Positions 1 through 64,000 of a stretch of 64,000 nt of DNA are shown piece after piece. The DNA lies in NCBI GenBank assembly GCA_016180645.1, contig JACPAV010000028.1, forward strand, positions 1 through 64,000, in the 5' to 3' direction. A program made the translations under genes and the position numbers. Within the stretch, counting starts at the first letter, position 1. Each line of letters begins with the position of its first letter. This stretch comes from Nitrospirota bacterium (GTDB lineage Bacteria > JACPQY01). The notes beneath the pieces are model-generated. The model was not told the origin of the DNA. It was given only the letters and a program-made list of their open reading frames with translations, and did no database searches.

Positions 1-88
1 CTCATCACGGCAGCAAAGAAGCGTATCGTCGGCGCATTGTGGAAGCAATGTGATCCCACTTCCCCACAGGATCGCAAGGACGAAGTAT

Positions 89-1162
89 CTACCGGGGGTT
101 GTAGACATAGACCAGTCCGCCAAACAGTTGAGGGAGGAAGACGGCGCTTCCTTCCCACTGGTACTTGCTCTTGTCTCCAAGCACTTCGAACGATATCTCC
201 TTGGAATCTGCGTACGGAGCCAGTATGTACATCCGCCCTCCAAGGACAATCCCGATGGTATCCGCAGCGATGAGTCCAAGAACTACACCCGCAGAACCGG
301 ACAGCACCGTAGAATTCCCGGACTCTGCTGGGAAAAGGGACGTTCCTCCGAACGATAACGTTATCCCACCTATCGCTGGAGGCTCCAACCGCCCCAGATA
401 GATGGTACCAAGATACCCAAACAGCTTGAGATTATTTGATCCGCTCGCTTCGATCGCCGTCCCGCTCTTCGCTGTCGCCTCCACATCCGTTGGCAAATAC
501 AGAAAAGTGAGACCCCCGGCGACATGATCGCCGATGGAAGCAAGAAAGTCGGCTCCCATGACCGGACCAGTTCCGATCTTCTCGGAAATTGAGGCTACAA
601 CCTTTCCTTGGGAGAAACTCTCAAGCTTCGCTGTTTCGTCTAGCAACCCAATTGCTACTCCGCCTGTGATCGTTGCAATCGTGGATTCGAGGCCCCGCCC
701 GAAAGCATCCGTCCTTCTCCTTCGAGAACGGAAGCCCCTTCGGGTTGGTCGTCTGGAAGCCCGTTCCAACTCCCTCGCCAAGTCGTTTCCGACCACGATC
801 AGAATCTCGTAGCGGGATTCGGACGGGAGCTGCTCAACAGAGTCGGATTCTTCAAGAAGCCCCTCTTTCAAGTCCTTGCAGGTCCATACGTGCATAGGCT
901 TGCAAAGGATCTTGGTTTTCCCCTGCACTTTCTTTGCTCGTCCGACTCCTTTGATGGTGTATCCCTTCTTGGCAAGCAATTCGCGGGTTAATTCTGCCGT
1001 GTGTTCATCGTCGGAAGCGTTCAAGATCACAATCTCCGGATTGGTGGCATAAGAGGGGAAGGGGCCAGCGATGACAACACAAAGTATGACGAGGTAGACG
1101 GTTCTACTCGTGCGTGGTTTGCGCCGAGGCCAAGCTGGAGATCCCCGTCGCCCACCGATCAC
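89..1162 (-). CDS. LytR_C-domain envelope protein, exported
   Basis: A 357-residue protein with a basic N-terminus and a hydrophobic export segment at about residues 21-39 (ending FPSYA). Residues 43-127 resemble the LytR C-terminal (LytR_C) fold: a start EIVILNAS, then a helix and KKGYTI, and an end YEILIVVGND. The same start and end occur in the exported protein at 25643-26725 (IKVLNG ... DLIIVVGND), so the two look like paralogues. An arginine-rich patch (about 138-150) links to a Gly-rich, beta-prone C-terminal half that could be a small barrel. Cys87 and Cys95 could form a disulfide. The function of free-standing LytR_C proteins is unknown; an envelope role is inferred. The first 88 bases of the window hold no gene I can support. 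Confidence 0.7.
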   Translation of the reverse strand: MIGGRRGSPAWPRRKPRTSRTVYLVILCVVIAGPFPSYATNPEIVILNASDDEHTAELTRELLAKKGYTIKGVGRAKKVQGKTKILCKPMHVWTCKDLKEGLLEESDSVEQLPSESRYEILIVVGNDLARELERASRRPTRRGFRSRRRRTDAFGRGLESTIATITGGVAIGLLDETAKLESFSQGKVVASISEKIGTGPVMGADFLASIGDHVAGGLTFLYLPTDVEATAKSGTAIEASGSNNLKLFGYLGTIYLGRLEPPAIGGITLSFGGTSLFPAESGNSTVLSGSAGVVLGLIAADTIGIVLGGRMYILAPYADSKEISFEVLGDKSKYQWEGSAVFLPQLFGGLVYVYNPR

Positions 1163-1193
1163 GATCTTTGGAAATGGATTGGAGAATTCGCAG

Positions 1194-1547
1194 TCACGCC
1201 AGTCCGAAAAGTTTGAGCATCAACCCGAATAGAATGATACCCACGATCCCCCACACGATGTCAGATCGTGAAACTGGTCGGAGAACGTATTTCCTGAACG
1301 CTTCTTCCTCTGGAGTGGTAGTTTCCTTCTCAGGGTCGGTCTGAGAATCCAACCCTAGACTCTTCCATCCTGTCTGTTTCCGGGAAAATAGCCCTGTACC
1401 TGGGAAACTTGCTTGCGTGTGAACACCCATCGGGCCGATGCCGAACCGCAAGCCCTTGACGCGGAAACTCGACCCGACGCCCTTCTTGCTCAAGTTCAGC
1501 CGTAGTCCGCCACCGAGATTGATCGATTTTCTGAAGTTTAGGCCCAT
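1194..1547 (-). CDS. DUF4236 domain protein with C-terminal membrane segment
   Basis: 117 residues. The first 50 or so match the DUF4236 pattern: MGLNFRKSINLGGGLRLNLS, then KKGVGSSFRVKGLRFGIGP and a PGTGL turn. In this family the segment is usually N-terminal and its function is unknown. Residues 97-115 (IVWGIVGIILFGLMLKLFG) form one transmembrane helix, so the protein is probably membrane anchored with the DUF4236 part on the other side of a charged linker. It is divergent from the XRE gene at 1683 and shares a 135-base regulatory gap with it. DUF4236 genes often occur on plasmids and islands, which fits the mobile element next door. Confidence 0.75.
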   Translation of the reverse strand: MGLNFRKSINLGGGLRLNLSKKGVGSSFRVKGLRFGIGPMGVHTQASFPGTGLFSRKQTGWKSLGLDSQTDPEKETTTPEEEAFRKYVLRPVSRSDIVWGIVGIILFGLMLKLFGLA

Positions 1548-1632
1548 TCGTCCCCCTTTTTCTTGGTCAATTGGTTCGATGCCAACCCCCGATCATTCTG
1601 CGCAATACCTCTTGCCTGGACGATAGCATAGG

Positions 1633-1649
1633 GTTGCCCCGTAGGCAAC
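1633..1649. promoter_or_regulatory. Inverted repeat GTTGCC-N5-GGCAAC, candidate operator
   Basis: Perfect 6-bp arms (1633-1638 and 1644-1649) around CCGTA sit 34 bases before the GTG of the XRE-type regulator and between two divergent genes. XRE repressors often bind such short palindromes to control themselves and the opposing gene. The operator role is inferred from position and symmetry only. Confidence 0.35.
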
Positions 1650-1682
1650 TCTACGGAATCCCCGTCTTGGTAGCGTCCGCGC

Positions 1683-1895
1683 GTGGAAGCGGATTACCGG
1701 AAATCGCTCGGACGGAAAATCGAGAAGCTACGGCAACGTAGGAAAATGACCACGGAAGGTCTCGCCTGGGCTTCCGACCTGAGCAAGAGCTACCTTGGTC
1801 GGGTTCAGCGAGGTGAGCGGCTCCCTTCAGTAGACGTTCTTGCGAAACTCGCCAAGGTCCTGGGATGTAAAGTCCGAGAGTTTTTCGACTTCTGA
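1683..1895 (+). CDS. XRE-family HTH transcriptional regulator (small)
   Basis: A 70-residue protein that is essentially one helix-turn-helix domain: LGRKIEKLRQRRKMT, the recognition region SDLSKSYLGRVQRGERLPS and a closing LAKLAKVLGCKVREFF. This is a complete Cro/C1-type fold with no effector domain, typical of repressors on phages and integrative elements. It starts at GTG; no ATG is available in frame. It is divergent from the DUF4236 gene and probably controls the element around it. The reading frame hits TGA TAG at 1893-1898, but open-looking sequence continues behind it (see 1896-2163). Confidence 0.85.
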   Translation: MEADYRKSLGRKIEKLRQRRKMTTEGLAWASDLSKSYLGRVQRGERLPSVDVLAKLAKVLGCKVREFFDF

Positions 1896-2163
1896 TAGGC
1901 CCCCGATTCTCGTTTTCTGTACGCGGAATCGCCTGTTGCCTCGGTGGAACCGGCGCTTGAACGGATCGACCCGGTGCACTGGATCAACACCTGGTTAGCA
2001 ATCTGAAGCCGGAGGCGCAGAAACGGGCCTGGCGCATCATGAAAGGGGCCTTCCGATAATTGCGATTGAGGCCGGGAGAAAGATTCCGAGCGTAGTGGTT
2101 GTGGCGTGGATCACCGAGGCTTTTGTCGTGAAAGTCCCCGACCTCCTCAATTTCGGGTTGTAA
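1896..2163 (+). pseudogene. Possible decayed coding remnants behind the XRE gene
   Basis: Three consecutive open stretches in changing frames read as protein-like sequence: one ends ERIDPVHWINTWLAI-stop (about 1910-2005), the next reads LKPEAQKRAWRIMKGAFR-stop, and the third reads IAIEAGRKIPSVVVVAWITE and on to a stop near 2163. Each lacks a convincing start and ribosome binding site. They may be pieces of one gene broken by frameshifts, or chance. No family is recognised. Confidence 0.25.
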
Positions 2164-2353
2164 AAGAGTGCCTCCGCTGCTTTCTCGCTAATTCTCTTTT
2201 TTTCGCGGTTTTCAGAATTTCGGGGGGAAGGAATCGGACTTGTTGATATTCTGTTGACAACGTCGAGAAAACGGGCGGTTAGGTAGCCAAGCCCGGAAAG
2301 TGAACCAAGACAAATGGTCATTTCTCAATAAACGTCAACAAACACCCCAGAAA

Positions 2354-2388
2354 AGTGAAACACGGCGCACCGTGTCTGTTTCCACTCA
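2354..2388. repeat. Imperfect hairpin, candidate double-strand origin or operator
   Basis: AGTGAAACACGG and CCGTGTCTGTTTCCACT pair around CGCA to give a long imperfect stem with a perfect ACACGG/CCGTGT core. Rolling-circle origins usually carry such a hairpin near rep with the nick site in or beside the loop. No nick-site consensus is known for this Rep, so the assignment is tentative. Confidence 0.3.
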
Positions 2389-2707
2389 GGAGCGTGAGGG
2401 ACGGCGCAAGGTGGCGATGACGATTTGATCCGTTGTTTCCTGCGCGTCGATCTCCCCTATCCCGGAAAATCTACTTCCTGTTTCCTTTGTCATGGGCTGA
2501 AGAATCTTTCAAGCTGCGAATTCTTGGACTTTTGCAATATGCACCGTATGTCACGGTACTGAAGCCGTTCGCGGTGAGCCTGCCGAGCCAAACACGGTGT
2601 ACTTCCAAGAACTTGCCTTTCGACAACCACATGGCGCACGTGCTGGGAAGCGCAGCAAAGCCCAATCTGTAGGAATCCGACGATTTTCAGAAATTGAAAA
2701 GAAGCCT

Positions 2708-2726
2708 TCTCAGGGTAAAGAAAGAG
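2708..2726 (+). repeat. 19-bp direct repeat, copy 1 (before rep)
   Basis: TCTCAGGGTAAAGAAAGAG occurs here, 41 bases before the rep start codon, and again identically at 3805-3823, 77 bases after the rep stop. The pair brackets the rep gene. Confidence 0.8.
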
Positions 2727-2767
2727 AAAGCAAGCAAATGAATCCGTAAAGAAAAAGGAGGAATTGA

Positions 2768-3727
2768 ATGGCTGAAAACAAAGGCCGCGCGGCATTCACT
2801 CCAGCGCGGCCCGAACTGAATCACAATCGGCAAAATAAACCATGGACAGGATCACGTCAACCATCATTTTCCACAACCCCTTACCTTGCATATACCGGTT
2901 CTAACCTTGCATTTCTTCCCGATGTAGATCGAGATTGGCATCTGTCAACGTGCGGAGGTCGCCTTGCGACCATTTACGTTCCATCGACCGGGAGGGCCAT
3001 CTACGTTCACGCTGGGTGTAATTCAAGAACCTGCGCAATTTCCGCCCGAAAGCGGCGACGCCGCCATTGGCGCAAATACCGCCCCGTCCTAATCACGTTT
3101 AATCACCCTAGTTTCGTCGTTCTCACCATCCGTCGAGTCCGCTTGGCGGACCTCACCGATGCCGTCGACGCCCTCAAGCGATGTTTTGCCAGACTTCGGA
3201 GGTCCAAGGTATGGCCAATCAAGGCCGGTTTTTGGTCGGTGGAATTTACCGTTGATTCCGAATCGGAAACTGCCTTCCCTCACCTCAACATCATTGGTTT
3301 GAAGGGGGGATGGATCGTCAAAGCGCGACTCAGGAAAGCTTGGCGCAGGATCACCCGGAAGGAAGGACTTGTGGCCAACGACCTCCCCTACGTAAACCAA
3401 ATCCATACACCCAAACATCGGCGAAACGTGTTCAAGTACTCAATCAAGCCCTTGCGGATTCGGAAAAGGATTCGGGTCCAAGTCGATCGAGCTATCAGAG
3501 GAAAGCGTCTTTTCGGCACTTTTGGCCCGCGATCCTATTTCCGCCTAGCACTACGGCCGAAGTCCCGAAGTGCTTTCTTTCGTCAGACACCTGACGTGAA
3601 CGACGTTATCGACAGCCTCTTCCTTCCTGTCAATGTGCCTGCCCTCGAAGAGGACATACTCAATTCGCGCGATGACGACAAGGACGAAACCTTCTGGGGT
3701 CCAGCGGAACTCTTCGGATTCGAATAA
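2768..3727 (+). CDS. Rolling-circle replication initiator (HUH superfamily Rep)
   Basis: A 319-residue protein with the three-motif order of plasmid Rep proteins. A Cys/Arg-rich segment (Cys84, Cys89, then RKRRRR) resembles the C-x-R-x-C knuckle of Rep_1 proteins. RPVLITF... at 105-120 is like motif 1. PHLNIIG at 171-177 occupies the HUH position, with Asn as the second ligand instead of His. FKYSIKP at 222-228 has the Y-x-x-K arrangement of motif 3, making Tyr224 the likely nicking residue. GKRLFGTFG (245-253) matches a conserved C-terminal block. A strong AAGGAGG lies 6 bases before ATG. It would nick the element origin and start rolling-circle replication. The atypical HxN pair makes the assignment probable, not certain. 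Confidence 0.65.
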   Translation: MAENKGRAAFTPARPELNHNRQNKPWTGSRQPSFSTTPYLAYTGSNLAFLPDVDRDWHLSTCGGRLATIYVPSTGRAIYVHAGCNSRTCAISARKRRRRHWRKYRPVLITFNHPSFVVLTIRRVRLADLTDAVDALKRCFARLRRSKVWPIKAGFWSVEFTVDSESETAFPHLNIIGLKGGWIVKARLRKAWRRITRKEGLVANDLPYVNQIHTPKHRRNVFKYSIKPLRIRKRIRVQVDRAIRGKRLFGTFGPRSYFRLALRPKSRSAFFRQTPDVNDVIDSLFLPVNVPALEEDILNSRDDDKDETFWGPAELFGFE

Positions 3728-3804
3728 CAGGATTGAAAGGTGACTGATGGGCCTAGCGGGTCGGCCCGGCGAATGCCGGAAATGCTACGTTTTAAGATTC
3801 AGGG

Positions 3805-3823
3805 TCTCAGGGTAAAGAAAGAG
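3805..3823 (+). repeat. 19-bp direct repeat, copy 2 (after rep)
   Basis: Identical to 2708-2726. The two copies are 1097 bp apart and flank the Rep gene with its leader. The A/G-rich end could also act as a ribosome binding region for the short frame at 3825. Confidence 0.8.
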
Positions 3824-3824
3824 T

Positions 3825-4007
3825 GTGGAGACAGATAGTGAAATGAGACTCCGGGCGACGAGCCGCATGAGGGCGGTGCTGTTGTCACAAGATCCGGCCG
3901 GAATTGGTGCGGTTTCCGCGATACTGCGGCGAGTCGCACTACCGCCCTACCGAGGGCATGGGAACGCGCCGGTCATCCGGAAATCCGCCCTGGAAGGGCC
4001 TTTCTGA
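3825..4007 (+). CDS. Possible 60-residue protein of unknown function
   Basis: GTG-initiated frame METDSEMRLRATSRMRAVLL and on, ending in TGA one base before the ATG of the zinc-finger micro-protein at 4009. The purine-rich AAAGAAAGAG repeat just upstream could serve as a ribosome binding site. Basic and without recognisable motif. It may be a real upstream gene coupled to the next one, or simply leader sequence of that message. Confidence 0.3.
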   Translation: METDSEMRLRATSRMRAVLLSQDPAGIGAVSAILRRVALPPYRGHGNAPVIRKSALEGPF

Positions 4008-4008
4008 A

Positions 4009-4194
4009 ATGGCCAGGAACACGAAACCTACCGAGCCGAGAGAATGCCCGGCATGTGGGCGGGAATTCTTGGTGAGCAAATGGAACGGCAAGAAACGGTA
4101 TTGCAGCCGGGAGTGCCAAACCCGTGCGGCCAGCCAGCGGCAATACGTGCAGTTCAAGGAGGCTCTCGCCGCCGTGAAGAGGTCAGCCGGGTAG
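4009..4194 (+). CDS. Zinc-finger micro-protein (CxxC...CxxxC)
   Basis: 61 residues: MARNTKPTEPRECPACGREF, then KRYCSREC and a basic helix. Two cysteine pairs (CPAC and CSREC) about 17 residues apart form a zinc ribbon of the kind seen in tiny phage and plasmid proteins. The next gene starts 4 bases after its stop, and the three small genes at 4009, 4198 and 4487 form a tight row. A DNA- or protein-binding role in element control is likely; the partner is unknown. Confidence 0.65.
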   Translation: MARNTKPTEPRECPACGREFLVSKWNGKKRYCSRECQTRAASQRQYVQFKEALAAVKRSAG

Positions 4195-4197
4195 GGT

Positions 4198-4455
4198 ATG
4201 GACACCACCACGGAGGTGAGTCCATTCCCGTCTCCGGGCGGCTGTGCCGAGCCGTTTTCAGTTGGACCCATCCAGGCGGAGAAATTGACCGGCATGAGTC
4301 GGCATTACTGGCGGCAACTTGCTTACAAGGGGGTCATTCGTTCATTCAAGGTGGGGCGTCGTCTGCTCCTTGATTGGGGCGAGGTGAAAGCCCACATCGA
4401 GAAGCACCAAGTTGAACGAAAGGCGGCGACCTCAATCGAAGAGCGGCACTCTTGA
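4198..4455 (+). CDS. Excisionase-like (MerR/HTH_17) DNA-binding protein
   Basis: 85 residues. The central block reads AEKLTGMSRHYWRQLAYKGV, then IRSFKVGRRLLLDWGEVKAHI: the winged helix-turn-helix pattern of the excisionase/HTH_17 family (helix, recognition helix, a wing with hydrophobic core, then a helix starting W-x-E-V). The N-terminal 25 residues are a Pro/Ser-rich lead. Position between rep and int fits a recombination directionality factor that bends the attachment site and switches the integrase to excision. It could alternatively be a copy-control regulator. Confidence 0.7.
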   Translation: MDTTTEVSPFPSPGGCAEPFSVGPIQAEKLTGMSRHYWRQLAYKGVIRSFKVGRRLLLDWGEVKAHIEKHQVERKAATSIEERHS

Positions 4456-4484
4456 CAACACGATTGGATATGCTACCGTTGGTA
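4452..4484 (+). promoter_or_regulatory. Promoter with overlapping palindromic operator for the 4487 regulator
   Basis: TTGACA at 4452-4457 is a perfect -35 box; a weak -10 (TACCGT) follows after 16 bases at 4474-4479. The perfect palindrome TACC-GTT-GGTA (4474-4484) covers the -10 and ends two bases before the GTG codon of the XRE gene. This looks like an autorepressor operator. Transcription would begin at or near the GTG, suggesting a leaderless message. Confidence 0.4.
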
Positions 4485-4486
4485 AC

Positions 4487-4687
4487 GTGAGCGCAAGGCG
4501 TGTCCGGCAGATTCGGAAAAGGCTTGGTCTCACACAAGCGGAATTGGCTGAACGCCTTGGAACGACACGGACAACCATTTCACGCTGGGAAGCCGGTATC
4601 CGGCAGCCATCGCGTATGGTCCTGAATGCTCTTGGTTGGTTAGTGGAGATTTCCGGGAAGTCGCTGAAAGGGGGGAAACGTGCCTAG
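4487..4687 (+). CDS. XRE-family HTH regulator
   Basis: 66 residues: VRQIRKRLGLTQAELAERLG, then TTRTTISRWEAGIRQPS and a C-terminal helix. This is a textbook XRE helix-turn-helix (LTQAELAERLG, SRWEAG). I chose the GTG at 4487 because a promoter and operator end right before it; a TTG at 4412 would add 25 residues overlapping the preceding gene. Probably represses its own promoter and sets lysogeny-like control of the element. Confidence 0.75.
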   Translation: MSARRVRQIRKRLGLTQAELAERLGTTRTTISRWEAGIRQPSRMVLNALGWLVEISGKSLKGGKRA

Positions 4688-4726
4688 ACCGACGGGCTTT
4701 TTTCTCTCCGGGGTTGCGGGGATCGG

Positions 4727-5005
4727 CTATCCAATGCCCTCCAAGCGGTGCCCGCCGACGGCCCGGATTCGAAGTTGCCCGGACGCAGGAATTTCGAAGT
4801 GGATTCGGTGCGCGTCATCCATGCGGGAGCGGAGAGCGGGCCTGCCGCCTATTTCAATTTTCTCCGTATGAAGCGACGGATGGAAAAGGTTTCCACTGGC
4901 GAGACAGCAAGCCTTGATGAAACGGGATTTCAGGTTCTTGTCCCATGAGTCCACGGTATCAAGTTCGGCAGGCGGAATGACGATTTCGAAGCGAGCGGTG
5001 GACAC
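4727..5005 (-). CDS. RelE/ParE-like toxin
   Basis: 92 residues with the compact RelE/ParE layout: an N-terminal helix with LKSRFIKACCLAS, HPSLHTEKIEI (like HPSLHLEKL in the family), then a strand series ALRSRMDDAHRIHFEI and a final RIRAVGGHRLEG (like VLLDVGHRDEVY). Family members are ribosome-dependent mRNA endonucleases or gyrase poisons; which applies is not visible. It starts at GTG, 19 bases behind the stop of the small gene at 5025-5198, and together they resemble an antitoxin-first operon that would stabilise the element. Confidence 0.6.
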   Translation of the reverse strand: MSTARFEIVIPPAELDTVDSWDKNLKSRFIKACCLASGNLFHPSLHTEKIEIGGRPALRSRMDDAHRIHFEIPASGQLRIRAVGGHRLEGIG

Positions 5006-5024
5006 GTCCGGCGTGGGCCGCGGC

Positions 5025-5198
5025 CTACCGAGCGGTCTTACGCCACTGTTTCAGTTCTTCAGGCGTAAGGGCTTCCTTGAGTGTGCGGTAACGAACGACC
5101 GGGAGCTTATCCAGCATCTTCTTGATGGCGATGGACTCCGCGCGGGTTCGCCCGTAATTGGGAACCTTCGCGGATTTCTTTCCTCTTCCGTTCTTCAC
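5025..5198 (-). CDS. Candidate antitoxin partner, small basic protein
   Basis: 57 residues from GTG, KNGRGKKSAKVPNYGRTRAE, then a helical, charged tail LTPEELKQWRK. No family is recognised. It is judged an antitoxin only because it sits directly upstream of the RelE/ParE-like gene with a 19-base gap and because of its size and charge. A GGGAG motif about 12 bases before GTG could be the ribosome binding site. The start region faces the integrase promoter across about 50 bases. Confidence 0.4.
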   Translation of the reverse strand: MKNGRGKKSAKVPNYGRTRAESIAIKKMLDKLPVVRYRTLKEALTPEELKQWRKTAR

Positions 5199-5250
5199 GC
5201 TTTCAGTGTACTCCCGGCCCGGAAGCCGGTCAAATGGAAGGAGGGAAGTC

Positions 5251-6678
5251 ATGCCTAGACCGAGGCTGAAACCTTGCAAAGGCGTCACACCGCTCAAGGA
5301 TGGCCGGTACCTGGTCCGGTACGTGGATCAATTTGGATCGGACCACAAGGAAATCAAGGCCACGCTTCAAGAGGCCATGGACCGCAAGCGGGAAGTAACG
5401 GAGGCCATCGGGCGGGGGGAACGCCCCTGGATGGAGCGGAAGGACAAGCCGGTGCTGTTCGATGAAATCGTCGCGGACAAACTGGCGGACATGGATGACA
5501 AAGGGAGAAAATCGGCGAAAAAGTATGAGGCGGCTTTCCTCACCTTCTGCGAGAAGGCATTTTCCGGGAAGCCGGTGGACTTGATTACCCCCCGTGCCAT
5601 TGAAGATTTTTTGCGGGCGCTACAAAAGGCGGATGGCGAATTCAAGGGGGCCAACCTGCACGGTCAAGGACGCGAAGGGGCCACGCTGAACCGTTATCGG
5701 GCTTTCCTCTCCGGTTGTTTCCGGGTGGCGGTGAAGAACGGGAAGGCGAAGTACAACCCGGTGTCTCAAGTGGACCGGAGGGACGAAAAGCCCCCGCGTG
5801 ACGTGTACCTGACGGTCAAGGATGAATCCGCGATCCTGGAAAAGTGTCCGGGTTGGCTCCGGCCCGTTGCGGTGCTTGGGTTCGACACGGGGGCGCGGCT
5901 GTCGGAGATTCTCGGCATTCGGTGGGAGGATGTGGATCTGGACCGCCGGGAAATCCACTTCCCGGAAACGAAGAATGACCAACCCCGGACGATTGCGATG
6001 ACGGAGAGGGTGAAAGCGATCCTTGGCAACTTGCGGTACGGCGGGCTGGTGTTTTCCATGCTCGGGCCGCGCCGGTATGGGAATGTTGAACCCGTGGTCG
6101 CGTCGGTTCCATTGGGACGTGTGTTCCTCGCCAAGCGGGATGCCGTTTCACGCGCCTTTGTGAAAGCGGCGAAGGATGCAGGTTTCGCGGATTTCCATTT
6201 CCACGATACCCGGCATGTGTGCGCTACACGGCTGGCGGAATTGGGCTTTCCTCAAAAGGCCATTGGGGAATGGCTGGGGCACTTGACGCCATCGGTCACG
6301 GCCCGGTACATCAACTTTGCAAAGGCGAAAGCTTTCAAGCAGACTATGGCCCGCGCCCTTTCCGGGGAGAAGGCGGGCGGATTGCCCCAAAATGCCGGGT
6401 TTTCCGCCCCTACCGGAAGCCTACCGGAAGCGGAAAAGATGGCTTCCGGGATGGCTCCTAACCCATTGATCTTGCTTGGCCGGAGTGGCGGAATGGCAGA
6501 CGCAGCGGACTCAAAATCCGCCGGTGGCAACGCCGTGGAGGTTCAAGTCCTCTCTCCGGCATTGGCTTCGTCATGCGAGCATTCCTTGCTCGCGAAACAA
6601 GGAAGCCAATACGGCCGGCCTCCTGCCGGGCCGCACTTTCTTCGTGAGCGCGGACATCGTTTCCGCCGAAAAGGTTGA
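5251..6678 (+). CDS. Tyrosine recombinase / integrase, reading through tRNA-Leu
   Basis: 475 residues. The start is set by AAGGAGG at 5238-5244. An N-terminal arm-binding segment (DGRYLVRYVDQFG) and a SAM-like core-binding domain (about 75-190) precede the catalytic domain. All five catalytic residues are visible: Arg216 (GARLSEIL), His318 and Arg321 (HDTRH), His344 (LGH) and nucleophile Tyr353 (TARYINF). It inserts and excises the element by site-specific strand exchange. The natural protein should end near residue 400, but there is no stop before the tRNA: residues 410-437 (GGMADAADSKSAGGN...) are the translated tRNA, and another 38 residues come from the repeat region behind it. Confidence 0.9.
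   Translation: MPRPRLKPCKGVTPLKDGRYLVRYVDQFGSDHKEIKATLQEAMDRKREVTEAIGRGERPWMERKDKPVLFDEIVADKLADMDDKGRKSAKKYEAAFLTFCEKAFSGKPVDLITPRAIEDFLRALQKADGEFKGANLHGQGREGATLNRYRAFLSGCFRVAVKNGKAKYNPVSQVDRRDEKPPRDVYLTVKDESAILEKCPGWLRPVAVLGFDTGARLSEILGIRWEDVDLDRREIHFPETKNDQPRTIAMTERVKAILGNLRYGGLVFSMLGPRRYGNVEPVVASVPLGRVFLAKRDAVSRAFVKAAKDAGFADFHFHDTRHVCATRLAELGFPQKAIGEWLGHLTPSVTARYINFAKAKAFKQTMARALSGEKAGGLPQNAGFSAPTGSLPEAEKMASGMAPNPLILLGRSGGMADAADSKSAGGNAVEVQVLSPALASSCEHSLLAKQGSQYGRPPAGPHFLRERGHRFRRKG
6479..6561 (+). tRNA. tRNA-Leu (anticodon CAA)
   Basis: Class II tRNA: acceptor arms GCCGGAG (6479-6485) and CTCCGGC (6554-6560) pair perfectly, discriminator A6561. The anticodon stem GCGGA/TCCGC encloses CTCAAAA with CAA at 6512-6514. 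A variable arm GGC-AAC-GCC is present and the T-loop reads GGTTCAAGTCC. No CCA is encoded. The gene lies inside the 3' part of the integrase frame, same strand, and marks the integration target. It is complete, so the element regenerates a functional tRNA on this side. Confidence 0.95.
6561..6610. repeat. Nested hairpin directly behind tRNA-Leu
   Basis: ATTGGCTTC (6561-6569) pairs with GAAGCCAAT (6602-6610), with an inner GCGAGC/GCTCGC stem (6575-6580, 6588-6593). It begins at the discriminator base and may help end or process the tRNA transcript, although there is no T-run. Confidence 0.55.
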
Positions 6679-6686
6679 AAGTGCGG
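6631..6686. repeat. 56-bp palindromic repeat, copy 1 (CCGCACTTTC ... GAAAGTGCGG)
   Basis: 10-bp perfect outer arms with an inner GCGGA/TCCGC stem. The same 56-bp unit lies at 10666-10721, with the same arms, spacing and inner AAGGTT. Both copies are followed by GCGGG/GCCGG-CATC-like sequence. It is a dispersed REP/MITE-like element of this genome. Confidence 0.75.
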
Positions 6687-6721
6687 CGGGCATCCGGCCC
6701 GACCGCACTTGCTTCGTCATT

Positions 6722-6785
6722 CCGACCTTCCATGGTCGGCGTCGGATGAAGCGAGGTAGTCGCGGGCTTTACGCCCGCGTCCCTT
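6722..6785. repeat. Short hairpins including a half copy of the GGTAGnCGCGGGC family
   Basis: CCGACC-N6-GGTCGG (6722-6739) is followed by GGTAGTCGCGGGCTTTACGC CCGCGTCCC. The latter matches one half of the paired-hairpin repeats at 45368-45435 and 47957-48026. No gene lies between the integrase end and the kinase stop at 6838. Confidence 0.6.
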
Positions 6786-6837
6786 CGGCGAGACGACCCC
6801 TGAAGGGTGCGGCTCCCTCTGGCAAATGGGCCTCGCT

Positions 6838-9051
6838 TCAGTCCTGCGGAGGGGGTTCGGTGGGAAGGGTGACGGTGAAGGTGGATCCCCGGCCGGGCTC
6901 GCTCTGCACGTCCACTGTGCCGCCGAGGAGATCCACGAATTTTCTGACGATGTAGAGCCCCATGCCGACCCCTCCCCGCGAACGATCGTGCTGCCTTTCC
7001 GCTTGGCGGAACATGTCGAAAATGTGGGGCCGGTCTTCGGAGGGGATTCCGATTCCCGTGTCGGCGACGGTGAGCTGGATCTTTCGCTCATCGGGGAAGT
7101 GCTGCAGGGCCACCGCCACGTGGCCTTTGTCCGTGTATTTGACGGCATTGTCGACCAAGTTTTGAAAAATATGGCGGAGCTTGAGGGCATCCGTGCGAAT
7201 CGTGGGCAGATCTTCCGGGTAGTGCCATCCCAGGTCGATCTCCTTCGCGAGCGGCGTGGAGTAGGCGGCACGGAGATCTTCCATGAAGATACGCAGGGAG
7301 ACGTCCCGTGATTCGGCGCGCGCGCCGCCCGTTTCGATCCGGGTGGCCTCGAGGATGCTGGAGATCATGGCGTGCAGGTCGCCGGCGTAGCGCATGATTT
7401 TCGCGAGCGCCGTTTGCTGATTGGTTGTGATGGACCCCAGCAGGCCTTCGCGAAGCATCTTGGCGTAACCAATCAACGCCGTGAGCGGCGTTCGAAGTTC
7501 ATGCGACATGAAGCTGAGGAATTCCGATTGAACGCGGTTGGCCTGGAGGAGATCGTCCGCCTGCCGGCTCACCTTCTCGTAGAGCCTGGAGTTGCGGATG
7601 ACCATGCCCGCCTCCGAAGCGAGACTGGACAGGAGGTCCACCTCCGCCTTGGAGAAGGCGTGGGCCGAAAAGGTGTAGACCGAAAGAACGCCCAGCGGTT
7701 CTTCCTGGGCCTCAAGGGGAATTCCGATGCACGATACGAGGCCCTTCCGTTCGAATAGATCCCGATCCAGGGTCGAAGGATCCGTCTGCACGTTCGCGAC
7801 GAACACGGGATTCTTGCCGCCCAAGGCGGAATGACAGTGACAATGGGGCGATTCCAGGCCGTGACGCCGTGCGCCTTTTTCTTCGAGCCCCCGGAGGGCC
7901 GCGGGTTCCAGTTTTCCGCTCTCCGGATTGACGAGGCAGATGCAGGCTACGGTGGGAAAGCCCAGGACTCGAGCGGATTCCTCGAGGAGGACATTGAGCA
8001 CGGCGTGGGGATCGAGATTGGCGCTGATGGCGCGGTTCACTTCCCGGAGTGTCGCCAGCCGCTCGAAGTCCCGCTGCATCTGGCGACGGGCTTCGTCCGC
8101 GTCTTTCCTGGCCTTTTCGGCCTCCGCAAAGAGTCGCGCGTTGTCGATGGCGAGGGCCGCGTGGGCGGCGAACTCGCGCGCCCGGCCGAGGTCTCCTTCT
8201 GAATACGGGCAGTGAGAAGGGCCGCCGACGAAGGTGACCACGCCGAACGTGTGGCCGCGGGCGGTGAGCGGGACATGCATGGCCGTTCGGGCGTTGGCCT
8301 TTCGCATGAGTTCGAGGTGACGGGCGTCCCGCGCGGTCTGTTCGAACAGGGCCGCCGGAATTTCGGGTATCAGCATCGGCTGCCCCGACCGTAACGCGTG
8401 TACCACGGGGTGGGACTCCTCGGTTACCGTCGGGGCATAGCCGTGCAGTTCACGAGCCAGGGCGTCCTTCTCCGGATCGTCCCTCGGGACCCAGAGATGG
8501 TTGAGCCGTCCTTCATCGTCGAGCCGATAGATCGCGCACCAGTCGGCGATCCGTTTCTCGGCCAGATGGATGATGCTGTGGAGCGTGGCATCGTAGTCGA
8601 GCGATTCGACGAGGACGCGGCCGGCTTCCGTGAGGAAGTCCGACCATCCTTCGGCCCGTTTCCGCTCGCGGCGGAATTCCGTTTCGCGAAGCTCCCGCTC
8701 GATGGCGGGCAGGAGCCGCGTGAGGTTTGCTTTGGTGACGTAGTCGGCCGCCCCCATCCGCATGGCGGCGACGGCCGTTTCCTCTCCGATCGTTCCCGAG
8801 ATGAAGATGAGCGGCGTTTGGAGTCCCGATTCCTTGAGGATCGAAAGGGCCTCCGTGCCGCTGAAGTGGGGCATGGTGTAGTCGGCGAGAACGACGTCCC
8901 AGGGGCGGGCCTTGAGGGCGGTGGTGAAGTTCTCGGAGGACTCCACGCGATCCCAGCGCGGGTCGATTCCGGCTTTGCGGAGATGGTGAACCACAATCTC
9001 CGTGTCCTGCTCGGAATCTTCCACGAAAAGGATTTGAAGCGGCTTGTTCAT
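6838..9051 (-). CDS. Hybrid sensor histidine kinase (REC-GAF-GAF-HisKA-HATPase)
   Basis: 737 residues, no membrane segments. Order: receiver domain (about 1-120; LFVEDSEQD, phospho-Asp in VVLADYTMP, Lys in YVTKAN), two GAF domains (about 145-305 and 330-490), HisKA with FMSHELRTPL (His), and HATPase_c with N box NLVDNAVKYT, G1 DTGIGI and G2 GGVGMGLYIV. An N-terminal receiver followed by GAF sensors and a kinase is typical of cytoplasmic hybrids that take phosphate from another kinase and sense small ligands or redox. I start at the ATG of MNKPLQILFVEDSE; an upstream ATG would add 24 residues without family support. A Crp/Fnr-type palindrome lies about 100 bases upstream. Confidence 0.92.
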   Translation of the reverse strand: MNKPLQILFVEDSEQDTEIVVHHLRKAGIDPRWDRVESSENFTTALKARPWDVVLADYTMPHFSGTEALSILKESGLQTPLIFISGTIGEETAVAAMRMGAADYVTKANLTRLLPAIERELRETEFRRERKRAEGWSDFLTEAGRVLVESLDYDATLHSIIHLAEKRIADWCAIYRLDDEGRLNHLWVPRDDPEKDALARELHGYAPTVTEESHPVVHALRSGQPMLIPEIPAALFEQTARDARHLELMRKANARTAMHVPLTARGHTFGVVTFVGGPSHCPYSEGDLGRAREFAAHAALAIDNARLFAEAEKARKDADEARRQMQRDFERLATLREVNRAISANLDPHAVLNVLLEESARVLGFPTVACICLVNPESGKLEPAALRGLEEKGARRHGLESPHCHCHSALGGKNPVFVANVQTDPSTLDRDLFERKGLVSCIGIPLEAQEEPLGVLSVYTFSAHAFSKAEVDLLSSLASEAGMVIRNSRLYEKVSRQADDLLQANRVQSEFLSFMSHELRTPLTALIGYAKMLREGLLGSITTNQQTALAKIMRYAGDLHAMISSILEATRIETGGARAESRDVSLRIFMEDLRAAYSTPLAKEIDLGWHYPEDLPTIRTDALKLRHIFQNLVDNAVKYTDKGHVAVALQHFPDERKIQLTVADTGIGIPSEDRPHIFDMFRQAERQHDRSRGGVGMGLYIVRKFVDLLGGTVDVQSEPGRGSTFTVTLPTEPPPQD

Positions 9052-9446
9052 GGTTTTCGCATCCGGTCTAATCGGCGGGTGGGGATGCTCCCAGACTCGT
9101 GCCACGGGCACAATACCGCACATACCCTATTCGCCGAGCAGTCCGGCACCAATGTGATGTAGATCACAAGTGATAGCACGTGTTACTTGGCGCAATTACA
9201 GTGCCATCCCTCCAAGAACTTGTTTCGAGCACACGAAAGAACTAGTAATTATTAGATGTTGGATAAATCGCCTTAGGGGCCAATGAATTCTTTCAAACTG
9301 AGAGGGTGGAGATGGGGGTACGGGGACGACAATCCTGGTCAGATTGTCACGTGGATTTGACGGGGGTGCGTTCTGTTATATGAATCACCACCCCGTCGAG
9401 GCGAGGAGCGGTGAGCGAACCTCCTCGATTCCCGTGATGGTCCGAC
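9052..9446. other. Intergenic region with CRP-like site; no gene
   Basis: 395 bases between the kinase start and the stop of the receiver gene. It contains the palindrome at 9153-9168 and an AT-rich stretch around 9240-9275. I see no supportable coding frame. Confidence 0.5.
9153..9168. promoter_or_regulatory. Perfect Crp/Fnr-family palindrome TGTGA-N6-TCACA
   Basis: TGTGATGTAGATCACA matches the E. coli CRP core consensus exactly, with A/T on both flanks. It lies 102 bases before the kinase start codon on the minus strand. A CRP/FNR-family regulator of this host is the probable binder; whether it activates or represses depends on the unmapped promoter. Confidence 0.6.
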
Positions 9447-9815
9447 TCACCTCAGCGGCAGCACGTTCTCGATGTGCTCCCACCAGCACGGTTTCTGAAG
9501 ATAGGCGCAGGCGCCCGCATCCAGCGCGGCTTGCTCGTAAATTTTTCGCGGAAGGCCGCTGATCACGAGGCACTGGACCGCCGGATCCTGCTTCTTGGCC
9601 TCGCGAATGACGTCCAGGCCGCTCCCGTCCGGCAGGTGCATGTCGACGATGATGATTCCGGGCTTCTCCCCCTTGAGCACATGGAGGGCGCCCTTGCGCG
9701 TATACGTTTGGGTGACGTCCAGTTTGTGCCGGCTGAGATTCACCGCCCACATGGCGGCGAGGTCGTGATCGTCCTCCACGATGAGAACTTTTTTTCGTTC
9801 GGTCTTGTCCTCCAC
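9447..9815 (-). CDS. Single-domain response regulator (REC only)
   Basis: 122 residues, one receiver domain and nothing else: acidic pair VEDDHD, phosphoacceptor Asp in IIIVDMHLPDGSG, and conserved Lys in LQKP. GTG at 9815 is preferred because AAAGGGGG precedes it by about 6 bases; the longer frame upstream has no such signal. Stand-alone receivers shuttle phosphate or act through protein contacts. The hybrid kinase next door on the same strand is a plausible partner although the genes are not in one operon. Confidence 0.88.
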   Translation of the reverse strand: MEDKTERKKVLIVEDDHDLAAMWAVNLSRHKLDVTQTYTRKGALHVLKGEKPGIIIVDMHLPDGSGLDVIREAKKQDPAVQCLVISGLPRKIYEQAALDAGACAYLQKPCWWEHIENVLPLR

Positions 9816-9936
9816 GCGAACCCCCTTTCCCCGGCGGTCCCCACCGGGCCTACGCGAATGGTACGCGTTCGCCGGCACTTGTCAACCTGGGCGGGAATGC
9901 TACATTCGCGCGCGTGCCCCCATCACCCCCTCCGGA

Positions 9937-9964
9937 CTCTCAAATCTCAAGTTTCAAATCTCAG
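9937..9964 (+). repeat. Degenerate heptamer array (unit like ATCTCAA)
   Basis: Four successive 7-bp units: CTCTCAA, ATCTCAA, GTTTCAA, ATCTCAG. The array ends 12 bases before the nth start codon. One of five arrays in the window with the same period but different units (20231, 36424, 41772, 57609). Confidence 0.7.
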
Positions 9965-9976
9965 AAAAGTGGTGGG

Positions 9977-10663
9977 ATGACCCTGGACGATGCCCTCCGC
10001 ATCCTCCGAGCCGAGGTTCGGCAGTGGAAAGTGCCGGTCGTCGGTTGGTACTCTCCCGGCGCCGGCGAAATCGCCCCGGGGGTCCGGGCAGAGTCCCGCA
10101 CACGGTCGCCGTACGCCGTTCTCATCTCCTGCATCCTCTCGCTTCGCACGAAAGACCGGACGACCCACGCCGCCGCTGAAAGACTTTTTGCGGCCGCCTC
10201 CACGCCGCGCGATATGCTCACGCTCACGCCGCGGAAAATCGAGAGATTGATCTACCCGGTCGGTTTCTACAGGACAAAGGCAAAAAACATTCTCCGGATC
10301 AGCCGAATCCTTCTTGAACGGTGGGGCGGTCGAGTCCCCGATACGATCGAAGCATTGCTGGAACTTCCCGGCGTCGGCCGAAAGACCGCGAATCTGGTCG
10401 TCACGCTCGGCTACGACAAGTACGGCATCTGCGTGGATACCCATGTCCATCGAATTTCGAATCGATGGGGCTACGTGCAAACCCGAAGCCCCAATGAGAC
10501 CGAAATGGCTTTGCGCAAGAAACTTCCACGCCGCCATTGGAAAACATTCAACGACCTCCTCGTGACCTACGGACAGAACCTCTGCGTGCCCATTTCGCCG
10601 TGGTGCTCGAAGTGCAGGATTTCGTCGTTCTGTCGGAGGGTTGGCGTCAAGACGCACAGGTAG
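9977..10663 (+). CDS. nth: Endonuclease III (DNA glycosylase/AP lyase)
   Basis: 228 residues. Helix-hairpin-helix LPGVGRKTANLV with catalytic Lys, catalytic Asp in VDTHVHRI, and the 4Fe-4S loop C-x6-C-x2-C-x5-C at the C-terminus (CVPISPWCSKC, then C). It removes oxidised pyrimidines in base excision repair. The ATG at 9977 is preferred; the frame opens earlier but only through the heptamer array. Stand-alone on the plus strand, followed by a palindromic repeat. Confidence 0.93.
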   Translation: MTLDDALRILRAEVRQWKVPVVGWYSPGAGEIAPGVRAESRTRSPYAVLISCILSLRTKDRTTHAAAERLFAAASTPRDMLTLTPRKIERLIYPVGFYRTKAKNILRISRILLERWGGRVPDTIEALLELPGVGRKTANLVVTLGYDKYGICVDTHVHRISNRWGYVQTRSPNETEMALRKKLPRRHWKTFNDLLVTYGQNLCVPISPWCSKCRISSFCRRVGVKTHR

Positions 10664-10665
10664 TC

Positions 10666-10721
10666 CCGCACTTTCCACACCATCGCGGACTTCGTGTCCG
10701 CCGTAAAGGTTGAAAGTGCGG
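10666..10721. repeat. 56-bp palindromic repeat, copy 2
   Basis: Same unit as 6631-6686: arms CCGCACTTTC and GAAAGTGCGG with an inner CGGAC/GTCCG stem. It sits directly behind the nth stop, in the gap before maf, where it may also work as a transcript end hairpin. Confidence 0.75.
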
Positions 10722-10784
10722 CCGGCATCACGCCGGGCCGTCTTTCCAACATGGGCCATTCGTCTATAATGCCGCGGAATAGGG

Positions 10785-11405
10785 ATGGGCAAAATCATTC
10801 TCGCCTCGAAGTCGCCCCGGCGGTCGGAACTGCTTGAAAGCATGAAGATTGCCTTTGAGGCGATCCCCAGTGCCGTTCAAGAGAGTTTGAAGGAGGGGGA
10901 GGATCCGAAGGACGGTTGCATGCGGCTCGCCTTGGCCAAGGCGTTCGACGTCTGTGAAAAAGTCGACGGTCAGTCGGCGGAGGAATCGTGGGTGATCGGG
11001 GCCGACACCCTGGTGGTGGTGAACGGAACCGCCCTCGGCATTCCGAAATCGTACGACCAGGCGCGGCACATGCTGCGGATGCTCAGCGGGCGCGAGCACT
11101 GGGTGTTCACCTCGTTCGCCGTGGTCAACTCGGTCACGCGGGGATGGGAGGCGGAGTTGGTCGGAACGCTGGTGAAGATGAAAGAGGTGGACGAGCAGGA
11201 GATCGAGCGGTACCTCCAGACGGGCGAACCATTCGACAAGGCCGGGGCCTATGCCATTCAGGGGATCGGGGCGTTCATGGTGGAGAAGATATTCGGCTCG
11301 TACACCAACGTGGTGGGGTTGCCCATGGCGGAACTCATTCAGGTCCTGATCAAGATGGGCGCGATTCCGGGGTTCCCGGGGAAGCACGAGGAGGAGAAGA
11401 AGTGA
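10785..11405 (+). CDS. maf: Maf-family nucleotide pyrophosphatase
   Basis: 206 residues. ASKSPRRSELL is the Maf signature; GADTLVVVNG and FDKAGAYAIQGIGAFMVEKI with SYTNVVGLP are the other family blocks. Maf proteins hydrolyse non-canonical or m5/pseudo-nucleoside triphosphates to monophosphates and influence septum formation. It is the first gene of a row with yggS and proC; the yggS GTG overlaps its TGA (GTGA). Confidence 0.92.
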   Translation: MGKIILASKSPRRSELLESMKIAFEAIPSAVQESLKEGEDPKDGCMRLALAKAFDVCEKVDGQSAEESWVIGADTLVVVNGTALGIPKSYDQARHMLRMLSGREHWVFTSFAVVNSVTRGWEAELVGTLVKMKEVDEQEIERYLQTGEPFDKAGAYAIQGIGAFMVEKIFGSYTNVVGLPMAELIQVLIKMGAIPGFPGKHEEEKK

Positions 11406-12256
11406 GCACGATCCCGATGCCGGCCGTCCGGCCTTCCGACATCGCCGGGAGGCTGCGGGAGGTTCGGGAGAGAATCGACCGGGCGGCGCGACGGTCCGGC
11501 CGATCGGCCCACGACGTCCGTTTGGTCGCGGTCACGAAGACGCTCGACGCCGCCGTGGTCCAAGCGGCCTGCGCGCTCGGCCTTTCGGACTTTGGCGAGA
11601 ACTATATTCAGGAAGCCGCGAAGAAAGTGGCGATCCTCGTGGGGGAAGGCGCACGCCCGACGTGGCACTTGATCGGCCACCTTCAGGCGAATAAGGTGAA
11701 AGCCGTGATGGGAACGTTCGCTTGGATACATTCCGTGGATCGGATGTCGTTGCTCGACGATCTCGCGCGTCAGGGTCGGGCCGAAGCCGCCATGCCGGAA
11801 CTCCTTTTGCAGGTCAATCTCGAACAGGATCGCGCGAAGAGCACCAAATTTGGATTTGAGCCGGCGGAGTTGGAAAATGCCCTCCATGCCGCCGCGGAGC
11901 GGCGCCTCCCCGTGCGGGGCCTGATGACCTTCCCGCCCTATTTCGAAGATCCCGAACGAGCGCGCCCGTACTACGCAAGATTGCGGGCCTTGCGCGAGGA
12001 ACTGGCCCGCCGCGATTGGGGCGAGGGGATCGAGATCCGGGAACTCTCGATGGGAATGTCGAATGACTTCGAAACCGCGATCGAAGAGGGGGCGACGATG
12101 GTGCGTGTGGGGACGTCCTTGTTCGGCGCCCGGATGGCAGAGCCGTCCCGCGACGGCCAGGACGGCCCCAAGCGGGGCGGCGCCCGGATGGCAGAGCCGT
12201 CCCGCGACGGCCAGGACGGCCTAAAGCGGGGTGGGCCGCGGAGGAGAGACGAATGA
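11402..12256 (+). CDS. yggS: YggS-family PLP-binding protein with repeated C-terminal tail
   Basis: 284 residues. The fold-type III barrel shows the PLP lysine in VAVTKT and family blocks FGENYIQE, WHLIGHLQANK, LMTFPPYF and ELSMGMSNDFETAIEEGATM, closing with RVGTSLFG. It keeps pyridoxal phosphate in balance; no catalytic reaction is known. The family normally ends near FGAR, but here about 40 extra residues follow, made of two copies of ARMAEPSRDGQDG(P/L)KRGG. This comes from a near-perfect 54-bp tandem DNA repeat (see 12131-12238). It overlaps both neighbours by 4 nt. Confidence 0.92.
   Translation: MSTIPMPAVRPSDIAGRLREVRERIDRAARRSGRSAHDVRLVAVTKTLDAAVVQAACALGLSDFGENYIQEAAKKVAILVGEGARPTWHLIGHLQANKVKAVMGTFAWIHSVDRMSLLDDLARQGRAEAAMPELLLQVNLEQDRAKSTKFGFEPAELENALHAAAERRLPVRGLMTFPPYFEDPERARPYYARLRALREELARRDWGEGIEIRELSMGMSNDFETAIEEGATMVRVGTSLFGARMAEPSRDGQDGPKRGGARMAEPSRDGQDGLKRGGPRRRDE
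12131..12238. repeat. Tandem duplication of a 54-bp palindrome-bearing unit inside yggS
   Basis: Two adjacent copies of a unit beginning CGGATGGCAGAGCCGTCCCG and containing GCCGTC-CCGC-GACGGC and a further GACGGC. They encode the repeated tail of YggS. The inner palindrome suggests that a REP-like intergenic element was captured in frame at the gene end and doubled. Confidence 0.75.
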
Positions 12257-13071
12257 AAAAGGTCGGACTCATCGGTGGCGGTCGAATGGGCGAGGCCCTC
12301 GTGCGGGGCCTCATCTTTTCCAAGTTTCTCCCGTCCGACGCCGTGGGGGTGTGTGACGTGGACTTGCGCCGCCTGGACCATCTCCATCAGGAGTTCGGCG
12401 TGGCGACGTTCAAGAGTAACGCGCTGCTGACCCAATGGGCGGACGTCATCGTGTTGGCGGTCAAGCCCCAGATCGTGACCGGGGTCCTCCGGGAGTTGGC
12501 CGGCGGGAAGCTGGACGGAAAACTGATCGTATCGATTGTTGCGGGGCTGCCGCTCGAAACGATCAAGGCCGGTTTGTCCCCAGCCGTTCGCGTGGTGAGG
12601 GTCATGCCCAACACGCCGGCCCAAGTGCTTGAAGGCATGTCCGTGCTCTGCTTCGATGCCGGTCTTGGAGAAGCAGAGCATGTGTTTGTGAAGCAGATGT
12701 TTGAATCGGTCGGCCAAGTGGTGGTTACGGAAGACGAGAAGATCATGAATGTGGCGACGGCGCTCGTGGGAAGCGGGCCGGCCTTTGTGTTTCTGTTCAT
12801 CGAGGCGGTGGCGGACGGTGCGGTTCGGATGGGGCTGCCGCGGGACAAGGCTTACGCGGCCGCGGCGCAGATGGTGCTCGGCGCGGCCAAGCTCGTGCTC
12901 GAAACCGGTCAGCATCCCGGCCAGCTCAAAGACCAGGTGGCTTCCCCCGGCGGAACTACGATCGAGGGGCTGAGCGCGCTTGAAAAAGGCGGTTTCCGCG
13001 GGCTTTTGATTGACGCGATTGAAGCGGCCACAAAGCGCTCGGAACAGTTGTCTCCCACCGCGAAGAAGTGA
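12253..13071 (+). CDS. proC: Pyrroline-5-carboxylate reductase
   Basis: 272 residues. NAD(P)-binding LIGGGRMGEALVRG at the N-terminus, AVKPQ, VVRVMPNTPA, ALVGSGPAF and the C-terminal signature QVASPGGTTIEGLSALE. It reduces pyrroline-5-carboxylate to proline. Its ATG overlaps the yggS TGA (ATGA), so translation is coupled. Neighbours yggS and yggT form a widely conserved cluster. Confidence 0.96.
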   Translation: MKKVGLIGGGRMGEALVRGLIFSKFLPSDAVGVCDVDLRRLDHLHQEFGVATFKSNALLTQWADVIVLAVKPQIVTGVLRELAGGKLDGKLIVSIVAGLPLETIKAGLSPAVRVVRVMPNTPAQVLEGMSVLCFDAGLGEAEHVFVKQMFESVGQVVVTEDEKIMNVATALVGSGPAFVFLFIEAVADGAVRMGLPRDKAYAAAAQMVLGAAKLVLETGQHPGQLKDQVASPGGTTIEGLSALEKGGFRGLLIDAIEAATKRSEQLSPTAKK

Positions 13072-13072
13072 A

Positions 13073-13369
13073 ATGCACAACGTTTTAGCCGGGCTGGCGG
13101 TGGTCCTCGATGGACTCCTGACGTTCTATTTCTGGATCGTCGTCGTCGGAGCCCTGATCTCGTGGGTCAACCCTGACCCCTACAATCCGATCGTGAGATT
13201 TCTGAGGGGGGTGACGGAACCGGTGTTTCGCCCCATCCGGCGCCTTTTGGGAAGGTGGATGATGGTTTCGGGGATCGACCTGAGCCCGCTGGTGGTCATT
13301 CTTCTCATCCAGTTTCTTCAGTACGCCGCCGTGGCGAATCTGCGCGAATGGGCCGCGAAGCTGAATTGA
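13073..13369 (+). CDS. yggT: YggT-family membrane protein
   Basis: 98 residues with two hydrophobic segments (about 5-30 and 70-88) and the family core SWVNPDPYNPIVRFLRGVTE-PVFRPIRR between them. It starts one base behind the proC stop. YggT/YlmG proteins are linked to envelope and division-site organisation, matching the DivIVA gene that follows. Confidence 0.93.
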   Translation: MHNVLAGLAVVLDGLLTFYFWIVVVGALISWVNPDPYNPIVRFLRGVTEPVFRPIRRLLGRWMMVSGIDLSPLVVILLIQFLQYAAVANLREWAAKLN

Positions 13370-13397
13370 GATCGATTTTTCGTCGAAGGAGGGAACG

Positions 13398-13904
13398 ATG
13401 AAACTGACTCCCATGGAAATCCGGCAATCGGAGTTTCGCCGCACGTTCACCGGCTACGATACGGGCCAGGTGCGGGCGCTGCTCGACGTGGTGGTGGAAG
13501 AAATGGAACGGCTCATCAAGGAAAATTCGACGATGAAGGGGGATCTGCGGCGAAAGGACATGCGGCTTCAGGAGATGGAAGACGGCGAAAAGAACGTTCG
13601 CGAGACACTCCTCACGCTTCACAAGATGACCCAGCAGGTCCGAGGGGACGCCGAGAAAGAGGCGGAGCTGATCGTCAGCCGGGCGCAACTTCAGTCTGAA
13701 ACGATCCTCAACGACGCCCAGCAGAAATACAACCGGCTGGTGTCGGAACTCCAGGAGATGAGGCGTGTGAAGATTCAGTTCGAGGCCGCCGTGCGATCGG
13801 CCGTGGATCAGCATTTGAAGATGCTCGAAGGACTGACCGCGCCGGAAATCGAGCGGACGGAGGACAAGATTCGGTTTTTCACCGGAGCCAAATCGGGCGA
13901 GTAG
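13398..13904 (+). CDS. DivIVA-domain protein
   Basis: 168 residues, AAGGAGG before ATG. The N-terminal membrane-binding element reads LTPMEIRQSEFRRTFTGYDT (the F-x-x-x-x-x-GYD pattern of DivIVA/GpsB). The rest, about 35-165, is a predicted coiled coil, rich in E, K, R and Q. DivIVA proteins bind curved membrane and recruit partners at poles or septa. In the yggS-proC-yggT-divIVA arrangement it is typical of Myxococcota-type genomes as well as Gram-positives. Confidence 0.9.
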   Translation: MKLTPMEIRQSEFRRTFTGYDTGQVRALLDVVVEEMERLIKENSTMKGDLRRKDMRLQEMEDGEKNVRETLLTLHKMTQQVRGDAEKEAELIVSRAQLQSETILNDAQQKYNRLVSELQEMRRVKIQFEAAVRSAVDQHLKMLEGLTAPEIERTEDKIRFFTGAKSGE

Positions 13905-13908
13905 TGGC

Positions 13909-14032
13909 GTGTAGGGCAAGTCATGGTCGAGATTGCTTCGTCGGGAACTCCTCGCAATGACGGCAACCGTTTGTCCTTGCGAGCGAAGCGAAGCAATCTC
14001 ATGACGACAAACCCGGCCACGACTTGCCCTAC
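13909..14032. repeat. Long palindromic repeat (GAGATTGCTTCG ... family) between divIVA and tmk
   Basis: GTAGGGCAAGTCATGGTCG at the left mirrors CGGCCACGACTTGCCCTAC at the right, and GAGATTGCTTCG mirrors CGAAGCAATCTC inside. The centre has TCCTCGCAATGACGGCAACC and TCCTTGCGAGCGAAG, a block I recognise as a very common dispersed intergenic repeat in proteobacterial genomes. The right arm runs up to the tmk start. Confidence 0.8.
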
Positions 14033-14050
14033 GATCCGGTAGTGGCCTGG

Positions 14051-14698
14051 GTGAAGACCCCTTCGAGGGGCCGTTTCATCACCTTCGAAGGGATCGAAGG
14101 CTGCGGGAAGTCCACCTGCATCCGCCATGTGGCGGGCCGTCTGCGGCGTTCAGGCAGACGGGTGGTGGTGACGAGAGAGCCGGGCGGAACTCCCGACGGA
14201 CTCTTCATCAGGAAGCTGCTTCTCGAGTCCTCAGACGCGATGGACCCTCGAACCGAGCTTGTTCTCTACTGCGTGGACCGTTGGATTCATTCGGCTAGGG
14301 TGATCCTCCCCAGGCTGAGGCGTGGGGGCATTGTGCTGTCCGATCGATACTACGACTCCACGATGGCGTACCAAGGGGCGGGCCGGAAACTGCCCTCTTC
14401 TTTCCTTCGTGAGTGGGTCCTGGGCGTGGGCAATCTTCCCCGGCCGGATCTTACCCTGCTCCTCGACTGTCCGGTGGAAACCGGTTTCCGACGTCTCCGG
14501 AGTCGTGGGTTTTCGCGAGACCGGATGGAGCGGGAAGCACTTTCTTTCCACCGGAGGGTCCGAGCGGCCTACCTGGAACGAGCAAGACGCGATCCGGAGC
14601 GCTTTCGCGTGATCGACTCTTCCCGTTCTCTCTCCAAGGTGCTGCTGGACGTGGAGGGCACGGTGGAGAATCTTCTGCCATCCTCTCGTAGACGGTAG
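14051..14698 (+). CDS. tmk: Thymidylate kinase
   Basis: 215 residues from GTG at 14051. P-loop FEGIEGCGKST, TREPGGTP, DRYYDSTMAYQGAGR and the Arg-rich lid near 150-165 are all present. It phosphorylates dTMP to dTDP. The frame opens at TTG 14024, but that lies inside the palindromic repeat; GTG 14051 gives the usual short lead before the P-loop (GTG 14042 is also possible). No good ribosome binding site is visible, perhaps because the repeat displaced the original leader. Confidence 0.9.
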   Translation: MKTPSRGRFITFEGIEGCGKSTCIRHVAGRLRRSGRRVVVTREPGGTPDGLFIRKLLLESSDAMDPRTELVLYCVDRWIHSARVILPRLRRGGIVLSDRYYDSTMAYQGAGRKLPSSFLREWVLGVGNLPRPDLTLLLDCPVETGFRRLRSRGFSRDRMEREALSFHRRVRAAYLERARRDPERFRVIDSSRSLSKVLLDVEGTVENLLPSSRRR

Positions 14699-14706
14699 AC
14701 CATCGA

Positions 14707-15618
14707 ATGGGCTTAATTGAGGGATGGTCGAAGGTCCGCCGGGCCATCGTGGCGAAGTTCTCCGCCCTCGCGGACGGGGTGGCCAAGCGTGATCCCAAGG
14801 TCCTGGCGGAATTGGAGGAGTTTCTGATCACCTCGGATTTTGGGCCGGAGGTGTCCAAACGGCTCGTGGAAGAGGCACGGAAACTCCTGGGTGCCGGAGA
14901 ATCGACCGACGTCCAGACCGTCAAGGGTAGACTGGCCGTGGTGCTCCTCGAAACGCTGAAGATTCCATCGACCGGGGCGGTTGTCGGTCCCAAACCCCGG
15001 GTGATCTTTCTGGTGGGCCCCCATGGGGTGGGGAAAACCACCACGGCGGGCCGGCTGGCGCATCGTTTCGCTTCAGAAGGGAAATCGGTGGTGCTGGCTG
15101 CGGGTGACACTCACCGCGCGGCGGCCATTGAGCAAGTGCGCCAGTGGGCAGGGCGTTCAGCCTCCACGCAGGGTCGGGTGGAATGCGTGGGTCAGCAGGA
15201 GGGTGCTGATCCGGCTGCTGTGATTTTTGATGCTGTGACGCATGCGCGGAAGTCGGCATCGGATTTCGTGATTGCGGACACCGCCGGACGGGTCCACACC
15301 CGGCAGCCGCTCATGGAATCTCTCCAGAAGACCCGCCGCGCCATGGAGAAAGCGCATCCCGGTTCTCCGCATGAAACGCTTCTCGTTCTCGATGCGACCG
15401 TAGGGCAGAATGCGCTATCCATTGCCCGCAGCTTCGCCCAAGCCGTGCCGCTCACGGGGCTGGTGCTGACCAAGATGGACGGAACGGCCAAGGGTGGAAC
15501 GGTCTTCGCGCTATGCCGGGAGTTGAGGATTCCGGTCGTCTACGTCGGAGTGGGGGAAGGAGCCGGGGATTTGGTGCCGTTCGAAGCAGGGAGCTTCGTC
15601 GGTTCGCTCTTGGATTAA
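14707..15618 (+). CDS. ftsY: Signal recognition particle receptor FtsY (short form)
   Basis: 303 residues, i.e. the NG core without the long acidic N-terminal domain. G1 VGPHGVGKTTTAGRLA, AGDTHRAAAIEQ (Phe of the usual DTFRAAA replaced by His), DTAGR, TKMDGTAKGG and a C-terminal VGVGEGAGDLVPFE. It is the GTPase docking partner of Ffh for co-translational membrane insertion. The stop overlaps the stop of the convergent DksA-like gene. Confidence 0.93.
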   Translation: MGLIEGWSKVRRAIVAKFSALADGVAKRDPKVLAELEEFLITSDFGPEVSKRLVEEARKLLGAGESTDVQTVKGRLAVVLLETLKIPSTGAVVGPKPRVIFLVGPHGVGKTTTAGRLAHRFASEGKSVVLAAGDTHRAAAIEQVRQWAGRSASTQGRVECVGQQEGADPAAVIFDAVTHARKSASDFVIADTAGRVHTRQPLMESLQKTRRAMEKAHPGSPHETLLVLDATVGQNALSIARSFAQAVPLTGLVLTKMDGTAKGGTVFALCRELRIPVVYVGVGEGAGDLVPFEAGSFVGSLLD

Positions 15619-16133
15619 GCTTCTTCCTCGTCGATCTTGGCGCGGGACGCGTGAGTGGCGGATTCGATGACTTCCCGGCGCCGTTGCTCCCCCATCTCGT
15701 TCTCAAGACCGGACTGGCACGTTACGCACATTCGGGCAAAGGGCATGATGCGAAGGCGGGCCGTGGGAATCGTGGACGTGCAATTCTCGCAGGCGCCGTA
15801 TTCCCCCCGGTCGATCCGAAACAGGGCGTCGTTGATCTCCTTGAGTTTCTGGCTTTCGATGTCTCCGAGCATGAGCGTCAATTCGCGCTCGCGGTCGCTG
15901 TAGGCCTGATCGTACAAGTCGCCCACTTCCCGTTTCAGAGAGTACCGCTCCTTCTTGGCCGTTTTCAGGATCTGGGTGAGGAGATCTTCCTTCATCTTGG
16001 CCAGCTGATGGCGAATTTCGAGGTAAGGTCCGCTGGTCGCTTTGCGGATCTTTTTGGCGGACTTCTTGGCCGTCACACGGGCGGGGGTCGCCGACTTCTT
16101 GACCTTGGCCGTCTTCTTCCTATCTTTGCTCAT
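15615..16133 (-). CDS. TraR/DksA-type zinc-finger protein
   Basis: 172 residues from the ATG at 16133. A Lys/Ala-rich N-terminus of about 35 residues (histone-tail-like, KKSAKKIRKA) precedes a coiled-coil segment and the C4 zinc finger CENC-x17-CVTC with the DksA family context DRGEYGACENC. DksA proteins reach into the RNA polymerase secondary channel and act with ppGpp. The basic extension is unusual in E. coli DksA but common in deltaproteobacterial relatives. Its 5' end faces the methyltransferase gene on the other strand. Confidence 0.9.
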   Translation of the reverse strand: MSKDRKKTAKVKKSATPARVTAKKSAKKIRKATSGPYLEIRHQLAKMKEDLLTQILKTAKKERYSLKREVGDLYDQAYSDRERELTLMLGDIESQKLKEINDALFRIDRGEYGACENCTSTIPTARLRIMPFARMCVTCQSGLENEMGEQRRREVIESATHASRAKIDEEEA

Positions 16134-16334
16134 GCTTTTCTTGGAGCCGCGGATTCGGTGGGCAATCCGTCTCAAAATTCCGATGGCGTTCTCCCTTCTG
16201 CCCGCGGCATCTGCCCATCTTAGCGGGGAAAGTCCCCATGTCAAGTGGACCCCGGATCGATTCGACGCAGCGGACGCATGGACGGGTTCCGAATGCACGG
16301 TATACTGGTGGGCCTGCAACCCGAGGGATACACG

Positions 16335-16958
16335 ATGGAAGGGATTGATACCAAGACGACGCCGGCGGGCGATCCGCCCAGCGGACTCCCGCGATTTTTT
16401 CAAAATCTCGAGCGCCGGAGGGCGGAGCGAATCGCGGAGGAACTCGGAGCGTATCTTGGGCCCGGAGAGCGTGTCCTCGATCTTGGATGCGGACCTCTGG
16501 TGGTGGCGGATCACATCCGGAGGCGGCTCGATGTTCAGATTGTGGGCCTCGATACTTTCGACGCGCGCAAGGTCCGGCTGCCCCTGGTGCTCTCCATGGG
16601 CGACCGTACGCCGTTTAGGACGGGTTCGTTCGACACCGTGTTAATCGGATTTGTTCTGCATGAGTGTTCGGATGCCGGCGTGGCGATCCTTCAGGAAGCG
16701 CAGCGGCTCGCGCGGAAGCAGGTCCTGCTGTTGGAGGAAGGGTACGATACGACCCTGGACCGCATTCTCCTGCGCACGATCGACAAGCTTCTGAATCGCC
16801 CCGACCCCAACGCCCCGATCTCGCGGCCGCTGTTCCGGCCCTCGGCCGATTGGTCAAAACTCTTCCGGAATCTGGGATTTGAAATCGCCGGCGTGAAATG
16901 GATGAGGACCACTCCGCTGTTCCGGACGCGGCAAGTCCTATTCGTCCTCCGCCCGTAG
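16335..16958 (+). CDS. Class I SAM-dependent methyltransferase
   Basis: 207 residues. SAM motif I VLDLGCGP, motif II IVGLDTFD, and motif IV-like FDTVLIGFVLHECSD; the rest is the usual alternating fold with a C-terminal RTRQVLFVLRP strand. The substrate is not visible. I use the ATG at 16335; an ATG at 16293 would add 14 residues. Convergent with the FapA gene, 6 bases apart. Confidence 0.8.
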   Translation: MEGIDTKTTPAGDPPSGLPRFFQNLERRRAERIAEELGAYLGPGERVLDLGCGPLVVADHIRRRLDVQIVGLDTFDARKVRLPLVLSMGDRTPFRTGSFDTVLIGFVLHECSDAGVAILQEAQRLARKQVLLLEEGYDTTLDRILLRTIDKLLNRPDPNAPISRPLFRPSADWSKLFRNLGFEIAGVKWMRTTPLFRTRQVLFVLRP

Positions 16959-16964
16959 CCGGGA

Positions 16965-18428
16965 TCAACGCTGAACGATCTTGATGTCATTCTTGCCGCT
17001 GCCCCCGTAGATCGTAACGCCTCCGTATTCCCGGTCGATGGTGCTCACGGCCGGCCCGATGCGGACGCGTACCCGCGCCGCGAGCTTCTCGGTTACCTTG
17101 ATCGTCGGCCGATCGGACCCCCGCGTGCCGCCCCCCTGCTGGAGGAGTTGCCTGCGTTCCTCGATCTGCTGCTTCTGAAGATGCAAGGCTCTCCAGTGGT
17201 TGACGATCTTCTCGATCTGCGGGCGCTTCTCCTCGGGCACCCAGGATAGGTCCTCCCGGCCGAGGACGTCCTTCGAAATCGTGCGTTCGATCTTCATGAG
17301 CTCTTCCGTGACCGTTTTCAGGGTGAGGTTGAGGTCCTTCAACTCTTTCTCGCGCACGAAATCGATCCCCACCTCCACGGACGTGGGCGCGGCCATCTCC
17401 GAGCCGAGTTTCTTGACTTCGATTCCCTGGGCGGCCCGAACCTCTCCTCCGAGGATGGCCCCCTTGCCTTTGAGCGCCCGAATCTTTCCGCCACAGGAGA
17501 CTCTGCTGTCGAGAAGGGCGTTTCCCACTTCAACGTCCCCGTAGACCTCGAGCGTGGCCCGCTCCACGTACATGGCGCGCAAGCTCCCCTTGCAGCGAAT
17601 CACCGCTTTGTCCTGTCCCATGACGCCGCGCTCCAAGCGGACGTTTCCGCCCGCGGTGATATCCGCTGCTTCGACGACCTCGTGTACATCCAGGTCGCCT
17701 TCCACCTCGATCTTGAAACCATTGGCCACGCGGCCGCGGACTTCCAAGTTTCCCTTGCAACGAATGTTTCCGGTGGAGAGGTCCACGTCGCCTTGAATGA
17801 CGGTCAGCTGGCTGACCTCCATCCGATTTTCGACAATGCGGCAGGAGCCGCCGGTGGTTGCGCGGTATTCGAGAAGTCCGTCTTCCCGCCGGAGGATCTC
17901 CACGTTCTTGCCGGCGGCCGGGGATTCATCCCGTCCGGCATGGCCGGGGAGTACACGGCCCGTGACGGTGAACCCGTCGCGTCCCGCGATGGCCTCCCGC
18001 TTGGTCGCGATCAGGTCGCCCGCTGAAACCGAGCGGACGGTCGACCGTTCCCTGAAGTCGACCGGCTCATCCGCCGGCGATGGGGCCCGATCCTGGGATC
18101 GCGGTTCCGCCCATTTGAATTCGGCGTCGATCCCCTTGCCGGCCGCCTCGCCGCGGGCGATGAGCACCCCTTCGAAAGCTTCCCTCTGCCGGATCTTCTC
18201 CAGACAGTCCGCGACGGGGGCGTCGAGGATGCCTCGAACCACTTTTCGATCGTGCACGGCCTCGCTCAGATCCTCCGCCGAGATCGGGCGGGGAAGATTG
18301 AGCGGCAGGTCGAGTGGGTTGAAGGTGGCAGTCGCTTCCATCTCGTCAGGAGACACGGTTACGCGAAGGATGAGCGAACGCGAACCGGCTCCCGGCGGCG
18401 CGGCGGCGAGATCCGAAAGCTCGGGCAT
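16965..18428 (-). CDS. FapA (DUF342) family protein
   Basis: 487 residues. The central region (about 200-340) is a run of short hydrophobic beta turns (VIQGDVDLSTGNIRCKGNLE, VRGRVANGFKIEVEGDLDVH) forming the right-handed beta-helix of DUF342/FapA. A coiled coil follows at about 360-430, and the end is a small VTIYGGSGKNDIKIV strand. Related FapA proteins organise polymerising or polar structures through MinD-like partners. No flagellar genes are nearby, so the partner is unknown. The first 60 residues include a PilZ-free N-terminal extension. Confidence 0.85.
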   Translation of the reverse strand: MPELSDLAAAPPGAGSRSLILRVTVSPDEMEATATFNPLDLPLNLPRPISAEDLSEAVHDRKVVRGILDAPVADCLEKIRQREAFEGVLIARGEAAGKGIDAEFKWAEPRSQDRAPSPADEPVDFRERSTVRSVSAGDLIATKREAIAGRDGFTVTGRVLPGHAGRDESPAAGKNVEILRREDGLLEYRATTGGSCRIVENRMEVSQLTVIQGDVDLSTGNIRCKGNLEVRGRVANGFKIEVEGDLDVHEVVEAADITAGGNVRLERGVMGQDKAVIRCKGSLRAMYVERATLEVYGDVEVGNALLDSRVSCGGKIRALKGKGAILGGEVRAAQGIEVKKLGSEMAAPTSVEVGIDFVREKELKDLNLTLKTVTEELMKIERTISKDVLGREDLSWVPEEKRPQIEKIVNHWRALHLQKQQIEERRQLLQQGGGTRGSDRPTIKVTEKLAARVRVRIGPAVSTIDREYGGVTIYGGSGKNDIKIVQR

Positions 18429-18503
18429 ACCTGGCCTGGACCGTATCTTATCAGGGCTGTTCGGTTCGGGCGAGGAGAATCAATGGGGAGATCGGCGCGC
18501 CGA

Positions 18504-18519
18504 TGTGATCCAGCTCACG
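18504..18519. promoter_or_regulatory. CRP-like site TGTGA-N6-TCACG
   Basis: TGTGATCCAGCTCACG differs from the CRP core by one base. It lies 76 bases upstream of the FapA start on the minus strand and 260 bases upstream of the micro-protein at 18766, so either could be the target. It is the second such palindrome in the window. Confidence 0.45.
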
Positions 18520-18660
18520 CCTCTTTCATCTGGGGATACTTTGCCCCACGGTTGGGGACGGATCGTGAGCCTTGGCCACGTGGCGTTCCGTCGCATCGGC
18601 GCAACGCACGATTCATCGACGGCGTTGGAGAAGTTGCGCTCCCTGCCCGGCGTTTGAGCC

Positions 18661-18676
18661 TGGCACGTTCTTTGAT
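18661..18676 (+). promoter_or_regulatory. Sigma54-type promoter, TGGCACG-N4-TTGAT
   Basis: The -24 element TGGCACG is exact and the -12 element TTGAT differs from TTGCW at one position, with correct spacing. Transcription would start near 18688, about 78 bases before the micro-protein at 18766. The changed base is in the normally conserved GC pair, so strength is uncertain. Confidence 0.4.
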
Positions 18677-18765
18677 CTTAGGAGGTTGGCACCCGGCCTT
18701 CAATAGCCTCCCATCGTGGTCGGCCTGGAGGGCCGGGTACCGCGCCTTCCATGGCTGGAGGAAAG

Positions 18766-18858
18766 ATGGATCGAGATTTGACCGACGAACGAAGTCTTCG
18801 AATCTACCTTGTGCTGCTCACGATCATGGTGGGCGCGATGCTCTACCTGGCGGCCTGA
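18766..18858 (+). CDS. 30-residue single-pass membrane micro-protein
   Basis: MDRDLTDERSLRIYLVLLTI followed by MVGAMLYLAA: a charged N-terminus and one transmembrane helix. TGGAGGAAAG precedes ATG with good spacing, and a sigma54-like promoter lies upstream. It ends 11 bases before the convergent stop of the nitrilase-like gene. The size and layout recall stress-induced membrane micro-proteins, but no family is recognised. Confidence 0.5.
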   Translation: MDRDLTDERSLRIYLVLLTIMVGAMLYLAA

Positions 18859-18869
18859 CGATGAATAGG

Positions 18870-20270
18870 CTACAGATCGGCGAAAACCAGCGACTCGAGG
18901 AAGGGGAGAGAGAACGTTTCTCGTTTCTCGCCGAACTCCATCAATTTGCGCTGGACCTCATTCAAGCGATCCGGTCCTTCAGCCCGACTGAGGCCCGAAA
19001 GATTCTCCGGTGCGTCGAGGACTCGATCAAGCCCTAGACAAACGGAATCCCCCGTTGGACAGATGGCGGGGAAGGCAGGGTCGTTGATGATCCACGGCCC
19101 CATCACGAGAAACCCCCCACTTGGAAATGGGCCCATGTTCGGCTGACCGGGCCGGACGCCGAGCGGATATTCCGCCAGCGGGCGGTTTCCAACGTAGTTG
19201 ATATCGCGCCGGATGCGCGGATCGCTTTTCGCCGTGATCGCGGTCTGCCCGTCGAACACCTCGTCCATGAATCGTCCCGTCATCATCGGATTGACGTTGT
19301 AGATCAACGAAGGGTAGGCATCCTGCATCGAGTAGAGCACCGAGCCGAGCCACTCTTCCGGCTGCCAGTACCCGGCCCCACCGATGCTGGTCCACGAGCT
19401 GTCGTTGGCGTCGGGTTGGACCAAGACCTGCACGCCGAGGTCGTTCAGGTGCTTGAGATAAGCCGGGATAAACGCGTCCAGGGAAATGCCGATTCCGTAC
19501 CGATACCCGGCGTAATCGCATGCGCCCACGTCACCCAGCGCGCCCGGCGTGACCTCGATGGTTTGCTCAAACGGAACGAGGTTTACCTTGTCCCACCGGT
19601 AGACGATACGGCCCTGGGTATCGAAGAAGAGCGTGGCGTTGGTGACGCGCGTGTCCGAGGCGCTGACGGCGAGCGTGGCGGCATCGAACATCGGCACAAG
19701 CGTGGTGGCCATGACCGGCACGCCGTATTTCTGAGCCGCATAGGCGAAGGTTCGCGTGAAGGATTTCCAGCCGTGGCTCGCAAGCTTGTGGACGATGACC
19801 TTCACATCGCCGGAGTCGGCGAACTGGGCGGCCGCAATGAAGAGCGATGTCTGTCTCCTGGCGCGGGCCCCCTCGTCGCCGACAAACACCAGCGGGAGCC
19901 CGGTGTATTCCTCGAAGACCACCAGGTTGGGTATGTCTTTTCGAAAATAATCGGACGATCGCTTCATCATGCAATCGATCACGGCCGCGTAGGACGCTTC
20001 GGATTCCCCTTCTTCCACGTTCACTCGCCGCCCGAGCGCGAAGACCCTCACCTTTGCATCCTGCTTCATCGATCCCAGGACCACGGGATCGAAAAGCTTG
20101 GCGCAGTCGACACCCCCGGCGGCCATCGAGGGAGCCTCGGGAATGGCGGAGGCGGTGTACGCCGGCGTGCATGTGATCGGCGCGCTCGTCAGGCTTTCAC
20201 CCTTCTCGCAACTGAGGCCGAGAGCCGCCAGGATCCAGGAACCAGGAACGAGGAACTGTGAGATATTCAT
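18870..20270 (-). CDS. Nitrilase-superfamily protein with Ser replacing the catalytic Cys
   Basis: 466 residues with an export signal (about 1-20, WILAALGLSC) and a Cys21 that could be lipidated, though the lipobox is imperfect. The carbon-nitrogen hydrolase fold is visible: Glu121 in LVVFEE, Lys228 in RWDKVNLVPFE, but the nucleophile position reads GIGISLDAF with Ser263 where active enzymes have Cys (GICYD). The catalytic strand is followed by VQVLVQPDAN as in the family. Either the activity is lost and it binds a ligand, or the chemistry changed. Third gene of an operon with a Tat subunit and a GMC oxidoreductase (ATGA overlap). Its N-terminal codons 5-14 are a heptamer array. Confidence 0.75.
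   Translation of the reverse strand: MNISQFLVPGSWILAALGLSCEKGESLTSAPITCTPAYTASAIPEAPSMAAGGVDCAKLFDPVVLGSMKQDAKVRVFALGRRVNVEEGESEASYAAVIDCMMKRSSDYFRKDIPNLVVFEEYTGLPLVFVGDEGARARRQTSLFIAAAQFADSGDVKVIVHKLASHGWKSFTRTFAYAAQKYGVPVMATTLVPMFDAATLAVSASDTRVTNATLFFDTQGRIVYRWDKVNLVPFEQTIEVTPGALGDVGACDYAGYRYGIGISLDAFIPAYLKHLNDLGVQVLVQPDANDSSWTSIGGAGYWQPEEWLGSVLYSMQDAYPSLIYNVNPMMTGRFMDEVFDGQTAITAKSDPRIRRDINYVGNRPLAEYPLGVRPGQPNMGPFPSGGFLVMGPWIINDPAFPAICPTGDSVCLGLDRVLDAPENLSGLSRAEGPDRLNEVQRKLMEFGEKRETFSLPFLESLVFADL
20231..20258 (+). repeat. Degenerate heptamer array (unit like GGAACCA)
   Basis: Four 7-bp units GGATCCA, GGAACCA, GGAACGA, GGAACTG, lying in the first codons of the nitrilase-like gene, where on the minus strand they encode part of the signal peptide. 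Confidence 0.7.
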
Positions 20271-21784
20271 GCCAACCTTTTCTTGATCCCTTCCGCAATC
20301 TTCGTCGCAAAAGCCATGATGGTGAGCGAGGGATCGAGCGATAAGGAGGTGGGGAAAACGCTCCCGTCGGCCACAAAAAGATTTTTCACCCCCCGCGCCT
20401 CGCCGTTCAAGTCCAAGACCCCGAAATCGGGGTCTTTCGACATGGGGACGGTTCCCATGATGTGCGGCCCCACGGCGATGCAGCGTTTCATGTCGATCCC
20501 GTTGACGGCGCTCTCGATGTCCGAATCTTTCCGAACCCGTGTGCCGACGTTGTCGAAGAAGATCACCTCCTCGCAGCCGGAGGCCAGGAACATGCGGGCC
20601 GACTTCTTGAAATAATCGCGGGCCTTCAGGGCATCGGGCTCGCTGATGGCGTAGTGCGGGACTTCGCGGCCCTCGGAGTCCAACTCCACGCGGCCACCGA
20701 CCTCGTCGTCCAAAATAGAAAGCGTGAGGCCGTAGTGATCGTATTTCGACATGAACTCGGTGAGCTCCGGACCGAACCAGGGGCTCAGCGCGGCCATTGA
20801 GCCGGGATGGAGGAAGCCGGGAAGAATGAGATAGCCCCCTTCGATGTGGCGGCCTTGGGCATCGCGACGCGTCTTGCGCCATTCATGGACGGCAAACGGC
20901 GACGGGATATTGCGATACGAGTGGACGGGGTCCGGGAATTTGCCCATGACCCAATAGTTCGGGTTTAGAAACAGTTGTGCGCCAAGTCGCTTGTGGGCGA
21001 CGCCGGAGCGGAGCAGGAGTCCGGCCGATCCGAGCCCGCCGGCACTCACCACCACGGCCTTCGCGTGGACCTCGATCTCGTGCGTGGGTGTTTCGGACGC
21101 GGGATCGAGGAACGTGCCTTGAATGCCTACGGCCATGCCGTTTTCGGTGATGACGCGACGGGCGCGGCAGTTGGTGAAAATCCTGGCCCCGGCGTTCGAC
21201 GCCCGGGGGACATACGTGACCAGCATGCTTTGCTTGCGGTTGTACGGGCAGCCCAGAGTGCAGAATCCGGAAGAGGTACACGCCTGACGTGCCTGCGGAA
21301 CGGCCCCTCCCTCCCATTCGAGCGTCTTGCAGGCCTCGCGGAATCGCTTGTTCTGCTCGTTGAACAGGTATTCCGGAGCGACTTCGACGTGAAGGTTGCC
21401 TTCGACCCGGTCGTAGTACGAATAGAACTCGTCGCCGATCCCATGCGGATCGCGCCACTGCTCGAATCGGTCCCGCGGCAGCCGAAAGCTGTCCGCCCAG
21501 TATTTGACCGTTCCCCCGCCAAGGCACCGCCCATACGAGAGGATGACGCCTTCGCGCGTGGCCACGAACCCACCCCAGGCGGCCACTTTGAGAAAACTTT
21601 CCGTCTCGATTTCGTTGAAATCCTTCTCCGCGGTGAAGAATCCGCCTTCTTCGAGGACAACGACGGAGAGTCCCGCCTCCGAAAGTTCCCCGGCCACCAC
21701 CCCCCCCCCGGCACCGGAGCCGACGATGCAGACGTCGGCCGTCTCGGTCACCTTCTTGTTGATCGTCCGGCTTGTGTAAATCAC
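20267..21784 (-). CDS. GMC-family FAD oxidoreductase
   Basis: 505 residues. FAD-binding VCIVGSGAGGGVVAGELSEA near the N-terminus with VVVLEEGG, a GRCLGGGTVKYWA block, and the C-terminal GMC end GVKNLFVADGSVFPTS. A CTSSGFCTLGCPYNRK segment (three Cys) resembles cholesterol/gluconate-type dehydrogenases. GTG start overlaps the stop of the Tat subunit gene (GTGA). It has no signal of its own and is probably exported by piggy-back on the Tat subunit. The substrate is an alcohol or sugar acid; which one is unknown. Confidence 0.88.
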   Translation of the reverse strand: MIYTSRTINKKVTETADVCIVGSGAGGGVVAGELSEAGLSVVVLEEGGFFTAEKDFNEIETESFLKVAAWGGFVATREGVILSYGRCLGGGTVKYWADSFRLPRDRFEQWRDPHGIGDEFYSYYDRVEGNLHVEVAPEYLFNEQNKRFREACKTLEWEGGAVPQARQACTSSGFCTLGCPYNRKQSMLVTYVPRASNAGARIFTNCRARRVITENGMAVGIQGTFLDPASETPTHEIEVHAKAVVVSAGGLGSAGLLLRSGVAHKRLGAQLFLNPNYWVMGKFPDPVHSYRNIPSPFAVHEWRKTRRDAQGRHIEGGYLILPGFLHPGSMAALSPWFGPELTEFMSKYDHYGLTLSILDDEVGGRVELDSEGREVPHYAISEPDALKARDYFKKSARMFLASGCEEVIFFDNVGTRVRKDSDIESAVNGIDMKRCIAVGPHIMGTVPMSKDPDFGVLDLNGEARGVKNLFVADGSVFPTSLSLDPSLTIMAFATKIAEGIKKRLA

Positions 21785-22341
21785 GCGTGATAGGTGGATT
21801 CCACCAGCCCCGGCACCTCGACGGGCGCGATCCCATACTTGTCCTTCCACGTTCCATCGTACGGGAGATGGGCGAAGACGCGCGGGTCGCCGAAATAGTA
21901 GAACGCGCAGACGGATTTGATCGCGTTGTACCCCAGAAGTCGAAAGCCCAGTCCCGACGAGCGCCACCGGAGCAGTTCGCTACGGGCCTGGTCCACGCTC
22001 ATCCGGGTGAACCGGCTGAAGCGGAAACCTGGGAACACCGGCCACCATTCAATCAACCCGAGGAGGGTTTTGAAATCGCTCGTGATCGCCGGCTCGGCGG
22101 CGGACATCCATACGAGGTGGCGGTCGACCCGGTCGACGATGCCGATTTCATCGGGGCTCGGCCACGGTGGCTCGCTTGGAAGAACGGCGTGGGATGCCTT
22201 GCGAAGGACTTCGCGATGTTTGGGGTTCAGAAATAGATTCCCGGCGGGTACGGGCGGCGCGGCCGATGTGGTATCATAGCCGGAAGCTGCGAAGTAGGTG
22301 GAAATCATTCCCAGAGATTGCAGGAACTCCCTTCGCCTCAT
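21781..22341 (-). CDS. Gluconate 2-dehydrogenase subunit 3-like Tat protein
   Basis: 186 residues with a twin-arginine start MRRREFLQSLGMI and a helical body typical of the small third subunit of membrane gluconate/fructose dehydrogenases (LNPKHREVLRKASHAVLP). In that family the small subunit carries the Tat signal and escorts the FAD subunit to the periplasm. It is the first gene of the three-gene operon. Its ATG overlaps the ATG of the divergent deacetylase (shared CATG). Confidence 0.8.
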   Translation of the reverse strand: MRRREFLQSLGMISTYFAASGYDTTSAAPPVPAGNLFLNPKHREVLRKASHAVLPSEPPWPSPDEIGIVDRVDRHLVWMSAAEPAITSDFKTLLGLIEWWPVFPGFRFSRFTRMSVDQARSELLRWRSSGLGFRLLGYNAIKSVCAFYYFGDPRVFAHLPYDGTWKDKYGIAPVEVPGLVESTYHA

Positions 22342-23362
22342 GAGGCGAACCTACTCCATCGTTACCGTCGGGTCAATGCTTTCGCTTGGATTGGCGCTGC
22401 TGCTGGGACGGCCTGCCGCTTCATGGGGGCGGTCATCAAGCGCCTCCCATCGGGATGCGGATGTTCCAGTGCTGATTTTCGTCCCCGAGGTGGCCGAGAC
22501 CTCCTATCAGCGCGGGCCATTTAGCTTTCTGCCCGACGGCATCGCGCCTATATTCCTGCGCGACGAACCATCGCTCAATCCGCTCCTCGCGCAAACGGCC
22601 GGCCGCATCCGGGGGAAATGGCACGTCTTTCCTTCGCCTGTGATGGCGTTGCGCCTCGACCGCTGGCTGGCCGAGGCCGCGTCGGCGATTTCACCGCGGG
22701 AAGGAGCATGGGGAGCGAACCGGGAGGCCCCGAACCCCTATCCGGTAACCACCGTCGCCGTCGAGCGCGGTAGCGCGCGGGTGCGGCGTGTTGCCCTGAC
22801 CTTTGATGCGTGTTCGGGCAGGCATCCGGCGCTCGACCAACGTGTGGAGGCCGTTCTGACGCGAATGGGAGTCCCGGCCACCATTTTCGTGGGGGGTGCT
22901 TGGGCGGAGCATTCGCCGGATCGGGTGCGCCGACTCGCCAGGAATCCCCTCTTCGAAATCGGGAACCATTCCTACAGCCATCCCCATCTTACGCGTGTCA
23001 CGGATGAACGTCTGATGGAGGAGATTCAGTGGACGCAGGACATCCTGTACAACCTGACCGGCAGTACCCCCAGACTTTTTCGGGCTCCCTTCGGAGAGGT
23101 GGACGACCGGCTCGTGCGGGGCGCCGCGCTCCTGGGGCTGAGGACGATTCAATTCGACGTGGCCTCGGGCGATCCCGACCCGCGCGCCACCAGCGACCGC
23201 CTGGTGTCGTGGGTGCTGCACAGCGCCCGGAGCGGTTCCATCGTCGTGATGCACATCAATCGAAGGGGCTGGCACACCGCGGAGGCCCTGCCGGAGATCG
23301 TCCGATCGCTTCGTCGTCGCGGTTTCCAGCTTGTGAAAGTGTCGGATCTCTTGCAGGGATGA
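22340..23362 (+). CDS. Polysaccharide deacetylase, exported
   Basis: 340 residues: signal peptide MRRTYSIVTVGSMLSLGLAL, a family-free region of about 130 residues, then the NodB domain: ALTFDACSG (motif 1 TFDD with Cys for the second Asp), NHSYSHPHLT (H-S-x-x-H), RAPFGEVD and VVMHI near the end. The TFDAC form occurs in a known subset of deacetylases. It removes acetyl groups from peptidoglycan or another glycan. The ATG at 22340 overlaps the divergent ATG at 22341; an ATG at 22376 would leave only a short signal. Confidence 0.82.
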   Translation: MRRTYSIVTVGSMLSLGLALLLGRPAASWGRSSSASHRDADVPVLIFVPEVAETSYQRGPFSFLPDGIAPIFLRDEPSLNPLLAQTAGRIRGKWHVFPSPVMALRLDRWLAEAASAISPREGAWGANREAPNPYPVTTVAVERGSARVRRVALTFDACSGRHPALDQRVEAVLTRMGVPATIFVGGAWAEHSPDRVRRLARNPLFEIGNHSYSHPHLTRVTDERLMEEIQWTQDILYNLTGSTPRLFRAPFGEVDDRLVRGAALLGLRTIQFDVASGDPDPRATSDRLVSWVLHSARSGSIVVMHINRRGWHTAEALPEIVRSLRRRGFQLVKVSDLLQG

Positions 23363-23386
23363 ACCCATCCCTGTAAGAAGGCGCCT

Positions 23387-24766
<1,380 letters not shown>

Positions 24767-24893
24767 GTCTACCGTCTTCTCCAATCGCGTAGGCTCTCAG
24801 GGATTGAATCCGCCGCGCCCAATGGCGGATCGGGAGATCGCCGCGCTGAAGGAGATCCGGACGATTCGAAACTAGGTCGCGACCTTCGGCGTT

Positions 24894-25583
24894 TCAGGGA
24901 GCGCCGAATTCGGATTCGAACTCGCGGAGGCGGCCGCGCACGCCGAGCGTGTCGGCCCACGAGCGGAGGTAGGCCCAGTCGAGGGTCAGGCGTCGTTGGT
25001 CGAAGACCCTCCAAGCGTCTCCAATGTCCGGTGGGCGCGCGGATTTCAGCTTGAGCAAGATAAGGTCTTCGGCCGATATGATGGGTGCTTGGAGTCCCGG
25101 CAGTAGTTCCTCGTTGGTTGTGCGGCCAAGCACGCTTCGGAAATAGTCGATCCCCGAAAAAATGATGTCGACATCGACTTTTGAAGGGTAAGGACCCACA
25201 AGCGTTTGGCAGGTCACCCCTTCCCAGTTGCCGAGTTGGCCCTCACCCCGCTCTTCGGACAGGTCGAACCATTTGCGGGCCACGGCCATCTTGATGTCCT
25301 GGAAGTTGGCGGCGAGAACGACGACATCGACATCGAAGGTGGCTCGGGGCTTGGCGCGGACACCTACGGCGAATCCTCCGGCAATGCCCCAGGGCAATCC
25401 CATCTCATTCAGGGCCTCCGACACGCGGATGAGAGCGGTTTTCACCTCTTCGAGTGTGGCGAGTCCCTTCACGTCGGTATCCCGATGGCGATTGTTATAG
25501 GCCCGGCCCAACAAGTCAATAAGCGAGGCCGTCTGCTCCGGGGGAGTGAAGTGAATCCATCCGCGTTCGTCCTGGTACGGCAT
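24894..25583 (-). CDS. Nucleotidyltransferase-fold protein
   Basis: 229 residues. WGIAGGFAVGVRAKPRATFD followed by VDVVVL is the GG-x-D-x-D core of minimal nucleotidyltransferases (AbiEii/MNT type), with a later Asp strand VDVDIIFSG. A helical C-terminus RPPDIGDAWRVF follows. Members act in toxin-antitoxin and resistance systems or as uncharacterised housekeeping enzymes. It stands alone here. The 127 bases between it and glmU hold only a 17-codon frame ending at 24875 that I do not call. Confidence 0.75.
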   Translation of the reverse strand: MPYQDERGWIHFTPPEQTASLIDLLGRAYNNRHRDTDVKGLATLEEVKTALIRVSEALNEMGLPWGIAGGFAVGVRAKPRATFDVDVVVLAANFQDIKMAVARKWFDLSEERGEGQLGNWEGVTCQTLVGPYPSKVDVDIIFSGIDYFRSVLGRTTNEELLPGLQAPIISAEDLILLKLKSARPPDIGDAWRVFDQRRLTLDWAYLRSWADTLGVRGRLREFESEFGAP

Positions 25584-25642
25584 GGGCGATGAATATTATA
25601 CCAAGTTTGTGCCGAAGGAGAGGGGGGAAAAACGCGCGGAAA

Positions 25643-26725
25643 CTACCCGCGGTCGAGGCGGTCGGCCATAAGCAGAGGTCGGCCGATGGGGTTCTTGGCG
25701 AAGACTTTCCCGTGGACGATGACCTTGTCGCCACGCTTGAGTGCGTTCAACGTGCCCAAGGCGTCGCGATTCGACTTCGCGATGTAAATGATCAGATTCA
25801 CCCGGTTCTCGCCCGAGAAAAACTCGACGTACTCTTCGGGACCAATCCCGTGGTCCTTCATTCCGAGAAAATAGTTCGATTGGTCCATGAACTCGTCCTG
25901 CACCCGTACGTTCTTCCCGATGTGGTCTGCCACTTGTTTCATAAGATCAACGGCCCCGATTTCGGTGTAGCCCGCGGGTTCCGGCTTTGGCGCAGGCGAG
26001 GACGTTTTGGCGGCTGCTTTCGAAGCGGACGGTGAGGTCGGCGCCGCCCGGGTTGCGGCTGGGCTCGCCGGCTTGGTTGATTTGGGTTTGGCAACCTTAG
26101 GCTTGCCGGTGGCGGCGGGCTTGGCCGGTGCGGCCGGCTTGGGCGCAGTGGGAGGAGCCGTTTCGGCAGCCTCTCCGGCGGCTTCCCCCGGAGTGGGAGC
26201 ACCCGCCGCCTCACGCTCTTCCTCCACCTCAGGGACTTCAGGTTCGGCGCTTGCCGGAGGTGTGCTTGTGACTTTGCCGGAATTTGGATCCGGGGAGGGA
26301 GCTTCTTCCGAGGTGGTTGATGCAACGGATTGGGGAGCGGGAGGCTCCTGCGAAGGCTCCGCCGACGGTTCGCCCTGAGCCGAGTGATCATTTCCGACGA
26401 CGATGATCAGGTCGAACTGGCTCTCCCAGGAAAGCGGCTTGATCGATTGAGTGGACGGCATGAGATCGGCTATTTTTTTCGCGTCGTCCCGGGCGCCGTC
26501 TTTGTAGTAGATGACGGTGGAGTCGAAGATCTTGTCCGCTTTGTCCACCTTGGAGACGGTGAATCCGTGCTTCTTGAGAAAACTTCCCATTTGCGCCGCG
26601 CGGCCCGTCGTACGCGTACCGTTGAGGACTTTGATGGAAAGGGCGAAAGCCGGGAGAGTGGAGCAACAGACCGTCAAGCCCAGAATTGCCGCCGCGAGCC
26701 GGCGGGGAGCGGTGTGCCTTTTCAT
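25643..26725 (-). CDS. LytR_C-domain exported protein with Pro/Ala linker and OB-like C-domain
   Basis: 360 residues: signal peptide (1-29, ending PAFA), LytR_C-type domain (30-113; IKVLNG ... YYKDGARDDAKKIADLMP ... LIIVVGND), a linker of about 150 residues of Pro, Ala, Lys and Glu, and a C-terminal domain (about 270-360; VADHIGKNVRVQDEF ... RGDKVIVHGKVFAK) that looks like an OB-fold. The linker should span peptidoglycan. It is divergent from thiL. Paralogous in its first domain to the protein at 89-1162. Confidence 0.8.
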   Translation of the reverse strand: MKRHTAPRRLAAAILGLTVCCSTLPAFALSIKVLNGTRTTGRAAQMGSFLKKHGFTVSKVDKADKIFDSTVIYYKDGARDDAKKIADLMPSTQSIKPLSWESQFDLIIVVGNDHSAQGEPSAEPSQEPPAPQSVASTTSEEAPSPDPNSGKVTSTPPASAEPEVPEVEEEREAAGAPTPGEAAGEAAETAPPTAPKPAAPAKPAATGKPKVAKPKSTKPASPAATRAAPTSPSASKAAAKTSSPAPKPEPAGYTEIGAVDLMKQVADHIGKNVRVQDEFMDQSNYFLGMKDHGIGPEEYVEFFSGENRVNLIIYIAKSNRDALGTLNALKRGDKVIVHGKVFAKNPIGRPLLMADRLDRG

Positions 26726-26753
26726 CCGGGCGGATTCTAGTCAAAATGGAGCC

Positions 26754-27740
26754 GTGCGTCAAAAAACAATGCTGGGGACGGAGGATCGGTTTGTGGATGC
26801 TTTGCGTCGTCGAGCGGCGGGCGGAGATCCGTCGATCCGACTTGGAATCGGCGACGATGGGGCCGTGGTCTCCGGACCGAGGGGAGATTGGGTTTTCAGT
26901 GTGGACGCGTGTGTGGAAGGAATCCACTTCGACCCGGCCATCATGCCCCTGGAAAGTATGGGTTCCCGAGCGCTGGGCGCGGCGCTCAGCGACTTGGCGG
27001 CCATGGGGGCGACCCCCCGCTACTACTTGGTTTCGGTGGAGATTCCTTCGGCGGGCGCGGAGAACCGCTTGCGAAGGGTGTACAAAGGTTTCAGCGCCCT
27101 CGAGCATCAATGGAAATTGCACCTCATTGGGGGAAATGTTTCACGGGGGGATCGACTCTCGCTCCATACGACGGTCATCGGAGAGTTAGGCAAAGATCGC
27201 CCCCTCACCCGAAGTGGGGCAAGGCCGGGCGACGGCCTGTACGTGACCGGGACCCTCGGCGAGTCGGCATGGGGACTGCGGCTATTGAAGGATCGCGGCC
27301 GGCGGCTGAATCCTTCGGAGCGTCAATCCGTTCAGAAGTTTCTTCGGCCGTCTCCGCGAATCGATGAAGCTCGCTTCCTTCTGAGGCATCGATTGGCGTC
27401 GGCCGGGATGGATATCAGCGACGGGTTGCTGCTTGATCTTTCCCGCCTCTGCCGCGCGAGCGGCGTGGGAGCTGCGCTGCGGGAGGGTCGGATTCCGCGC
27501 CCGCAGGGAGCGACGGAACGAGAGATGCTCACGGGAGGCGAAGACTACGAACTGTTGGTGGCCGTGCGGCGGAAGGCTGTGGTTAGGCTGAGCAAGGCGG
27601 CTTCCCGCGTATTCCACGCCACGTTCAAATCGATCGGGGTGATTGAAGCGGCACCGGGGGTTCGACTACACTATCCGGACGGAAGGATTGTGAACGCATC
27701 GCGCTACGGCAGTCTGGGGTGGGATCATTGGAAGAGCTAG
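26754..27740 (+). CDS. thiL: Thiamine-monophosphate kinase
   Basis: 328 residues. GIGDDGAVV, FSVDACVEGIHF, ALSDLAAMGATP, GGNVSRGD, MDISDGLLLDL and TGGEDYELL are the ThiL blocks. It phosphorylates thiamine phosphate to thiamine diphosphate. I prefer GTG 26754 because TGGAG lies 6 bases before it; ATG 26769 is five codons later with no ribosome binding site. It overlaps the next gene by about 20 bases. No TPP riboswitch is seen upstream. Confidence 0.92.
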   Translation: MRQKTMLGTEDRFVDALRRRAAGGDPSIRLGIGDDGAVVSGPRGDWVFSVDACVEGIHFDPAIMPLESMGSRALGAALSDLAAMGATPRYYLVSVEIPSAGAENRLRRVYKGFSALEHQWKLHLIGGNVSRGDRLSLHTTVIGELGKDRPLTRSGARPGDGLYVTGTLGESAWGLRLLKDRGRRLNPSERQSVQKFLRPSPRIDEARFLLRHRLASAGMDISDGLLLDLSRLCRASGVGAALREGRIPRPQGATEREMLTGGEDYELLVAVRRKAVVRLSKAASRVFHATFKSIGVIEAAPGVRLHYPDGRIVNASRYGSLGWDHWKS

Positions 27741-28825
27741 CGGCTTCGGTCGGGCCCAAACTTCTGATTCTCCTGGGCCTGCTCCTGCTTTCCTTCCTCT
27801 TTTCCGCATCCGAAGCGGCGCTTTTCTCGCTTAGCCCGCTTGATCTGGCCGGCCTCAAGCGCGAACGTCCCGAAGCCTTCACGAAACTCTCCCGGTTCCT
27901 TTCCACTCCGCGGCGGGTGCTGGTCACGCTGCTGCTGGGCAACGAGTTGGCCAACGTCGGTGCGAGCGCCGTGGCGACGGCGCTGGTGGTTCAGCAGGTG
28001 GGCGAAGATTTGAAATGGCTGGCCGCCGTGATCATGTTTCCGACGGTCCTGCTCTTCTGCGAGCTGACGCCGAAGACCCTTTCGTTGAGGTATCGATTGC
28101 GGGCGGCATTGCTCGTGAGGGCGCCGCTTCAGGTGTTTTTCTTCCTGGTATCGCCGGCGGTCGTCTTTCTGCGTTTCATTGCGGATGGCGTCATCAAACT
28201 GGCGGCGCGGCGGGCCCCGCCGGCCGATTCAGGCCTGGCGGAAAAGGATTACAAACGGATGGTGCGGCGTGCCGCGCGCGACGGGTCGCTCACCCCGTCC
28301 GAGCAGGGCCTGATCGAAGCCACGTTCACACTGGCCGATGTGGGTGTGGGAGAGGTCATGACCCCGCGGGACAAAGTGTTCGCGGTTCCGGTCTCCAGCA
28401 GCTACGAAGATCTCCTCTGGGGATTCAAACAGAAGCAGTTCAGGCGGATTCCCGTGTACGAGGGATCGCCCGATCGCATCGTGGGGGTGGTCCATGTGAA
28501 AGAGCTCCTGCGACCCGTGGCCGTCCAGAAAATCAAGGAGACGGGGTCCGTGGCCTTGGTGATGCGGCGGCCGCTTTTTGTAGATCGAAACCGAAAACTG
28601 GACGAGATTTTCTCCAAGCTGAACCGGGAGAAGACACACATGGCGTTTGTGAAGGGCGAGAAGGGGGAACTCCTGGGGCTTGTGACGATGGACGACGTAC
28701 TCTCGAGGATCATGCAGGAGGTCTCGGGCCCAAGAAGCGCGCCGGAAGCAGGGGCGGCGCGAGGACCCCACGAAGATTCTTCTCGCCGTCCGTGGAGCGG
28801 AGCGGAGGGGGCAGGCCTTAGGTGA
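27719..28825 (+). CDS. CorC/HlyC (CNNM) membrane protein 1
   Basis: 368 residues. The N-terminal DUF21 domain has three to four hydrophobic segments (LLILLGLLLLSFLFSASEAA, VLVTLLLGNELANVG, and further), followed by paired CBS domains (VMTPRDKVFAVPV, RRIPVYE, LLGLVTMDDVLSRI). CNNM/CorC proteins take part in Mg2+/Co2+ efflux. It lacks the usual C-terminal CorC_HlyC domain and ends in a low-complexity Arg/Gly/Ala tail. GTG 27719 or TTG 27728 may be the start. Overlaps the second copy by GTGA. Confidence 0.88.
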   Translation: MGSLEELAASVGPKLLILLGLLLLSFLFSASEAALFSLSPLDLAGLKRERPEAFTKLSRFLSTPRRVLVTLLLGNELANVGASAVATALVVQQVGEDLKWLAAVIMFPTVLLFCELTPKTLSLRYRLRAALLVRAPLQVFFFLVSPAVVFLRFIADGVIKLAARRAPPADSGLAEKDYKRMVRRAARDGSLTPSEQGLIEATFTLADVGVGEVMTPRDKVFAVPVSSSYEDLLWGFKQKQFRRIPVYEGSPDRIVGVVHVKELLRPVAVQKIKETGSVALVMRRPLFVDRNRKLDEIFSKLNREKTHMAFVKGEKGELLGLVTMDDVLSRIMQEVSGPRSAPEAGAARGPHEDSSRRPWSGAEGAGLR

Positions 28826-30075
28826 CGATCGGACTCGTCCTCCTGGTGTCCCTGCTCTTCATCCTGATGGAGGGCTTCTTCTCCGGATCGGAAATCGCGA
28901 TCCTTTCGTGCGATAAGATCCGCGTGAAACAGAGATCCGCGGAGGGCAGCACGGCTGCTCAGTTGATTCTCGGCTGGATGCAACACCCCTCGCGCCTGCT
29001 TTCGACCACGCTGTTGGGGACGAATCTTGCGGTGGTGCTCAACACCGTCTTCGTAACTTCGGTCATCCTGTCCGGGGGATTTCATCATGCCGAGCTGCTG
29101 ACCACGTTCCTGCTCGGACCCGTGGTCCTCTTGTTCGGGGAAATTCTTCCGAAGAGCGTATTTCAAGCGTATGCCACCCCCATCGCGCTTCGGGTGGCGC
29201 CCCCCCTGCAAGCCGTTTCGTGGATTCTGACGCCGCTCATCTACGTCTTGGATCGGTACGGGCGACTCCTGGGCCGGAGGAAGGAAACCCTGCGGATCAC
29301 CCGCGACGAACTGGTCATTCTCCTGGGACGCCGGGGGGGGGACGTGAAAGACGTCGAGCGAAGAATCATCCACCGCATCTATCGTTTCGCCACGGGCCGC
29401 GTGAAGGACGCCATGGTACCGCTGGCCGAAGTGGCGGCGCTCCCGGAGACGGCTTCGGTGGGGCAGGCCGTCGGGCTGATCCTCCACACCGGTCACACGA
29501 GAATCCCGGTGTTTCGAGAGCGGATCGATCACCTGGTCGGCGTGCTGAGGTCGTACGAGCTGATTGATCAAGTGGGATCGCCCCATCAACCGATCCGCGC
29601 CTTCGTGCGAAAGCCTCTGTACGTGCCGGAGACCAAACCCCTGGTGGGGCTGCTGGAACTTCTGAAGGAGCGCGGCGTGAACATGGCCATCGCCGTCGAT
29701 GAGTTCGGAGGCGCGGTGGGCTTCCTCACGCGGGAGGACATTGTGGAAGAAATTGTCGGCGAAATCGAGGATGAGTATGACGAGGGGAGGCGGCGTTGGG
29801 AGGAGCGCGACGGCGGAACGGCGATCGACGCGCGGATGGACATCGAGCATGTGAATGAGGTGCTCGGCTTGAACCTTCCTCTCAGTGAGGACTACGAAAC
29901 GTTGGCCGGATTCGTGCTGGATCGGATGGGGCGGGTGCCGAAGGTGGGGGATGAATTCAAGTTCAACGGGATTCAATACAAGGTGACGAAAGCGACTCCC
30001 ACGCAGGTGAAAGAGGTTGAAGTTCGCGCCCCGGATGGAGTAGGTGAAGTCAGTTCGACTTCAGCCGGAACGTGA
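28822..30075 (+). CDS. CorC/HlyC (CNNM) membrane protein 2
   Basis: 417 residues from GTG. DUF21 membrane part (LVLLVSLLFILMEGFFSGSE and NLAVVLNTVFVTS), two CBS domains (DAMVPLAEVAALPE, TRIPVFRERID, VDEFGGAVGFLTREDIVEEI) and a complete C-terminal CorC_HlyC domain (DYETLAGFVLDRMGRVPKVGD). The DEFGG and GEIEDEYDE blocks are typical. The tandem pair may act as a heteromer. Its 3' end overlaps the convergent gene by 26 bases. Confidence 0.92.
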   Translation: MTIGLVLLVSLLFILMEGFFSGSEIAILSCDKIRVKQRSAEGSTAAQLILGWMQHPSRLLSTTLLGTNLAVVLNTVFVTSVILSGGFHHAELLTTFLLGPVVLLFGEILPKSVFQAYATPIALRVAPPLQAVSWILTPLIYVLDRYGRLLGRRKETLRITRDELVILLGRRGGDVKDVERRIIHRIYRFATGRVKDAMVPLAEVAALPETASVGQAVGLILHTGHTRIPVFRERIDHLVGVLRSYELIDQVGSPHQPIRAFVRKPLYVPETKPLVGLLELLKERGVNMAIAVDEFGGAVGFLTREDIVEEIVGEIEDEYDEGRRRWEERDGGTAIDARMDIEHVNEVLGLNLPLSEDYETLAGFVLDRMGRVPKVGDEFKFNGIQYKVTKATPTQVKEVEVRAPDGVGEVSSTSAGT

Positions 30076-30859
30076 GGCTGGCCGTATAGGTCCAGCCGGA
30101 AAAGTCGTGCTGGCGCAGGATCGCGCCGGTATTGAGATCTCTGGCGTCCTTGTCTCGCACCGTTCCCTTCCGTCCGTCCAAAGTTAGATAGGTATCCGCA
30201 ATGCCCCACTCGTCCTCCATCTTGTCCGCGTGGTACCGGTCGAACGTGTCCAGCAGGATCATGGCCCCCCCCCCGTAGTGCCAACCCCGTTTTTCAAACC
30301 AGTAGCGTTCGCTTTTGAGTTGGCGGTGGCTGGACCGTGCGATCACTTCATCGGCTCCCGCGATGCCATACGGGATGATCCACTGGTTTCGGAAGACGTG
30401 GAGACGCAGGCCCAAGTCTGCTTGGATGGGAATCGCAGAAAGCGAATACAGATCCCGGGTACGGAGCGAATAGTCCCAGTCGCATTTGGGGAGGGGCTGA
30501 TCTTCGGCCTCCGGCTTAAAGCCCGGTGCGCAACTGGGGTCGTCGGAGGGCAGGGGGGAGGTTTGTTCCTGGAGGCCGAATCCCGAGGCGTACATGTAGC
30601 CTGCGGAGAGGCTGAGAGAAACTATTCTGTAAATGAACCAGCCGGTCGTAAGGCGGAAGGTTGTCACCTGTTTGTCGGGGTCTTGCGGCGCCCTGTGGTC
30701 GTTGTAGAATTTCTGGAAAGTCTTGTCTTCCGGGAGGAAAACCCCGCCGCCGATTTCGGTGAGCGTCGGCTTGAGGGAGAATGCGTAGGACGGACCCGTC
30801 GAGAGGGCAAGGATGAGGGCGGTGGCCGCCAGTCTCTTGGAGTGCGTCCGTAAACTCAC
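30050..30859 (-). CDS. Secreted or outer-membrane beta-barrel protein
   Basis: 269 residues from GTG at 30859. Signal peptide HSKRLAATALILALSTGPSY-A. The rest alternates aromatic and polar residues in strands (TTFRLTTGWFIYRIVSLSLS, RLHVFRNQWIIPYGIAG) and ends WTYTASLTFRLKSN, a C-terminal strand of the kind seen in small OmpA/OmpW-like barrels. Two Cys (in DDPSCAPG and PKCDWD) may be bridged in a loop. Function unknown. The frame stays open upstream through repeat DNA, which I exclude. Confidence 0.65.
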   Translation of the reverse strand: MSLRTHSKRLAATALILALSTGPSYAFSLKPTLTEIGGGVFLPEDKTFQKFYNDHRAPQDPDKQVTTFRLTTGWFIYRIVSLSLSAGYMYASGFGLQEQTSPLPSDDPSCAPGFKPEAEDQPLPKCDWDYSLRTRDLYSLSAIPIQADLGLRLHVFRNQWIIPYGIAGADEVIARSSHRQLKSERYWFEKRGWHYGGGAMILLDTFDRYHADKMEDEWGIADTYLTLDGRKGTVRDKDARDLNTGAILRQHDFSGWTYTASLTFRLKSN

Positions 30860-30863
30860 CTGT

Positions 30864-30921
30864 CGTAGGGGAGGACCTTCAGGTCCTCCCTTCTTGGGAG
30901 CAGCTAAAGCTGCTCCCCTAC
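30864..30921. repeat. Paired hairpins of the GTAGGGGAG family
   Basis: GTAGGGGAGGACCTTCAGGT-CCTCCC and GGGAGCAGCTAAAGCTGCTC-CCCTAC, each a short stem, together forming a larger palindrome with GTAGGGGAG ... CTCCCCTAC ends. The same family is at 47244-47360. It sits in the leader of the barrel gene. Confidence 0.7.
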
Positions 30922-30957
30922 ACGCTTGGAGGAGAGGGAACTCCCTCGCCCTGAAAG

Positions 30958-31017
30958 GCCATGTTACATGCCGCGCCATCCTCGGCGCGGCGACATTCCA
31001 TGGCCCCAGACCATCCA
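30958..31017 (+). repeat. 60-bp palindromic repeat, copy A (GGCCATGTTACATGCCGCGCC ...)
   Basis: A unit with the central stem GCCGCGCC/GGCGCGGC. A second copy lies inverted at 49065-49124, identical at most positions. It is embedded in the 206-base gap between two exported-protein genes. Confidence 0.75.
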
Positions 31018-31065
31018 TGGTCAGGGGGAGAGGGTGGGGGTGAGGGTTTTCAGCCAAGCACTTGG

Positions 31066-32145
31066 TCATGGTTTCCGTCTGCGCGCGAGGAGAACCGGTA
31101 CGAGGATCAGCCAGGACCAATCGCCCGGGCCGCCGGAACCCGGCATTGTCGAGCAGCCGTTGTCGCCGGGGAAAATATCTTTGGGCCCGATGGCGGGCAC
31201 GGGAATTCCAATTCCTGGCGCGGGCCCGCCTTCATTATTGGCGCGATCCACCGCGTACAGTTTCAAGAAATAGACGGTATCCTCTCTCAATTCTTCGCCT
31301 TTGAACTTGGTCAGGACGGCTGTCGTTTCGGCGGCGTCCACCTCCACGGAGTCCTGGGAATCCTCCGTGGTGGGGTCGTTGCATTTCGTCTCGAGATTCT
31401 GCCTGAGCTTCTGCTGCCGTTCTCCCGTGTAGTTGGCTTGGATGGCGGTGACGAGTGCATCCTTTTGTTTGTCGTGGATATCTTTCTGGCACCTGTCGTC
31501 TACGAAGATGCGGTACTTGGCGACGTCGCCGGACTCGCTGGCCTGCCAATTGATCCGGATGGCCTTGTTCAGCCCGCTGACGTCCAACGCCTCGGTTTGC
31601 AGTTTGGGAGGGTTTTCGTCGTATGCCACCGTGATGGGGATTTCATGATTCGCGTCCGTCGCAGAAGTCGTCCCGCCTGTCTGGTTGGAAGCCCCCGTCA
31701 CTTGCGAGTCATTGGTATGCTCGCCCGCTTCAAAGCAGAGTTTGAAGCTGATGGGGGGCCGCTCGGTCGCGGCGGCCGGTTTACCCGACAGCAGGTTGGC
31801 CACGGATTCCCGCTTCAGCTGGAATGTCAGTTCGGCATCCTTGGTGGGGTAGTTTGACTTGGCCACATCCTGATACCTTTTGGCCTCATTGTCGTCGCAG
31901 GTACCGTCGGTGACCTCCACATAGTACCGAGCTTTGTCCGAGCCGTGATTGGACTTCCACGTGATCGTGATGTGCTCACTGTTGGGTCCCAGGTAGACCT
32001 TGCAATCTTTCCCTTTTTGGGCCGAGCAGGCTTCGCTCTGTGCTGCGGGCGAGGCCCCAACGAGTGTAATCTCGGGCTTGTCGGCAAGTGCGGGAGATGC
32101 GGTGAGAATGGATAGGAGGGCCGCGAGCGAGAAGCGGACTCTCAC
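31066..32145 (-). CDS. Exported FN3-like protein with MYXO-CTERM-like tail
   Basis: 359 residues: signal peptide MRVRFSLAALLSILTASPAL-A, two beta-sandwich (FN3-like) regions (about 22-150 and 165-310) with several Cys, and a tail starting at Cys331: CSTMPGSGGPGDWSW, a hydrophobic LILVPVLLA, then RRRKP. Cys, Gly-rich spacer, short transmembrane stretch and Arg cluster is the tripartite MYXO-CTERM sorting signal, which directs surface anchoring through type II secretion and an myxosortase-like protease. It supports a Myxococcota-like host. Confidence 0.7.
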   Translation of the reverse strand: MRVRFSLAALLSILTASPALADKPEITLVGASPAAQSEACSAQKGKDCKVYLGPNSEHITITWKSNHGSDKARYYVEVTDGTCDDNEAKRYQDVAKSNYPTKDAELTFQLKRESVANLLSGKPAAATERPPISFKLCFEAGEHTNDSQVTGASNQTGGTTSATDANHEIPITVAYDENPPKLQTEALDVSGLNKAIRINWQASESGDVAKYRIFVDDRCQKDIHDKQKDALVTAIQANYTGERQQKLRQNLETKCNDPTTEDSQDSVEVDAAETTAVLTKFKGEELREDTVYFLKLYAVDRANNEGGPAPGIGIPVPAIGPKDIFPGDNGCSTMPGSGGPGDWSWLILVPVLLARRRKP

Positions 32146-32185
32146 GGCAAAGGGGTCAGGTCTTGCATTCGTTCACCTGCTCGCT

Positions 32186-33196
32186 TCATCGGATCAACAA
32201 CCTCTCCGCGATCTGGACGGCGTTGAGCGCGGCGCCTTTTCGGAGCTGGTCGCCCACCGCCCAAATGTTGATCCCGTTCTCCACGCTGTGGTCCTCCCGG
32301 ATCCGGCCGACGAACACGGGGTCGGTGCCCGCGAGATCCTTCGGACGCGGAAACTGGGCCGTCGCCGGATCGTCCAACACCTTCACGCCTTCCGCCTGTT
32401 CCAATTCCTTCCGCACATCCTTCGCGGTCGCCTTCTTCCTCGTCTGAATGTTCACGCTCTCCGAGTGGCACCGGAAAACGGGTACGCGCACGGTGGTCAC
32501 GCTCATCCGGAGATCCGGCAGACCGAGGATCTTGCGGGTTTCCTGCATGACTTTGGTTTCCTCTTCCGTATAGCCGTCCTCGCCGACTTTCCAGTCGAGC
32601 GTAATCACATTGAACGCCATGTCAAACGGCCACACCTTGTGCGGCAACGGTTCGCCCCTTGCCCAGGCGCGGGTCTGCTGATCGAGTTCATCCACGGCGC
32701 GGGCGCCCTTGCCGCTTACGGCTTGGTACGTGGAGACGACCACGCGTTCGAGGCCGAAGGCCACGTCGATTGGTTTCAGCGGCACGCAGAGAATCGCCGC
32801 CGTGCAGTTCGGATTGGCGATGATGCCCTTGTGCTTTTTGATGTCGCCGGGATTGACTTCGGGGACGACGAGGGGGACCTGCGGGTCCATCCGCCAGGCG
32901 GACGAATTGTCGATGACGACCGTACCCGCCTTCACCGCCCTTGGAGCGTACTCGCGGCTGATCTTCGCGCCGGCGGACATCAGGGCGATGTCGCACCGAT
33001 TCCTTTCGAAGGACTCCGGAGTGAGTTCGATAATGGTCTCCTCTCCGCCGTTGAATTTCACTTTCTTCCCCGCGGAGCGTGCCGAGGCGAAAACTTTGAG
33101 GGAGCTTACGGGAAACTTTCGCTGATGGAGAACGTGGACCATTTCCTGTCCGACCGCTCCGGTAACCCCCACAATGGCTACGCTGTGCCCGTCCAC
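32186..33196 (-). CDS. asd: Aspartate-semialdehyde dehydrogenase
   Basis: 336 residues from GTG. NADP-binding VAIVGVTGAVGQEMVHVL, the nucleophile Cys in NPNCTA, STYQAVSGKGARAV and VPVFRCHSESVNI. It reduces aspartyl phosphate to aspartate semialdehyde for Lys, Met, Thr and diaminopimelate. The G of its GTG is the last base of the leuB stop TAG, so it is the final gene of the leuCDB-asd operon. Confidence 0.94.
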   Translation of the reverse strand: MDGHSVAIVGVTGAVGQEMVHVLHQRKFPVSSLKVFASARSAGKKVKFNGGEETIIELTPESFERNRCDIALMSAGAKISREYAPRAVKAGTVVIDNSSAWRMDPQVPLVVPEVNPGDIKKHKGIIANPNCTAAILCVPLKPIDVAFGLERVVVSTYQAVSGKGARAVDELDQQTRAWARGEPLPHKVWPFDMAFNVITLDWKVGEDGYTEEETKVMQETRKILGLPDLRMSVTTVRVPVFRCHSESVNIQTRKKATAKDVRKELEQAEGVKVLDDPATAQFPRPKDLAGTDPVFVGRIREDHSVENGINIWAVGDQLRKGAALNAVQIAERLLIR

Positions 33197-34269
33197 TAAA
33201 GCCTTGCTCCTTTGGCCACGTAGTCTGCGATCCGGTCGCCAACCTGTTCGGTGGTCATGCCCATCTTTCCTGCGGACAGGTTCTTGATGTCGTCGCGCAA
33301 TGCCTTGATCACGGCCACTTCCACGTTCTGTGCCGCTTTCGATTCGCCGAGAAAATCGAGGAGCATCTGGCCGGCGCAGATACACGCCAGCGGGTTGATC
33401 ACGTTCTTACCCGTGTATTTCGGCGCGGATCCGCCGATCGGTTCGAACATGGAGGCGCCGCCCGGATGGATGTTCCCGCCCGCGGCGATGCCCATGCCGC
33501 CCTGAATCATCGCGCCGAGGTCGGTGATGATGTCGCCGAACATGTTGTCCGTCACGATCACGTCGAACCACTCGGGATTCTTCACCATCCACATGCACGT
33601 GGCATCCACATGCGCGTAATCCGGCTTGATGTCCGGAAACTCTTTCGCCACGTCGTAGAACGCGCGTTCCCAGAGGTCGAACGCGTAGGTCAATACGTTG
33701 GTCTTCCCGCAGAGCGTCAACTTATGGTCCTTTTTTCGCTTCCGGGCGACCTCGAAGGCGTAGCGGATGCAGCGTTCGGCCCCCTTGCGCGTGTTGATCG
33801 ATTCCTGGACCGCGACTTCGTCCGGCGTTCCCTTCTTGTGGAAGCCGCCCGCGCCGCAATAGAGCCCTTCGGTATTTTCGCGCACGACGACGAAATCGAT
33901 TTCCTTCGGCCCTTTGTCGGCGAGCGGCGTCTTCACGCCGGGATAGAGTTTCACGGGCCGCAGGTTGATGTAGAGGTCGAGCTCGAACCGCATTCGGAGA
34001 AGAATGCCTTTCTCAAGAATGCCGGGCTTCACATCCGGATGCCCGATGGCCCCGAGAAAGATCGCATCGAACGTCTTGAGTTCGGCCACGGCGGAATCGG
34101 GGAGCGTCTCGCCGGTCTTGAGATACCGCGCGCCGCCGAAGTCGAATTCGTGGAAATTGAGACGGAACCCGTTATCTGAGGAAGCGGCCTTAATAACCTT
34201 AACTCCCTCGCGCATGACTTCGGGGCCGGTCCCGTCGCCGGCCACTACGGCAATGTTGTATGTCTTCAT
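33196..34269 (-). CDS. leuB: 3-isopropylmalate dehydrogenase
   Basis: 357 residues. [37 protein letters not shown], catalytic Lys/Asp region ([24 protein letters not shown]) and [10 protein letters not shown]. It oxidatively decarboxylates 3-isopropylmalate. The RPVKLYPG form is shared with isocitrate and tartrate dehydrogenase relatives, but the adjacent leuC and leuD decide for leucine biosynthesis. Confidence 0.9.
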
Positions 34270-34291
34270 GGTGGACCTTCCAGGGGTGAGA

Positions 34292-34792
34292 TCAGGCCGC
34301 TTTCCTTGCCGCCAGCTTTCTCTTGACCCACGGCATCAACCCGCCCAGTTCCACGAGCTGCTGCATGAAGGGAGGTAGGGGCTGGGCGCGGAAGACCCGC
34401 CCGTCGAGCTTGATGATACCTTCCTCGGGCACGACCGTGATGGTTTGGCCGGCCTGCACGGCCTCCACCAATTCGGGGCACTCGACGGCGCACATCCCGA
34501 TGTTGAAAGAGTTGCGGTAGAAGATCCGCGCGAACGACTTGGCCACGATGCAGCGGATCCCCAGGCCCTTGATGGAGATCGGGGCGTGCTCGCGGGAGGA
34601 TCCGCAGCCGAAGTTCTTTCCGCCGACGAGGATGTCGCCCCCCCGGGCCTTCTTGGAAAAATCCGGATCGGGGATTTCCATGCAGTGACGGGCCAGTTCT
34701 TTTTCATCGGTAGTGACGAGGTACCGGGCCGGGATGATCTGGTCCGTATCCACATCGTCTCCGAATTTCCAAACGCGTCCGGTGTAGATCAT
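34292..34792 (-). CDS. leuD: 3-isopropylmalate dehydratase small subunit
   Basis: 166 residues. MIYTGRVWKFGDDVDTDQII, GGKNFGCGSSREHAP and AKSFARIFYRNSFN are the LeuD swivel-domain signatures of the short archaeal/bacterial type. It pairs with LeuC as the isomerase. ATG at 34792 lies 4 bases behind the leuC stop. Confidence 0.95.
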   Translation of the reverse strand: MIYTGRVWKFGDDVDTDQIIPARYLVTTDEKELARHCMEIPDPDFSKKARGGDILVGGKNFGCGSSREHAPISIKGLGIRCIVAKSFARIFYRNSFNIGMCAVECPELVEAVQAGQTITVVPEEGIIKLDGRVFRAQPLPPFMQQLVELGGLMPWVKRKLAARKAA

Positions 34793-34796
34793 GGGA

Positions 34797-36092
34797 TCAG
34801 GCGGCTTTCTCGCCCGCGGCATCTTCCCACGGGGCGAAATCCGCGGGATGGCTGATGGACCCCGCGATGGCCGTGGCCGCCACCACGGCCGGATTGGCGA
34901 GATAGACTTTCGCGTCCTTGTGCCCCATCCGGCCCGGGAAGTTTCGATTGGAGGAGGAGATGCACACATCGTCCGGTCCGAGGACGCCCATGTGCCCGCC
35001 GAGGCACGGGCCGCAAGTGGCCGTGGACACGCTGGCGCCGGCATCCGCGAAGATTTCGATGAGTCCCTCCCGAAGGGCCTGCTTGTAGATGTTCACCGTG
35101 GCCGGGATGACCATCATTCGCACCCCACGGGCGATCTTTTTCCCTTTCATGATCCGTCCGGCCAGCCGGAGATCTTCGATGCGCGCGTTGGTGCAGGATC
35201 CGAGAAAAACGTACGTGACGGCGGTCCCTTTCAGCTCTCCCACAAAGCGAGTGTTGGAGGGGAGAGAGGGGCAGGCCACCACAGGATCGAGCCCTGAGAT
35301 ATCCCACTCCAGAGTGTCGGAATAGCGCGCGTCCGAGTCGCTGGGAAAAATCTTAAATGCTCGCTTGGAGCGGCGTTGAACGTAATCGGCGGTCGTTTCG
35401 TCCGCCGCGACGATGCCCGATTTTCCACCGGCCTCAATGGCCATGTTGCACATGGTGAGGCGCCCTTCCACGGAGAGTTGTCGGACGCCGGGTCCGGTGA
35501 ATTCCATCGCTTTGTACCGGGCGCCGTCGTCCCCCACTTTCCCGATCGTGTAGAGGATGAGGTCTTTTCCCATGACCCAGGCGGGCATCGCGCCCTTGTA
35601 GATGAATTTCATGTTCTCGGGAACTTTCATCCAGAATTCTCCCGTGGCGAGGACGGCCGCCAAATCGGTGCTGCCGACCCCCGAGGAAAAAATGCCGAGT
35701 CCGCCGTAGGTGCAGGAATGCGAATCGGCGCCGATGACGATGTCGCCCGGCACCACGAGCCCGAGTTCGGGGAGGAGCGAGTGCTCGATGCCTCCCTGGC
35801 CTTCGTCGAAAAACAGCGGCAGGTCATGCTTGCGCGCGAACTGGCGCGTGATACTCCCTTGCTCTGCGCTGGCGATGTCCTTGGCGGGGATGAAGTGCGA
35901 CATGACGAGGGCGACTTTGCCGCGGTCCCACACGCCGTCGAGGCCTTCCTTCTGGAGGGTGCGGATGGCAATCGGCGCGGTGACGTCGTTTCCCATCGCG
36001 AGATCGACCTTCACTTCGATGAAATCGCCGGGCTTCACACTCTCGCGCCCGCAGTGCGCCGCGAGAATCTTCTCTGTAATCGTCATGCCCAT
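34797..36092 (-). CDS. leuC: 3-isopropylmalate dehydratase large subunit
   Basis: 431 residues. Aconitase-type 4Fe-4S ligands: GADSHSCTYGG (first Cys), LGSCTN (second) and CGPCLGGH (third region), with NRNFPGRMGH. The enzyme isomerises 2- to 3-isopropylmalate. This is the shorter (about 420 residue) LeuC type. Either ATG at 36092 or the one two codons later (MTITEKILAAH) may be used. First gene of the leu row; the 77-base gap to bioA holds a 12-bp palindrome at 36158-36169. Confidence 0.94.
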   Translation of the reverse strand: MGMTITEKILAAHCGRESVKPGDFIEVKVDLAMGNDVTAPIAIRTLQKEGLDGVWDRGKVALVMSHFIPAKDIASAEQGSITRQFARKHDLPLFFDEGQGGIEHSLLPELGLVVPGDIVIGADSHSCTYGGLGIFSSGVGSTDLAAVLATGEFWMKVPENMKFIYKGAMPAWVMGKDLILYTIGKVGDDGARYKAMEFTGPGVRQLSVEGRLTMCNMAIEAGGKSGIVAADETTADYVQRRSKRAFKIFPSDSDARYSDTLEWDISGLDPVVACPSLPSNTRFVGELKGTAVTYVFLGSCTNARIEDLRLAGRIMKGKKIARGVRMMVIPATVNIYKQALREGLIEIFADAGASVSTATCGPCLGGHMGVLGPDDVCISSSNRNFPGRMGHKDAKVYLANPAVVAATAIAGSISHPADFAPWEDAAGEKAA

Positions 36093-36169
36093 AAGCTTTG
36101 TATCTTAGCGGAGCCAACGCACTTTGAGAAGCGGGTAGAGCCAGTAGCGTCGAACGACCCGTCGACGGG

Positions 36170-37579
36170 CTATCCCAGCACTTCCAAGACGGATCGATCA
36201 ACCGATCGTGCCAGTTTTCGGATTTCGGAGGGCGTGATGCTCAGGGGCGGCATCAGGACGATGACGTCGCCGAGGGGGCGGAGGATCACGCCGAAGTCGC
36301 GGGCCTTCATGCAGACGCGGTAGCCGACGCGGTCTTTGACGTCGAAGAGATCCCGCGTGGCCTTGTCCTTCACGAGTTCGATCCCCACCATGAGGCCGCG
36401 TTGGCGGATTTCGCCGACAAACCGTGAAGAGTGAAGTGTGATGAGTGAAGTGTGAAGAGCGCGGATCTTGTTGGGAAGCGATTGCAGGACCTGCTTCTTT
36501 CGGAACACATGGAGACTCGCCAGCGCGGCGGCGCAGCCGAGAGGATTCCCCGTGTAGGTGTGTCCATGATAGAAGGTTTTTTGTTCCTCGTATGCGCCGA
36601 TAAAGGCTACATAGACCGCATCCGTGGTGAGCGTGGCCGCGAGAGGGAGCACCCCTCCCGTGATGCCTTTGGCTATACACATAATATCGGGTGAAACGCC
36701 TTCATGCTCGGCGGCGAACATTTTTCCGGTTCGACCGAACCCCGTGGCTACTTCATCAAGGATCAGCAGGAGACCATGGTCGTCGCAAAGTTTTCGGATC
36801 CGCTTGAGGTAGCCGGGAGGGTGAACCACGATTCCCGCGGCGCCCTGGACGAGTGGCTCCATGAAAACCGCGGCGAGTTCAGTGTGATGTTCGCGGAGCG
36901 TTTTCTCCAGGACTTTGTAGCATTCAAAACGACAGGGGAGATCGCGTTCGGCGTTGAATGACTTGCTGCTCCTGTGAAGGGCGTTGGCGAACTTGTCGAA
37001 GCCCATTCCCTTGTACCCCACCGGACACCGGTGGCAATAGGGCGAGGGGGCTTTGATGGTGTCGAACAGGAGCGGTTTGTAGGTTGCGTGAAAAAGGTCG
37101 ATGCCGCCAAGGCTGACGGAGCCGATGGTATCGCCGTGATACGCCTCCGTGAGCGTAAGGAATCTTGTCTTTCTTTTCGGTTCGGGGACCTTCCTGGTGG
37201 GTCCCATTTGCTGCCAGTACTGATACGCCATCTTGAGCGCGATCTCGGCCGCCGTCGCGCCGCTATCCGAGTAGAACACCTTGGAGAGTCCGGGGGGAGC
37301 GAGTTGGACGAGTTCTTTGGCGAGTTGAATCCCCGGCTTGTGGGTGAGTCCGAGGAAAGTGGAGTGATCGAGTTGGCCGAGCTGATCCTTAATGGCTCGA
37401 TTGATCTCGGAGACGTTGTGTCCATGCACGTTGCACCAGAGGGATGACACGGCGTCCAGATATTTGTTTCCGTCTTCGTCATATAGATAGTTTCCCTTCG
37501 CTCGCTCGATGATGAGGGGATCGGCGGCGTTCCACTCGGCATGCTGGGTGAAGGGATGCCAGACGAATTGCTTGTCCAT
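36170..37579 (-). CDS. bioA: Adenosylmethionine--8-amino-7-oxononanoate aminotransferase
   Basis: 469 residues, slightly long for BioA. VWHPFTQHAEW at the N-terminus, YSDSGATAAEIALKMAYQYW, AYHGDTIGSVSLGG, ILDEVATGFGRTG, the PLP lysine in CIAKGITGG and FYHGHTYTGNPLGCAAA. It makes 7,8-diaminopelargonate in biotin synthesis; no other bio gene is in the window. The residues ALHTSLITLHSSRF are coded by a 35-bp heptamer array (36424-36458) inserted in frame near a surface loop. AAGGAG touches ATG 37579 directly, so a start a little further upstream (ATG 37660) is possible. Confidence 0.92.
   Translation of the reverse strand: MDKQFVWHPFTQHAEWNAADPLIIERAKGNYLYDEDGNKYLDAVSSLWCNVHGHNVSEINRAIKDQLGQLDHSTFLGLTHKPGIQLAKELVQLAPPGLSKVFYSDSGATAAEIALKMAYQYWQQMGPTRKVPEPKRKTRFLTLTEAYHGDTIGSVSLGGIDLFHATYKPLLFDTIKAPSPYCHRCPVGYKGMGFDKFANALHRSSKSFNAERDLPCRFECYKVLEKTLREHHTELAAVFMEPLVQGAAGIVVHPPGYLKRIRKLCDDHGLLLILDEVATGFGRTGKMFAAEHEGVSPDIMCIAKGITGGVLPLAATLTTDAVYVAFIGAYEEQKTFYHGHTYTGNPLGCAAALASLHVFRKKQVLQSLPNKIRALHTSLITLHSSRFVGEIRQRGLMVGIELVKDKATRDLFDVKDRVGYRVCMKARDFGVILRPLGDVIVLMPPLSITPSEIRKLARSVDRSVLEVLG
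36424..36458 (+). repeat. Degenerate heptamer array (unit like GTGAAGA) inside bioA
   Basis: Five consecutive 7-bp units, all GTGAAGA, GTGAAGT or GTGATGA. Five units make 35 bp, not a multiple of three, yet the bioA frame is open across it, so the flanks must have adjusted. Only one of the five arrays lies wholly inside a conserved enzyme. Confidence 0.8.
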
Positions 37580-37785
37580 CTCCTTCCAGTTCGATTGGCA
37601 CTTGCCGTTCTTGCGCCGCCCATCCTTGGGACGGCGCCGATGCGGCAAGTACCGCACCATCCGTGGCTGGCTTCTCTTTTTCATCCGCGGCCCTTTCCGC
37701 TATGCTACAAGGACCGCGAAAGGAAACGTCATGCCAATCATGCGCGGCATTGTACCAGACACACAAGTTGAAGGAGGCAAGACTC

Positions 37786-38508
37786 ATGGGAGCGAAAAAG
37801 ATCCACTACGAACTTCGAGATTCGGTCGCCGTGCTGCGGTTGGACGACGGGAAGGCCAATACGATCGAGTCCACTTTCCTTGCGGAACTCAACGCGTGCT
37901 TGGATCTGGCTTTGAAGGATGCCAAGGCCGTCCTCCTTGCCGGCCGTGAGGGGATTTTCAGCGCCGGGCTGGATCTAAAAATCCTGCCGACGCTCCCCAT
38001 GGATCAACTCAAGCCGTTTCTGCGGATGTTTGGGGAGACGATGCTCCGTGTCTGGCAGCATCCGAAGCCGGTTGTCGCCGCCATAACGGGCCATGCCATC
38101 GCGGGGGGCGCCGTGCTCGCCCTCGGATGTGATCGGAGGATCGGGGCACAGGGGCCGTTCAAGGTGGGCCTGAACGAAGTGGCTATCGGGATCGTACTTC
38201 CCCCGTATGTCGTGGCCATGGCGAAATCAGTTCTGCCCGAACCGGCATGGTCGGGCGCCATGCTGTTTGGCGATCTGTACGATCCGCTCACCGCGGTGGG
38301 GAAAGGCTACCTCGACCGGGCTCTGCCGGCGAGCCAGGTGTTCGATCAGGCCTTCGAAGATGCGAGGAGACTGGCAGGGTTACCCGAGCTTGCCTTCGCG
38401 ATGACGAAAAAAGCGATGCGTGGGCCGGCCGCCGAGACAGCGTGGGCCTTGGAGGAGTCCCACATCGACGCCTTCCTCCGCACCGGCCCCTTCGCGGGGA
38501 GACAGTGA
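37786..38508 (+). CDS. Enoyl-CoA hydratase/isomerase (crotonase) family protein
   Basis: 240 residues. ATG at 37786 with AAGGAGG at 37771-37777. Crotonase core: FSAGLDLK (oxyanion hole), AITGHAIAGGAVLALGCDRR and GLNEVAIGI. The two acidic residues of a classic hydratase are not evident at the GH-x-x-GGG block, so an isomerase or other crotonase activity is possible. Divergent from bioA with about 200 bases between. Confidence 0.85.
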   Translation: MGAKKIHYELRDSVAVLRLDDGKANTIESTFLAELNACLDLALKDAKAVLLAGREGIFSAGLDLKILPTLPMDQLKPFLRMFGETMLRVWQHPKPVVAAITGHAIAGGAVLALGCDRRIGAQGPFKVGLNEVAIGIVLPPYVVAMAKSVLPEPAWSGAMLFGDLYDPLTAVGKGYLDRALPASQVFDQAFEDARRLAGLPELAFAMTKKAMRGPAAETAWALEESHIDAFLRTGPFAGRQ

Positions 38509-38542
38509 CGAAGCGTCAGGTCTTTGCCGGTCGGTCCTGAAG

Positions 38543-41500
38543 TCAGTTCTTCGGAAAGAAGGTACAGTCGCCCGTTGCGAGGCAGGGGTCGTCGGAGATT
38601 GATTTCCCGTCCGCCAGGAAAAATGCGGCGGCCTGCTGGAGGATGAAGTTGTCCACGTTGAACTCTTTGCTCGGATTCGACGGACCGAAGCAATGCTGGC
38701 CGGTGGACCGCATGTAGGGAATCCGCATTCCGGAGACGCCGTTACGCGTCGATTTCGTCGCCCGCAACGGAGACTGACCCTTCGCCCTCAAATCAGGGGC
38801 CTTGTACTTGTCCGTCCCGTTGTCGAGGTCGTCCAGATCGAATAGGATTTCTCTGTCATCATTCCAAGGCGGACCTGCGAACAGTTTGAGTCGTTCGGCT
38901 CCCTGGGCGACGCCATTCCTCAGAATCACTTCGTTCTCGGTGAGTCCGCCGTACTCCGCCTTGGGCGAGAGCACGTCGATAATCCCCGCTGCGCGCGCGA
39001 TGTTGACGCCCGTGCCGATCGGGACGTTCATGTCTCCCACGGTGTTCACGACGAGGACGGGAACCGCCCAATCGTCCCTGGGAATGTCCTTTTCGTAACT
39101 GAAGTCGAGAGGTGACTGGAAGTAATGGGGGGCGTAAGCGACGGGATCGCCGGGGTCGATGGCGGTCTGGGCGATGGAAACGAAACGGCGGAAATCGGGG
39201 CGGTTCCGTTTGAATCCGTATCCGGAGTGGAGCGCCACGAGCCGGCTCCCGGCTTCGTATCGGGCTCCCTGAAATACGAAGGGGCTTTCCACGCGCCGGA
39301 AGGTGGCTTTCCGATCGGAACAGGGCGCGGTTCGAAAGTCTGGGCCGGGACACACGCGAACTTCCCACGCATCACCGGCGAGGAGGGATTCATCCGTATC
39401 GAGAGAAGGCGTTTCCTCGGGAGGCTTGACCTTTCCCAAAGTTCCGAGCAGATGACGTTTTTCCGAACCGTTCAACGCATCGGAGGCTACGGCCAGCCGA
39501 AATCTCCGAGTGGACGGGACGATCTGCCAGTCCCATTCGCCGTTGGTGAGGTTGTGGAGCTCCACGCGGTCGCCGGGCTGAATCTGATCGGTGACGAGAA
39601 ACGGGAGGTGAGCCTGTAGATATATGTTGAGAGCAAGGTGCTTGATTTCGATCCGTCCATCCGACGTGGGGTTTCCGGAAATCATCGGTCCGAAGAGCGG
39701 CATATAGATGGCTTCGATTGCGCGGGGCTGCACGGTGCGGATGGCAACGTCGGCCAGACCGGCGGCGCCGGACATCGGGGCGGAGGCCACGAGCGCGGGT
39801 TCGATGCCGCTCATGAGGCCGGAGGTGATTCCGCCCAATGAACAACCGGTCATGTAGTATTTTCGCCCCATTCCGACCGGACCGCCGAAATCCACCCTCC
39901 CGTCGCCGTTGAAATCGCCCGCGATCTCCGGTAAGCCGTCGCCGTCGAGGTCCTGCTTTGATCGGGCCGCTCCGTCCCACGATCGCATGATCCGCACGAG
40001 CTGGAGGTAGTCCACCATGGTTTGCCGAAGGGCGTCTCGCGTGTGGAACAGGTCCGGCGTGAAAAGGTCGCCGGCCGATTCGGCGAAGCCATCGTTGTTC
40101 AGGTCGCGTGCGCGGCCTTTGAGAATCACGTTGTCGAAGAAGGGTTCCATCGCCAGGCCTTTGAGCAGAGCTCGAATGGTTTCGAGGTTGATCGGGAGAT
40201 TGGCGCTTTCGCCGAGAATGACGGCCATCCCGCTGCTGAACGCATCCACGCCACAGGTTGCGAATCCATGTTCGGCCATCGGTCCCATCTGGAGAATCGC
40301 GGCGATTCTCGAACCCCCGTAGCCATGAGGAAGGAATACGAGGGGAAAGGGCTGCGAGCGTCCCTCCTTTTCCTTCGGAACGGCGCAGAAGAACATGCCA
40401 CGCCCTCGCCCCACCGTGGCTCGTCCCGCCGGCGCGTCAATATCGAACACCTCATCCTCGTCCGCGGGGTAGTCTTTTTCGGCGATGCCGTCTTTGTCCA
40501 CCATGAAATCGGGACTGAGATGCGTTCCCGCGATGAAATAGTCGATGGAGTCCCATGGGCGGAAAAACTCCTCGAGGAAACCTTCGGTGTCCGGCGTGTC
40601 GACGAAAAACTTCAAGATATCCGGATAGCCCTTCGCGATGCTGTCGAAGAGGCCGCGGAGCGTAGAGGCGGGCATCCGATGGACGTTGGTTACACCGAGT
40701 GAGGAGTTTGGACGGCTGAAGAGCGGATCGATTTCGTATTCGGCGGGAAATGCCGTACTGAGCCATGCCATTGGGCCGTGACCGTAGAGGCCGGCGCGGA
40801 TGAGCTCCATCTCGCCGGTGGCATCCTGCGTGGTGAAGGGCCAGGCGAAAGCGACATCGGACAGGGAAATCCCGAGGTTGGCGCGGTCACCCGTTCCCGG
40901 CACGGTGGCGACGGAAAGGGCCTCCGGGAGGGCTGTGAGCGAGGGAGTCTGGTTGGCGTGATTGATGTAGCGGAAGGGGGAGCGGATTGGATTCCCATCG
41001 GCGCCCAGGAGACGCCGGGTGAGGACGACCGCGTAGGTCGTCCGCTGATCGAGCGGCAGGACAGGGCGGGCCACCAAAGTGTTGGTTTCCCGCTCGTAGA
41101 AGGCCAGCAGTTCATGATCCTGATCCACGGGGCGTTTTGAGGGATCCCAAACGTTCGGGTGATCGAGGACGCCGTCGAAATCCACATCCTCTCCTTCGTC
41201 GAGAATCCCATTGCCGTTGCGGTCCTCTTCCTGAGTATCGAACAGCAAGTTGCTGGCGAAGCGTTTGGGATCGTTTTCAAAGATGCCGAAGGGATCGTCG
41301 GCGTCTTTCTTCTTTTCGTCGATCAGGACCGGGAAATTCCCCTGCCCAAGTTCGAGCGGGATGAGGCGGCCGAAATTCGGCGAGCGCTTTTCGATGTTGA
41401 TGAGATAGATCAGATCGTCGGTGAAATCGTTGTCGGCGATGTGGTGTTGGGCGAAAAGAGTGAGGTCGAGCGGCGCGGAGAAGCGCACGCTGATCGGGCC

Positions 41501-41743
41501 GAAAGTGCTGAACCCGGAAAGCCTGTTCGCTTCGAGGCGGACGCCGCGCTCGAGGTCGGTGGGAGCGTCGAGAGAGAGGGATACTCGTCGTCCGGTAGGA
41601 CTTGAAGGGTCGATGCGCGTGGCGATGTCGTTCGGAAACGGGATTTCAGGGAGCGGCTCGTTGAAGAGGTCGAAAATGACGCGCGGACCCGGGCCCTCCT
41701 CCGCATCGAGCAAGCCATTCGGCTGGCCGGCACAGCGGAACAA
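38543..41743 (-). CDS. VolA-like secreted alpha/beta-hydrolase with Ca-binding loops (copy 1)
   Basis: 1066 residues from TTG. The N-terminal region (LFNEPLPEIPFPNDIATRID ... LSGFSTFGPISVRFS) is like the bacterial virulence-factor lipase N-domain. Calcium-type loops DRNGNGILDEGEDVDFDG and DLDGDGLPEIAGDFNGDG flank the hydrolase core. Candidate triad: Ser635 in MTGCSLGG, Asp in VVNTVGDMNVP, His in TGQHCF near the end. About half identical by eye to the 1144-residue protein at 54218-57652. In-frame codons upstream of TTG spell a signal-like ALFLSTLFLALFRC, but no ATG, GTG or TTG precedes them. Likely an outer-membrane lipase or esterase. Confidence 0.75.
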   Translation of the reverse strand: MFRCAGQPNGLLDAEEGPGPRVIFDLFNEPLPEIPFPNDIATRIDPSSPTGRRVSLSLDAPTDLERGVRLEANRLSGFSTFGPISVRFSAPLDLTLFAQHHIADNDFTDDLIYLINIEKRSPNFGRLIPLELGQGNFPVLIDEKKKDADDPFGIFENDPKRFASNLLFDTQEEDRNGNGILDEGEDVDFDGVLDHPNVWDPSKRPVDQDHELLAFYERETNTLVARPVLPLDQRTTYAVVLTRRLLGADGNPIRSPFRYINHANQTPSLTALPEALSVATVPGTGDRANLGISLSDVAFAWPFTTQDATGEMELIRAGLYGHGPMAWLSTAFPAEYEIDPLFSRPNSSLGVTNVHRMPASTLRGLFDSIAKGYPDILKFFVDTPDTEGFLEEFFRPWDSIDYFIAGTHLSPDFMVDKDGIAEKDYPADEDEVFDIDAPAGRATVGRGRGMFFCAVPKEKEGRSQPFPLVFLPHGYGGSRIAAILQMGPMAEHGFATCGVDAFSSGMAVILGESANLPINLETIRALLKGLAMEPFFDNVILKGRARDLNNDGFAESAGDLFTPDLFHTRDALRQTMVDYLQLVRIMRSWDGAARSKQDLDGDGLPEIAGDFNGDGRVDFGGPVGMGRKYYMTGCSLGGITSGLMSGIEPALVASAPMSGAAGLADVAIRTVQPRAIEAIYMPLFGPMISGNPTSDGRIEIKHLALNIYLQAHLPFLVTDQIQPGDRVELHNLTNGEWDWQIVPSTRRFRLAVASDALNGSEKRHLLGTLGKVKPPEETPSLDTDESLLAGDAWEVRVCPGPDFRTAPCSDRKATFRRVESPFVFQGARYEAGSRLVALHSGYGFKRNRPDFRRFVSIAQTAIDPGDPVAYAPHYFQSPLDFSYEKDIPRDDWAVPVLVVNTVGDMNVPIGTGVNIARAAGIIDVLSPKAEYGGLTENEVILRNGVAQGAERLKLFAGPPWNDDREILFDLDDLDNGTDKYKAPDLRAKGQSPLRATKSTRNGVSGMRIPYMRSTGQHCFGPSNPSKEFNVDNFILQQAAAFFLADGKSISDDPCLATGDCTFFPKN

Positions 41744-41771
41744 AGCCAGGAACAGGGTGCTGAGGAAGAGA

Positions 41772-41806
41772 GCTGACCGGTGAGTGCTGATGGCTGTTCG
41801 CTATCT
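41772..41806 (+). repeat. Degenerate heptamer array (unit like GCTGATG)
   Basis: Five 7-bp units: GCTGACC, GGTGAGT, GCTGATG, GCTGTTC, GCTATCT. It spans the stop codon of the small lipoprotein and the missing start of the VolA-like gene. Confidence 0.65.
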
Positions 41807-42136
41807 TAACTTTGCCCCGAGACCCCAGACGTGCACGCAGAACTTCTGGTAGACGAGGTAATTGTGAAACTCCACTTCCGTTCGAGGCTCAAGAATGAAA
41901 TCAGCGCTCTTCGATTCGAGGGCGTTCTTGTACGCTTCCATCGCGCTGGCAGGGTCAATGTGGAGAATGTAGAGAATCGACTTGCCGCACTCGCTTCCGT
42001 AAACGGGGCCGACGATGGAGTATGTTTCAGGAGTGAGTTGGTGCTGCTGAAGTCCGACGACGATGTTGGGCGCCGCCGCCCGGAACGTTCCGCAGCCGGC
42101 CAGGAAGATCGTGGCGAAGAGAATCGCTTTGCGCAT
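41801..42136 (-). CDS. Small lipoprotein, TRL-like
   Basis: 111 residues. MRKAILFATIFLAGC is a type II signal with a good lipobox (FLAGC). The mature part has GPVYGSECGKSILYILHIDP, then AMEAYKNA and a final YQKFCVHVWG, which resembles the TRL-like lipoprotein family; function unknown. The ATG at 42136 is chosen over an upstream TTG/ATG because it starts the signal. It lies just before the VolA-like gene in the same frame and probably on the same transcript. Confidence 0.65.
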   Translation of the reverse strand: MRKAILFATIFLAGCGTFRAAAPNIVVGLQQHQLTPETYSIVGPVYGSECGKSILYILHIDPASAMEAYKNALESKSADFILEPRTEVEFHNYLVYQKFCVHVWGLGAKLR

Positions 42137-42196
42137 GGGATTCAGGCTACACGCTCGCCCTCTCCAAATCAACGCCATGGCGTTAGAATACCGGCG

Positions 42197-42799
42197 ATGA
42201 AACTGAATCGCTGGGAATTCCTGATGATGAACAATCCGCTGCGGGAAGCCTCACAGCGGCTCGAGTGGCGTTTCATCAAGGGCAAGGCGGAGATCGGCCC
42301 GGTGGAGCGGGTCTTGGAGGTTGGATGCGGGCGTGGCGTGGGCGCGCAGATTGCGCTGCGCGATTTCGATCCGAGGGAATACGCGGGAATCGATCTGGAC
42401 GAGAGAATGGTTTCGTTGGCGCGGCAACGCGTGAAGGATTCGAGAGCTCGATTCGAAGTGGCCTCGGCGACGGCCCTCCCGTTTGCTTCAAAGCAATTCG
42501 ATGTAGCCCTCGATTTCGGGATCATCCATCACATCCCCGACTATCCGAAAGCTCTGGCGGAAATCTACCGTGTACTGAAACCAGGCGGGCGATTCCTCCT
42601 GGAGGACTTGACCATCGATTTCTTCAATTTCGCTCCCACGAAAATTCTGAAATACGTCCTCGATCATCCGTACGACGAAATGTTCACAGCGGAACAATTC
42701 CGTGGGGCCTGCCGGAAGGCCGGCTTTCGAGAAGAGCGATGGCGCAGTCCCCGCGGGCTTTTCATTCTTGCCCACCTGGCCAAACCCTCCAACAAGTAA
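42197..42799 (+). CDS. Class I SAM-dependent methyltransferase
   Basis: 200 residues. Motif I VLEVGCGRGVGAQIAL, acidic GIDLDERMV, LPFASKQFDVALDFGIIHHI and the post-motif LKPGGRFLLEDLT: a UbiE/COQ5-like methyltransferase. It transfers a methyl from SAM to an unknown acceptor. Divergent from the small lipoprotein gene. Confidence 0.85.
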   Translation: MKLNRWEFLMMNNPLREASQRLEWRFIKGKAEIGPVERVLEVGCGRGVGAQIALRDFDPREYAGIDLDERMVSLARQRVKDSRARFEVASATALPFASKQFDVALDFGIIHHIPDYPKALAEIYRVLKPGGRFLLEDLTIDFFNFAPTKILKYVLDHPYDEMFTAEQFRGACRKAGFREERWRSPRGLFILAHLAKPSNK

Positions 42800-42941
42800 C
42801 AGGAAACCTCGCTCGCGAATCCGCCGGATTGCGATTTGACTTGAATGAGCACGGGCCTAGAATGTGGACCTCACAGCTCCACATCACGCGGCATAGCCGA
42901 CGCTGATCGGGGGAGGTTATTCGGCGAAGGGAGAGGAAAAC

Positions 42942-44222
42942 ATGGGACGAGGAATGGGCAAGGTAGTCACGCTCGGGTTCGGAGTATTGGCGTGGGCGGG
43001 CCTGTCCGCTTGCGGCGAGGATGACGGCTGCACGCCGGCCGCGGCCGGTGGGAACTGCATCCAGGTCGGGACGGGCGCAGACGTTCAACGCGACCTCCAA
43101 TCGGCGTTTATCAAGGCGAAGCGCGGGGACACCGTTGAACTCGGCGAGGGAACATTCAATCTGACCCTGGGGCTGACTCTGGATGCGAGCGACGTTACGG
43201 TTCGCGGGAAGGGGATGGATAAGACGATCCTTTCCTTCAAGAGTCAGGAGGCCGGCGCGGAGGGCATTCACGCGACGGGCGACAGCCTGGTCTTCGAGGA
43301 TTTCTCGATCCAGGACACGAAGGGCGATGCGTTGAAGGTGGAGGGGGCCAATGGAGTGACGTTCCGTCGGATGAAGGTGGAATGGACGGGCGGTCCACTG
43401 GCTTCGAATGGGGCCTACGGACTCTATCCCGTGCAATGCACCCATGTGCTGGTCGAGGATTCCGTGGCCATCGGAGCGTCCGATGCCGGCATTTACGTGG
43501 GGCAGTCGAACAACATCATCGTTCGCCGGAGTCGGGCCGAGTACAACGTGGCGGGTATCGAAATCGAGAATTCGCGAAACGCCGACGTGTACGACAACGA
43601 AGCTCGGAACAACGCCGGGGGCATTCTGGTATTCGATCTTCCGGGACTCCAAGTGAAAGACGGCGGGAACGTCCGGGTCTACAACAACAGGTCCATCCAG
43701 AACAATACGAAAAACTTTGCGCCCGCGGGGAACATTGTGGCGATGGTTCCCAAAGGCACCGGCATGCTGGTGATGGCGAACGACAACGTGGAGATTTTCG
43801 GGAACACGATCCAGGACAACGACACGGCGCAACTGGCTGTGATCAGCTATTGGGTCACTCAGCTCGCGTTCAAGGACATGGATGCCGTCTACGATCCGTA
43901 TCCGGTGAAGACCTTCATCCACGACAACACCTTCATCGGAGGCGGGGGGAACCCGGACATCACGAAGGAAATCGGCATTGGCATGAAGGTCCTCTTCGGG
44001 AGCGAGGCGGTGCCGGACATCCTTTACGATGGCATCAAAGATCCCGCCCGATCGTCCATGGAGATCTGCCTCCAAAATAATACGGATGGGGGCTTTGCGG
44101 ACTTGCAACTTAATCCCAACGATATCCTCGACCTGTCCGCCGACCGTGTAATCCGCGACGTGGCGGCGTTCACGTGCAGTCGATCGGCGCTTCCGGCCGT
44201 ATCGATCCCCGGCGTACAGTAG
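42942..44222 (+). CDS. Parallel beta-helix lipoprotein (TIGR03805-like)
   Basis: 426 residues. A lipoprotein signal with LSACGEDD near residue 23, then a right-handed parallel beta-helix built of repeats such as DSLVFEDFSIQDTKGDALKV and VEIFGNTIQDND. This is the layout of the TIGR03805 family, whose genes typically lie next to a TIGR03806 diheme protein, as here. Enzymatic role unknown; polysaccharide binding or cleavage is a guess from the fold. Confidence 0.8.
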   Translation: MGRGMGKVVTLGFGVLAWAGLSACGEDDGCTPAAAGGNCIQVGTGADVQRDLQSAFIKAKRGDTVELGEGTFNLTLGLTLDASDVTVRGKGMDKTILSFKSQEAGAEGIHATGDSLVFEDFSIQDTKGDALKVEGANGVTFRRMKVEWTGGPLASNGAYGLYPVQCTHVLVEDSVAIGASDAGIYVGQSNNIIVRRSRAEYNVAGIEIENSRNADVYDNEARNNAGGILVFDLPGLQVKDGGNVRVYNNRSIQNNTKNFAPAGNIVAMVPKGTGMLVMANDNVEIFGNTIQDNDTAQLAVISYWVTQLAFKDMDAVYDPYPVKTFIHDNTFIGGGGNPDITKEIGIGMKVLFGSEAVPDILYDGIKDPARSSMEICLQNNTDGGFADLQLNPNDILDLSADRVIRDVAAFTCSRSALPAVSIPGVQ

Positions 44223-44234
44223 GCGGAGCGGGAA

Positions 44235-45329
44235 TTGGGAAATCGTTGGCGGCTGGGCACGGTGCTCGTCATTCCAGCTGCGGTGTGTGTCGCGGCTCTC
44301 CAAGGCTGCTCAACGGAGAGCAGCGAGTCGACCGTTCAGGTCCATTTGAACCGCGAGACGCCGGTAAGACTTTCGTCCTACCGTTTCTTCGTGGGCCGCA
44401 TGGCTGATTTCCAGCCGAACGAAGGCGTGGTCCCATACGATCTCAACACGCCGCTCTTCTCGGACTACACGCACAAGAGACGATTCGTGTGGATACCTCC
44501 TGGCTCGAGCGCCGCGTACGCCGAGAACGGGCCCTTGGAACTCCCCATCGGCACCGTTGTCGTCAAAACATTTTCCTACCTGAACGACATGGGCGACCCA
44601 TCCGCCGGAGAGCGAATCATCGAGACGCGGTTGTTGGTGCGGACGGCTTCGGGTTGGGAACCGCGAGTTTATGTTTGGAACGAAGCGCAAACGGAAGCGG
44701 AGTTGGATCAAGCGGGAAGCATCTTCGAAGCGAATTGGGTCCACTCCGATGGGGAGTCGAAGACCAATCGCTACATCATTCCCGATGCGAACAAATGCAA
44801 GTCGTGCCACGTGACCGGGAAGACCGTGACGCTCATCGGCCTGAAGGCAGCCAATCTCAATCGCGACTACGACTACGCGGAAGGTCGGGAAAATCAGCTC
44901 GATTATTGGGCGCGGGTGGGGGCCTTGAGCGGCCTGCCATCCGTCAGTCAGGTTCAGAAACTTCCAGTGTGGGATGATTCCAAGTCATACTCGCCCGCCG
45001 ATCGGGCGCGTGCGTGGCTCGATGTCCAATGCGCGCACTGCCACAATCCGGAAGGCCCGGCCCGTACGTCGGCCCTGGATCTCCGATACCTCCAAGTCGA
45101 TCCGATTCAGTTTGGCGTGTGCAAGCCGCCGGTTGCGGCTGGACGCGGCGCGGGAGACAAACTCTTCGACATCGTTCCCGGCCGTCCGGACGATTCCATC
45201 CTTGTTTTTCGCATCGAATCGACCGAGCCGGGAATCCAGATGCCGGAACTCCCTATCAAGCTGGTTCATCAAGAGGGCGCCGCCCTCGTCCGCGAGTGGA
45301 TTACCGGCCTCTCCGGCTCGTGCAAGTGA
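44235..45329 (+). CDS. Diheme c-type cytochrome lipoprotein (SO2930/TIGR03806-like)
   Basis: 364 residues from TTG 44235. Lipobox region VAALQGCSTE; two heme-binding motifs, CKSCH (in ANKCKSCHVTG) and CAHCH (in DVQCAHCHNPEG), and the family block YDLNTPLFSDYTHKRRFVW. It starts 12 bases behind the beta-helix gene and is probably translated with it. As a lipoprotein with two c hemes it is an electron-transfer protein on the periplasmic or outer face. The pairing is known from Shewanella and other bacteria. Confidence 0.85.
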   Translation: MGNRWRLGTVLVIPAAVCVAALQGCSTESSESTVQVHLNRETPVRLSSYRFFVGRMADFQPNEGVVPYDLNTPLFSDYTHKRRFVWIPPGSSAAYAENGPLELPIGTVVVKTFSYLNDMGDPSAGERIIETRLLVRTASGWEPRVYVWNEAQTEAELDQAGSIFEANWVHSDGESKTNRYIIPDANKCKSCHVTGKTVTLIGLKAANLNRDYDYAEGRENQLDYWARVGALSGLPSVSQVQKLPVWDDSKSYSPADRARAWLDVQCAHCHNPEGPARTSALDLRYLQVDPIQFGVCKPPVAAGRGAGDKLFDIVPGRPDDSILVFRIESTEPGIQMPELPIKLVHQEGAALVREWITGLSGSCK

Positions 45330-45367
45330 GGGCCTCAAACCGAAGGGGAACCCGCTGCTGGATCTCC

Positions 45368-45435
45368 GCAGGCATGAAGCCTGCGCCTACCACGGATCCG
45401 AAATGCTGGTAGCCGCGGGCTTTAGCCCGCGTCCC
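45368..45435. repeat. Paired hairpin repeat (GCAGGC...GCCTGC / GCGGGC...GCCCGC)
   Basis: GCAGGC-ATGA-AGCCTGC, then CTACC ... GGTAG, then GCGGGC-TTTA-GCCCGC. The whole unit recurs in reverse complement at 47957-48026. It fills the gap between convergent stops of the cytochrome and HAD genes. Confidence 0.75.
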
Positions 45436-45439
45436 ACGG

Positions 45440-46111
45440 TCAAGCAAGCTCTATCTCCTCGAACGAATCGACGATCTGATCTGCTCCTCCCAGCAGGTCG
45501 CGCCGGTAGGTGGTGGTGAGCGCAATGCACCCCATTCCTGCCCGCCGTGCCGCTTCGATTCCGTTGGGGGAGTCCTCGATCACGATGCATTCTTTGGGGG
45601 CAGTTGCGAGTTTTGCCGCAGCGTGAAGGAAGAGATCGGGGGCCGGCTTCCCCACGTTGCCCACATCCGCCACGGAGTAAACGTGACCGCTGAAACGGCG
45701 CCGCAAACCCAGCTTGGCATCTACCATACCCAGGAGCGAAATCTCCATGGCCGTCGCCACGCAGGTTTTGAAGCCATTCCGCACTTCCGCGAAGAAGGCC
45801 TCGAAACCTTGAACGTAGGAAATCTCGTTTTGGAAGAGGGTGCGGATGATTTTCACGCGCTCTTGTGCAATCTCCTCGGGTGTTTCGGGCAGGGCGTAAG
45901 CCTCTTTCATGACCACCGCGCCCGCGAGGATGGACTGCCCGGACATCCGATGCTTCAGCCGCTCCCTCTCGTATGGGAGCCCGCGCCCCGCAAAGAAGAT
46001 CTCTTGTCCCCGGTCCCAGAGTTTCTCGCTGTCGATGATCACTCCGTCCAGATCAAAAAGGATCGCTCGAAGGCTTTTCACGGATTGACGTTGCGTTTCA
46101 GAGGGCGTCAT
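45440..46111 (-). CDS. HAD-superfamily hydrolase (beta-phosphoglucomutase-like)
   Basis: 223 residues. Motif [12 protein letters not shown], motif [10 protein letters not shown], Lys in [12 protein letters not shown] and motif [23 protein letters not shown]1 cap lies between. Probable sugar-phosphate phosphatase or mutase. ATG 46111 lies inside a 9-bp hairpin together with its GGGGA; GTG 46081 is an alternative start closer to the usual length. Confidence 0.88.
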
Positions 46112-46133
46112 TCCCCGCGGGCTGGCGGGGAAT
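46110..46133. repeat. Hairpin ATTCCCCGC ... GCGGGGAAT at the HAD start codon
   Basis: 9-bp perfect arms around a 6-base loop. On the minus strand the second arm contains GGGGA and the first two bases of the ATG. Resembles the common dRS3-like ATTCCC/GGGAAT dispersed repeat. Confidence 0.6.
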
Positions 46134-46151
46134 CCAGGAGGATTGAGACTC

Positions 46152-46325
46152 CTATCTCTTCTTTCCCTTTTTCTTCAAGAACTCTTCAATTTCACTCTGG
46201 AGCTTGGCCGACGCGGGATGGCACTGGCACTTCCTGTTATGTGCAACATGCCACCGCATCCTCTCCTCGTGGGTGGGGTTCTTCGGCATCTTGTTCGCCA
46301 GATGCCAGACTTTGTTGATCTTCAT
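46152..46325 (-). CDS. Small conserved protein, [16 protein letters not shown] type
   Basis: 57 residues: [20 protein letters not shown], then [14 protein letters not shown] and a lysine-rich end [11 protein letters not shown] recognise this as a widespread small uncharacterised protein whose members share PKNPT-x-E-x-R and a Cys-containing WH-x-x-H. Metal binding through the Cys and His residues is possible. It follows the toxin gene by about 60 bases on the same strand. Confidence 0.65.
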
Positions 46326-46386
46326 GGGCGCTCCGCGAGGCTGAGGAGATGGTTTGACTGCTCGCGCCGCTTGGCCAAGGCGACGC

Positions 46387-46842
46387 CTACTCCACTGGGG
46401 GCAGCACATCCAGAGTGCCCATGATCGTGGCGGACTCGGCCATTCGGCGGTCAAACGTGATCAGCGTATGTGCGCCTGAACCGGTCGCCAACGCGATGTG
46501 GAGGGCATCGGCCGCTCGCAGAGACTGGCTCGTGCCCAGGGTCATCAAGAACTGTTCGGCGCGACGATGGGTGTCCGGAGTCAGATCCAGGTGTTGGTAC
46601 TGTCCATCACGCAGGTCGCGAATGAGGCGCTGGTAGACTCGTCCCGCGTCCCGCGCGGACAGGTGAGACTGGCGAACTCTTCGCCATATCGCGGACGTCG
46701 CCTCCGTGATGCTGAGGTCGGAGACGAGGAGGTCGGTCCGGCCTTCGAGGGCGTCCTCCAGTTCGTCGCTGCCGGATTCCGACACGTAGATTTTGATGAG
46801 GGCGCTTGTGTCGAGGTAGACGGGACTAGAGACGATCTTCAC
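46387..46842 (-). CDS. VapC-type PIN-domain toxin
   Basis: 151 residues. PIN catalytic acids: Asp in YLDTSALIK, Glu in DLSITEATSAI and Asp in LRAADALHIA, plus FDRRM near the end. These are Mg2+-dependent RNases. Its start overlaps the antitoxin stop by 17 bases. A type II toxin-antitoxin pair on the chromosome. Confidence 0.9.
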   Translation of the reverse strand: MKIVSSPVYLDTSALIKIYVSESGSDELEDALEGRTDLLVSDLSITEATSAIWRRVRQSHLSARDAGRVYQRLIRDLRDGQYQHLDLTPDTHRRAEQFLMTLGTSQSLRAADALHIALATGSGAHTLITFDRRMAESATIMGTLDVLPPVE

Positions 46843-47062
46843 GTTCCTTGGCCACGGTTGCCGAAAGCGGGGGGCCCTTCAGCGGAACGGTTTTGCGGAA
46901 CTGGCGATGGCTGCGGAAGGGACGGCGTGAGCCGTCCGTCGGACGGACGAGTCGGGCGACCGGCCTTCCCCGATCCGTGAGCAGCACCTCCCGTCCTTTC
47001 GCCACCTCTCGGATCAGCGTGGTGATGTTCTGCCGCGCTTCCCGGATGCCCGCAACCTTCAT
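46826..47062 (-). CDS. Phd/YefM-family antitoxin
   Basis: 78 residues. MKVAGIREARQNITTLIREV and VLLTDRGRPVARLV form the Phd/YefM DNA-binding fold; the C-terminal tail binds the toxin. Upstream the promoter and a palindromic operator at 47071-47097 suggest autoregulation, with an essentially leaderless message. Confidence 0.9.
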   Translation of the reverse strand: MKVAGIREARQNITTLIREVAKGREVLLTDRGRPVARLVRPTDGSRRPFRSHRQFRKTVPLKGPPLSATVAKEREDRL

Positions 47063-47070
47063 GAGACCAA

Positions 47071-47097
47071 TGTGCTACAAGTAGAACATTTTGTCAA
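47071..47097 (-). promoter_or_regulatory. Antitoxin promoter and operator
   Basis: On the minus strand TTGACA (47097-47092) is a perfect -35; a weak CACATT sits at the right spacing (47074-47069). The imperfect palindrome TGTTCTAC-TT-GTAGCACA lies between (47088-47071) and would be covered by the antitoxin. Transcription would start close to the ATG at 47062. Confidence 0.4.
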
Positions 47098-47243
47098 ACG
47101 CCGTTCGGCCCCGCCGCCGGCCCTCACGGCCACGGGAACATCAATGAAAGTTCCGCCCCCGAGCCCCACAAATAAATCGAGATGTGATAACGAAAGACCC
47201 GGCCCCATGACTTGAATAAGAGCCTCCAACAGAATGCCGATTC

Positions 47244-47360
47244 GTAGGGGAGCATCTTCAGATGCTCCCTCTTGTCCTTGCCTCCTCGTAGGGGAGCACC
47301 TTCAGGTGCTCCCTCTTGGTTGCTCCCTCTTGTCGGGAGGGTCTGAAGACCCTCCCCTAC
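47244..47360. repeat. Three GTAGGGGAG-family hairpins
   Basis: GTAGGGGAGCATCTTCAGAT-GCTCCC (47244-47269), a near-identical unit with ACCTTCAGGT (47288-47313), and an inverted unit GGGAGGGTCTGAAGACCCTC-CCCTAC (47335-47360). Same family as 30864-30921. Confidence 0.75.
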
Positions 47361-47389
47361 GCATTCCATACGTGTTGACATCTTGGACC

Positions 47390-47791
47390 TCAACGGGGGT
47401 GGGTGCTCACCAAGCGGCGGACGGTGTGGATGTAGTCTCCGACGGCGCGGAGGTCGCGTTCGATCAGCTTGGCCGAAATATAGTCCATGTACCCGGCCTG
47501 GACGTGGAGCCTCGAATGAAATCGGGCGAATTTCTCCAAAATGTCGGCTTTCTTGATCTCAGGATACTTCTTCTCCAATCCGGCGAGCTCCTCCTCCTTC
47601 CGGCGAGTACCTGAAGTGATCTTTTTCCCGCGATGCGCCAGTAGGGCGTTCGTCGCCCGGTGAGCTGCCAGCCATCCTTTTTCAGCCGCCTGGATCAAAT
47701 CGGCCTCTTCCATGCCGTTCCGTCGGGCGGCATTGAATTCCTCCGAAGCTTTCTTCTGGAGCCGTTCAGCGAGAAGCAGAAGTTTGTTCAT
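47390..47791 (-). CDS. Helical protein of unknown function (HEPN-like?)
   Basis: 133 residues, all-helical and charged: LLLLAERLQKKASEEFNAAR, ADLIQAAEKGWLAAHRATNA and LLAHRGKK. The length and the AAEKGWLAAHRATNALL helix resemble HEPN-type or PaREP1-type small proteins, but the HEPN R-x4-6-H signature is not clearly present. It is separated from the toxin pair by repeats. No function assigned. Confidence 0.6.
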   Translation of the reverse strand: MNKLLLLAERLQKKASEEFNAARRNGMEEADLIQAAEKGWLAAHRATNALLAHRGKKITSGTRRKEEELAGLEKKYPEIKKADILEKFARFHSRLHVQAGYMDYISAKLIERDLRAVGDYIHTVRRLVSTHPR

Positions 47792-47956
47792 GTCTCATTC
47801 CTATTCTACGCCGATAGCCGGATCGCTCAACGCGCGGCCCGGAAGTGTCGGTATGATTTCCCGGTTCGGCAGAGTGCTCATATCCTCTGGAAAGATTGTA
47901 GGAGAAGGTGGGGGGAAGTCAATGTGGGGAAGCGGCTGTTCTGTCCCCAGGAATCC

Positions 47957-48026
47957 GACGCGGGCTGAAGCCCGCGGCTACCAAGGATTCCTTTCCGAGG
48001 TAGGCGCAGGCTTCAGCCTGCGGTGG
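47957..48026. repeat. Paired hairpin repeat, inverted copy of 45368-45435
   Basis: GCGGGCTGAAGCCCGC-GGCTACC, then GGTAGGCGCAGGCTTCAGCC-TGC. Read in reverse complement it has the same order and CTACC/GGTAG joints as the copy at 45368. Confidence 0.75.
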
Positions 48027-48042
48027 CTGGGCTGAGGAGGAC

Positions 48043-49179
48043 TCAGAACGAGCGGGATTCGCCGTGGTAGGGGAGCCAGAAAAGATTGTCGGGGAGCCCC
48101 TTCTCAGCCAACGCGGCCTTGGCCTTGATGGGCGGCTCGTCTTGAGGTTCGTCCGTCAGCCGAAATGTGTTGAAGTGCATGCCCATGCAATGGGCCGCGC
48201 CGAGATCGACGCAGGCTTGAACGGCCTCCGCCGGATCGATGTGGACGGGACTCATGAACCACCGCGGTTCATAGGCCCCAATGGGGAGCGCAGCGAGGCG
48301 AACCGGCGTGAACCGGCGTCCGATTTCCGAGAAGAACTTTGTGTAGCCCGTATCGCCCGCAACAAAGACGCTGCCGTCCGGGCCTTTCAGAATCCAGCCG
48401 GACCAGAGCGTCCGGTCAAGATCCGTGGGTGATCGCCCGGAGAAGTGTTTCACCGGCACGCTGAAGATGGACAACGGACCCAGCGAACGCGATTGCCACC
48501 AATCGAGTTCGGTCACCGGCGCGATGTGCTTCTTTTGGAACCAAGCGCCCACCCGGAGCGGAACGAAGAACTGCGGATGATGCTCGATGGAGAGCCGTTT
48601 GATCGTCGCTGCGTCCATGTGGTCGTAGTGGTTGTGGCTGATGACGACGGCGTGAATCCGCGGCAGATCCTCGAACCGGATGCCCGGCTCGGCGTGTCGC
48701 TTCGGCCCCGTCCACTTGACCGGACTCGCCCGCTCGGACCAGATCGGGTCGGTCAGGATGTTGATCCCCTGCCACTGGATCAGGAATGTCGAGTGACCCA
48801 CCCACGTGGCGCGGATCTCATTTCCATCGACTGCCTTCGGGGGGACGGTGCGGGTGACGGGAACGTCGACCCATTTCGGCGGTTTTCGGGTGAATCCCCA
48901 TCGCAGGACCGCGAGTGTGCGGCTCTTGCCCCGGCCGCCTTCGGGATTGAAAAAACGTTTGCCGTTGAAATGATCGGTGAGGGCGGGAGACTTTCCCCAT
49001 GATACGGAGGCACCGGCGAGAATCGAGGCCAGGACCACCCCCCCCACCCACGCCCTCTTGCCGAGGACGGCTTGGGGCCATGCGATGTCGCCGCGCCAAG
49101 GAAGGCGCGGCATGTACCATGGCCTCCCCCGCCAGGGGGGAGGGGAATTATTCGATTCCCTCTTTGCCGATTCGCTCAT
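48043..49179 (-). CDS. MBL-fold hydrolase, NAPE-PLD/UlaG-like, with repeat-derived N-terminus
   Basis: 378 residues. Metallo-beta-lactamase ligands ISHNHYDHMD, the GHSTFLIQ lead, ILTDPIWSERASPV, VFVAGDTGY (bridging Asp) and MHFNTF (last His) define an N-acyl-PE phospholipase D-like lactamase fold. The start ATG overlaps the stop of the previous gene (ATGA). Between the start and a membrane/signal segment (VGGVVLASILAGASVSWG) about 30 residues are coded by the 60-bp repeat at 49065-49124, so the true N-terminus may be further inside. Last gene of an SGNH/lipoprotein/MBL operon. Confidence 0.82.
   Translation of the reverse strand: MSESAKRESNNSPPPWRGRPWYMPRLPWRGDIAWPQAVLGKRAWVGGVVLASILAGASVSWGKSPALTDHFNGKRFFNPEGGRGKSRTLAVLRWGFTRKPPKWVDVPVTRTVPPKAVDGNEIRATWVGHSTFLIQWQGINILTDPIWSERASPVKWTGPKRHAEPGIRFEDLPRIHAVVISHNHYDHMDAATIKRLSIEHHPQFFVPLRVGAWFQKKHIAPVTELDWWQSRSLGPLSIFSVPVKHFSGRSPTDLDRTLWSGWILKGPDGSVFVAGDTGYTKFFSEIGRRFTPVRLAALPIGAYEPRWFMSPVHIDPAEAVQACVDLGAAHCMGMHFNTFRLTDEPQDEPPIKAKAALAEKGLPDNLFWLPYHGESRSF
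49065..49124 (-). repeat. 60-bp palindromic repeat, copy B, inside the MBL gene start
   Basis: Inverted relative to copy A at 30958-31017. The shared stem GCCGCGCC/GGCGCGGC is intact. It lies within the first codons of the MBL-fold gene. Confidence 0.75.
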
Positions 49180-50243
49180 GGGTACTGCTGGTCCACGCTT
49201 TGGAGGAGACCTCGGAGGAGGGCGACGTTGGGTTCGGATTTGGGTTGGCCGGCTGCGGCGAGGTTCCAGTTGAACCAGTTGCCGCGATCGGGTTTTCCCA
49301 AAACGCCTTCGAGAGAGAAAAAGTGGAGGCGATCTACGGGGATTCCCGCGGCAAAAGCGGCCAGAACGTCCGCCTCCATCTCAGCGGGCGATTCGAAACC
49401 TGCGGCACCGCTGAACACGTCCGGGCTTGCGAGGAAAAGCCCGAGGTCCAGCGCGGCTTTGTCCCCGAACTGGGTCCGAGCCGTCCGGGCGTAACTGTAG
49501 ACCAGCGCGGGGCCGAGCTTGAGTCCGTACAAGTTCGAGAACATCGTCGTGTAGACTTGGAAGGAGTACTCGTCCCAATCGATCCCTTCGACCGGTGATT
49601 CCAGGGCGCGTTGGATGGACGGGTCACCGTCCCCAAAATCATCGAGGATGAAGGGGATGGTGGTCATGAACACCTTGAAGCCCCGCGCGTGGGCGTTGTC
49701 GACCATGTTCTTGAAATCGGTCTTGCCCGGCTCGAAATCGGGATCGAGGACTTTGGCCTCATAGAACTTGAGGAGTCCGTCCAGGACGTTCGATCCCGGT
49801 TGGGAGAGTGCCGCGAGAAGCTCCCGACCACGTGCAAGCGAGGGTTCGAGATCGACATAGAGCGTATCGACGGGGAGCTTCCTGGATTCGACGAAATCCA
49901 TCAGTTCATAGAAGAAAGGGATGAAGAGGCCGCGCGTTCCGACGCTGGGCCATCGACCGTCTTCTTCCTTCAGCTCCGGCCAGAGTCGGACAACCACGTC
50001 TTGGCGATGCGCGGATTTCACGAGCGATTCCAGCCGCCTGAAATCGGTTGCCCCCAGCGTTACGCTTCGATTCAACGCCAGCCCATGTTCGGCCATGAAC
50101 GGGAGAACCGACTCGACCTCTTCCTCGGTCTCAAACTCGCTCCAGACGGCGGCGCCGGAGGAGACCGCGGGGATCCGGCCCGAGTTTCCACCGCACGAGA
50201 AAAGAAGAATGGCGGTCATCAGCGCGCATTGAAGGGGGGTCAT
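49176..50243 (-). CDS. Lipoprotein of unknown function
   Basis: 355 residues. MTPLQCALMTAILLFSCGGN is a lipoprotein signal (LFSC). The body alternates helices and strands (VVVRLWPELKEEDGRW, DTLYVDLEPSLARG, FKVFMTTIPFILDD), which suggests a TIM-barrel-like glycosidase fold, but no catalytic motif is clear. ATG 50243 follows the SGNH stop with one base between. Confidence 0.65.
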   Translation of the reverse strand: MTPLQCALMTAILLFSCGGNSGRIPAVSSGAAVWSEFETEEEVESVLPFMAEHGLALNRSVTLGATDFRRLESLVKSAHRQDVVVRLWPELKEEDGRWPSVGTRGLFIPFFYELMDFVESRKLPVDTLYVDLEPSLARGRELLAALSQPGSNVLDGLLKFYEAKVLDPDFEPGKTDFKNMVDNAHARGFKVFMTTIPFILDDFGDGDPSIQRALESPVEGIDWDEYSFQVYTTMFSNLYGLKLGPALVYSYARTARTQFGDKAALDLGLFLASPDVFSGAAGFESPAEMEADVLAAFAAGIPVDRLHFFSLEGVLGKPDRGNWFNWNLAAAGQPKSEPNVALLRGLLQSVDQQYP

Positions 50244-50244
50244 G

Positions 50245-51303
50245 CTACGGATCAATTCGGGTGCTGAGATAACGCAGGAGAGCTTGGGATGCAATTTCAT
50301 GGGCGAGACCATTCGGGTGGTGATCGGTCTCGTGGACCCAGAGATCACGGTCCCTGTGCCGAGCGAGATCAGGAAGGAGATTTATGGCGGGGATTTTCTC
50401 GGCAGCCAGGAAAGTGTTGAGTCGTCCGACAAGATTGGCGTAGGGATAATCTTCCAGACGAACCAATTCGGGGAAGACGAGGACGGCAAACTCCTGTTGT
50501 CGGGACCGGACGAGGTTGCTCAGGAGCAGGACCTTCGTGAAATTGGTGCCTCCCCGGGCCAATTCGTCTTCCGTCAAGCTCACGACATTCGATGACACGG
50601 ATCGCAGCCGGACTTGGCGCCAAGCGAAGGAGGCCGCCATGCTCCAGGCCAGAATCGCCGGCGGCCTGAAGCTGTCGCGGTACTGGATGCCGATGAGGCG
50701 CTGATGATCTTGGGCGAGCTTGGAGGAAGGGAAATCGTTCGTGTTCCATTGAAGGACGACGAGATCCGGATCGAGTCGGGATGCGGCCCGGTGGTAGAGC
50801 GCGATCATGCCGTCCGTATCTTCGCCGGAAACGGCCATGTTCAGCACCTGGATGTTCTTACCCCGAATGGCCTTGCCTTCCAGTGCCGAGGCGAGTCTCC
50901 TCGCGAAAATGCGCTCGAAGGGCACGCCTTCTCCGACGGTGAACGAATCGCCGAGGAGAACGATCCTGAAAACATCCAGCGGCTTGTTGGCGTCGTATTC
51001 CACGTCCCGGTAACCGGCGGAATTGATCCGGTAGGGCACGCAGTTCTCAGCGTCGAATTCGCCATTAGGGTTGCTGTCGTAGCAGTGTTTGAAACTTGTA
51101 CGTGGAGGGAACTTGTACAGCCCATCCTCGATGGTCAATTCCCCCACGCAGCACCAGTCAGCGGTCTTGCCGTCCTGTCCGACAACGATCCGCGGCCGGT
51201 GGGAAACCGCGCTTCCAAGAATCCGGAACGCGATTTCCACGATCCCGAGGGTGACGAGCAGGGAGCCTCCTGCGAGTGCGGGAAGCTTTGCGCGGAAAGC
51301 CAA
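50245..51303 (-). CDS. SGNH/GDSL-type esterase or acyltransferase domain protein
   Basis: 352 residues from TTG. A hydrophobic N-terminal anchor (LAGGSLLVTLGIVEIAFRIL), then block I LLGDSFTVGEG (nucleophile Ser), block III NMAVSGED, NTNDF and block V with Asp and His in DHHPNGLAHEIAS. Such proteins deacylate or transfer acyl groups on cell-surface glycans. First gene of the three-gene operon. Confidence 0.82.
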   Translation of the reverse strand: MAFRAKLPALAGGSLLVTLGIVEIAFRILGSAVSHRPRIVVGQDGKTADWCCVGELTIEDGLYKFPPRTSFKHCYDSNPNGEFDAENCVPYRINSAGYRDVEYDANKPLDVFRIVLLGDSFTVGEGVPFERIFARRLASALEGKAIRGKNIQVLNMAVSGEDTDGMIALYHRAASRLDPDLVVLQWNTNDFPSSKLAQDHQRLIGIQYRDSFRPPAILAWSMAASFAWRQVRLRSVSSNVVSLTEDELARGGTNFTKVLLLSNLVRSRQQEFAVLVFPELVRLEDYPYANLVGRLNTFLAAEKIPAINLLPDLARHRDRDLWVHETDHHPNGLAHEIASQALLRYLSTRIDP

Positions 51304-51321
51304 TTCAGCGGTGGGAGAAGG

Positions 51322-52716
51322 CTATTTCTTGACGCTCAGCACCGAGTGGTCGACCATGTCGTCGTACCCCCAGATGCCCATCTCGGCGCCGATGCCGCTT
51401 TCCTTGATTCCGCCGTAAAGCACGTCCGGCTCGAGCCAGAGGTGATTGTTCACCCAAACCGTGCCCGCTTGGAGACGCGAGGCCACTTCCTCCGCCCGCT
51501 CTCGGTTGGCCGACCAGACCGATCCGCCCAATCCGAAATGGCTTGAGTTGGCGCGCTCGACGGCCTCCTCGACGTCGCGATATCTTAGAATAGGAAGCGC
51601 CGGTCCGAATTGTTCTTCGGCAACGAGCGGCGCGGAGTCGTCCAGGCCCGTGACAATCGTGGGGAGAAAGAAATAACCTTTGTCCGCACCACGCTCCCCA
51701 CCGGCCTCGATTTTCCCGCCCCGCTTTCGGGAGTCCGCGACAAGTTCCGACACGCGTTGCAACTGGGGCTCGTTGTTCACCGGGCCCATCTGGTTGTCCG
51801 GATTCAGCCCGTCGCCGACCTTGGCGGCCTTCGCCATTTCGGTGAGTTTGACCACCAGCCGTTCGTAGATGCTCTCATGCGCGTACACGCGCTTAATCGC
51901 AATGCAGATCTGGCCTGCGTTCATGAAGGCATTCCGGTAGATGTATTTCGCGGCCTTCTCTACATTGAAATCGTCCAGCAGAATGGCCGCGTCGTTCCCG
52001 CCGAGCTCGAGCGTGTAACGCTTGAGCGTATCGGCGCCGTCTTTCACGACGGTTTTCCCGACCTCCGTGCTCCCCGTGAATGAAACTTTCCGGATGTCCG
52101 GATGCTTCACGATGGCCGATCCAATGGAGCCAGGGCCGCTGATGCCGTTCACCACGCCGGGAGGGAGCGCTTGCGAGAGGATCTGAATCAATCGGAGCGT
52201 GGAAAGCGGTGTGTAGGAGGCGGGCTTGGAAACGACGGTGTTCCCCGCGAGAAGGGCGGGCGCGAGTTTCCAGCAGAGAATGGCGAACGGGAAGTTCCAC
52301 GGCGTGATCGTGGCGACGACGCCCATCGGCTTCCGCTGTAGGACGACTTTTTCCGAACCGTCGTCTTTCAGCACGGTATTCTCGACCGCAAGGTTCGCGT
52401 AATAGCTGAAGAACATCGAGCCGAAGAAGACTTCTCCGCTCGCTTCGAGGAGGGGCTTGCCCTGTTCTTTGGTCAGGAGCTGGGCGAGATCCTGCATGTT
52501 CTCCTGAATGAGTTCGGAACACCGTTGAAGGGCTTTCCGACGGGCCGCTTGGTCCTTGCTCCAGTTTTTGAACGCCTTTTTCGCGGCCTCCACGGCCTGA
52601 TTCACCTGGTCGGGTGTGGCCTTGGGCACTGAATCCACCACCTCAAGCGTCGCCGGATTGCGCACCGGGAATGTTTCCCGCGCGCCGGTACTCTTTCCAT
52701 CGATCATCATTTCCAT
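51322..52716 (-). CDS. Aldehyde dehydrogenase family protein
   Basis: 464 residues, GGAGG before ATG. NAD(P)-binding TPWNFPFAIL, KPASYTPLS and FTGSTEVG; catalytic Glu in LELGGNDAA and catalytic Cys in NAGQICIA. The sequence is of the lactaldehyde/succinate-semialdehyde type. The exact aldehyde is not visible. Convergent spacing to the neighbouring SGNH operon is 18 bases on the same strand, so it may lead that operon. Confidence 0.9.
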   Translation of the reverse strand: MEMMIDGKSTGARETFPVRNPATLEVVDSVPKATPDQVNQAVEAAKKAFKNWSKDQAARRKALQRCSELIQENMQDLAQLLTKEQGKPLLEASGEVFFGSMFFSYYANLAVENTVLKDDGSEKVVLQRKPMGVVATITPWNFPFAILCWKLAPALLAGNTVVSKPASYTPLSTLRLIQILSQALPPGVVNGISGPGSIGSAIVKHPDIRKVSFTGSTEVGKTVVKDGADTLKRYTLELGGNDAAILLDDFNVEKAAKYIYRNAFMNAGQICIAIKRVYAHESIYERLVVKLTEMAKAAKVGDGLNPDNQMGPVNNEPQLQRVSELVADSRKRGGKIEAGGERGADKGYFFLPTIVTGLDDSAPLVAEEQFGPALPILRYRDVEEAVERANSSHFGLGGSVWSANRERAEEVASRLQAGTVWVNNHLWLEPDVLYGGIKESGIGAEMGIWGYDDMVDHSVLSVKK

Positions 52717-52861
52717 GCAATGCCTCCAATCATGGGTTGGACAGGCGCTGAAGCTACCACGCCCACCCGGAGGTCTCAATCCATCCGCCCGGTGGCGGGT
52801 TGCACGGCTCTTGGCGCTGTTTGCCGGAGGGTGTAGTGTTGGAGCTGATGAAGGAGGCCAC

Positions 52862-53254
52862 ATGTTGACGCAAGCGGAAGTGAAGACCTTTTCGGACAAA
52901 TTTCTGGGGGCGTGGAACGAGCAAGACGTGGCAAAGGTCGTCGATTGTTACACCCCGGACACGGTTTACCGGGATCCGAATACGCGAGGCGAAGTGAAGG
53001 GGAGCGATGGAATGCGGCGGTATCTGACGAAGCTTTTCGCAAGCTGGCAGATGCATTGGTCGCTTCGCGAGGCTTTTCCGCTCGACAAGCTGAACGGCGT
53101 GGCGGTGTTGTGGCATGCAAAGATCGGCAAGCCGAACGGCGGACCCTCCGTGGAGGTGGACGGGATGGATCTCGTCGTCATCGAGAACGACAAGATCAAG
53201 CGAAACGAAGTCTACTTCGACCGGGCCGTGCTCGCGCCGTTGCTCGGTATGTAG
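52862..53254 (+). CDS. SnoaL/NTF2-like protein
   Basis: 130 residues with AAGGAGG upstream. FLGAWNEQDVAKVVDCYTPD, then VYRDPNTRGEVKG and VEVDGMDLVVIENDKI form the cone-shaped NTF2 fold of SnoaL-like polyketide-cyclase relatives. Function unknown; usually isomerase, hydratase or ligand binding. Confidence 0.82.
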   Translation: MLTQAEVKTFSDKFLGAWNEQDVAKVVDCYTPDTVYRDPNTRGEVKGSDGMRRYLTKLFASWQMHWSLREAFPLDKLNGVAVLWHAKIGKPNGGPSVEVDGMDLVVIENDKIKRNEVYFDRAVLAPLLGM

Positions 53255-53280
53255 CGGGTTTTGTCCCGGCCGGCGATCGC

Positions 53281-54234
53281 TCAGTCAGGTGGTCTGCGGC
53301 CGTTCTTCTGTCCCCGGATCAAGCCGTGGGACTGAAAGAACTTCTCGACGCGCAGGTTGATCCAGTCGGGGAATTCGATGGGAACGTAGTGCGTTCCATT
53401 CGGAATGACCATCAGCTCGGAGCCGGAGATCGCCTTGTGCATCTTGATCGCTCGACTCGCGGGCGTCATGTTGTCGTGGTCGCCGAAAGCGATGAGCACC
53501 GGGACTTTCACGTCCGGGAGCACGTCGCCGGCGTCATGTTCCCCGAGAAGATTCAGCGTTCGGTAGTAGACTTCAAAATCCATGTTGATGAATTCTGCGG
53601 CCACGGAACGGAAGATTTCTTCGGCACAGGTCTTGCCGACAATGCCGAGGAGTTTCATCCCGTCGAAGGCCCAATCCTGCTTCAGGAGCCAGTCCATCGC
53701 CTTCTTCTGCGGGCCGCCCATCCGTTCGAGAAGGGTGATGAATCGGGGGAGCGTGGCGCGAAGGCGGACGTTCTGGACGAAAGAGTCGAAAGGCTTTCCG
53801 TCCACCCCGGAGAAGGCCACGATGGCATTGAACCGATCCGCGTGCTCACGGTAGTACTCGAAGCAGACTTGGACGCCCATGCTCCACCCGGCGAAGATGG
53901 CGCGAGGGATGTTCTCCTTTTCCATGAGGATCTCCAGGTCGCGGCACTGATTGGGCACGGAGAGGGTGGACAAATCCTTCGGGCGCTGGGAGGTGTACAG
54001 CCCCCGGTAGTCCCAAATGTAAATGCGGAAGCGGTCGCCGAAGTAATCGATGAAGAATTTCCATGGGACCCAATTGCCGCCGAGGCCGTTGGCCACAACC
54101 AGGGGGATTTTCCCCCGGCCCGTGACGTGGTACCCGATGCGGGTGCCGTCGTAGCTGCTGAAGGATCGGGACTCGATCGGGTATTTCACCTCGATCGGGG
54201 CGACGATGGGCGGCTCGCTATGGGTTTTCATCAT
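53281..54234 (-). CDS. Alpha/beta hydrolase
   Basis: 317 residues. Nucleophile elbow GWSMGVQ, Asp in AFGDHDNMT, His in NGTHYVP and an oxyanion NGLGGNW loop. No signal peptide, so probably cytoplasmic. ATG 54234 (or the next ATG three bases on) overlaps the stop of the VolA-like gene by about 17 bases; the last gene of the 62.1-53.3 kb operon. Confidence 0.87.
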   Translation of the reverse strand: MMKTHSEPPIVAPIEVKYPIESRSFSSYDGTRIGYHVTGRGKIPLVVANGLGGNWVPWKFFIDYFGDRFRIYIWDYRGLYTSQRPKDLSTLSVPNQCRDLEILMEKENIPRAIFAGWSMGVQVCFEYYREHADRFNAIVAFSGVDGKPFDSFVQNVRLRATLPRFITLLERMGGPQKKAMDWLLKQDWAFDGMKLLGIVGKTCAEEIFRSVAAEFINMDFEVYYRTLNLLGEHDAGDVLPDVKVPVLIAFGDHDNMTPASRAIKMHKAISGSELMVIPNGTHYVPIEFPDWINLRVEKFFQSHGLIRGQKNGRRPPD

Positions 54235-57200
54235 GGAACGCGCAAGTGTTGCTCTCCAGACACGAATCGTCAAGCAGTTCCCGGCCGTCCGTGCTGACGA
54301 AGCGGGCCATCTGTTGGACGATGTAGTTGTCGAGGTTGAAATCTTTATTCGGGTCGGACGGCAGAAAGCAGTGCTGGCCGTGATCGCTGAGGTAGGGGAG
54401 GCGGAACCCGGAGACGCCGGAGGCTCCCGGCTGAACGTCGCCTACATTTACTTTGACGCGAAGGGGCGCGAGTCCCTCCGTGCGGAGGTCGGGGGCGTCG
54501 AGGTCCGCGTCCTTCCGGCCCGTTTCCTGAGCATCCCATCGGTCGGCTCCTTCATCGAGGTCGTCCAGGTCGAATAGAATCTTTCGCGCATCATTCCAGG
54601 GCGGGCCGGCGAAGCGCCGGAGCCGCTCAACTCCCTCCGCGGCGAAATGCTCGACGATGAGGTCGTTTTCGACGCGGTCGGCCTTTCCGCTATAGGCGAA
54701 CGTGCGGCGGGGAGTGGGGTAACCGATGTCGATGATGCCTGCCGAGCGGGCGATATGGATGCCGGTGTTGACGGGGACGGCGGTGTCGCCATCGGTGGCG
54801 ACAACGAGAATGCGCTGAATCGGGTCCGTGACCTCGCGGTCATACGAGAAATCCAGCGGGTCCTTGAAGTAATGGGGCGCGGAGCCGCCCGGGTCGCCCG
54901 AGTCGAGGATGACTTGTGAGATGGCGGAGAAGCGCCGGATGCGGGGCGAGTTGCGCTTCATGCCCAATCCCTCCGTGATCGCGGCGATCCGGCTGCGGGC
55001 CATGTACCGCGCGCCTTGGAAGAGAAACGTGTTCGTTGTCATGTTGATCGGTTCGAAGTCCGCGCAGGGTTCCGAATCGTTCCAAGTCTCGTCTGCATCC
55101 GAGGTGCGGCAGAGCCGGATTTCGAGGGGGTCACCGAACAGGAGCGGTTCGTCGTCATTCAGATCCGGCACCGTGTCGGGCGGCTTGCCTTTTCCGAGAT
55201 CGCCGAGGAGGTGGCGTTTTTCCGTGGCGTCGAGCGCGTCCGCGGCCGCGGCCAGCCTGAACCGTCCGCCCCCGCTCACGACGGCGCGATCCCACTCGCC
55301 GTTCCTGAGATTGTGGAGTTCGATGCGTTGGCCCGCCTTGATCTTGTCAGTTCTCAGAAAGACCGGTTGTACGCGACGGTTCACATCCGTGAGAACAAAC
55401 TTGACCTCGATCGTGGAAGGGTCCGCCGGGTCGGGTGTGCCCGAGATGATGGGACCGAATAGCGGCAGGTATACGGCTTCGACGACGCCGTCCTGCGTCG
55501 TTCGTGCTGCCACGTCCGTCAGGCCCGCCGCCCCCGAACTTGCAATCCCCGCGACGAACGCAGGTTCGAGGCCGAGCGTGTAGGCCGTCATGATCCCGCC
55601 GTTCGAGCAGCCGTCCATATAGTATTTCGCGCCGTCCGCCAGCGGTCCGCCGAAATCCACGACGCCGTCGCGGTTGAAATCGCCCGCGAGTGTTTCTTTC
55701 GTTCCATCGCCGTCCATGTCCATCATTGCCTTGCCGTCCCAGCTCCGGAACATTCGAATGAGTTGGAAGAAATCCACGCCCGTCTGCCTGACGGTGTCGC
55801 GTGTATGGAAAAGATCCACGCCCCAGAAATCGCCGCCCGAATCGGCGATGCCGTCGTTGTTGAGGTCCCGCGCGCGGCCCTTGAAGAACACGCCGTCCAG
55901 CAGGGGCAGCCAATCTTTGGGGATGACGTTTCGAACGAGGGCCTCCTCATCTTTGGACGGTTTGAAAAGGCCGTGAGCCACGGAATCGACGCCGCAGTAC
56001 GCAATGCCAAAACGGTTCATCACGCCGGCGAAGCCGATGCCCTCTATTCGATGAAGCGTGTAACCGTGGGAATGCAGGCCGAGAGGGATCGGCCCCGTCT
56101 GACCCGGTCTGCGCTTGGGAACGGCGCACACGAAGGTAATGAGATTGTGCCCCACCGTGGCGCGGCCGGTCCGAAGATCGATGTCGAAGGATTCATCGTT
56201 GTCCGCCGGATAGAGGGGGTTGACGTTCGGATCCGGCGACGGCTCGCCGATGCCGTCTTTGTCCGTGAGAAAATAGGGCGTGTCCACGAAACCGGCGACG
56301 AGGTAGTCGGTGTACTTGAGACTTTTCCGGACTTCTTCCACGAACGGCGCTCCGGTGCCGATGAGCTGGCCGACGAGTTCCTTTCCGTAGTTTTCCACGA
56401 GGTTGTCCAGCTCCGCGGCCGGCAGGAGGTAGGGATTTTCGCGGCCGGCGCTGTCCGCGTAGATCCGTTCGACGTGGATGTCGGGCGGGTATTGGTCCTG
56501 GATCCAGGCGAAGGGCCCTTTGCCGTACATCCCCTTTCGGATCGCTTCCATCTCGCGGGTGACGGCTTGGGTGGTGAACGTCCAGGCGAAGGCGACGTCG
56601 CTCATCGCCATGCCGGGCAACTTTCCGTCCCTGATGAAGTCGGCGAGGGGTTGCAGGTCGTCCGTCTGCGTGGCGGCATTGACGAAGGGGAAGGGCGACT
56701 CGATGGGCTTGCTGTCTTCGCCCGTGATTCCGGTGGTCAGCACCACGGCGTAGGTCGTTTCCTGTTCCAGGGGAATGAGCGGTCGGACGATCAGTGTGTT
56801 CGTTTCGCGCTCATAGAACGTCATGAGGCATTCTTCCGGCCGGCACTTGGGGACGCAAGCGCCCGACTCGGACTCATAGGAGACGACGGTGCAGCCTTCC
56901 TTGAATATTTGGTCGACGGGAGCGGCAGGTCGCCCTGTGGGACTGCATTGGGGGATGACGGAATCGCGGATCATGTTGGGTTTGTCCAGCACTCCGTCGA
57001 AATCGGTGTCTTCGCCGGCATCCAGCGAGCCGTTGCAATTCACGTCCTCGTCCACGGTTTCAAAAAAAAGATTGTTCGATGTTCTGTGCGGATCGTTTTC
57101 GAAGAGACCGAACGGCGCCTCGCCGCCGCCGGCGCCGCGGTCGCTGTCGATCACGTTCGGGAAATTTCCTTGGCCGACATCCAGGGGGACCGGCTGGCCG

Positions 57201-57652
57201 AACGAACTTGATTTCGGATCCACGTTGACGAGGTAAACCAAATCATCCGAGAAATCGCGATTGGGCGGCCAGTGGGCGAGCACAAAAGGCGCGAGGTCGA
57301 GCGGCCGATCGAATTGTACGTAGATCGGGCCGAGGATGCTGAAGCCTGTAAGCTCGGCGGCCTGGCGGCGAACGCGACGCTCGATCTGAGTCGGGGCGAG
57401 GAGGGAGAGGGTGACGCGCCGGCCGGTGGGCGAACTTGGATCGATTCTTGTCGCGATGTTGTTGGGAACCGGGATTTCCGGGAGGGGTTTCTTGAACAGA
57501 TCCCACACGACCTTCGGCCCGCCGGTATGCACGGTGGCCGTGATCCCTCTTGGACCGTCGCCCGCGCATTGAAACAGCATCAACGCGAGGGCCAATAGGA
57601 TCGTTCCCCACGAGCCACGAGCGACGAGCCACGAGTCACGTCTTGTCAGCAT
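54218..57652 (-). CDS. VolA-like secreted alpha/beta-hydrolase with Ca-binding loops (copy 2)
   Basis: 1144 residues. Signal region ILLALALMLFQC (Cys34), then LFKKPLPEIPVPNNIATRID and LTGFSILGPIYVQFD as in copy 1. Ca-type loops DVNCNGSLDAGEDTDFDG, DLNNDGIADSGGD and DMDGDGTKETLAGDFNRDG. Candidate triad: Ser683 (DGCSNGG), Asp in VVATDGDTAVP, His in HGQHCF. Longer than copy 1 mainly by an insert with Cys residues near 250-290. Outer-membrane lipase/esterase by family logic. Codons 6-15 are a heptamer array. Confidence 0.78.
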   Translation of the reverse strand: MLTRRDSWLVARGSWGTILLALALMLFQCAGDGPRGITATVHTGGPKVVWDLFKKPLPEIPVPNNIATRIDPSSPTGRRVTLSLLAPTQIERRVRRQAAELTGFSILGPIYVQFDRPLDLAPFVLAHWPPNRDFSDDLVYLVNVDPKSSSFGQPVPLDVGQGNFPNVIDSDRGAGGGEAPFGLFENDPHRTSNNLFFETVDEDVNCNGSLDAGEDTDFDGVLDKPNMIRDSVIPQCSPTGRPAAPVDQIFKEGCTVVSYESESGACVPKCRPEECLMTFYERETNTLIVRPLIPLEQETTYAVVLTTGITGEDSKPIESPFPFVNAATQTDDLQPLADFIRDGKLPGMAMSDVAFAWTFTTQAVTREMEAIRKGMYGKGPFAWIQDQYPPDIHVERIYADSAGRENPYLLPAAELDNLVENYGKELVGQLIGTGAPFVEEVRKSLKYTDYLVAGFVDTPYFLTDKDGIGEPSPDPNVNPLYPADNDESFDIDLRTGRATVGHNLITFVCAVPKRRPGQTGPIPLGLHSHGYTLHRIEGIGFAGVMNRFGIAYCGVDSVAHGLFKPSKDEEALVRNVIPKDWLPLLDGVFFKGRARDLNNDGIADSGGDFWGVDLFHTRDTVRQTGVDFFQLIRMFRSWDGKAMMDMDGDGTKETLAGDFNRDGVVDFGGPLADGAKYYMDGCSNGGIMTAYTLGLEPAFVAGIASSGAAGLTDVAARTTQDGVVEAVYLPLFGPIISGTPDPADPSTIEVKFVLTDVNRRVQPVFLRTDKIKAGQRIELHNLRNGEWDRAVVSGGGRFRLAAAADALDATEKRHLLGDLGKGKPPDTVPDLNDDEPLLFGDPLEIRLCRTSDADETWNDSEPCADFEPINMTTNTFLFQGARYMARSRIAAITEGLGMKRNSPRIRRFSAISQVILDSGDPGGSAPHYFKDPLDFSYDREVTDPIQRILVVATDGDTAVPVNTGIHIARSAGIIDIGYPTPRRTFAYSGKADRVENDLIVEHFAAEGVERLRRFAGPPWNDARKILFDLDDLDEGADRWDAQETGRKDADLDAPDLRTEGLAPLRVKVNVGDVQPGASGVSGFRLPYLSDHGQHCFLPSDPNKDFNLDNYIVQQMARFVSTDGRELLDDSCLESNTCAFHDENP
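57609..57636 (+). repeat. Degenerate heptamer array (unit like CACGAGC)
   Basis: Four 7-bp units CACGAGC, CACGAGC, GACGAGC, CACGAGT at the N-terminal codons of the VolA-like copy 2, coding for SWLVARGSW. Confidence 0.75.
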
Positions 57653-57762
57653 GACCCGCCATTCTATACATCCGGAATCCTCCTGGCGAGGCGAATCGGG
57701 CGGGATGCGTGGGCGTCAGGCTCCGTTTGAAAACGGTTCACATGCCCCGTGCCGGGAGGCCG

Positions 57763-59787
57763 TCAATCGCCGCAGGGTCCGATGGCCGGGCCGCCCGCGG
57801 GAACCCGTGGAATCCCCCGCCGGAAAGAATCCAGGAAACAGCGATACTGGTATTGGGGAGCTTCGGTCTGGAAGACAACTTCATGCCCGTCTTCCAATCC
57901 ATCCTCGGGGTGTTGAATCACCACAGCGGTCACCCGCTCACCGGAAATTTCGACATTGCCGGCGGCAGGAAGGGGGATGTGCGAACGCCCGGTCAGCGGG
58001 AGATACGTGGAGAGCGGGGTCTGGCCGATGAGATCGGGAGGACCCGGCCCGTCTCGCTCCTCGCCGGCGAGGTCGAGCCCCAGCGGCAGAGAAAGGGCGT
58101 TGGCGATCCGGGGGAGGATGTAGTGGTCTACGATGCCCTGAAGCATGAGAACGTGGCGCGGCCTTTCGCCGGGCGCGGGCTCCGTCACGATGCGCCGGGC
58201 ATAGACCTGCGGGTCGGCCGACTCCGCGCCCCATTGGACCAGCGTGAGCACGGGATCACCCGCCGCAAGGGCGCGCCCTGCCGATTTGTATCCGAGAAGC
58301 GCCTCTGCGATCGGCCGGACTTCGACCGGTTTTCGCTTGTACAGGATGTTTTCAATCCAGCTTCCCCCGGCGCCGCTCAGGATCGCCGCCCGGTAGCGGG
58401 GCTCCATGGCCATGGCCAGGGGCGCAATCGTCGCGCCCATCGAATGGCCCATGAGCGCCAACCGCTCAACGTCGAACCTGACTCCCGCCGAATCAAGTCC
58501 GGGACAGCCGGACGCGTCCACTTCGAGTCGTTCCACAACATGGGCGACGAGCGCGATCTCCAGCGCCGACTGCCTCACGTTGTCTCGCAGGGCCACGGGG
58601 TTGAGCACGTTGAACATGAGAAATTGTTCGTCGCCGCGGGAGACGTTGCGCAGTCCGCCGTGCGGGCCGTCCACGCTGATCCCCGCAAACCCTGCGCGGG
58701 CGAAATGCAACGCCGGACCGGTGCCCGGCACACGCGCGTCCGCCCCGGGGAAATCCTGCGGGCCGCGGTCCACCAGCGGCCGGTCCCCCCCCCCGCCGGT
58801 GCGGATGAAAACGACGGTAGGGAATCCGGAGGGAGGCATCGGCGCGCGTGGAAGCGTGATCACCATGTTGGCCTCCTCGACTCCGTGGAGGATGGGACGT
58901 CCCTGCGCGTCCAGTTCCCATCCGCCCCCCTCGGTGGCATAGGGCGGAACACCCTGCTGGTAGTCGGGCATGGCGATGGTGCTGTGGTAAACGCAGTAGT
59001 CATCAAAAACTTCAGCTTGGACAAAGGGTCCGGTCGGCGCGGGGATGGGCCTGGAAACGGCGTCCTTCACGTAGGCGGCCATCTGGGTCGCGGGATCGCC
59101 GGTGGTAAAAACGCTCAGTGCCGCGATATCGCGTGTGGCCACCCCGTCTCCGTTCAACGCCTTGAGAGCCGCGCGATAGGAAGCGAAAACCCGCTCTCCC
59201 ATCCCGGCCGGCGGCCGGCCGGATGTGATCTCCTCCAGTTCGGACGGCTGCCCGAGCGTCCTGCCTTCCGCGTCACCGGTCCGTCGAAGAACCACGGCGG
59301 CGTAGGCGGCGTTCGGTCTCAAGGGGAATCCCTGGACCGGAAGAATCGAGAGAAGATTGGGCGCGCCGAACGGTCCGCCATCCGCGTTGAAGGTGACTTC
59401 GACCGGCGACCGCGCGATCGTCCCACCTCCCCATTCGAGTAGGAAGATCGTCGCGTCGGGCCCGATGCTTTCGAGAACCGTCGGCAGATGGGTGGTGCCA
59501 AGGGGCCCCGTGAACGAAAAGTACACCGCGCCGCTGAGGGCGAAACCGCGATTGTCCCGCGCGATCAACTGGGCGGCTTGACGCACGAGCGGAATTCCCG
59601 CCGGGTTGGGGAAACCCTCAAGCCGGATCGCGCCATCGGCCTGGAGAAGATCGTCGCTGGGGAAGGGCGCCGAGTAAAAGGAATCGGTTCGCTCGAAGTC
59701 CATCCGTGCGCGCACGCCCGACCCCCCGGCCTTCGCGCCGCAGGCCAGATGCGCCGAGGCGAACAACAAAAGGAGGTATCGCTTCAC
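57763..59787 (-). CDS. VolA-like alpha/beta-hydrolase lipoprotein (copy 3, short)
   Basis: 674 residues. Signal YLLLLFASAHLACG with a lipobox; APFPSDDLLQADGAIRLEGF and FALSGAVYFSF correspond to the N-domain of copies 1 and 2. The nucleophile elbow here is the classic GHSMG with Ser449; His in IVDHYILP or the later HPEDG is possible for the triad. It lacks the Ca-type loops. It lies between the dipeptidase (6 bases) and copy 2 (110 bases). Confidence 0.78.
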   Translation of the reverse strand: MKRYLLLLFASAHLACGAKAGGSGVRARMDFERTDSFYSAPFPSDDLLQADGAIRLEGFPNPAGIPLVRQAAQLIARDNRGFALSGAVYFSFTGPLGTTHLPTVLESIGPDATIFLLEWGGGTIARSPVEVTFNADGGPFGAPNLLSILPVQGFPLRPNAAYAAVVLRRTGDAEGRTLGQPSELEEITSGRPPAGMGERVFASYRAALKALNGDGVATRDIAALSVFTTGDPATQMAAYVKDAVSRPIPAPTGPFVQAEVFDDYCVYHSTIAMPDYQQGVPPYATEGGGWELDAQGRPILHGVEEANMVITLPRAPMPPSGFPTVVFIRTGGGGDRPLVDRGPQDFPGADARVPGTGPALHFARAGFAGISVDGPHGGLRNVSRGDEQFLMFNVLNPVALRDNVRQSALEIALVAHVVERLEVDASGCPGLDSAGVRFDVERLALMGHSMGATIAPLAMAMEPRYRAAILSGAGGSWIENILYKRKPVEVRPIAEALLGYKSAGRALAAGDPVLTLVQWGAESADPQVYARRIVTEPAPGERPRHVLMLQGIVDHYILPRIANALSLPLGLDLAGEERDGPGPPDLIGQTPLSTYLPLTGRSHIPLPAAGNVEISGERVTAVVIQHPEDGLEDGHEVVFQTEAPQYQYRCFLDSFRRGIPRVPAGGPAIGPCGD

Positions 59788-59793
59788 GGGCCG

Positions 59794-60894
59794 TCACCCT
59801 CTGAGCGAGCCGATCGCACGGAGGACATTCCCTCCGAGGATTTTCCGAACTCGTTCCTCTTTCCATCCGCGGTCCAGCATGGCTTGGACGAGTCTCGGCC
59901 ACTCCTCGCACGTGGGCATGTCGCGGGGCGTTTCTATGAAACCGTCCCAATCGCTACCCAGCGCAGCCGTGTCTTCGCCCCCCGCGTCGATAAGGTGTTG
60001 CAAGTGGTCGACCACGTGGCCGGAGCGGACGGCCCTCGGCGGTGCGCCGAGAAAGGCCGTCTTGTACATCACGCCGATCACTCCGCCCGTTTCCGCGACG
60101 GCGCGGATCTGTTCGTCATCGATATTCCGCCAGTGCGGAAGAACCCCCGTTGTCCCCGTATGGCTGACCATGAGAGGCAGCGAGCGATCGTGCGTTTGAA
60201 CGGCGTCGAAAAATCCGGTGCGATGGATGTGGGCCAGATCCACGAAGATCCGGAGGGAATCGAGCCGTTTTACGAATTCGCGTCCGGCCGGCGTCAGACC
60301 GGCGCGTTTTCTGTTTCCCAGCGGCGAACTCGTCCCGCCGAGCGATGAATCAACCAGATGAACGAGCGTGACCTTCAGAATCTCATGCGGAGTCGGGCCA
60401 TCGAGAGTATTCCCGACGTCTAAGGCGTTTCCACCCTGGACTCCAAGGAACGCGGCGTGGCAACCGGACCGCCTCGCTTCCCGATATTCTCCCGCCGTTC
60501 GCACGAAGCGGACTTGGTCGGGGTGCGAGGCCAGAATACCTTTCATGCGGGCGAGGTTCCTGCCGAAGATGCGGGACCGTTGGGAGCCGCGGCGGAACGG
60601 ATTTGTGGTGATGGACCAGATGGCGCCGGAGACTCCCGCGTCCGTGAGCCGGGGGAGGTCTACCTGACTGTAATATCGGCCGCCGAGAATCCCCCGCCCG
60701 TGGCGTTTGGAAATGTCGTACCCAAAGACCCGGGACCAGATGAAGGAATCCACGTGCAAATCGATGACGTCGGAAGAGTGAATCAGGTCGATGGCCTCCA
60801 AGGATATTCCCAGCCGGCTTGCGGCGCCTTTGGGATCCTCCGGAGTCTCGACCAAGCGGGACCTCTTATCCGAGGAAGCTCTTCCCGAAACCAC
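59794..60894 (-). CDS. M19 membrane-dipeptidase relative with Gln at the bridging position
   Basis: 366 residues from GTG. Metal ligands His47 and Asp49 in DLHVDS; VTLVHLVDSS, LAHIHRTGFF and GSDWDGF are in place as in M19. The Glu that bridges the two zinc ions (IEGGH) is Gln153 in GVQGGNAL, and the following His is Asn. Family members cleave dipeptides including those with D-amino acids. Activity is doubtful unless another residue substitutes. The start overlaps the previous gene by 29 bases. No signal peptide. Confidence 0.78.
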   Translation of the reverse strand: MVSGRASSDKRSRLVETPEDPKGAASRLGISLEAIDLIHSSDVIDLHVDSFIWSRVFGYDISKRHGRGILGGRYYSQVDLPRLTDAGVSGAIWSITTNPFRRGSQRSRIFGRNLARMKGILASHPDQVRFVRTAGEYREARRSGCHAAFLGVQGGNALDVGNTLDGPTPHEILKVTLVHLVDSSLGGTSSPLGNRKRAGLTPAGREFVKRLDSLRIFVDLAHIHRTGFFDAVQTHDRSLPLMVSHTGTTGVLPHWRNIDDEQIRAVAETGGVIGVMYKTAFLGAPPRAVRSGHVVDHLQHLIDAGGEDTAALGSDWDGFIETPRDMPTCEEWPRLVQAMLDRGWKEERVRKILGGNVLRAIGSLRG

Positions 60895-62083
60895 GGTACG
60901 TCTTGGACCGTGATTCCAAGCGGTCGCCGCGCACGAGGAGATATTCCCCGAAGTGCTCGGCCGGTTCCCCGGACTTGGCCGGGCGGAAGAACACGGGATC
61001 GCCCAGGCGGAGTTTCAACCCTCCGGACACCAGGAGAGGCGTTTGAACCTCGCCGGCTCCTTCGCGCCGAAGGAGCCGCAACCCTTCGGGGAGCCAGGGG
61101 AGCGGGAGTCGATCCGGACCCGGTTCGCCGGAGGCGATGATGCCCCCACCGTGACAAGTAATCATCCCCGGCGCCGGGCGTCGAACCGCTTGGAGGGCGA
61201 AAAAGAGGGCGGGATCCACCGAGAGTCCGCGATAGTGGTCGAACAGGTGACCCGCCAGAAACCCGGAGCCCGCGGTGATCTCCGTGAGAGAGGGATCGTT
61301 CGCGCTCCACTCCAGGCTGCCCGTTCCGCCGCCGTTCACCACGGTCGGCGTCAATCCCAGGATTTTCAACCGCTCGATCACGCGATGCCGCGCCTCCTCC
61401 ACCTGGCGCCGTGACGCGCGTTTCATGGCGCGAACGAGCTTTCGCCGCAAGGCTGAACCGGTTTCGGGCACCCCGGCAATTTGAGATTCGTACGCCATAA
61501 GGCCGTGAAATCGGAGATGGGGGGATTCGTTCAGCCGGGCGGCGAACTCGGCGATCTCTTCGGGGGAGCGCAACGGACTGCGGCGAACACCGATGTGGAT
61601 CCGGCTGCGCAGAGGCCTCCATGCCATGTCCAGTTCGACCACGAGGGGGATGGTGGCCCCGGCCCGCTGTCCTGCCGCGCTGAGGGCGGCAAGCTGTTCG
61701 GGTGAGTCCGCAACGACGGCGGCGGGAACGCCCGATCCGTTCAGACGCGCGAGGACGTCCGCGTCGTCCGCCCGAGCCGTCGGATAGGCCAGGAGGAAAT
61801 CGGTGAAACCCTGCTCCGCAAGAAAGGCGGTTTCGGCGGCGGTGTACGTCATGAGGCCTTTCACGGCGCCTGCGCCTCGGTTGAGCACCCGTCGAAGAAG
61901 ATCCACGCATCGGAACGATTTCGAGGCGACTCGGAGCGTCTTGCCGCCCGCTCGGGCGAGGCCCGCCAGGCGATCCACGTTGGACTCGAACGCCCCAAGA
62001 TCCACGAGCGCAAGGCTGAGGGGTTCATCGGCGACGACGCGTCGGAACCGCTCCCATTTGTCCCGGCGGTTTTCGGTGGCCAT
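60866..62083 (-). CDS. Amino acid deaminase/aldolase (alanine racemase-fold, PLP)
   Basis: 405 residues. PLP lysine in RVASKSFRC, VELDMAWRPLRSRIHIGV, VVNGGGTGS and EITAGSGFLAG in the barrel; C-terminal CHGGGIIASGEPGPDRLPLP and GAGEVQTPLL as in the amino acid deaminase/aldolase (D-threonine aldolase-like) family. Reactions known there act on D- or beta-hydroxy amino acids. First gene of the minus-strand operon reaching to 53.3 kb. Confidence 0.85.
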   Translation of the reverse strand: MATENRRDKWERFRRVVADEPLSLALVDLGAFESNVDRLAGLARAGGKTLRVASKSFRCVDLLRRVLNRGAGAVKGLMTYTAAETAFLAEQGFTDFLLAYPTARADDADVLARLNGSGVPAAVVADSPEQLAALSAAGQRAGATIPLVVELDMAWRPLRSRIHIGVRRSPLRSPEEIAEFAARLNESPHLRFHGLMAYESQIAGVPETGSALRRKLVRAMKRASRRQVEEARHRVIERLKILGLTPTVVNGGGTGSLEWSANDPSLTEITAGSGFLAGHLFDHYRGLSVDPALFFALQAVRRPAPGMITCHGGGIIASGEPGPDRLPLPWLPEGLRLLRREGAGEVQTPLLVSGGLKLRLGDPVFFRPAKSGEPAEHFGEYLLVRGDRLESRSKTYRGFGKSFLG

Positions 62084-62181
62084 CCGACGGCGAAGCCTAT
62101 CCTATTGACGGGCCAAAGGATACGTCAGGGGCATCATTTCCGCTGGCCTCCACGATCAGGCCCTGCTAGCATCGCCGCACT

Positions 62182-63300
62182 ATGAAGATCATTGTCATGG
62201 GTGGCGCGGGCGACATGGGGAGCCGCGCGGTGGAGGACTTGGCTTCTTCGAAAGGAGTCGCACGGGTCACGATAGCCGACCGGAATGCCGCCGCCGCGGA
62301 GAAAATCAAATCCAGTCTGGCCGGAAAATCGGCCAAGGTCGAGGTCAAGGCGGTTGACGCCAACGACCACACGGCGCTCGTGAAAGCGATGAAGGGGCAT
62401 GACGTGGTCGCTTCCGCCCTCGGACCGTTCTTCATGTTCGAAGCGAAGCTCGTGCGGGCGGCCATCGAGGCAGGAGTGAACTACGCGAGCATTTGTGACG
62501 AGGCGGATGCCGCCGAGGCCGTGTTCCGGGATTTCGACGTCGATGCGCGGAAGAAGCGCGTGACCGTCCTCACGGGCTTGGGGGCGAGTCCGGGCTTGTC
62601 CAATGTAGGCGTCCGGTTCATGTCCAAAGAAGTCGGCCGGATCAAGAAAGCCGAAATCTACGTCTACCAGCCTTTGGACGCCGGAGGAGGCGAAGCGGTC
62701 ATTCGCCACATGCTCCACATCATGACGGGGAAGGTGGTGGCTTGGAGAGGCGGACGGAAAGTCACGGTTCGCGCATGCAGCCGGTCCAAGATCGTCGAGT
62801 TTCCGAAGTACGGCCGTGTCAAGCTGTGGAACATGGGGCACAGCGAGCCGTACACCGTTCCGCGCTATTTCTACGGCATCGAAGAAGTGGGGTTCTACAT
62901 GGGCTACGGCAAAGGGGCCGAATTTCTGGTGTGGCCCGCGCGCGCCGGTCTCTTCCTGAACAAGCGGGTGACCGATGCCACGGTCCGGCTGCTACTGAGG
63001 TTGGAGGGCATGGACAAAAACAAGGAGCCGGGCTGGGGTGCCATCCGGATCGATGTCTGGGGCGAGAAGAAAGGCAAGGAGGAGCACCGGATGCTCTGCG
63101 GCATCGGTCAGATGCGAGAGGCTACGGGGCTGTCTCTCTCCATCGGCGCGCAACTTCTGGGAGAGAAAAAGCTACTCACGAAAGAGGGCGGCGTCTACGC
63201 GCCCGAGGGTTGCCTCGATCCGCAGGATTTCATCCGCCGCATGAAAGACCGCGGCCAACTCGCCTATGCCGACCTCGCCATGACCCAGCCGTTAGCATAA
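62182..63300 (+). CDS. Saccharopine dehydrogenase-like NAD(P)-binding protein
   Basis: 372 residues. Rossmann start IVMGGAGDMGSRAVEDLA, VTIADRN and DVVASALGPFF, then the C-terminal part seen in saccharopine/carboxynorspermidine dehydrogenase-type enzymes (GLGASPGLSNVGVR, GGEAVIRHMLHIM). The substrate is not visible. Divergent from the deaminase/aldolase gene. Its stop is inside the long inverted repeat at 63297-63353. Confidence 0.85.
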   Translation: MKIIVMGGAGDMGSRAVEDLASSKGVARVTIADRNAAAAEKIKSSLAGKSAKVEVKAVDANDHTALVKAMKGHDVVASALGPFFMFEAKLVRAAIEAGVNYASICDEADAAEAVFRDFDVDARKKRVTVLTGLGASPGLSNVGVRFMSKEVGRIKKAEIYVYQPLDAGGGEAVIRHMLHIMTGKVVAWRGGRKVTVRACSRSKIVEFPKYGRVKLWNMGHSEPYTVPRYFYGIEEVGFYMGYGKGAEFLVWPARAGLFLNKRVTDATVRLLLRLEGMDKNKEPGWGAIRIDVWGEKKGKEEHRMLCGIGQMREATGLSLSIGAQLLGEKKLLTKEGGVYAPEGCLDPQDFIRRMKDRGQLAYADLAMTQPLA

Positions 63301-63353
63301 TCGGTGACAGTATACTTTATTACCTGCGAATAGAGTATACTGTCACCGATTAT
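63297..63353. terminator. 20-bp perfect inverted repeat over two stop codons (bidirectional terminator or MITE)
   Basis: ATAATCGGTGACAGTATACT (63297-63316) pairs perfectly with its reverse complement at 63334-63353 around a 17-base loop. The first arm contains the stop TAA of the plus gene, the second the stop TAA of the minus gene. It could end both transcripts; the GGTGACAGTATACT core also looks like a mobile repeat end. Confidence 0.6.
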
Positions 63354-64000
63354 ACGGCGAGTTTCGGCGGGACCCAGCCGCCGAAGGCGCGTTCGAGTTC
63401 GAGGGCGACGGCAATGGTGAGATGATCGTGGCCGGGGAGGGAGGCGACTTGAACACCGAGCGGGAGTCCTGCCTTGTTCAGTCCGAGGGGTGTCTGCGTG
63501 GAAGGCATCTCCATCACGTTCAGAATTGGCGTGTACAACCAGTGGAACGGGTATCGCATCGGAACGCGATGTTTCAGAGCAGGGAACGGATACGACGGAT
63601 AGAGCATCACTCCGTTCGGGCCGAGTTCACGCTTGAGCTCCTCTTTGAGTTCGCGACCGATTTGAAGAGCTTTCTCCGCTCTCTTGGGCATCCATTTCGG
63701 AATGCGTTCGAGCGCGGCCAAAGCGATGGCGGGAAATGTATGTTTGGATCGACCGACTAAAGATTTGATCAGTTCAGGGAGCGGACGGAAAGGTTTTCCA
63801 TCGCCGAGCATCTCGGTGAAGGTCAGTCCGCCGGACGCGTTCAGCATCGCCCCCCATATCTCGAGTGTCTTCTTGAGGCCTTCGAACCGGGTGGAGCGGA
63901 CCTTGGCCCCGCGCTGGGCAAGGTGCTCGGCGCATTTCGCCTGCGCCTCGCGGAGATCCGGACTCACCTTCAGGATTCCGTTGTTCTCCACGTTGAGGAC
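63350..64000 (-). CDS. Amidase family protein, C-terminal part (5' end outside window)
   Basis: 216 residues of the C-terminal part; the frame continues past the window edge. It shows the end of an amidase-signature hydrolase: LYPSYPFPALKH, then YTPILNVMEMPSTQTPLGLN-KAGLPLGVQVASLPGHDHLT, the conserved C-terminal block of fatty-acid amide hydrolase-like and other amidases. The Ser-Ser-Lys catalytic part lies upstream. Convergent with the saccharopine-like gene. Confidence 0.85.
   Translation of the reverse strand, partial: VLNVENNGILKVSPDLREAQAKCAEHLAQRGAKVRSTRFEGLKKTLEIWGAMLNASGGLTFTEMLGDGKPFRPLPELIKSLVGRSKHTFPAIALAALERIPKWMPKRAEKALQIGRELKEELKRELGPNGVMLYPSYPFPALKHRVPMRYPFHWLYTPILNVMEMPSTQTPLGLNKAGLPLGVQVASLPGHDHLTIAVALELERAFGGWVPPKLAV

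Follow-up and report, generated by a model that had tools for sequence, protein, structure and literature searches.

How does the reading frame of an integrase come to run through an intact tRNA gene, and what would become of the protein and of the tRNA once the element that carries the integrase is free? These questions are raised by the stretch of DNA analysed here (the window: positions 1-64000 of contig C28 of genome G000, starting at the contig's first base), where a tyrosine-recombinase integrase gene (int) enters a tRNA-Leu(CAA) gene on the same strand and ends beyond it (Table 1). Indeed, the frame is preceded by a good ribosome-binding site (ggaaggaggga) and stays open for 475 codons, with no stop before the tRNA, as the initial annotation of this locus had claimed. 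Counting from the ATG at 5251, residues 410-437 are encoded by the tRNA and 38 more follow, also as claimed. That the frame ends in repeat DNA was likewise borne out, as the genome carries partial copies of the stretch behind the tRNA at 14 further places, with 72-96% identity.

Table 1. Coordinates in the window of the integrase gene, the right-hand element junction and the rebuilt tRNA.
Feature	Position	Strand	Basis or remark
int (tyrosine-recombinase integrase), integrated state	5251..6678	+	475 codons/475 aa; ORF list
Integrated element, right-hand part	1..6475		Left end on contig C49; window begins at contig end
att core, right junction, 43 bp	6476..6518	+	Identical to left-junction copy G000:C49:2067-2025(-)
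7-nt anticodon loop CTCAAAA, probable strand-exchange interval	6510..6516	+	In each of the genome's four elements, att-copy identity stops 0-2 nt after the loop
Two head-to-tail CCTACCGGAAG within the int coding sequence, candidate arm-type Int sites	6409..6430	+	Repeat search
tRNA-Leu(CAA), rebuilt: 5′ half (to nt 40) from element, rest chromosomal	6479..6561	+	ARAGORN; Rfam RF00005, 56.4 bits; four-att-site test
Dispersed chromosomal repeats behind tRNA	6562..6760		Encode last 38 Int residues when integrated; repeat search

The product (Int) is a tyrosine recombinase with intact catalytic residues: positions 188-358 match the Pfam family Phage_integrase (PF00589, E 4.9e-22), Int also matches a PHROG integrase (E 1.1e-56), and R216, K241, H318, R321 and Y353 are invariant in 17 sequences comprising Int and its relatives. 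Using this 17-sequence alignment, AlphaFold2 predicts residues 1-373 to be mostly folded, with a poorly predicted stretch at 271-285, and residues 374-475 to be disordered (pLDDT < 50). Close relatives of Int were not found in the genome and viral collections, a tblastn search of plasmids and phages returned only matches below ~27% identity among the matches listed, and in a tree Int sits on a long branch with weak placement.

The suggestion that an element has integrated at this site is supported by a second contig, C49, which carries an identical copy of the 43-bp core along with arm repeats that occur on both sides. The core consists of 3 bp plus tRNA nucleotides 1-40 and ends 2 nt past the anticodon loop. 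Its copy on C49 lies 2 kb from that contig's end, between chromosomal DNA bearing large non-element genes and DNA of the element; the DNA flanking the two core copies is non-homologous, with chromosome and element on the expected sides. Part of the tRNA is therefore directly repeated at two ends, on different contigs, with the tRNA intact at one of them, and, with the two contigs in the order that we infer, the displaced tRNA 5′ end lies upstream of the intact gene and shares its orientation. Similarly, the pair of CCTACCGGAAG sites within the 3′ end of int also occurs in the other arm (C49:1866-1887; blastn gives 91% over window positions 6397-6430). The C49 and C28 junctions would most simply be the left and right ends of one element. 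Because they lie on separate contigs, with a presumed rather than sequenced connection between C49:1 and C28:1, they are linked by sequence logic and not by one continuous contig. The element would measure ~8.5 kb if these contigs abut and would otherwise be longer. C49:1 and window position 1 may abut, as a minus-strand frame spans the putative join with its start codon at the join (MSEIEGQG...), which would give an element of ~8.54 kb. Besides int, the element carries a Rep_1-like gene at 2768-3727 (under the Pfam cut-off), a DUF4236 gene at 1194-1547 and a gene for an HTH regulator at 4412-4687. The displaced tRNA half is directly adjoined by three repeats of ~71 bp that contain a palindrome, for example GCAGACnTCCnTGTCTGC (G000:C49:2061-2277, L009), and related units also follow the intact tRNA and recur at other genomic sites.

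To follow the consequences of integration we rejoined the arms in silico. Of the four att sites scored with ARAGORN, the reconstructed attB is an intact tRNA-Leu(CAA), and attP and attL score as no tRNA. At the predicted attP junction CTCAAAATC is joined to GAGTGGTGACAG, and the int frame passes across it. Residues 1-423 of Int are common to both states; integrated Int has 52 residues after 423, and in the free circle these are replaced by 19 codons in the other arm, SGDSESVSTQINSDHKNSP, followed by a stop. Computed lengths of 475 and 442 aa thus support the idea that integrated and excised Int have different tails, and integration provides int with a new 3′ end. Integration leaves the gene unsplit, with residues 1-423, including the folded 1-373, in one frame. 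Both junctions, the core, the arm repeats, the two Int ends, and the loss and regain of the tRNA can all be demonstrated at the level of sequence. One tRNA-Leu(CAA) of this sequence was detected in the genome by a pattern search, in which sequence variants of that tRNA fall outside the pattern.

The arrangement that very probably accounts for these data is that the window holds the right-hand junction of an element that has integrated site-specifically and replaced the 5′ half of its target tRNA, and that its int frame crosses its own attP core, because the int stop codon lies on the core's far side. In this arrangement int would be directed towards the 5′ end of the tRNA, and the final portion of the gene would double as one attP arm. 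In the free circle, translation of Int would proceed through the tRNA 5′ half and terminate in the other arm, and recombination, probably across the anticodon loop, would lead Int instead through the rebuilt tRNA-Leu(CAA) into the host repeats. The int transcript would presumably then also be a tRNA precursor. That a frame can cross the tRNA is not surprising, because all three sense frames of tRNA-Leu(CAA) are open, as are 43% of the sense frames across a sample of 87 tRNAs and 24/36 for tRNA-Leu. The unusual point is the absence of a preceding stop.

This point is illustrated by the other elements of the genome, which carries four of the 5′-half type: the window element (C28/C49) and the C8, C6 and C24 elements. 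In the C8 element, the int stop falls 8 nt before a tRNA-Gln and the displaced 5′ half lies 7,948 bp away; in the C6 element, the stop falls ~30 nt before a tRNA-Met and the displaced 5′ half lies 16,826 bp away. Each of these two is contained in a single contig, on which the displaced 5′ half is directly seen upstream of the intact tRNA and in its orientation. The C24 element, at a tRNA-Leu(UAA), is decayed; its int keeps the start and the tail, with the middle lost, and its far end is homologous to the C49 end. The C24 int is nonetheless open into its tRNA and conserves the CCTACCGGAAG pair of the int 3′ end, and among the integrases surveyed only this decayed gene and the window int show sense read-through into a tRNA. 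Both frames are also open across the core into the other arm, where both give DSESV. The elements differ in cargo as well: the C8 element (L036) encodes a Prim-Pol/AAA replication protein and a trypsin-like protease at 4992-6974 and 8666-9634, and the window element has the Rep_1-like protein instead.

Integrase 3′ ends were also compared more widely. The layout toward a tRNA 5′ end recurs: eight other integrases, two in this genome and six in relatives, face a tRNA 5′ end in the sense orientation. The read-through is not shared, as all eight stop 8-46 nt short of the tRNA. For the six relatives from Acidobacteriota and Rokubacteria (L042, L043, L044, L046, L055 and L059) the distance is 10-45 nt, and their assignment to this class is by layout, because displaced 5′ fragments were not found within the stretches of DNA analysed around them. 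Among ~130 other integrase 3′ ends (78 genome loci and 56 viral), none reads through into a tRNA in sense; the same survey included an antisense overlap (L098) and a second, weak one (L167). We also looked for an empty site by means of the flanking kinase. In a search of 98 genomes, of which 97 are the source genome itself or relatives that share only its domain, the sole other genome of the family gave no close match, so that no close relative with an empty site came to light; the lineage is very sparsely represented.

It had also been claimed that the tRNA promoter must lie in the int gene. This was not established, as scans for a consensus sigma-70 promoter came up empty both on the + strand of 5100-6900 and in the 120 nt before the tRNA. 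In fact, neither C28, nor its native side on C49, nor C24 gave a promoter score above that of shuffled sequence, in a scoring scheme with approximate E. coli weights that may not suit this lineage. The same scheme identified sigma-70-like promoters on the native sides of the C8 (TTGAAA-16-TACCCT) and C6 (TTGACA-17-CATTTT) elements, and a promoter-like sequence, TTGTCA-17-TAAGGT, inside the int 3′ end of the C8 element. The tRNA may therefore be cut out of the int transcript, which from the sequence is as possible as transcription from an internal promoter.

What, then, would the read-through do? The suggested link between the int message, tRNA production and the state of the element is possible, and one can imagine a specific form of it. 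In the integrated state the int mRNA would hold a full pre-tRNA, and RNase P cleavage at 6478/6479 would leave codons 1-409 without a stop, so that tmRNA rescue would degrade Int; in the free circle the tRNA would be incomplete, the int mRNA whole, and a 442-aa Int would be made. This mechanism is compatible with the anatomy described above and competes only with the view that the read-through is a by-product. It finds encouragement in the shared strand of int and tRNA with no stop between them, in the predicted fold of an int-mRNA segment (6420-6600), which includes the tRNA stems, in an attP that holds no tRNA, in a host tmRNA gene (C63:7144-7493, 150 bits), and in the same open layout of C24. 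However, near relatives stop before the tRNA, so that their int message would stay intact after the cut and the effect would not be conserved, and a promoter dedicated to the tRNA would mean that int mRNA is not the source of most of it. We found no literature match on RNase P or nonstop control of an integrase, and we regard the mechanism as unlikely; that the rebuilt tRNA serves as an integration-dependent off-switch for int, such that tRNA maturation stabilises the integrated state, seems to us improbable too. An equally doubtful proposal places the effect in the protein, with the swapped C-terminus altering recombinase activity so that integration from the circle is favoured and the integrated state is stable. 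The tails do differ by state, the frames of both C28 and C24 are open across the core to the same DSESV, and the Mx8 integrase provides a precedent, with reduced activity reported after its tail swap in the account cited (PMC4701971). Yet the part of Int that changes begins at 424, within a tail predicted to be disordered from 374, and in the tail shared by C28 and C24 (44 codons) 14 differences change the amino acid and 7 are silent, which is no sign of strong constraint on the protein, with the caveat that C24 is a decayed copy. Given the disorder predicted for the variable tail, we think a tail switch unlikely; by itself the swap would probably change little, as the changed part lies ~50 residues past the folded domain.

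Two further accounts were weighed. The eight relatives that stop 8-46 nt before the tRNA might suggest that the window int has lost its stop through mutation or sequencing error, or that the element is dead, but the diverged C24 copy (~81% DNA identity) independently lacks a stop in this stretch, as far as its tRNA and into it, so that a sequencing error is unlikely, and the catalytic residues and both att arms are intact; we consider this account quite improbable. Still further from the data is the notion that no integration took place and that int and the tRNA are neighbours by chance. No point in its favour was found, it conflicts with the exact displaced tRNA 5′ half and arm DNA on C49 and with three sister elements of the same layout, and the attL copy already refutes it unless C49 is contamination. 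Rather than by a conserved switch, the read-through is most likely explained by one element lineage having packed attP into the 3′ end of its int gene. Such packing is a habit of these elements, because the C8 element, too, has a repeat common to its two arms inside the 3′ end of int. Functional coupling is weakened by the stops of the relatives before their tRNAs and by the predicted disorder of the variable tail.

The same-strand read-through of int into a tRNA 5′ half is a new version of an arrangement known from a few phages and other mobile elements. Integrases of Mx8 and SSV are described as extending across attP (PMC4383910), and the Mx8 tyrosine integrase gains a new 3′ end on integration, according to the passages cited (PMC6070905, PMC4701971). 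The window resembles Mx8 in that the frame crosses the att core and int acquires a new end. In Mx8, however, 112 residues are reported to be replaced by 13, as against 19 by 52 here, and the tRNA-like stretch within int is antisense and resembles a 3′ half (L041, about 1444-1490; read from the Mx8 sequence, with the host tRNA not compared), whereas in the window the tRNA lies on the int strand and contributes its 5′ half. In the SSV-type archaeal "suicidal" integrases att likewise lies within int (PMC8371274), but integration splits the gene, whereas the window integrase retains its whole folded part. Similarly, streptococcal ICEs integrated in rumA have att within int and a different C-terminus when excised (PMC4701971), but they employ a serine recombinase and a protein-gene target with no tRNA. 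Islands that replace a tRNA 5′ part and leave a displaced 5′ fragment at the far end are on record (PMC4383910, PMC6563490), and the passages cited do not mention int read-through into the tRNA for this class. Such 5′-fragment islands make up 159/3,919 entries in Islander (~4%) according to one of these sources (PMC4383910), and the other, with Zhao and Williams 2002 among the references given, describes recombination with a tRNA 5′ part as considerably less frequent (PMC6563490). We found no description of a same-strand int/tRNA overlap in the open-access literature, a scope that leaves out older primary papers. The window thus joins att inside int with tRNA 5′-half replacement in the sense orientation, and therefore a full-length int message contains the tRNA. 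This raises the question of whether host tRNA processing controls the integrase of a mobile element. It does so in a sparsely sampled bacterial lineage with four 5′-half elements, and related integrases of Acidobacteriota and Rokubacteria share the layout.

Several other loci encountered in these searches deserve mention. Phage APSE-7, whose attP is annotated as a tRNA-Arg 5′ end (L038:2514-2575), was set outside this class because that sequence resembles a tRNA 3′ half in the antisense direction. The antisense overlap in the survey comes from a Methyloglobulus MAG, where an integrase overlaps the 3′ end of a tRNA-Ser (L098:1748-1826), as in Mx8. In the acidobacterial locus L055, int runs into the 5′ end of a tRNA-Arg (3425-3500) and a displaced 3′ half lies 8.4 kb downstream (11839-11883), so that two elements of opposite type may perhaps share one tRNA.

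What the first reader, a model, noticed from the sequence alone, without database searches (positions are those of the whole stretch)
9937..57636. Five degenerate heptamer tandem arrays with different units, mostly at gene 5' ends or junctions
At 9937-9964, 20231-20258, 36424-36458, 41772-41806 and 57609-57636 four or five 7-bp units follow each other. The units share no sequence between arrays (ATCTCAA, GGAACCA, GTGAAGA, GCTGATG, CACGAGC) but the period is always exactly 7 and units differ at only some positions. Four lie at a start codon, N-terminal codons or an intergenic junction; one is inside bioA. Common period with different sequence suggests a copying process that extends by 7 nt, not descent from one repeat. 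Cyanobacterial heptamer repeats (STRR) are a known parallel, but there the units are shared. Being out of step with the codon length, gain or loss of a unit would shift reading frames and could switch expression.
Basis: partly seen in the sequence, partly recalled or inferred. Interest (0 to 1): 0.7.

Follow-up and report, generated by a model that had tools for sequence, protein, structure and literature searches.

The report
Dispersed heptamer arrays with swappable units
The five 7-base repeat patches are real and belong to hundreds in this genome; they sit mostly just after stop codons, in signal-peptide codons and in protein loops, and comparison of two other related bacteria shows that such patches keep their place between species while their 7-base unit can be replaced wholesale, for reasons nobody yet knows.

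Summary
In 856 kb of this 4.7-Mb genome, period 7 is the clear outlier (78 arrays, against 17 for period 6 and 6 for period 8; shuffled control 0). The arrays do not each have a private unit. They fall into about 11 recurring families (GTGAWGN, GCTGANN, TTTGARA, CGTGAGT and others), each with a fixed core and one or two free positions. They often come in inverted pairs with strict, family-specific polarity. They abut stop codons in co-directional spacers, encode signal-peptide residues, or fill protein loops. In BioA the array replaces ordinary sequence with no length change and is shared with the one available relative.

In two congeneric genomes from another lineage, 17 of 20 array-bearing spacers carry arrays in both species, but about 7 of those 17 have a different unit family. 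Sites are conserved while units are swapped, and whole four-unit arms recur as modules.

Phase switching is not supported. Private slippage at each site is insufficient. The class is known in fragments (Geobacter paired heptanucleotides, Xanthomonas GGGANTN, TAACTGA) without a mechanism. I favour dispersed heptad-armed palindromes whose arms are rewritten by copying within the genome. The copying machinery is unidentified.

The parts
9938..9963 (-). Heptamer array, TTTGARA family (TTGAGAT TTGAAAC TTGAGAT TTGAGAG on the minus strand), 5' leader of an HhH-GPD repair-protein gene starting at 9977
20228..20256 (-). Heptamer array, GTTCCTN family on the minus strand, encoding part of the signal peptide MNISQFLVPGSWILAALGLSCEKG of a lipoprotein gene (18870-20270, minus) that starts in an ATGA overlap with the stop of a GMC oxidoreductase gene (20267-21967, minus)
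36424..36459 (+). Heptamer array, GTGAWGN family (GTGAAGA GTGAAGT GTGATGA GTGAAGT GTGAAGA), inside bioA (36170-37684, minus), encoding ALHTSLITLHSSR; same place, same family and no indel in the relative G001; outgroup BioA proteins have ordinary sequence of equal length
41768..41799 (+). Weak heptamer array, GCTGANN family (GCTGACC GGTGAGT GCTGATG GCTG), start of the signal peptide of lipoprotein gene 38543-41743 (minus, true start upstream of 41743), directly after the preceding gene's stop
57608..57640 (-). Heptamer array, GTGGCTC/GTGACTC on the minus strand, n-region of the signal peptide MLTRRDSWLVARGSWGTILLALALMLFQCAG of lipoprotein gene 54218-57652 (minus), a paralogue (47% identity) of 38543-41743 that carries a different unit family at the same place

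Best explanation
The arrays are members of a large population (about 500 by extrapolation) of dispersed tandem-heptamer elements. Shown: typically four 7-nt units per arm; a family-specific fixed core with one or two free positions; often two arms in inverted orientation around an unrelated short loop with strict polarity; located in transcribed, weakly constrained DNA (just after stop codons in co-directional spacers, signal-peptide codons, protein loops) and nearly absent from divergent, promoter-bearing spacers. Also shown: sites persist between species while the unit sequence, both arms and the loop can be replaced wholesale by another family. Inferred: arms are rewritten in place by copying from other elements of the same genome (conversion or template switching at existing arrays), so families spread and replace one another, and selection mainly tolerates, or mildly uses, an intercistronic structure there. 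Why the step is 7 nt and which enzyme does the copying are unknown.
For: Period-7 excess. Recurring families with the same free columns; GTGAWGN within-array diversity per column .04 .50 .01 .02 .10 .02 .58, equal to family-wide diversity, p=0.0002 for column heterogeneity. Strict polarity: 20 convergent and 0 divergent pairs for GTGA, 5 and 0 the other way for GCTGA, the same in G001; none divergent among 26 NCTGAGT pairs in G355/G387. Context: co-directional 31, convergent 1, divergent 1 (G000); 18, 6, 0 (G001). Orthologous junctions G355 versus G387: 17 both, 3 one-sided, 17 neither, Fisher p=7e-8; unit family swapped at several. Whole arms recur (CCGC in 8 of 23 arms) with a mode of four units. 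BioA array shared at the same codons with no indel. An agmatine deiminase orthologue pair has arrays of different units at the same codon.
Against: In G000 the arms are too degenerate to show recent copying: shared three-unit strings only 10 versus 3.9 expected, p=0.01. Loops are not shared between copies, unlike a normal mobile element. At free positions the arms are no more complementary than shuffled arms in G387, and less so in G000, which argues against a base-paired stem as the selected object. Many arrays occur in one orthologue only. In gene-dense operons, coincidence of tolerated sites could mimic replacement. No enzyme identified: Y1 transposase (RAYT-like) genes are not enriched near arrays (2 of 15).
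Confidence: 0.5

Rival explanations
1. Plain replication slippage with a favoured 7-nt step (the polymerase-contact idea attributed to Mrazek and co-workers), tolerated where sequence is unconstrained, with decay by point mutation.
For: Period 7 with many unrelated cores in many genomes, including a scrambled core chosen as a control (34 of 386 genomes); positions in tolerant DNA; some other genomes hold long perfect arrays.
Against: Column-blind slippage cannot give the same fixed and free columns at dozens of loci, strict-polarity inverted pairs or recurring whole arms. Adjacent units show no copying memory in G000. Length-neutral replacement in BioA.
Confidence: 0.25
2. Arrays are binding sites, in paired opposite orientation, for sequence-specific proteins (the Geobacter 'global regulator/IHF-HU site' reading; ribbon-helix-helix omega repressor on 7-bp WATCACW heptads as a mechanistic analogue).
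For: Fixed core with free positions; paired arms in fixed polarity; avoidance of arm complementarity; published precedent PMC2700814; omega/heptad paper located (not read; heptad consensus from memory).
Against: About 11 families in one genome would need as many proteins; unit family changes at conserved sites between congeners; arrays sit inside unrelated genes and in most spacers of a ribosomal-protein gene cluster; divergent promoter spacers are avoided.
Confidence: 0.15
3. Selected intercistronic mRNA hairpins (translation insulation, mRNA protection or processing); any sequence that folds will do, and heptads are merely the mutational supply.
For: Position right after stop codons in co-directional spacers; most longer spacers of a ribosomal-protein gene cluster carry one in both G355 and G387 while units differ; inverted arms.
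Against: Free positions do not covary between arms within a hairpin in G000 or G387; many G000 arrays are single-armed, including all five in the window; arrays inside BioA and agmatine deiminase have no such role.
Confidence: 0.2
4. Contingency loci: unit number changes switch frames or expression.
For: 7 is out of step with 3; several arrays lie at gene starts; lipoprotein gene 38543-41743 has no canonical start before its lipobox.
Against: Arrays are degenerate, with no sign of recent unit duplication; coding arrays stay in frame; genes of every kind are affected. The Xanthomonas authors reached the same conclusion (PMC4692102).
Confidence: 0.04

Closest known systems
Geobacter metallireducens paired tandem repeats (class 3 heptanucleotide MTYCTGA, H4 heptanucleotide GGGACCG, class 1 octanucleotide GTTGCTYN), PMC2700814
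   Same: Four or five tandem heptamers, paired on opposite strands at variable distance, within and between genes, in many copies; class 3 contains the CTGA core seen here; octamer variants also occur here
   Different: Described there as regulator sites in one genome; no comparison of orthologous sites beyond noting that the proBA spacer holds a different repeat in G. sulfurreducens
Xanthomonas (GGGANTN)n and Nostoc GGGGA(C/T)T heptamers, PMC4692102
   Same: Two free positions per heptamer, mode of four units, 70-75 convergent pairs per genome, close to the upstream ORF's end, scarce between divergent genes, variable between species
   Different: Single unit type per genome and G-quadruplex emphasis; here about 11 unit types coexist and G-tracts are mostly absent
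TAACTGA direct repeats of Beggiatoaceae and Cyanobacteria, PMC4679880
   Same: Intergenic tandem heptamers; as ACTGATA the unit fits NCTGANN
   Different: Exact units, single orientation upstream of start codons, one family
Cyanobacterial STRR heptamers
   Same: Tandem heptamers in intergenic DNA
REP/BIME palindromes with RAYT transposases
   Same: Dispersed palindromic elements in transcribed spacers, avoiding promoters (from knowledge)
   Different: No heptamer structure; RAYT-like genes not near arrays here

Membership tests
Geobacter-type paired tandem heptamers | Four or five tandem heptamers per site | tested here: met
   sharp mode of four units in G355/G387
Geobacter-type paired tandem heptamers | Sites paired on opposite strands | tested here: met
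   Genome-wide; not for the five window arrays individually
Geobacter-type paired tandem heptamers | Bound by a global regulator (proposed) | not testable with these tools
   Needs pull-down or ChIP
Xanthomonas GGGANTN heptamers | Unit GGGANTN with G-tracts able to form G-quadruplexes | tested here: not met
   Family consensus list
Xanthomonas GGGANTN heptamers | Located just after upstream ORF, scarce between divergent ORFs, convergent pairs | tested here: met
   searches compared with PMC4692102
TAACTGA repeats | Exact TAACTGA units | tested here: not met
   Units degenerate; only the CTGA core is shared
Phase-variable contingency repeats | Near-identical units prone to slippage | tested here: not met
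   Adjacent-unit identity not above random
Phase-variable contingency repeats | Copy number varies between cells or strains | not testable with these tools
   Only one distant relative of this genome is held
REP/RAYT elements | Association with Y1 (RAYT) transposase genes | tested here: not met
   2 of 15 Y1_Tnp loci have an array within 1.5 kb
Known Rfam RNA family | Match above gathering score at an array | tested here: not met
   Only a tRNA at 6479-6561 in the window

The most novel reading that the evidence does not exclude
A dedicated writing machine (RNA-templated, or hairpin-directed template switching) overwrites short stretches of chromosome in place with 7-nt units taken from a small genome-specific repertoire, without changing length where proteins forbid it, and periodically switches repertoire. 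Sites are heritable but content is rewritten.
Probability: 0.08. Interest if true: 0.95.

Novelty: new variant of a known kind. Interest (0 to 1): 0.62.

Why it matters
The excess of 7-nt repeats in bacteria has been noted in scattered reports (PMC4692102 cites a 2007 survey) without an explanation. This case shows in one place that (1) many unit families coexist and share an architecture rather than a sequence, (2) they can occupy protein-coding DNA without changing length and supply signal-peptide codons, and (3) the site outlives the unit: in congeneric species the same spacer often carries a different heptamer family. That turns a curiosity into a testable problem, because strain pairs can now be searched for replacement events and their tract ends.

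Tried and rejected
RAYT/REP dispersal: Y1 transposase genes exist (7 in G000, 8 in G001) but arrays are not near them. Hairpin arms kept by covariation: rejected in G000 and G387, though G355 arms do match above shuffled (0.64 versus 0.42), probably because arms there are locus-wise alike. One universal core: GCTGANN is commoner (68 of 386 genomes) than a scrambled core (34 of 386), but the scrambled core also forms degenerate arrays, so no single core is required. Strict polarity as a pure stop-codon effect (TGA arms cannot lie sense in coding DNA): explains the GTGA family where one arm is coding, but not GCTGA pairs, which lie in spacers. Discrete mobile element with a conserved loop: loops are unrelated between copies. 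Assembly artefact: the same phenomenon occurs in independent assemblies of many lineages. Rfam families: none.

Full report
Observation. The five arrays are in the sequence; four are listed by Tandem Repeats Finder as period 7, and the fifth (41768-41799) is weak. In 856 kb sampled from the same genome (G000, 4.72 Mb, 65 contigs; the window is contig 28, 1-64000) period 7 is the clear outlier: 42 self-match segments of score at least 12, against at most 8 for any other period below 14 and 0 in a shuffled control. With a column-based detector there are 78 arrays at the strict threshold against 0 in shuffles (94 against 8 at the looser one), and 17, 6 and 1 for periods 6, 8 and 9. This extrapolates to roughly 500 arrays per genome.

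Families. The arrays are not private sequences. They cluster into about 11 unit families in G000: GTGA[AT]GN (26 arrays), GCTGANN (11), TTTGARA (11), CGTGAGT (8), GGGAGGY (7), and smaller ones. A pattern search of the whole genome gave 79 hits for GTGAAGN triplets with two mismatches, against 8 for the reversed pattern. In GTGAWGN the within-array diversity of the seven columns is .04 .50 .01 .02 .10 .02 .58, the same as across the family (column heterogeneity p=0.0002; GCTGANN likewise). At the free columns adjacent units are no more alike than random draws (0.345 against 0.327), and in GCTGANN they are less alike (0.10 against 0.28 here, 0.06 against 0.31 in the relative). Column-blind slippage from one founder unit per site does not predict this.

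Pairs. Arms of one family often face each other across 8 to 115 bp of unrelated loop. For GTGA the order is always GTGA...TCAC (20 convergent, 0 divergent, 6 direct); for GCTGA always TCAGC...GCTGA (5 to 0); the relative G001 shows the same polarity. The free positions of facing arms match less than shuffled arms (0.40 against 0.53), so base pairing of the arms is not what is preserved. None of the five window arrays has a clear partner within 250 bp.

Position. Of 94 arrays, half are intergenic (random expectation 9%), 20% lie in the first 120 nt of a gene (random 9.5%) and a quarter are internal (random 76%) (gene calls are my own simple caller). Intergenic arrays lie between co-directional genes: 31, against 1 convergent and 1 divergent spacer, and 18, 6 and 0 in G001. 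Their edge is typically 0 to 16 nt after the upstream stop. The TCAC arm commonly encodes the hydrophobic part of the next gene's signal peptide, for example FLLITTYSSLITRSAYGE and GLLVAFLITLHSSLVTRLAFAG (read by eye from the sequences). In the window, arrays 20228, 41768 and 57608 encode signal-peptide residues of lipoproteins. The genes at 38543-41743 and 54218-57652 are paralogues (47% identity) carrying different unit families at the same place.

Comparison with the only relative. The nearest named genome is the MAG 'Nitrospirae bacterium NC_groundwater_665_Ag_B-0.1um_64_68' (bioA 70% identical), the same as handle G001 and the only other member of the family held; all other genomes offered were 'same domain' only. 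G001 has 95 arrays in 1.0 Mb, with partly different families. In BioA both genomes have a GTGAAG-family array at the same codons, and 14 other BioA proteins from various phyla have no indel there, so the array replaced sequence of equal length. In agmatine deiminase both orthologues have an array at the same codon but of different units. In a third protein they overlap and differ by 21 nt. In a GlnE-like protein the array is in one genome only and nearly length-neutral (protein names by my own recognition). Among 116 orthologue pairs arrays coincide at gene ends or inside genes 11 times, against about 1.7 expected from the margins (a few of these are the same array counted for two neighbours).

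Site kept, unit swapped. GCTGANN arrays occur in 68 of 386 genomes of other lineages, some degenerate, some perfect; a scrambled core occurs in 34. One such genome, G355, has a congener, G387 (about 71-85% nucleotide identity over the compared stretches). Across 37 orthologous junctions 17 have arrays in both, 3 in G355 only, 0 in G387 only and 17 in neither (Fisher p=7e-8; nine of the 'neither' spacers are 20 bp or shorter, and leaving them out gives about 5e-5 by hand). At about 7 of the 17 shared sites the unit family differs, judged by eye, for example (GACCGCA)n against (GAGTCCT)n, a GTACTGA hairpin against (CATGRGG)n, and AGCTCYT against GGTGTCG. At another site a heptamer pair faces an octamer pair. 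In a ribosomal-protein gene cluster several adjacent sites changed from {C,G}CTGAGT to {A,G}CTGAGT in both arms, with loops unalignable while flanks are about 85% identical. Arms have a sharp mode of four units and recur as whole strings (CCGC in 8 of 23 arms of G387). One site is cleanly empty in G387: a 19-nt spacer against 78 nt.

Interpretation. Two layers are needed: a copying process with a 7-nt architecture that can spread arms between sites and replace them, and tolerance or mild selection that keeps the sites in transcribed, weakly constrained DNA away from promoters. The first is inferred from shared arms and unit replacement; its enzyme is unknown, and RAYT-like transposases are not associated. 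Frame-shifting phase variation finds no support. Regulator-binding or RNA-hairpin functions remain possible for some elements, but neither explains all features.

Literature. The closest descriptions are Geobacter metallireducens (four or five tandem heptanucleotides, paired on opposite strands, interpreted as global-regulator sites; it also notes that the proBA spacer holds a different repeat in the sister species; PMC2700814) and Xanthomonas (GGGANTN)n (mode four units, 70-75 convergent pairs, close to the upstream ORF, function unknown; PMC4692102). TAACTGA repeats (PMC4679880) fit the NCTGANN pattern. I found no report of unit swapping at conserved sites or of length-neutral occupation of coding DNA, but only open-licence papers were searchable.

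Noticed in passing
window 38543-41821 (-): The lipoprotein paralogue's reading frame runs back through its signal peptide into the preceding gene's stop codon with no ATG, GTG or TTG before the lipobox; it may use a rare start, re-initiate, or be out of phase.
   Followed up: partly
window 12124-12231: A 54-bp unit duplicated in tandem (96% match, multiple of 3), unrelated to the heptamers.
   Followed up: no
G000 contig 65 (locus L069: 133, 2588, 5030, 7338, 12531): Five near-identical GTGA-family arrays spaced about 2-5 kb apart, suggesting tandemly repeated genes sharing the same array.
   Followed up: no
G387 C61 / G355 C63 (loci L332, L345): At one orthologous site a heptamer palindrome in one species faces an octamer palindrome (GGTCACGA units) in the other; period 8 is the next commonest period in these genomes.
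   Followed up: partly
L311 2734-2970: A separate dispersed repeat of about 237 bp present in some 40 copies in G355.
   Followed up: no
G355 C27 (locus L344, spacer between gene): A heptamer palindrome fills a ribosomal-gene spacer from stop codon to start codon, so that the AGGAGCC units of its right arm supply the only Shine-Dalgarno-like sequence; the congener has an ordinary 19-nt spacer.
   Followed up: partly
loci L142 and L143 (Deltaproteobacteria UBA6106 and UBA5758), upstream of bioA: Orthologous GTTCAAN arrays nearly identical in one arm, with the second arm present in only one of the two.
   Followed up: no
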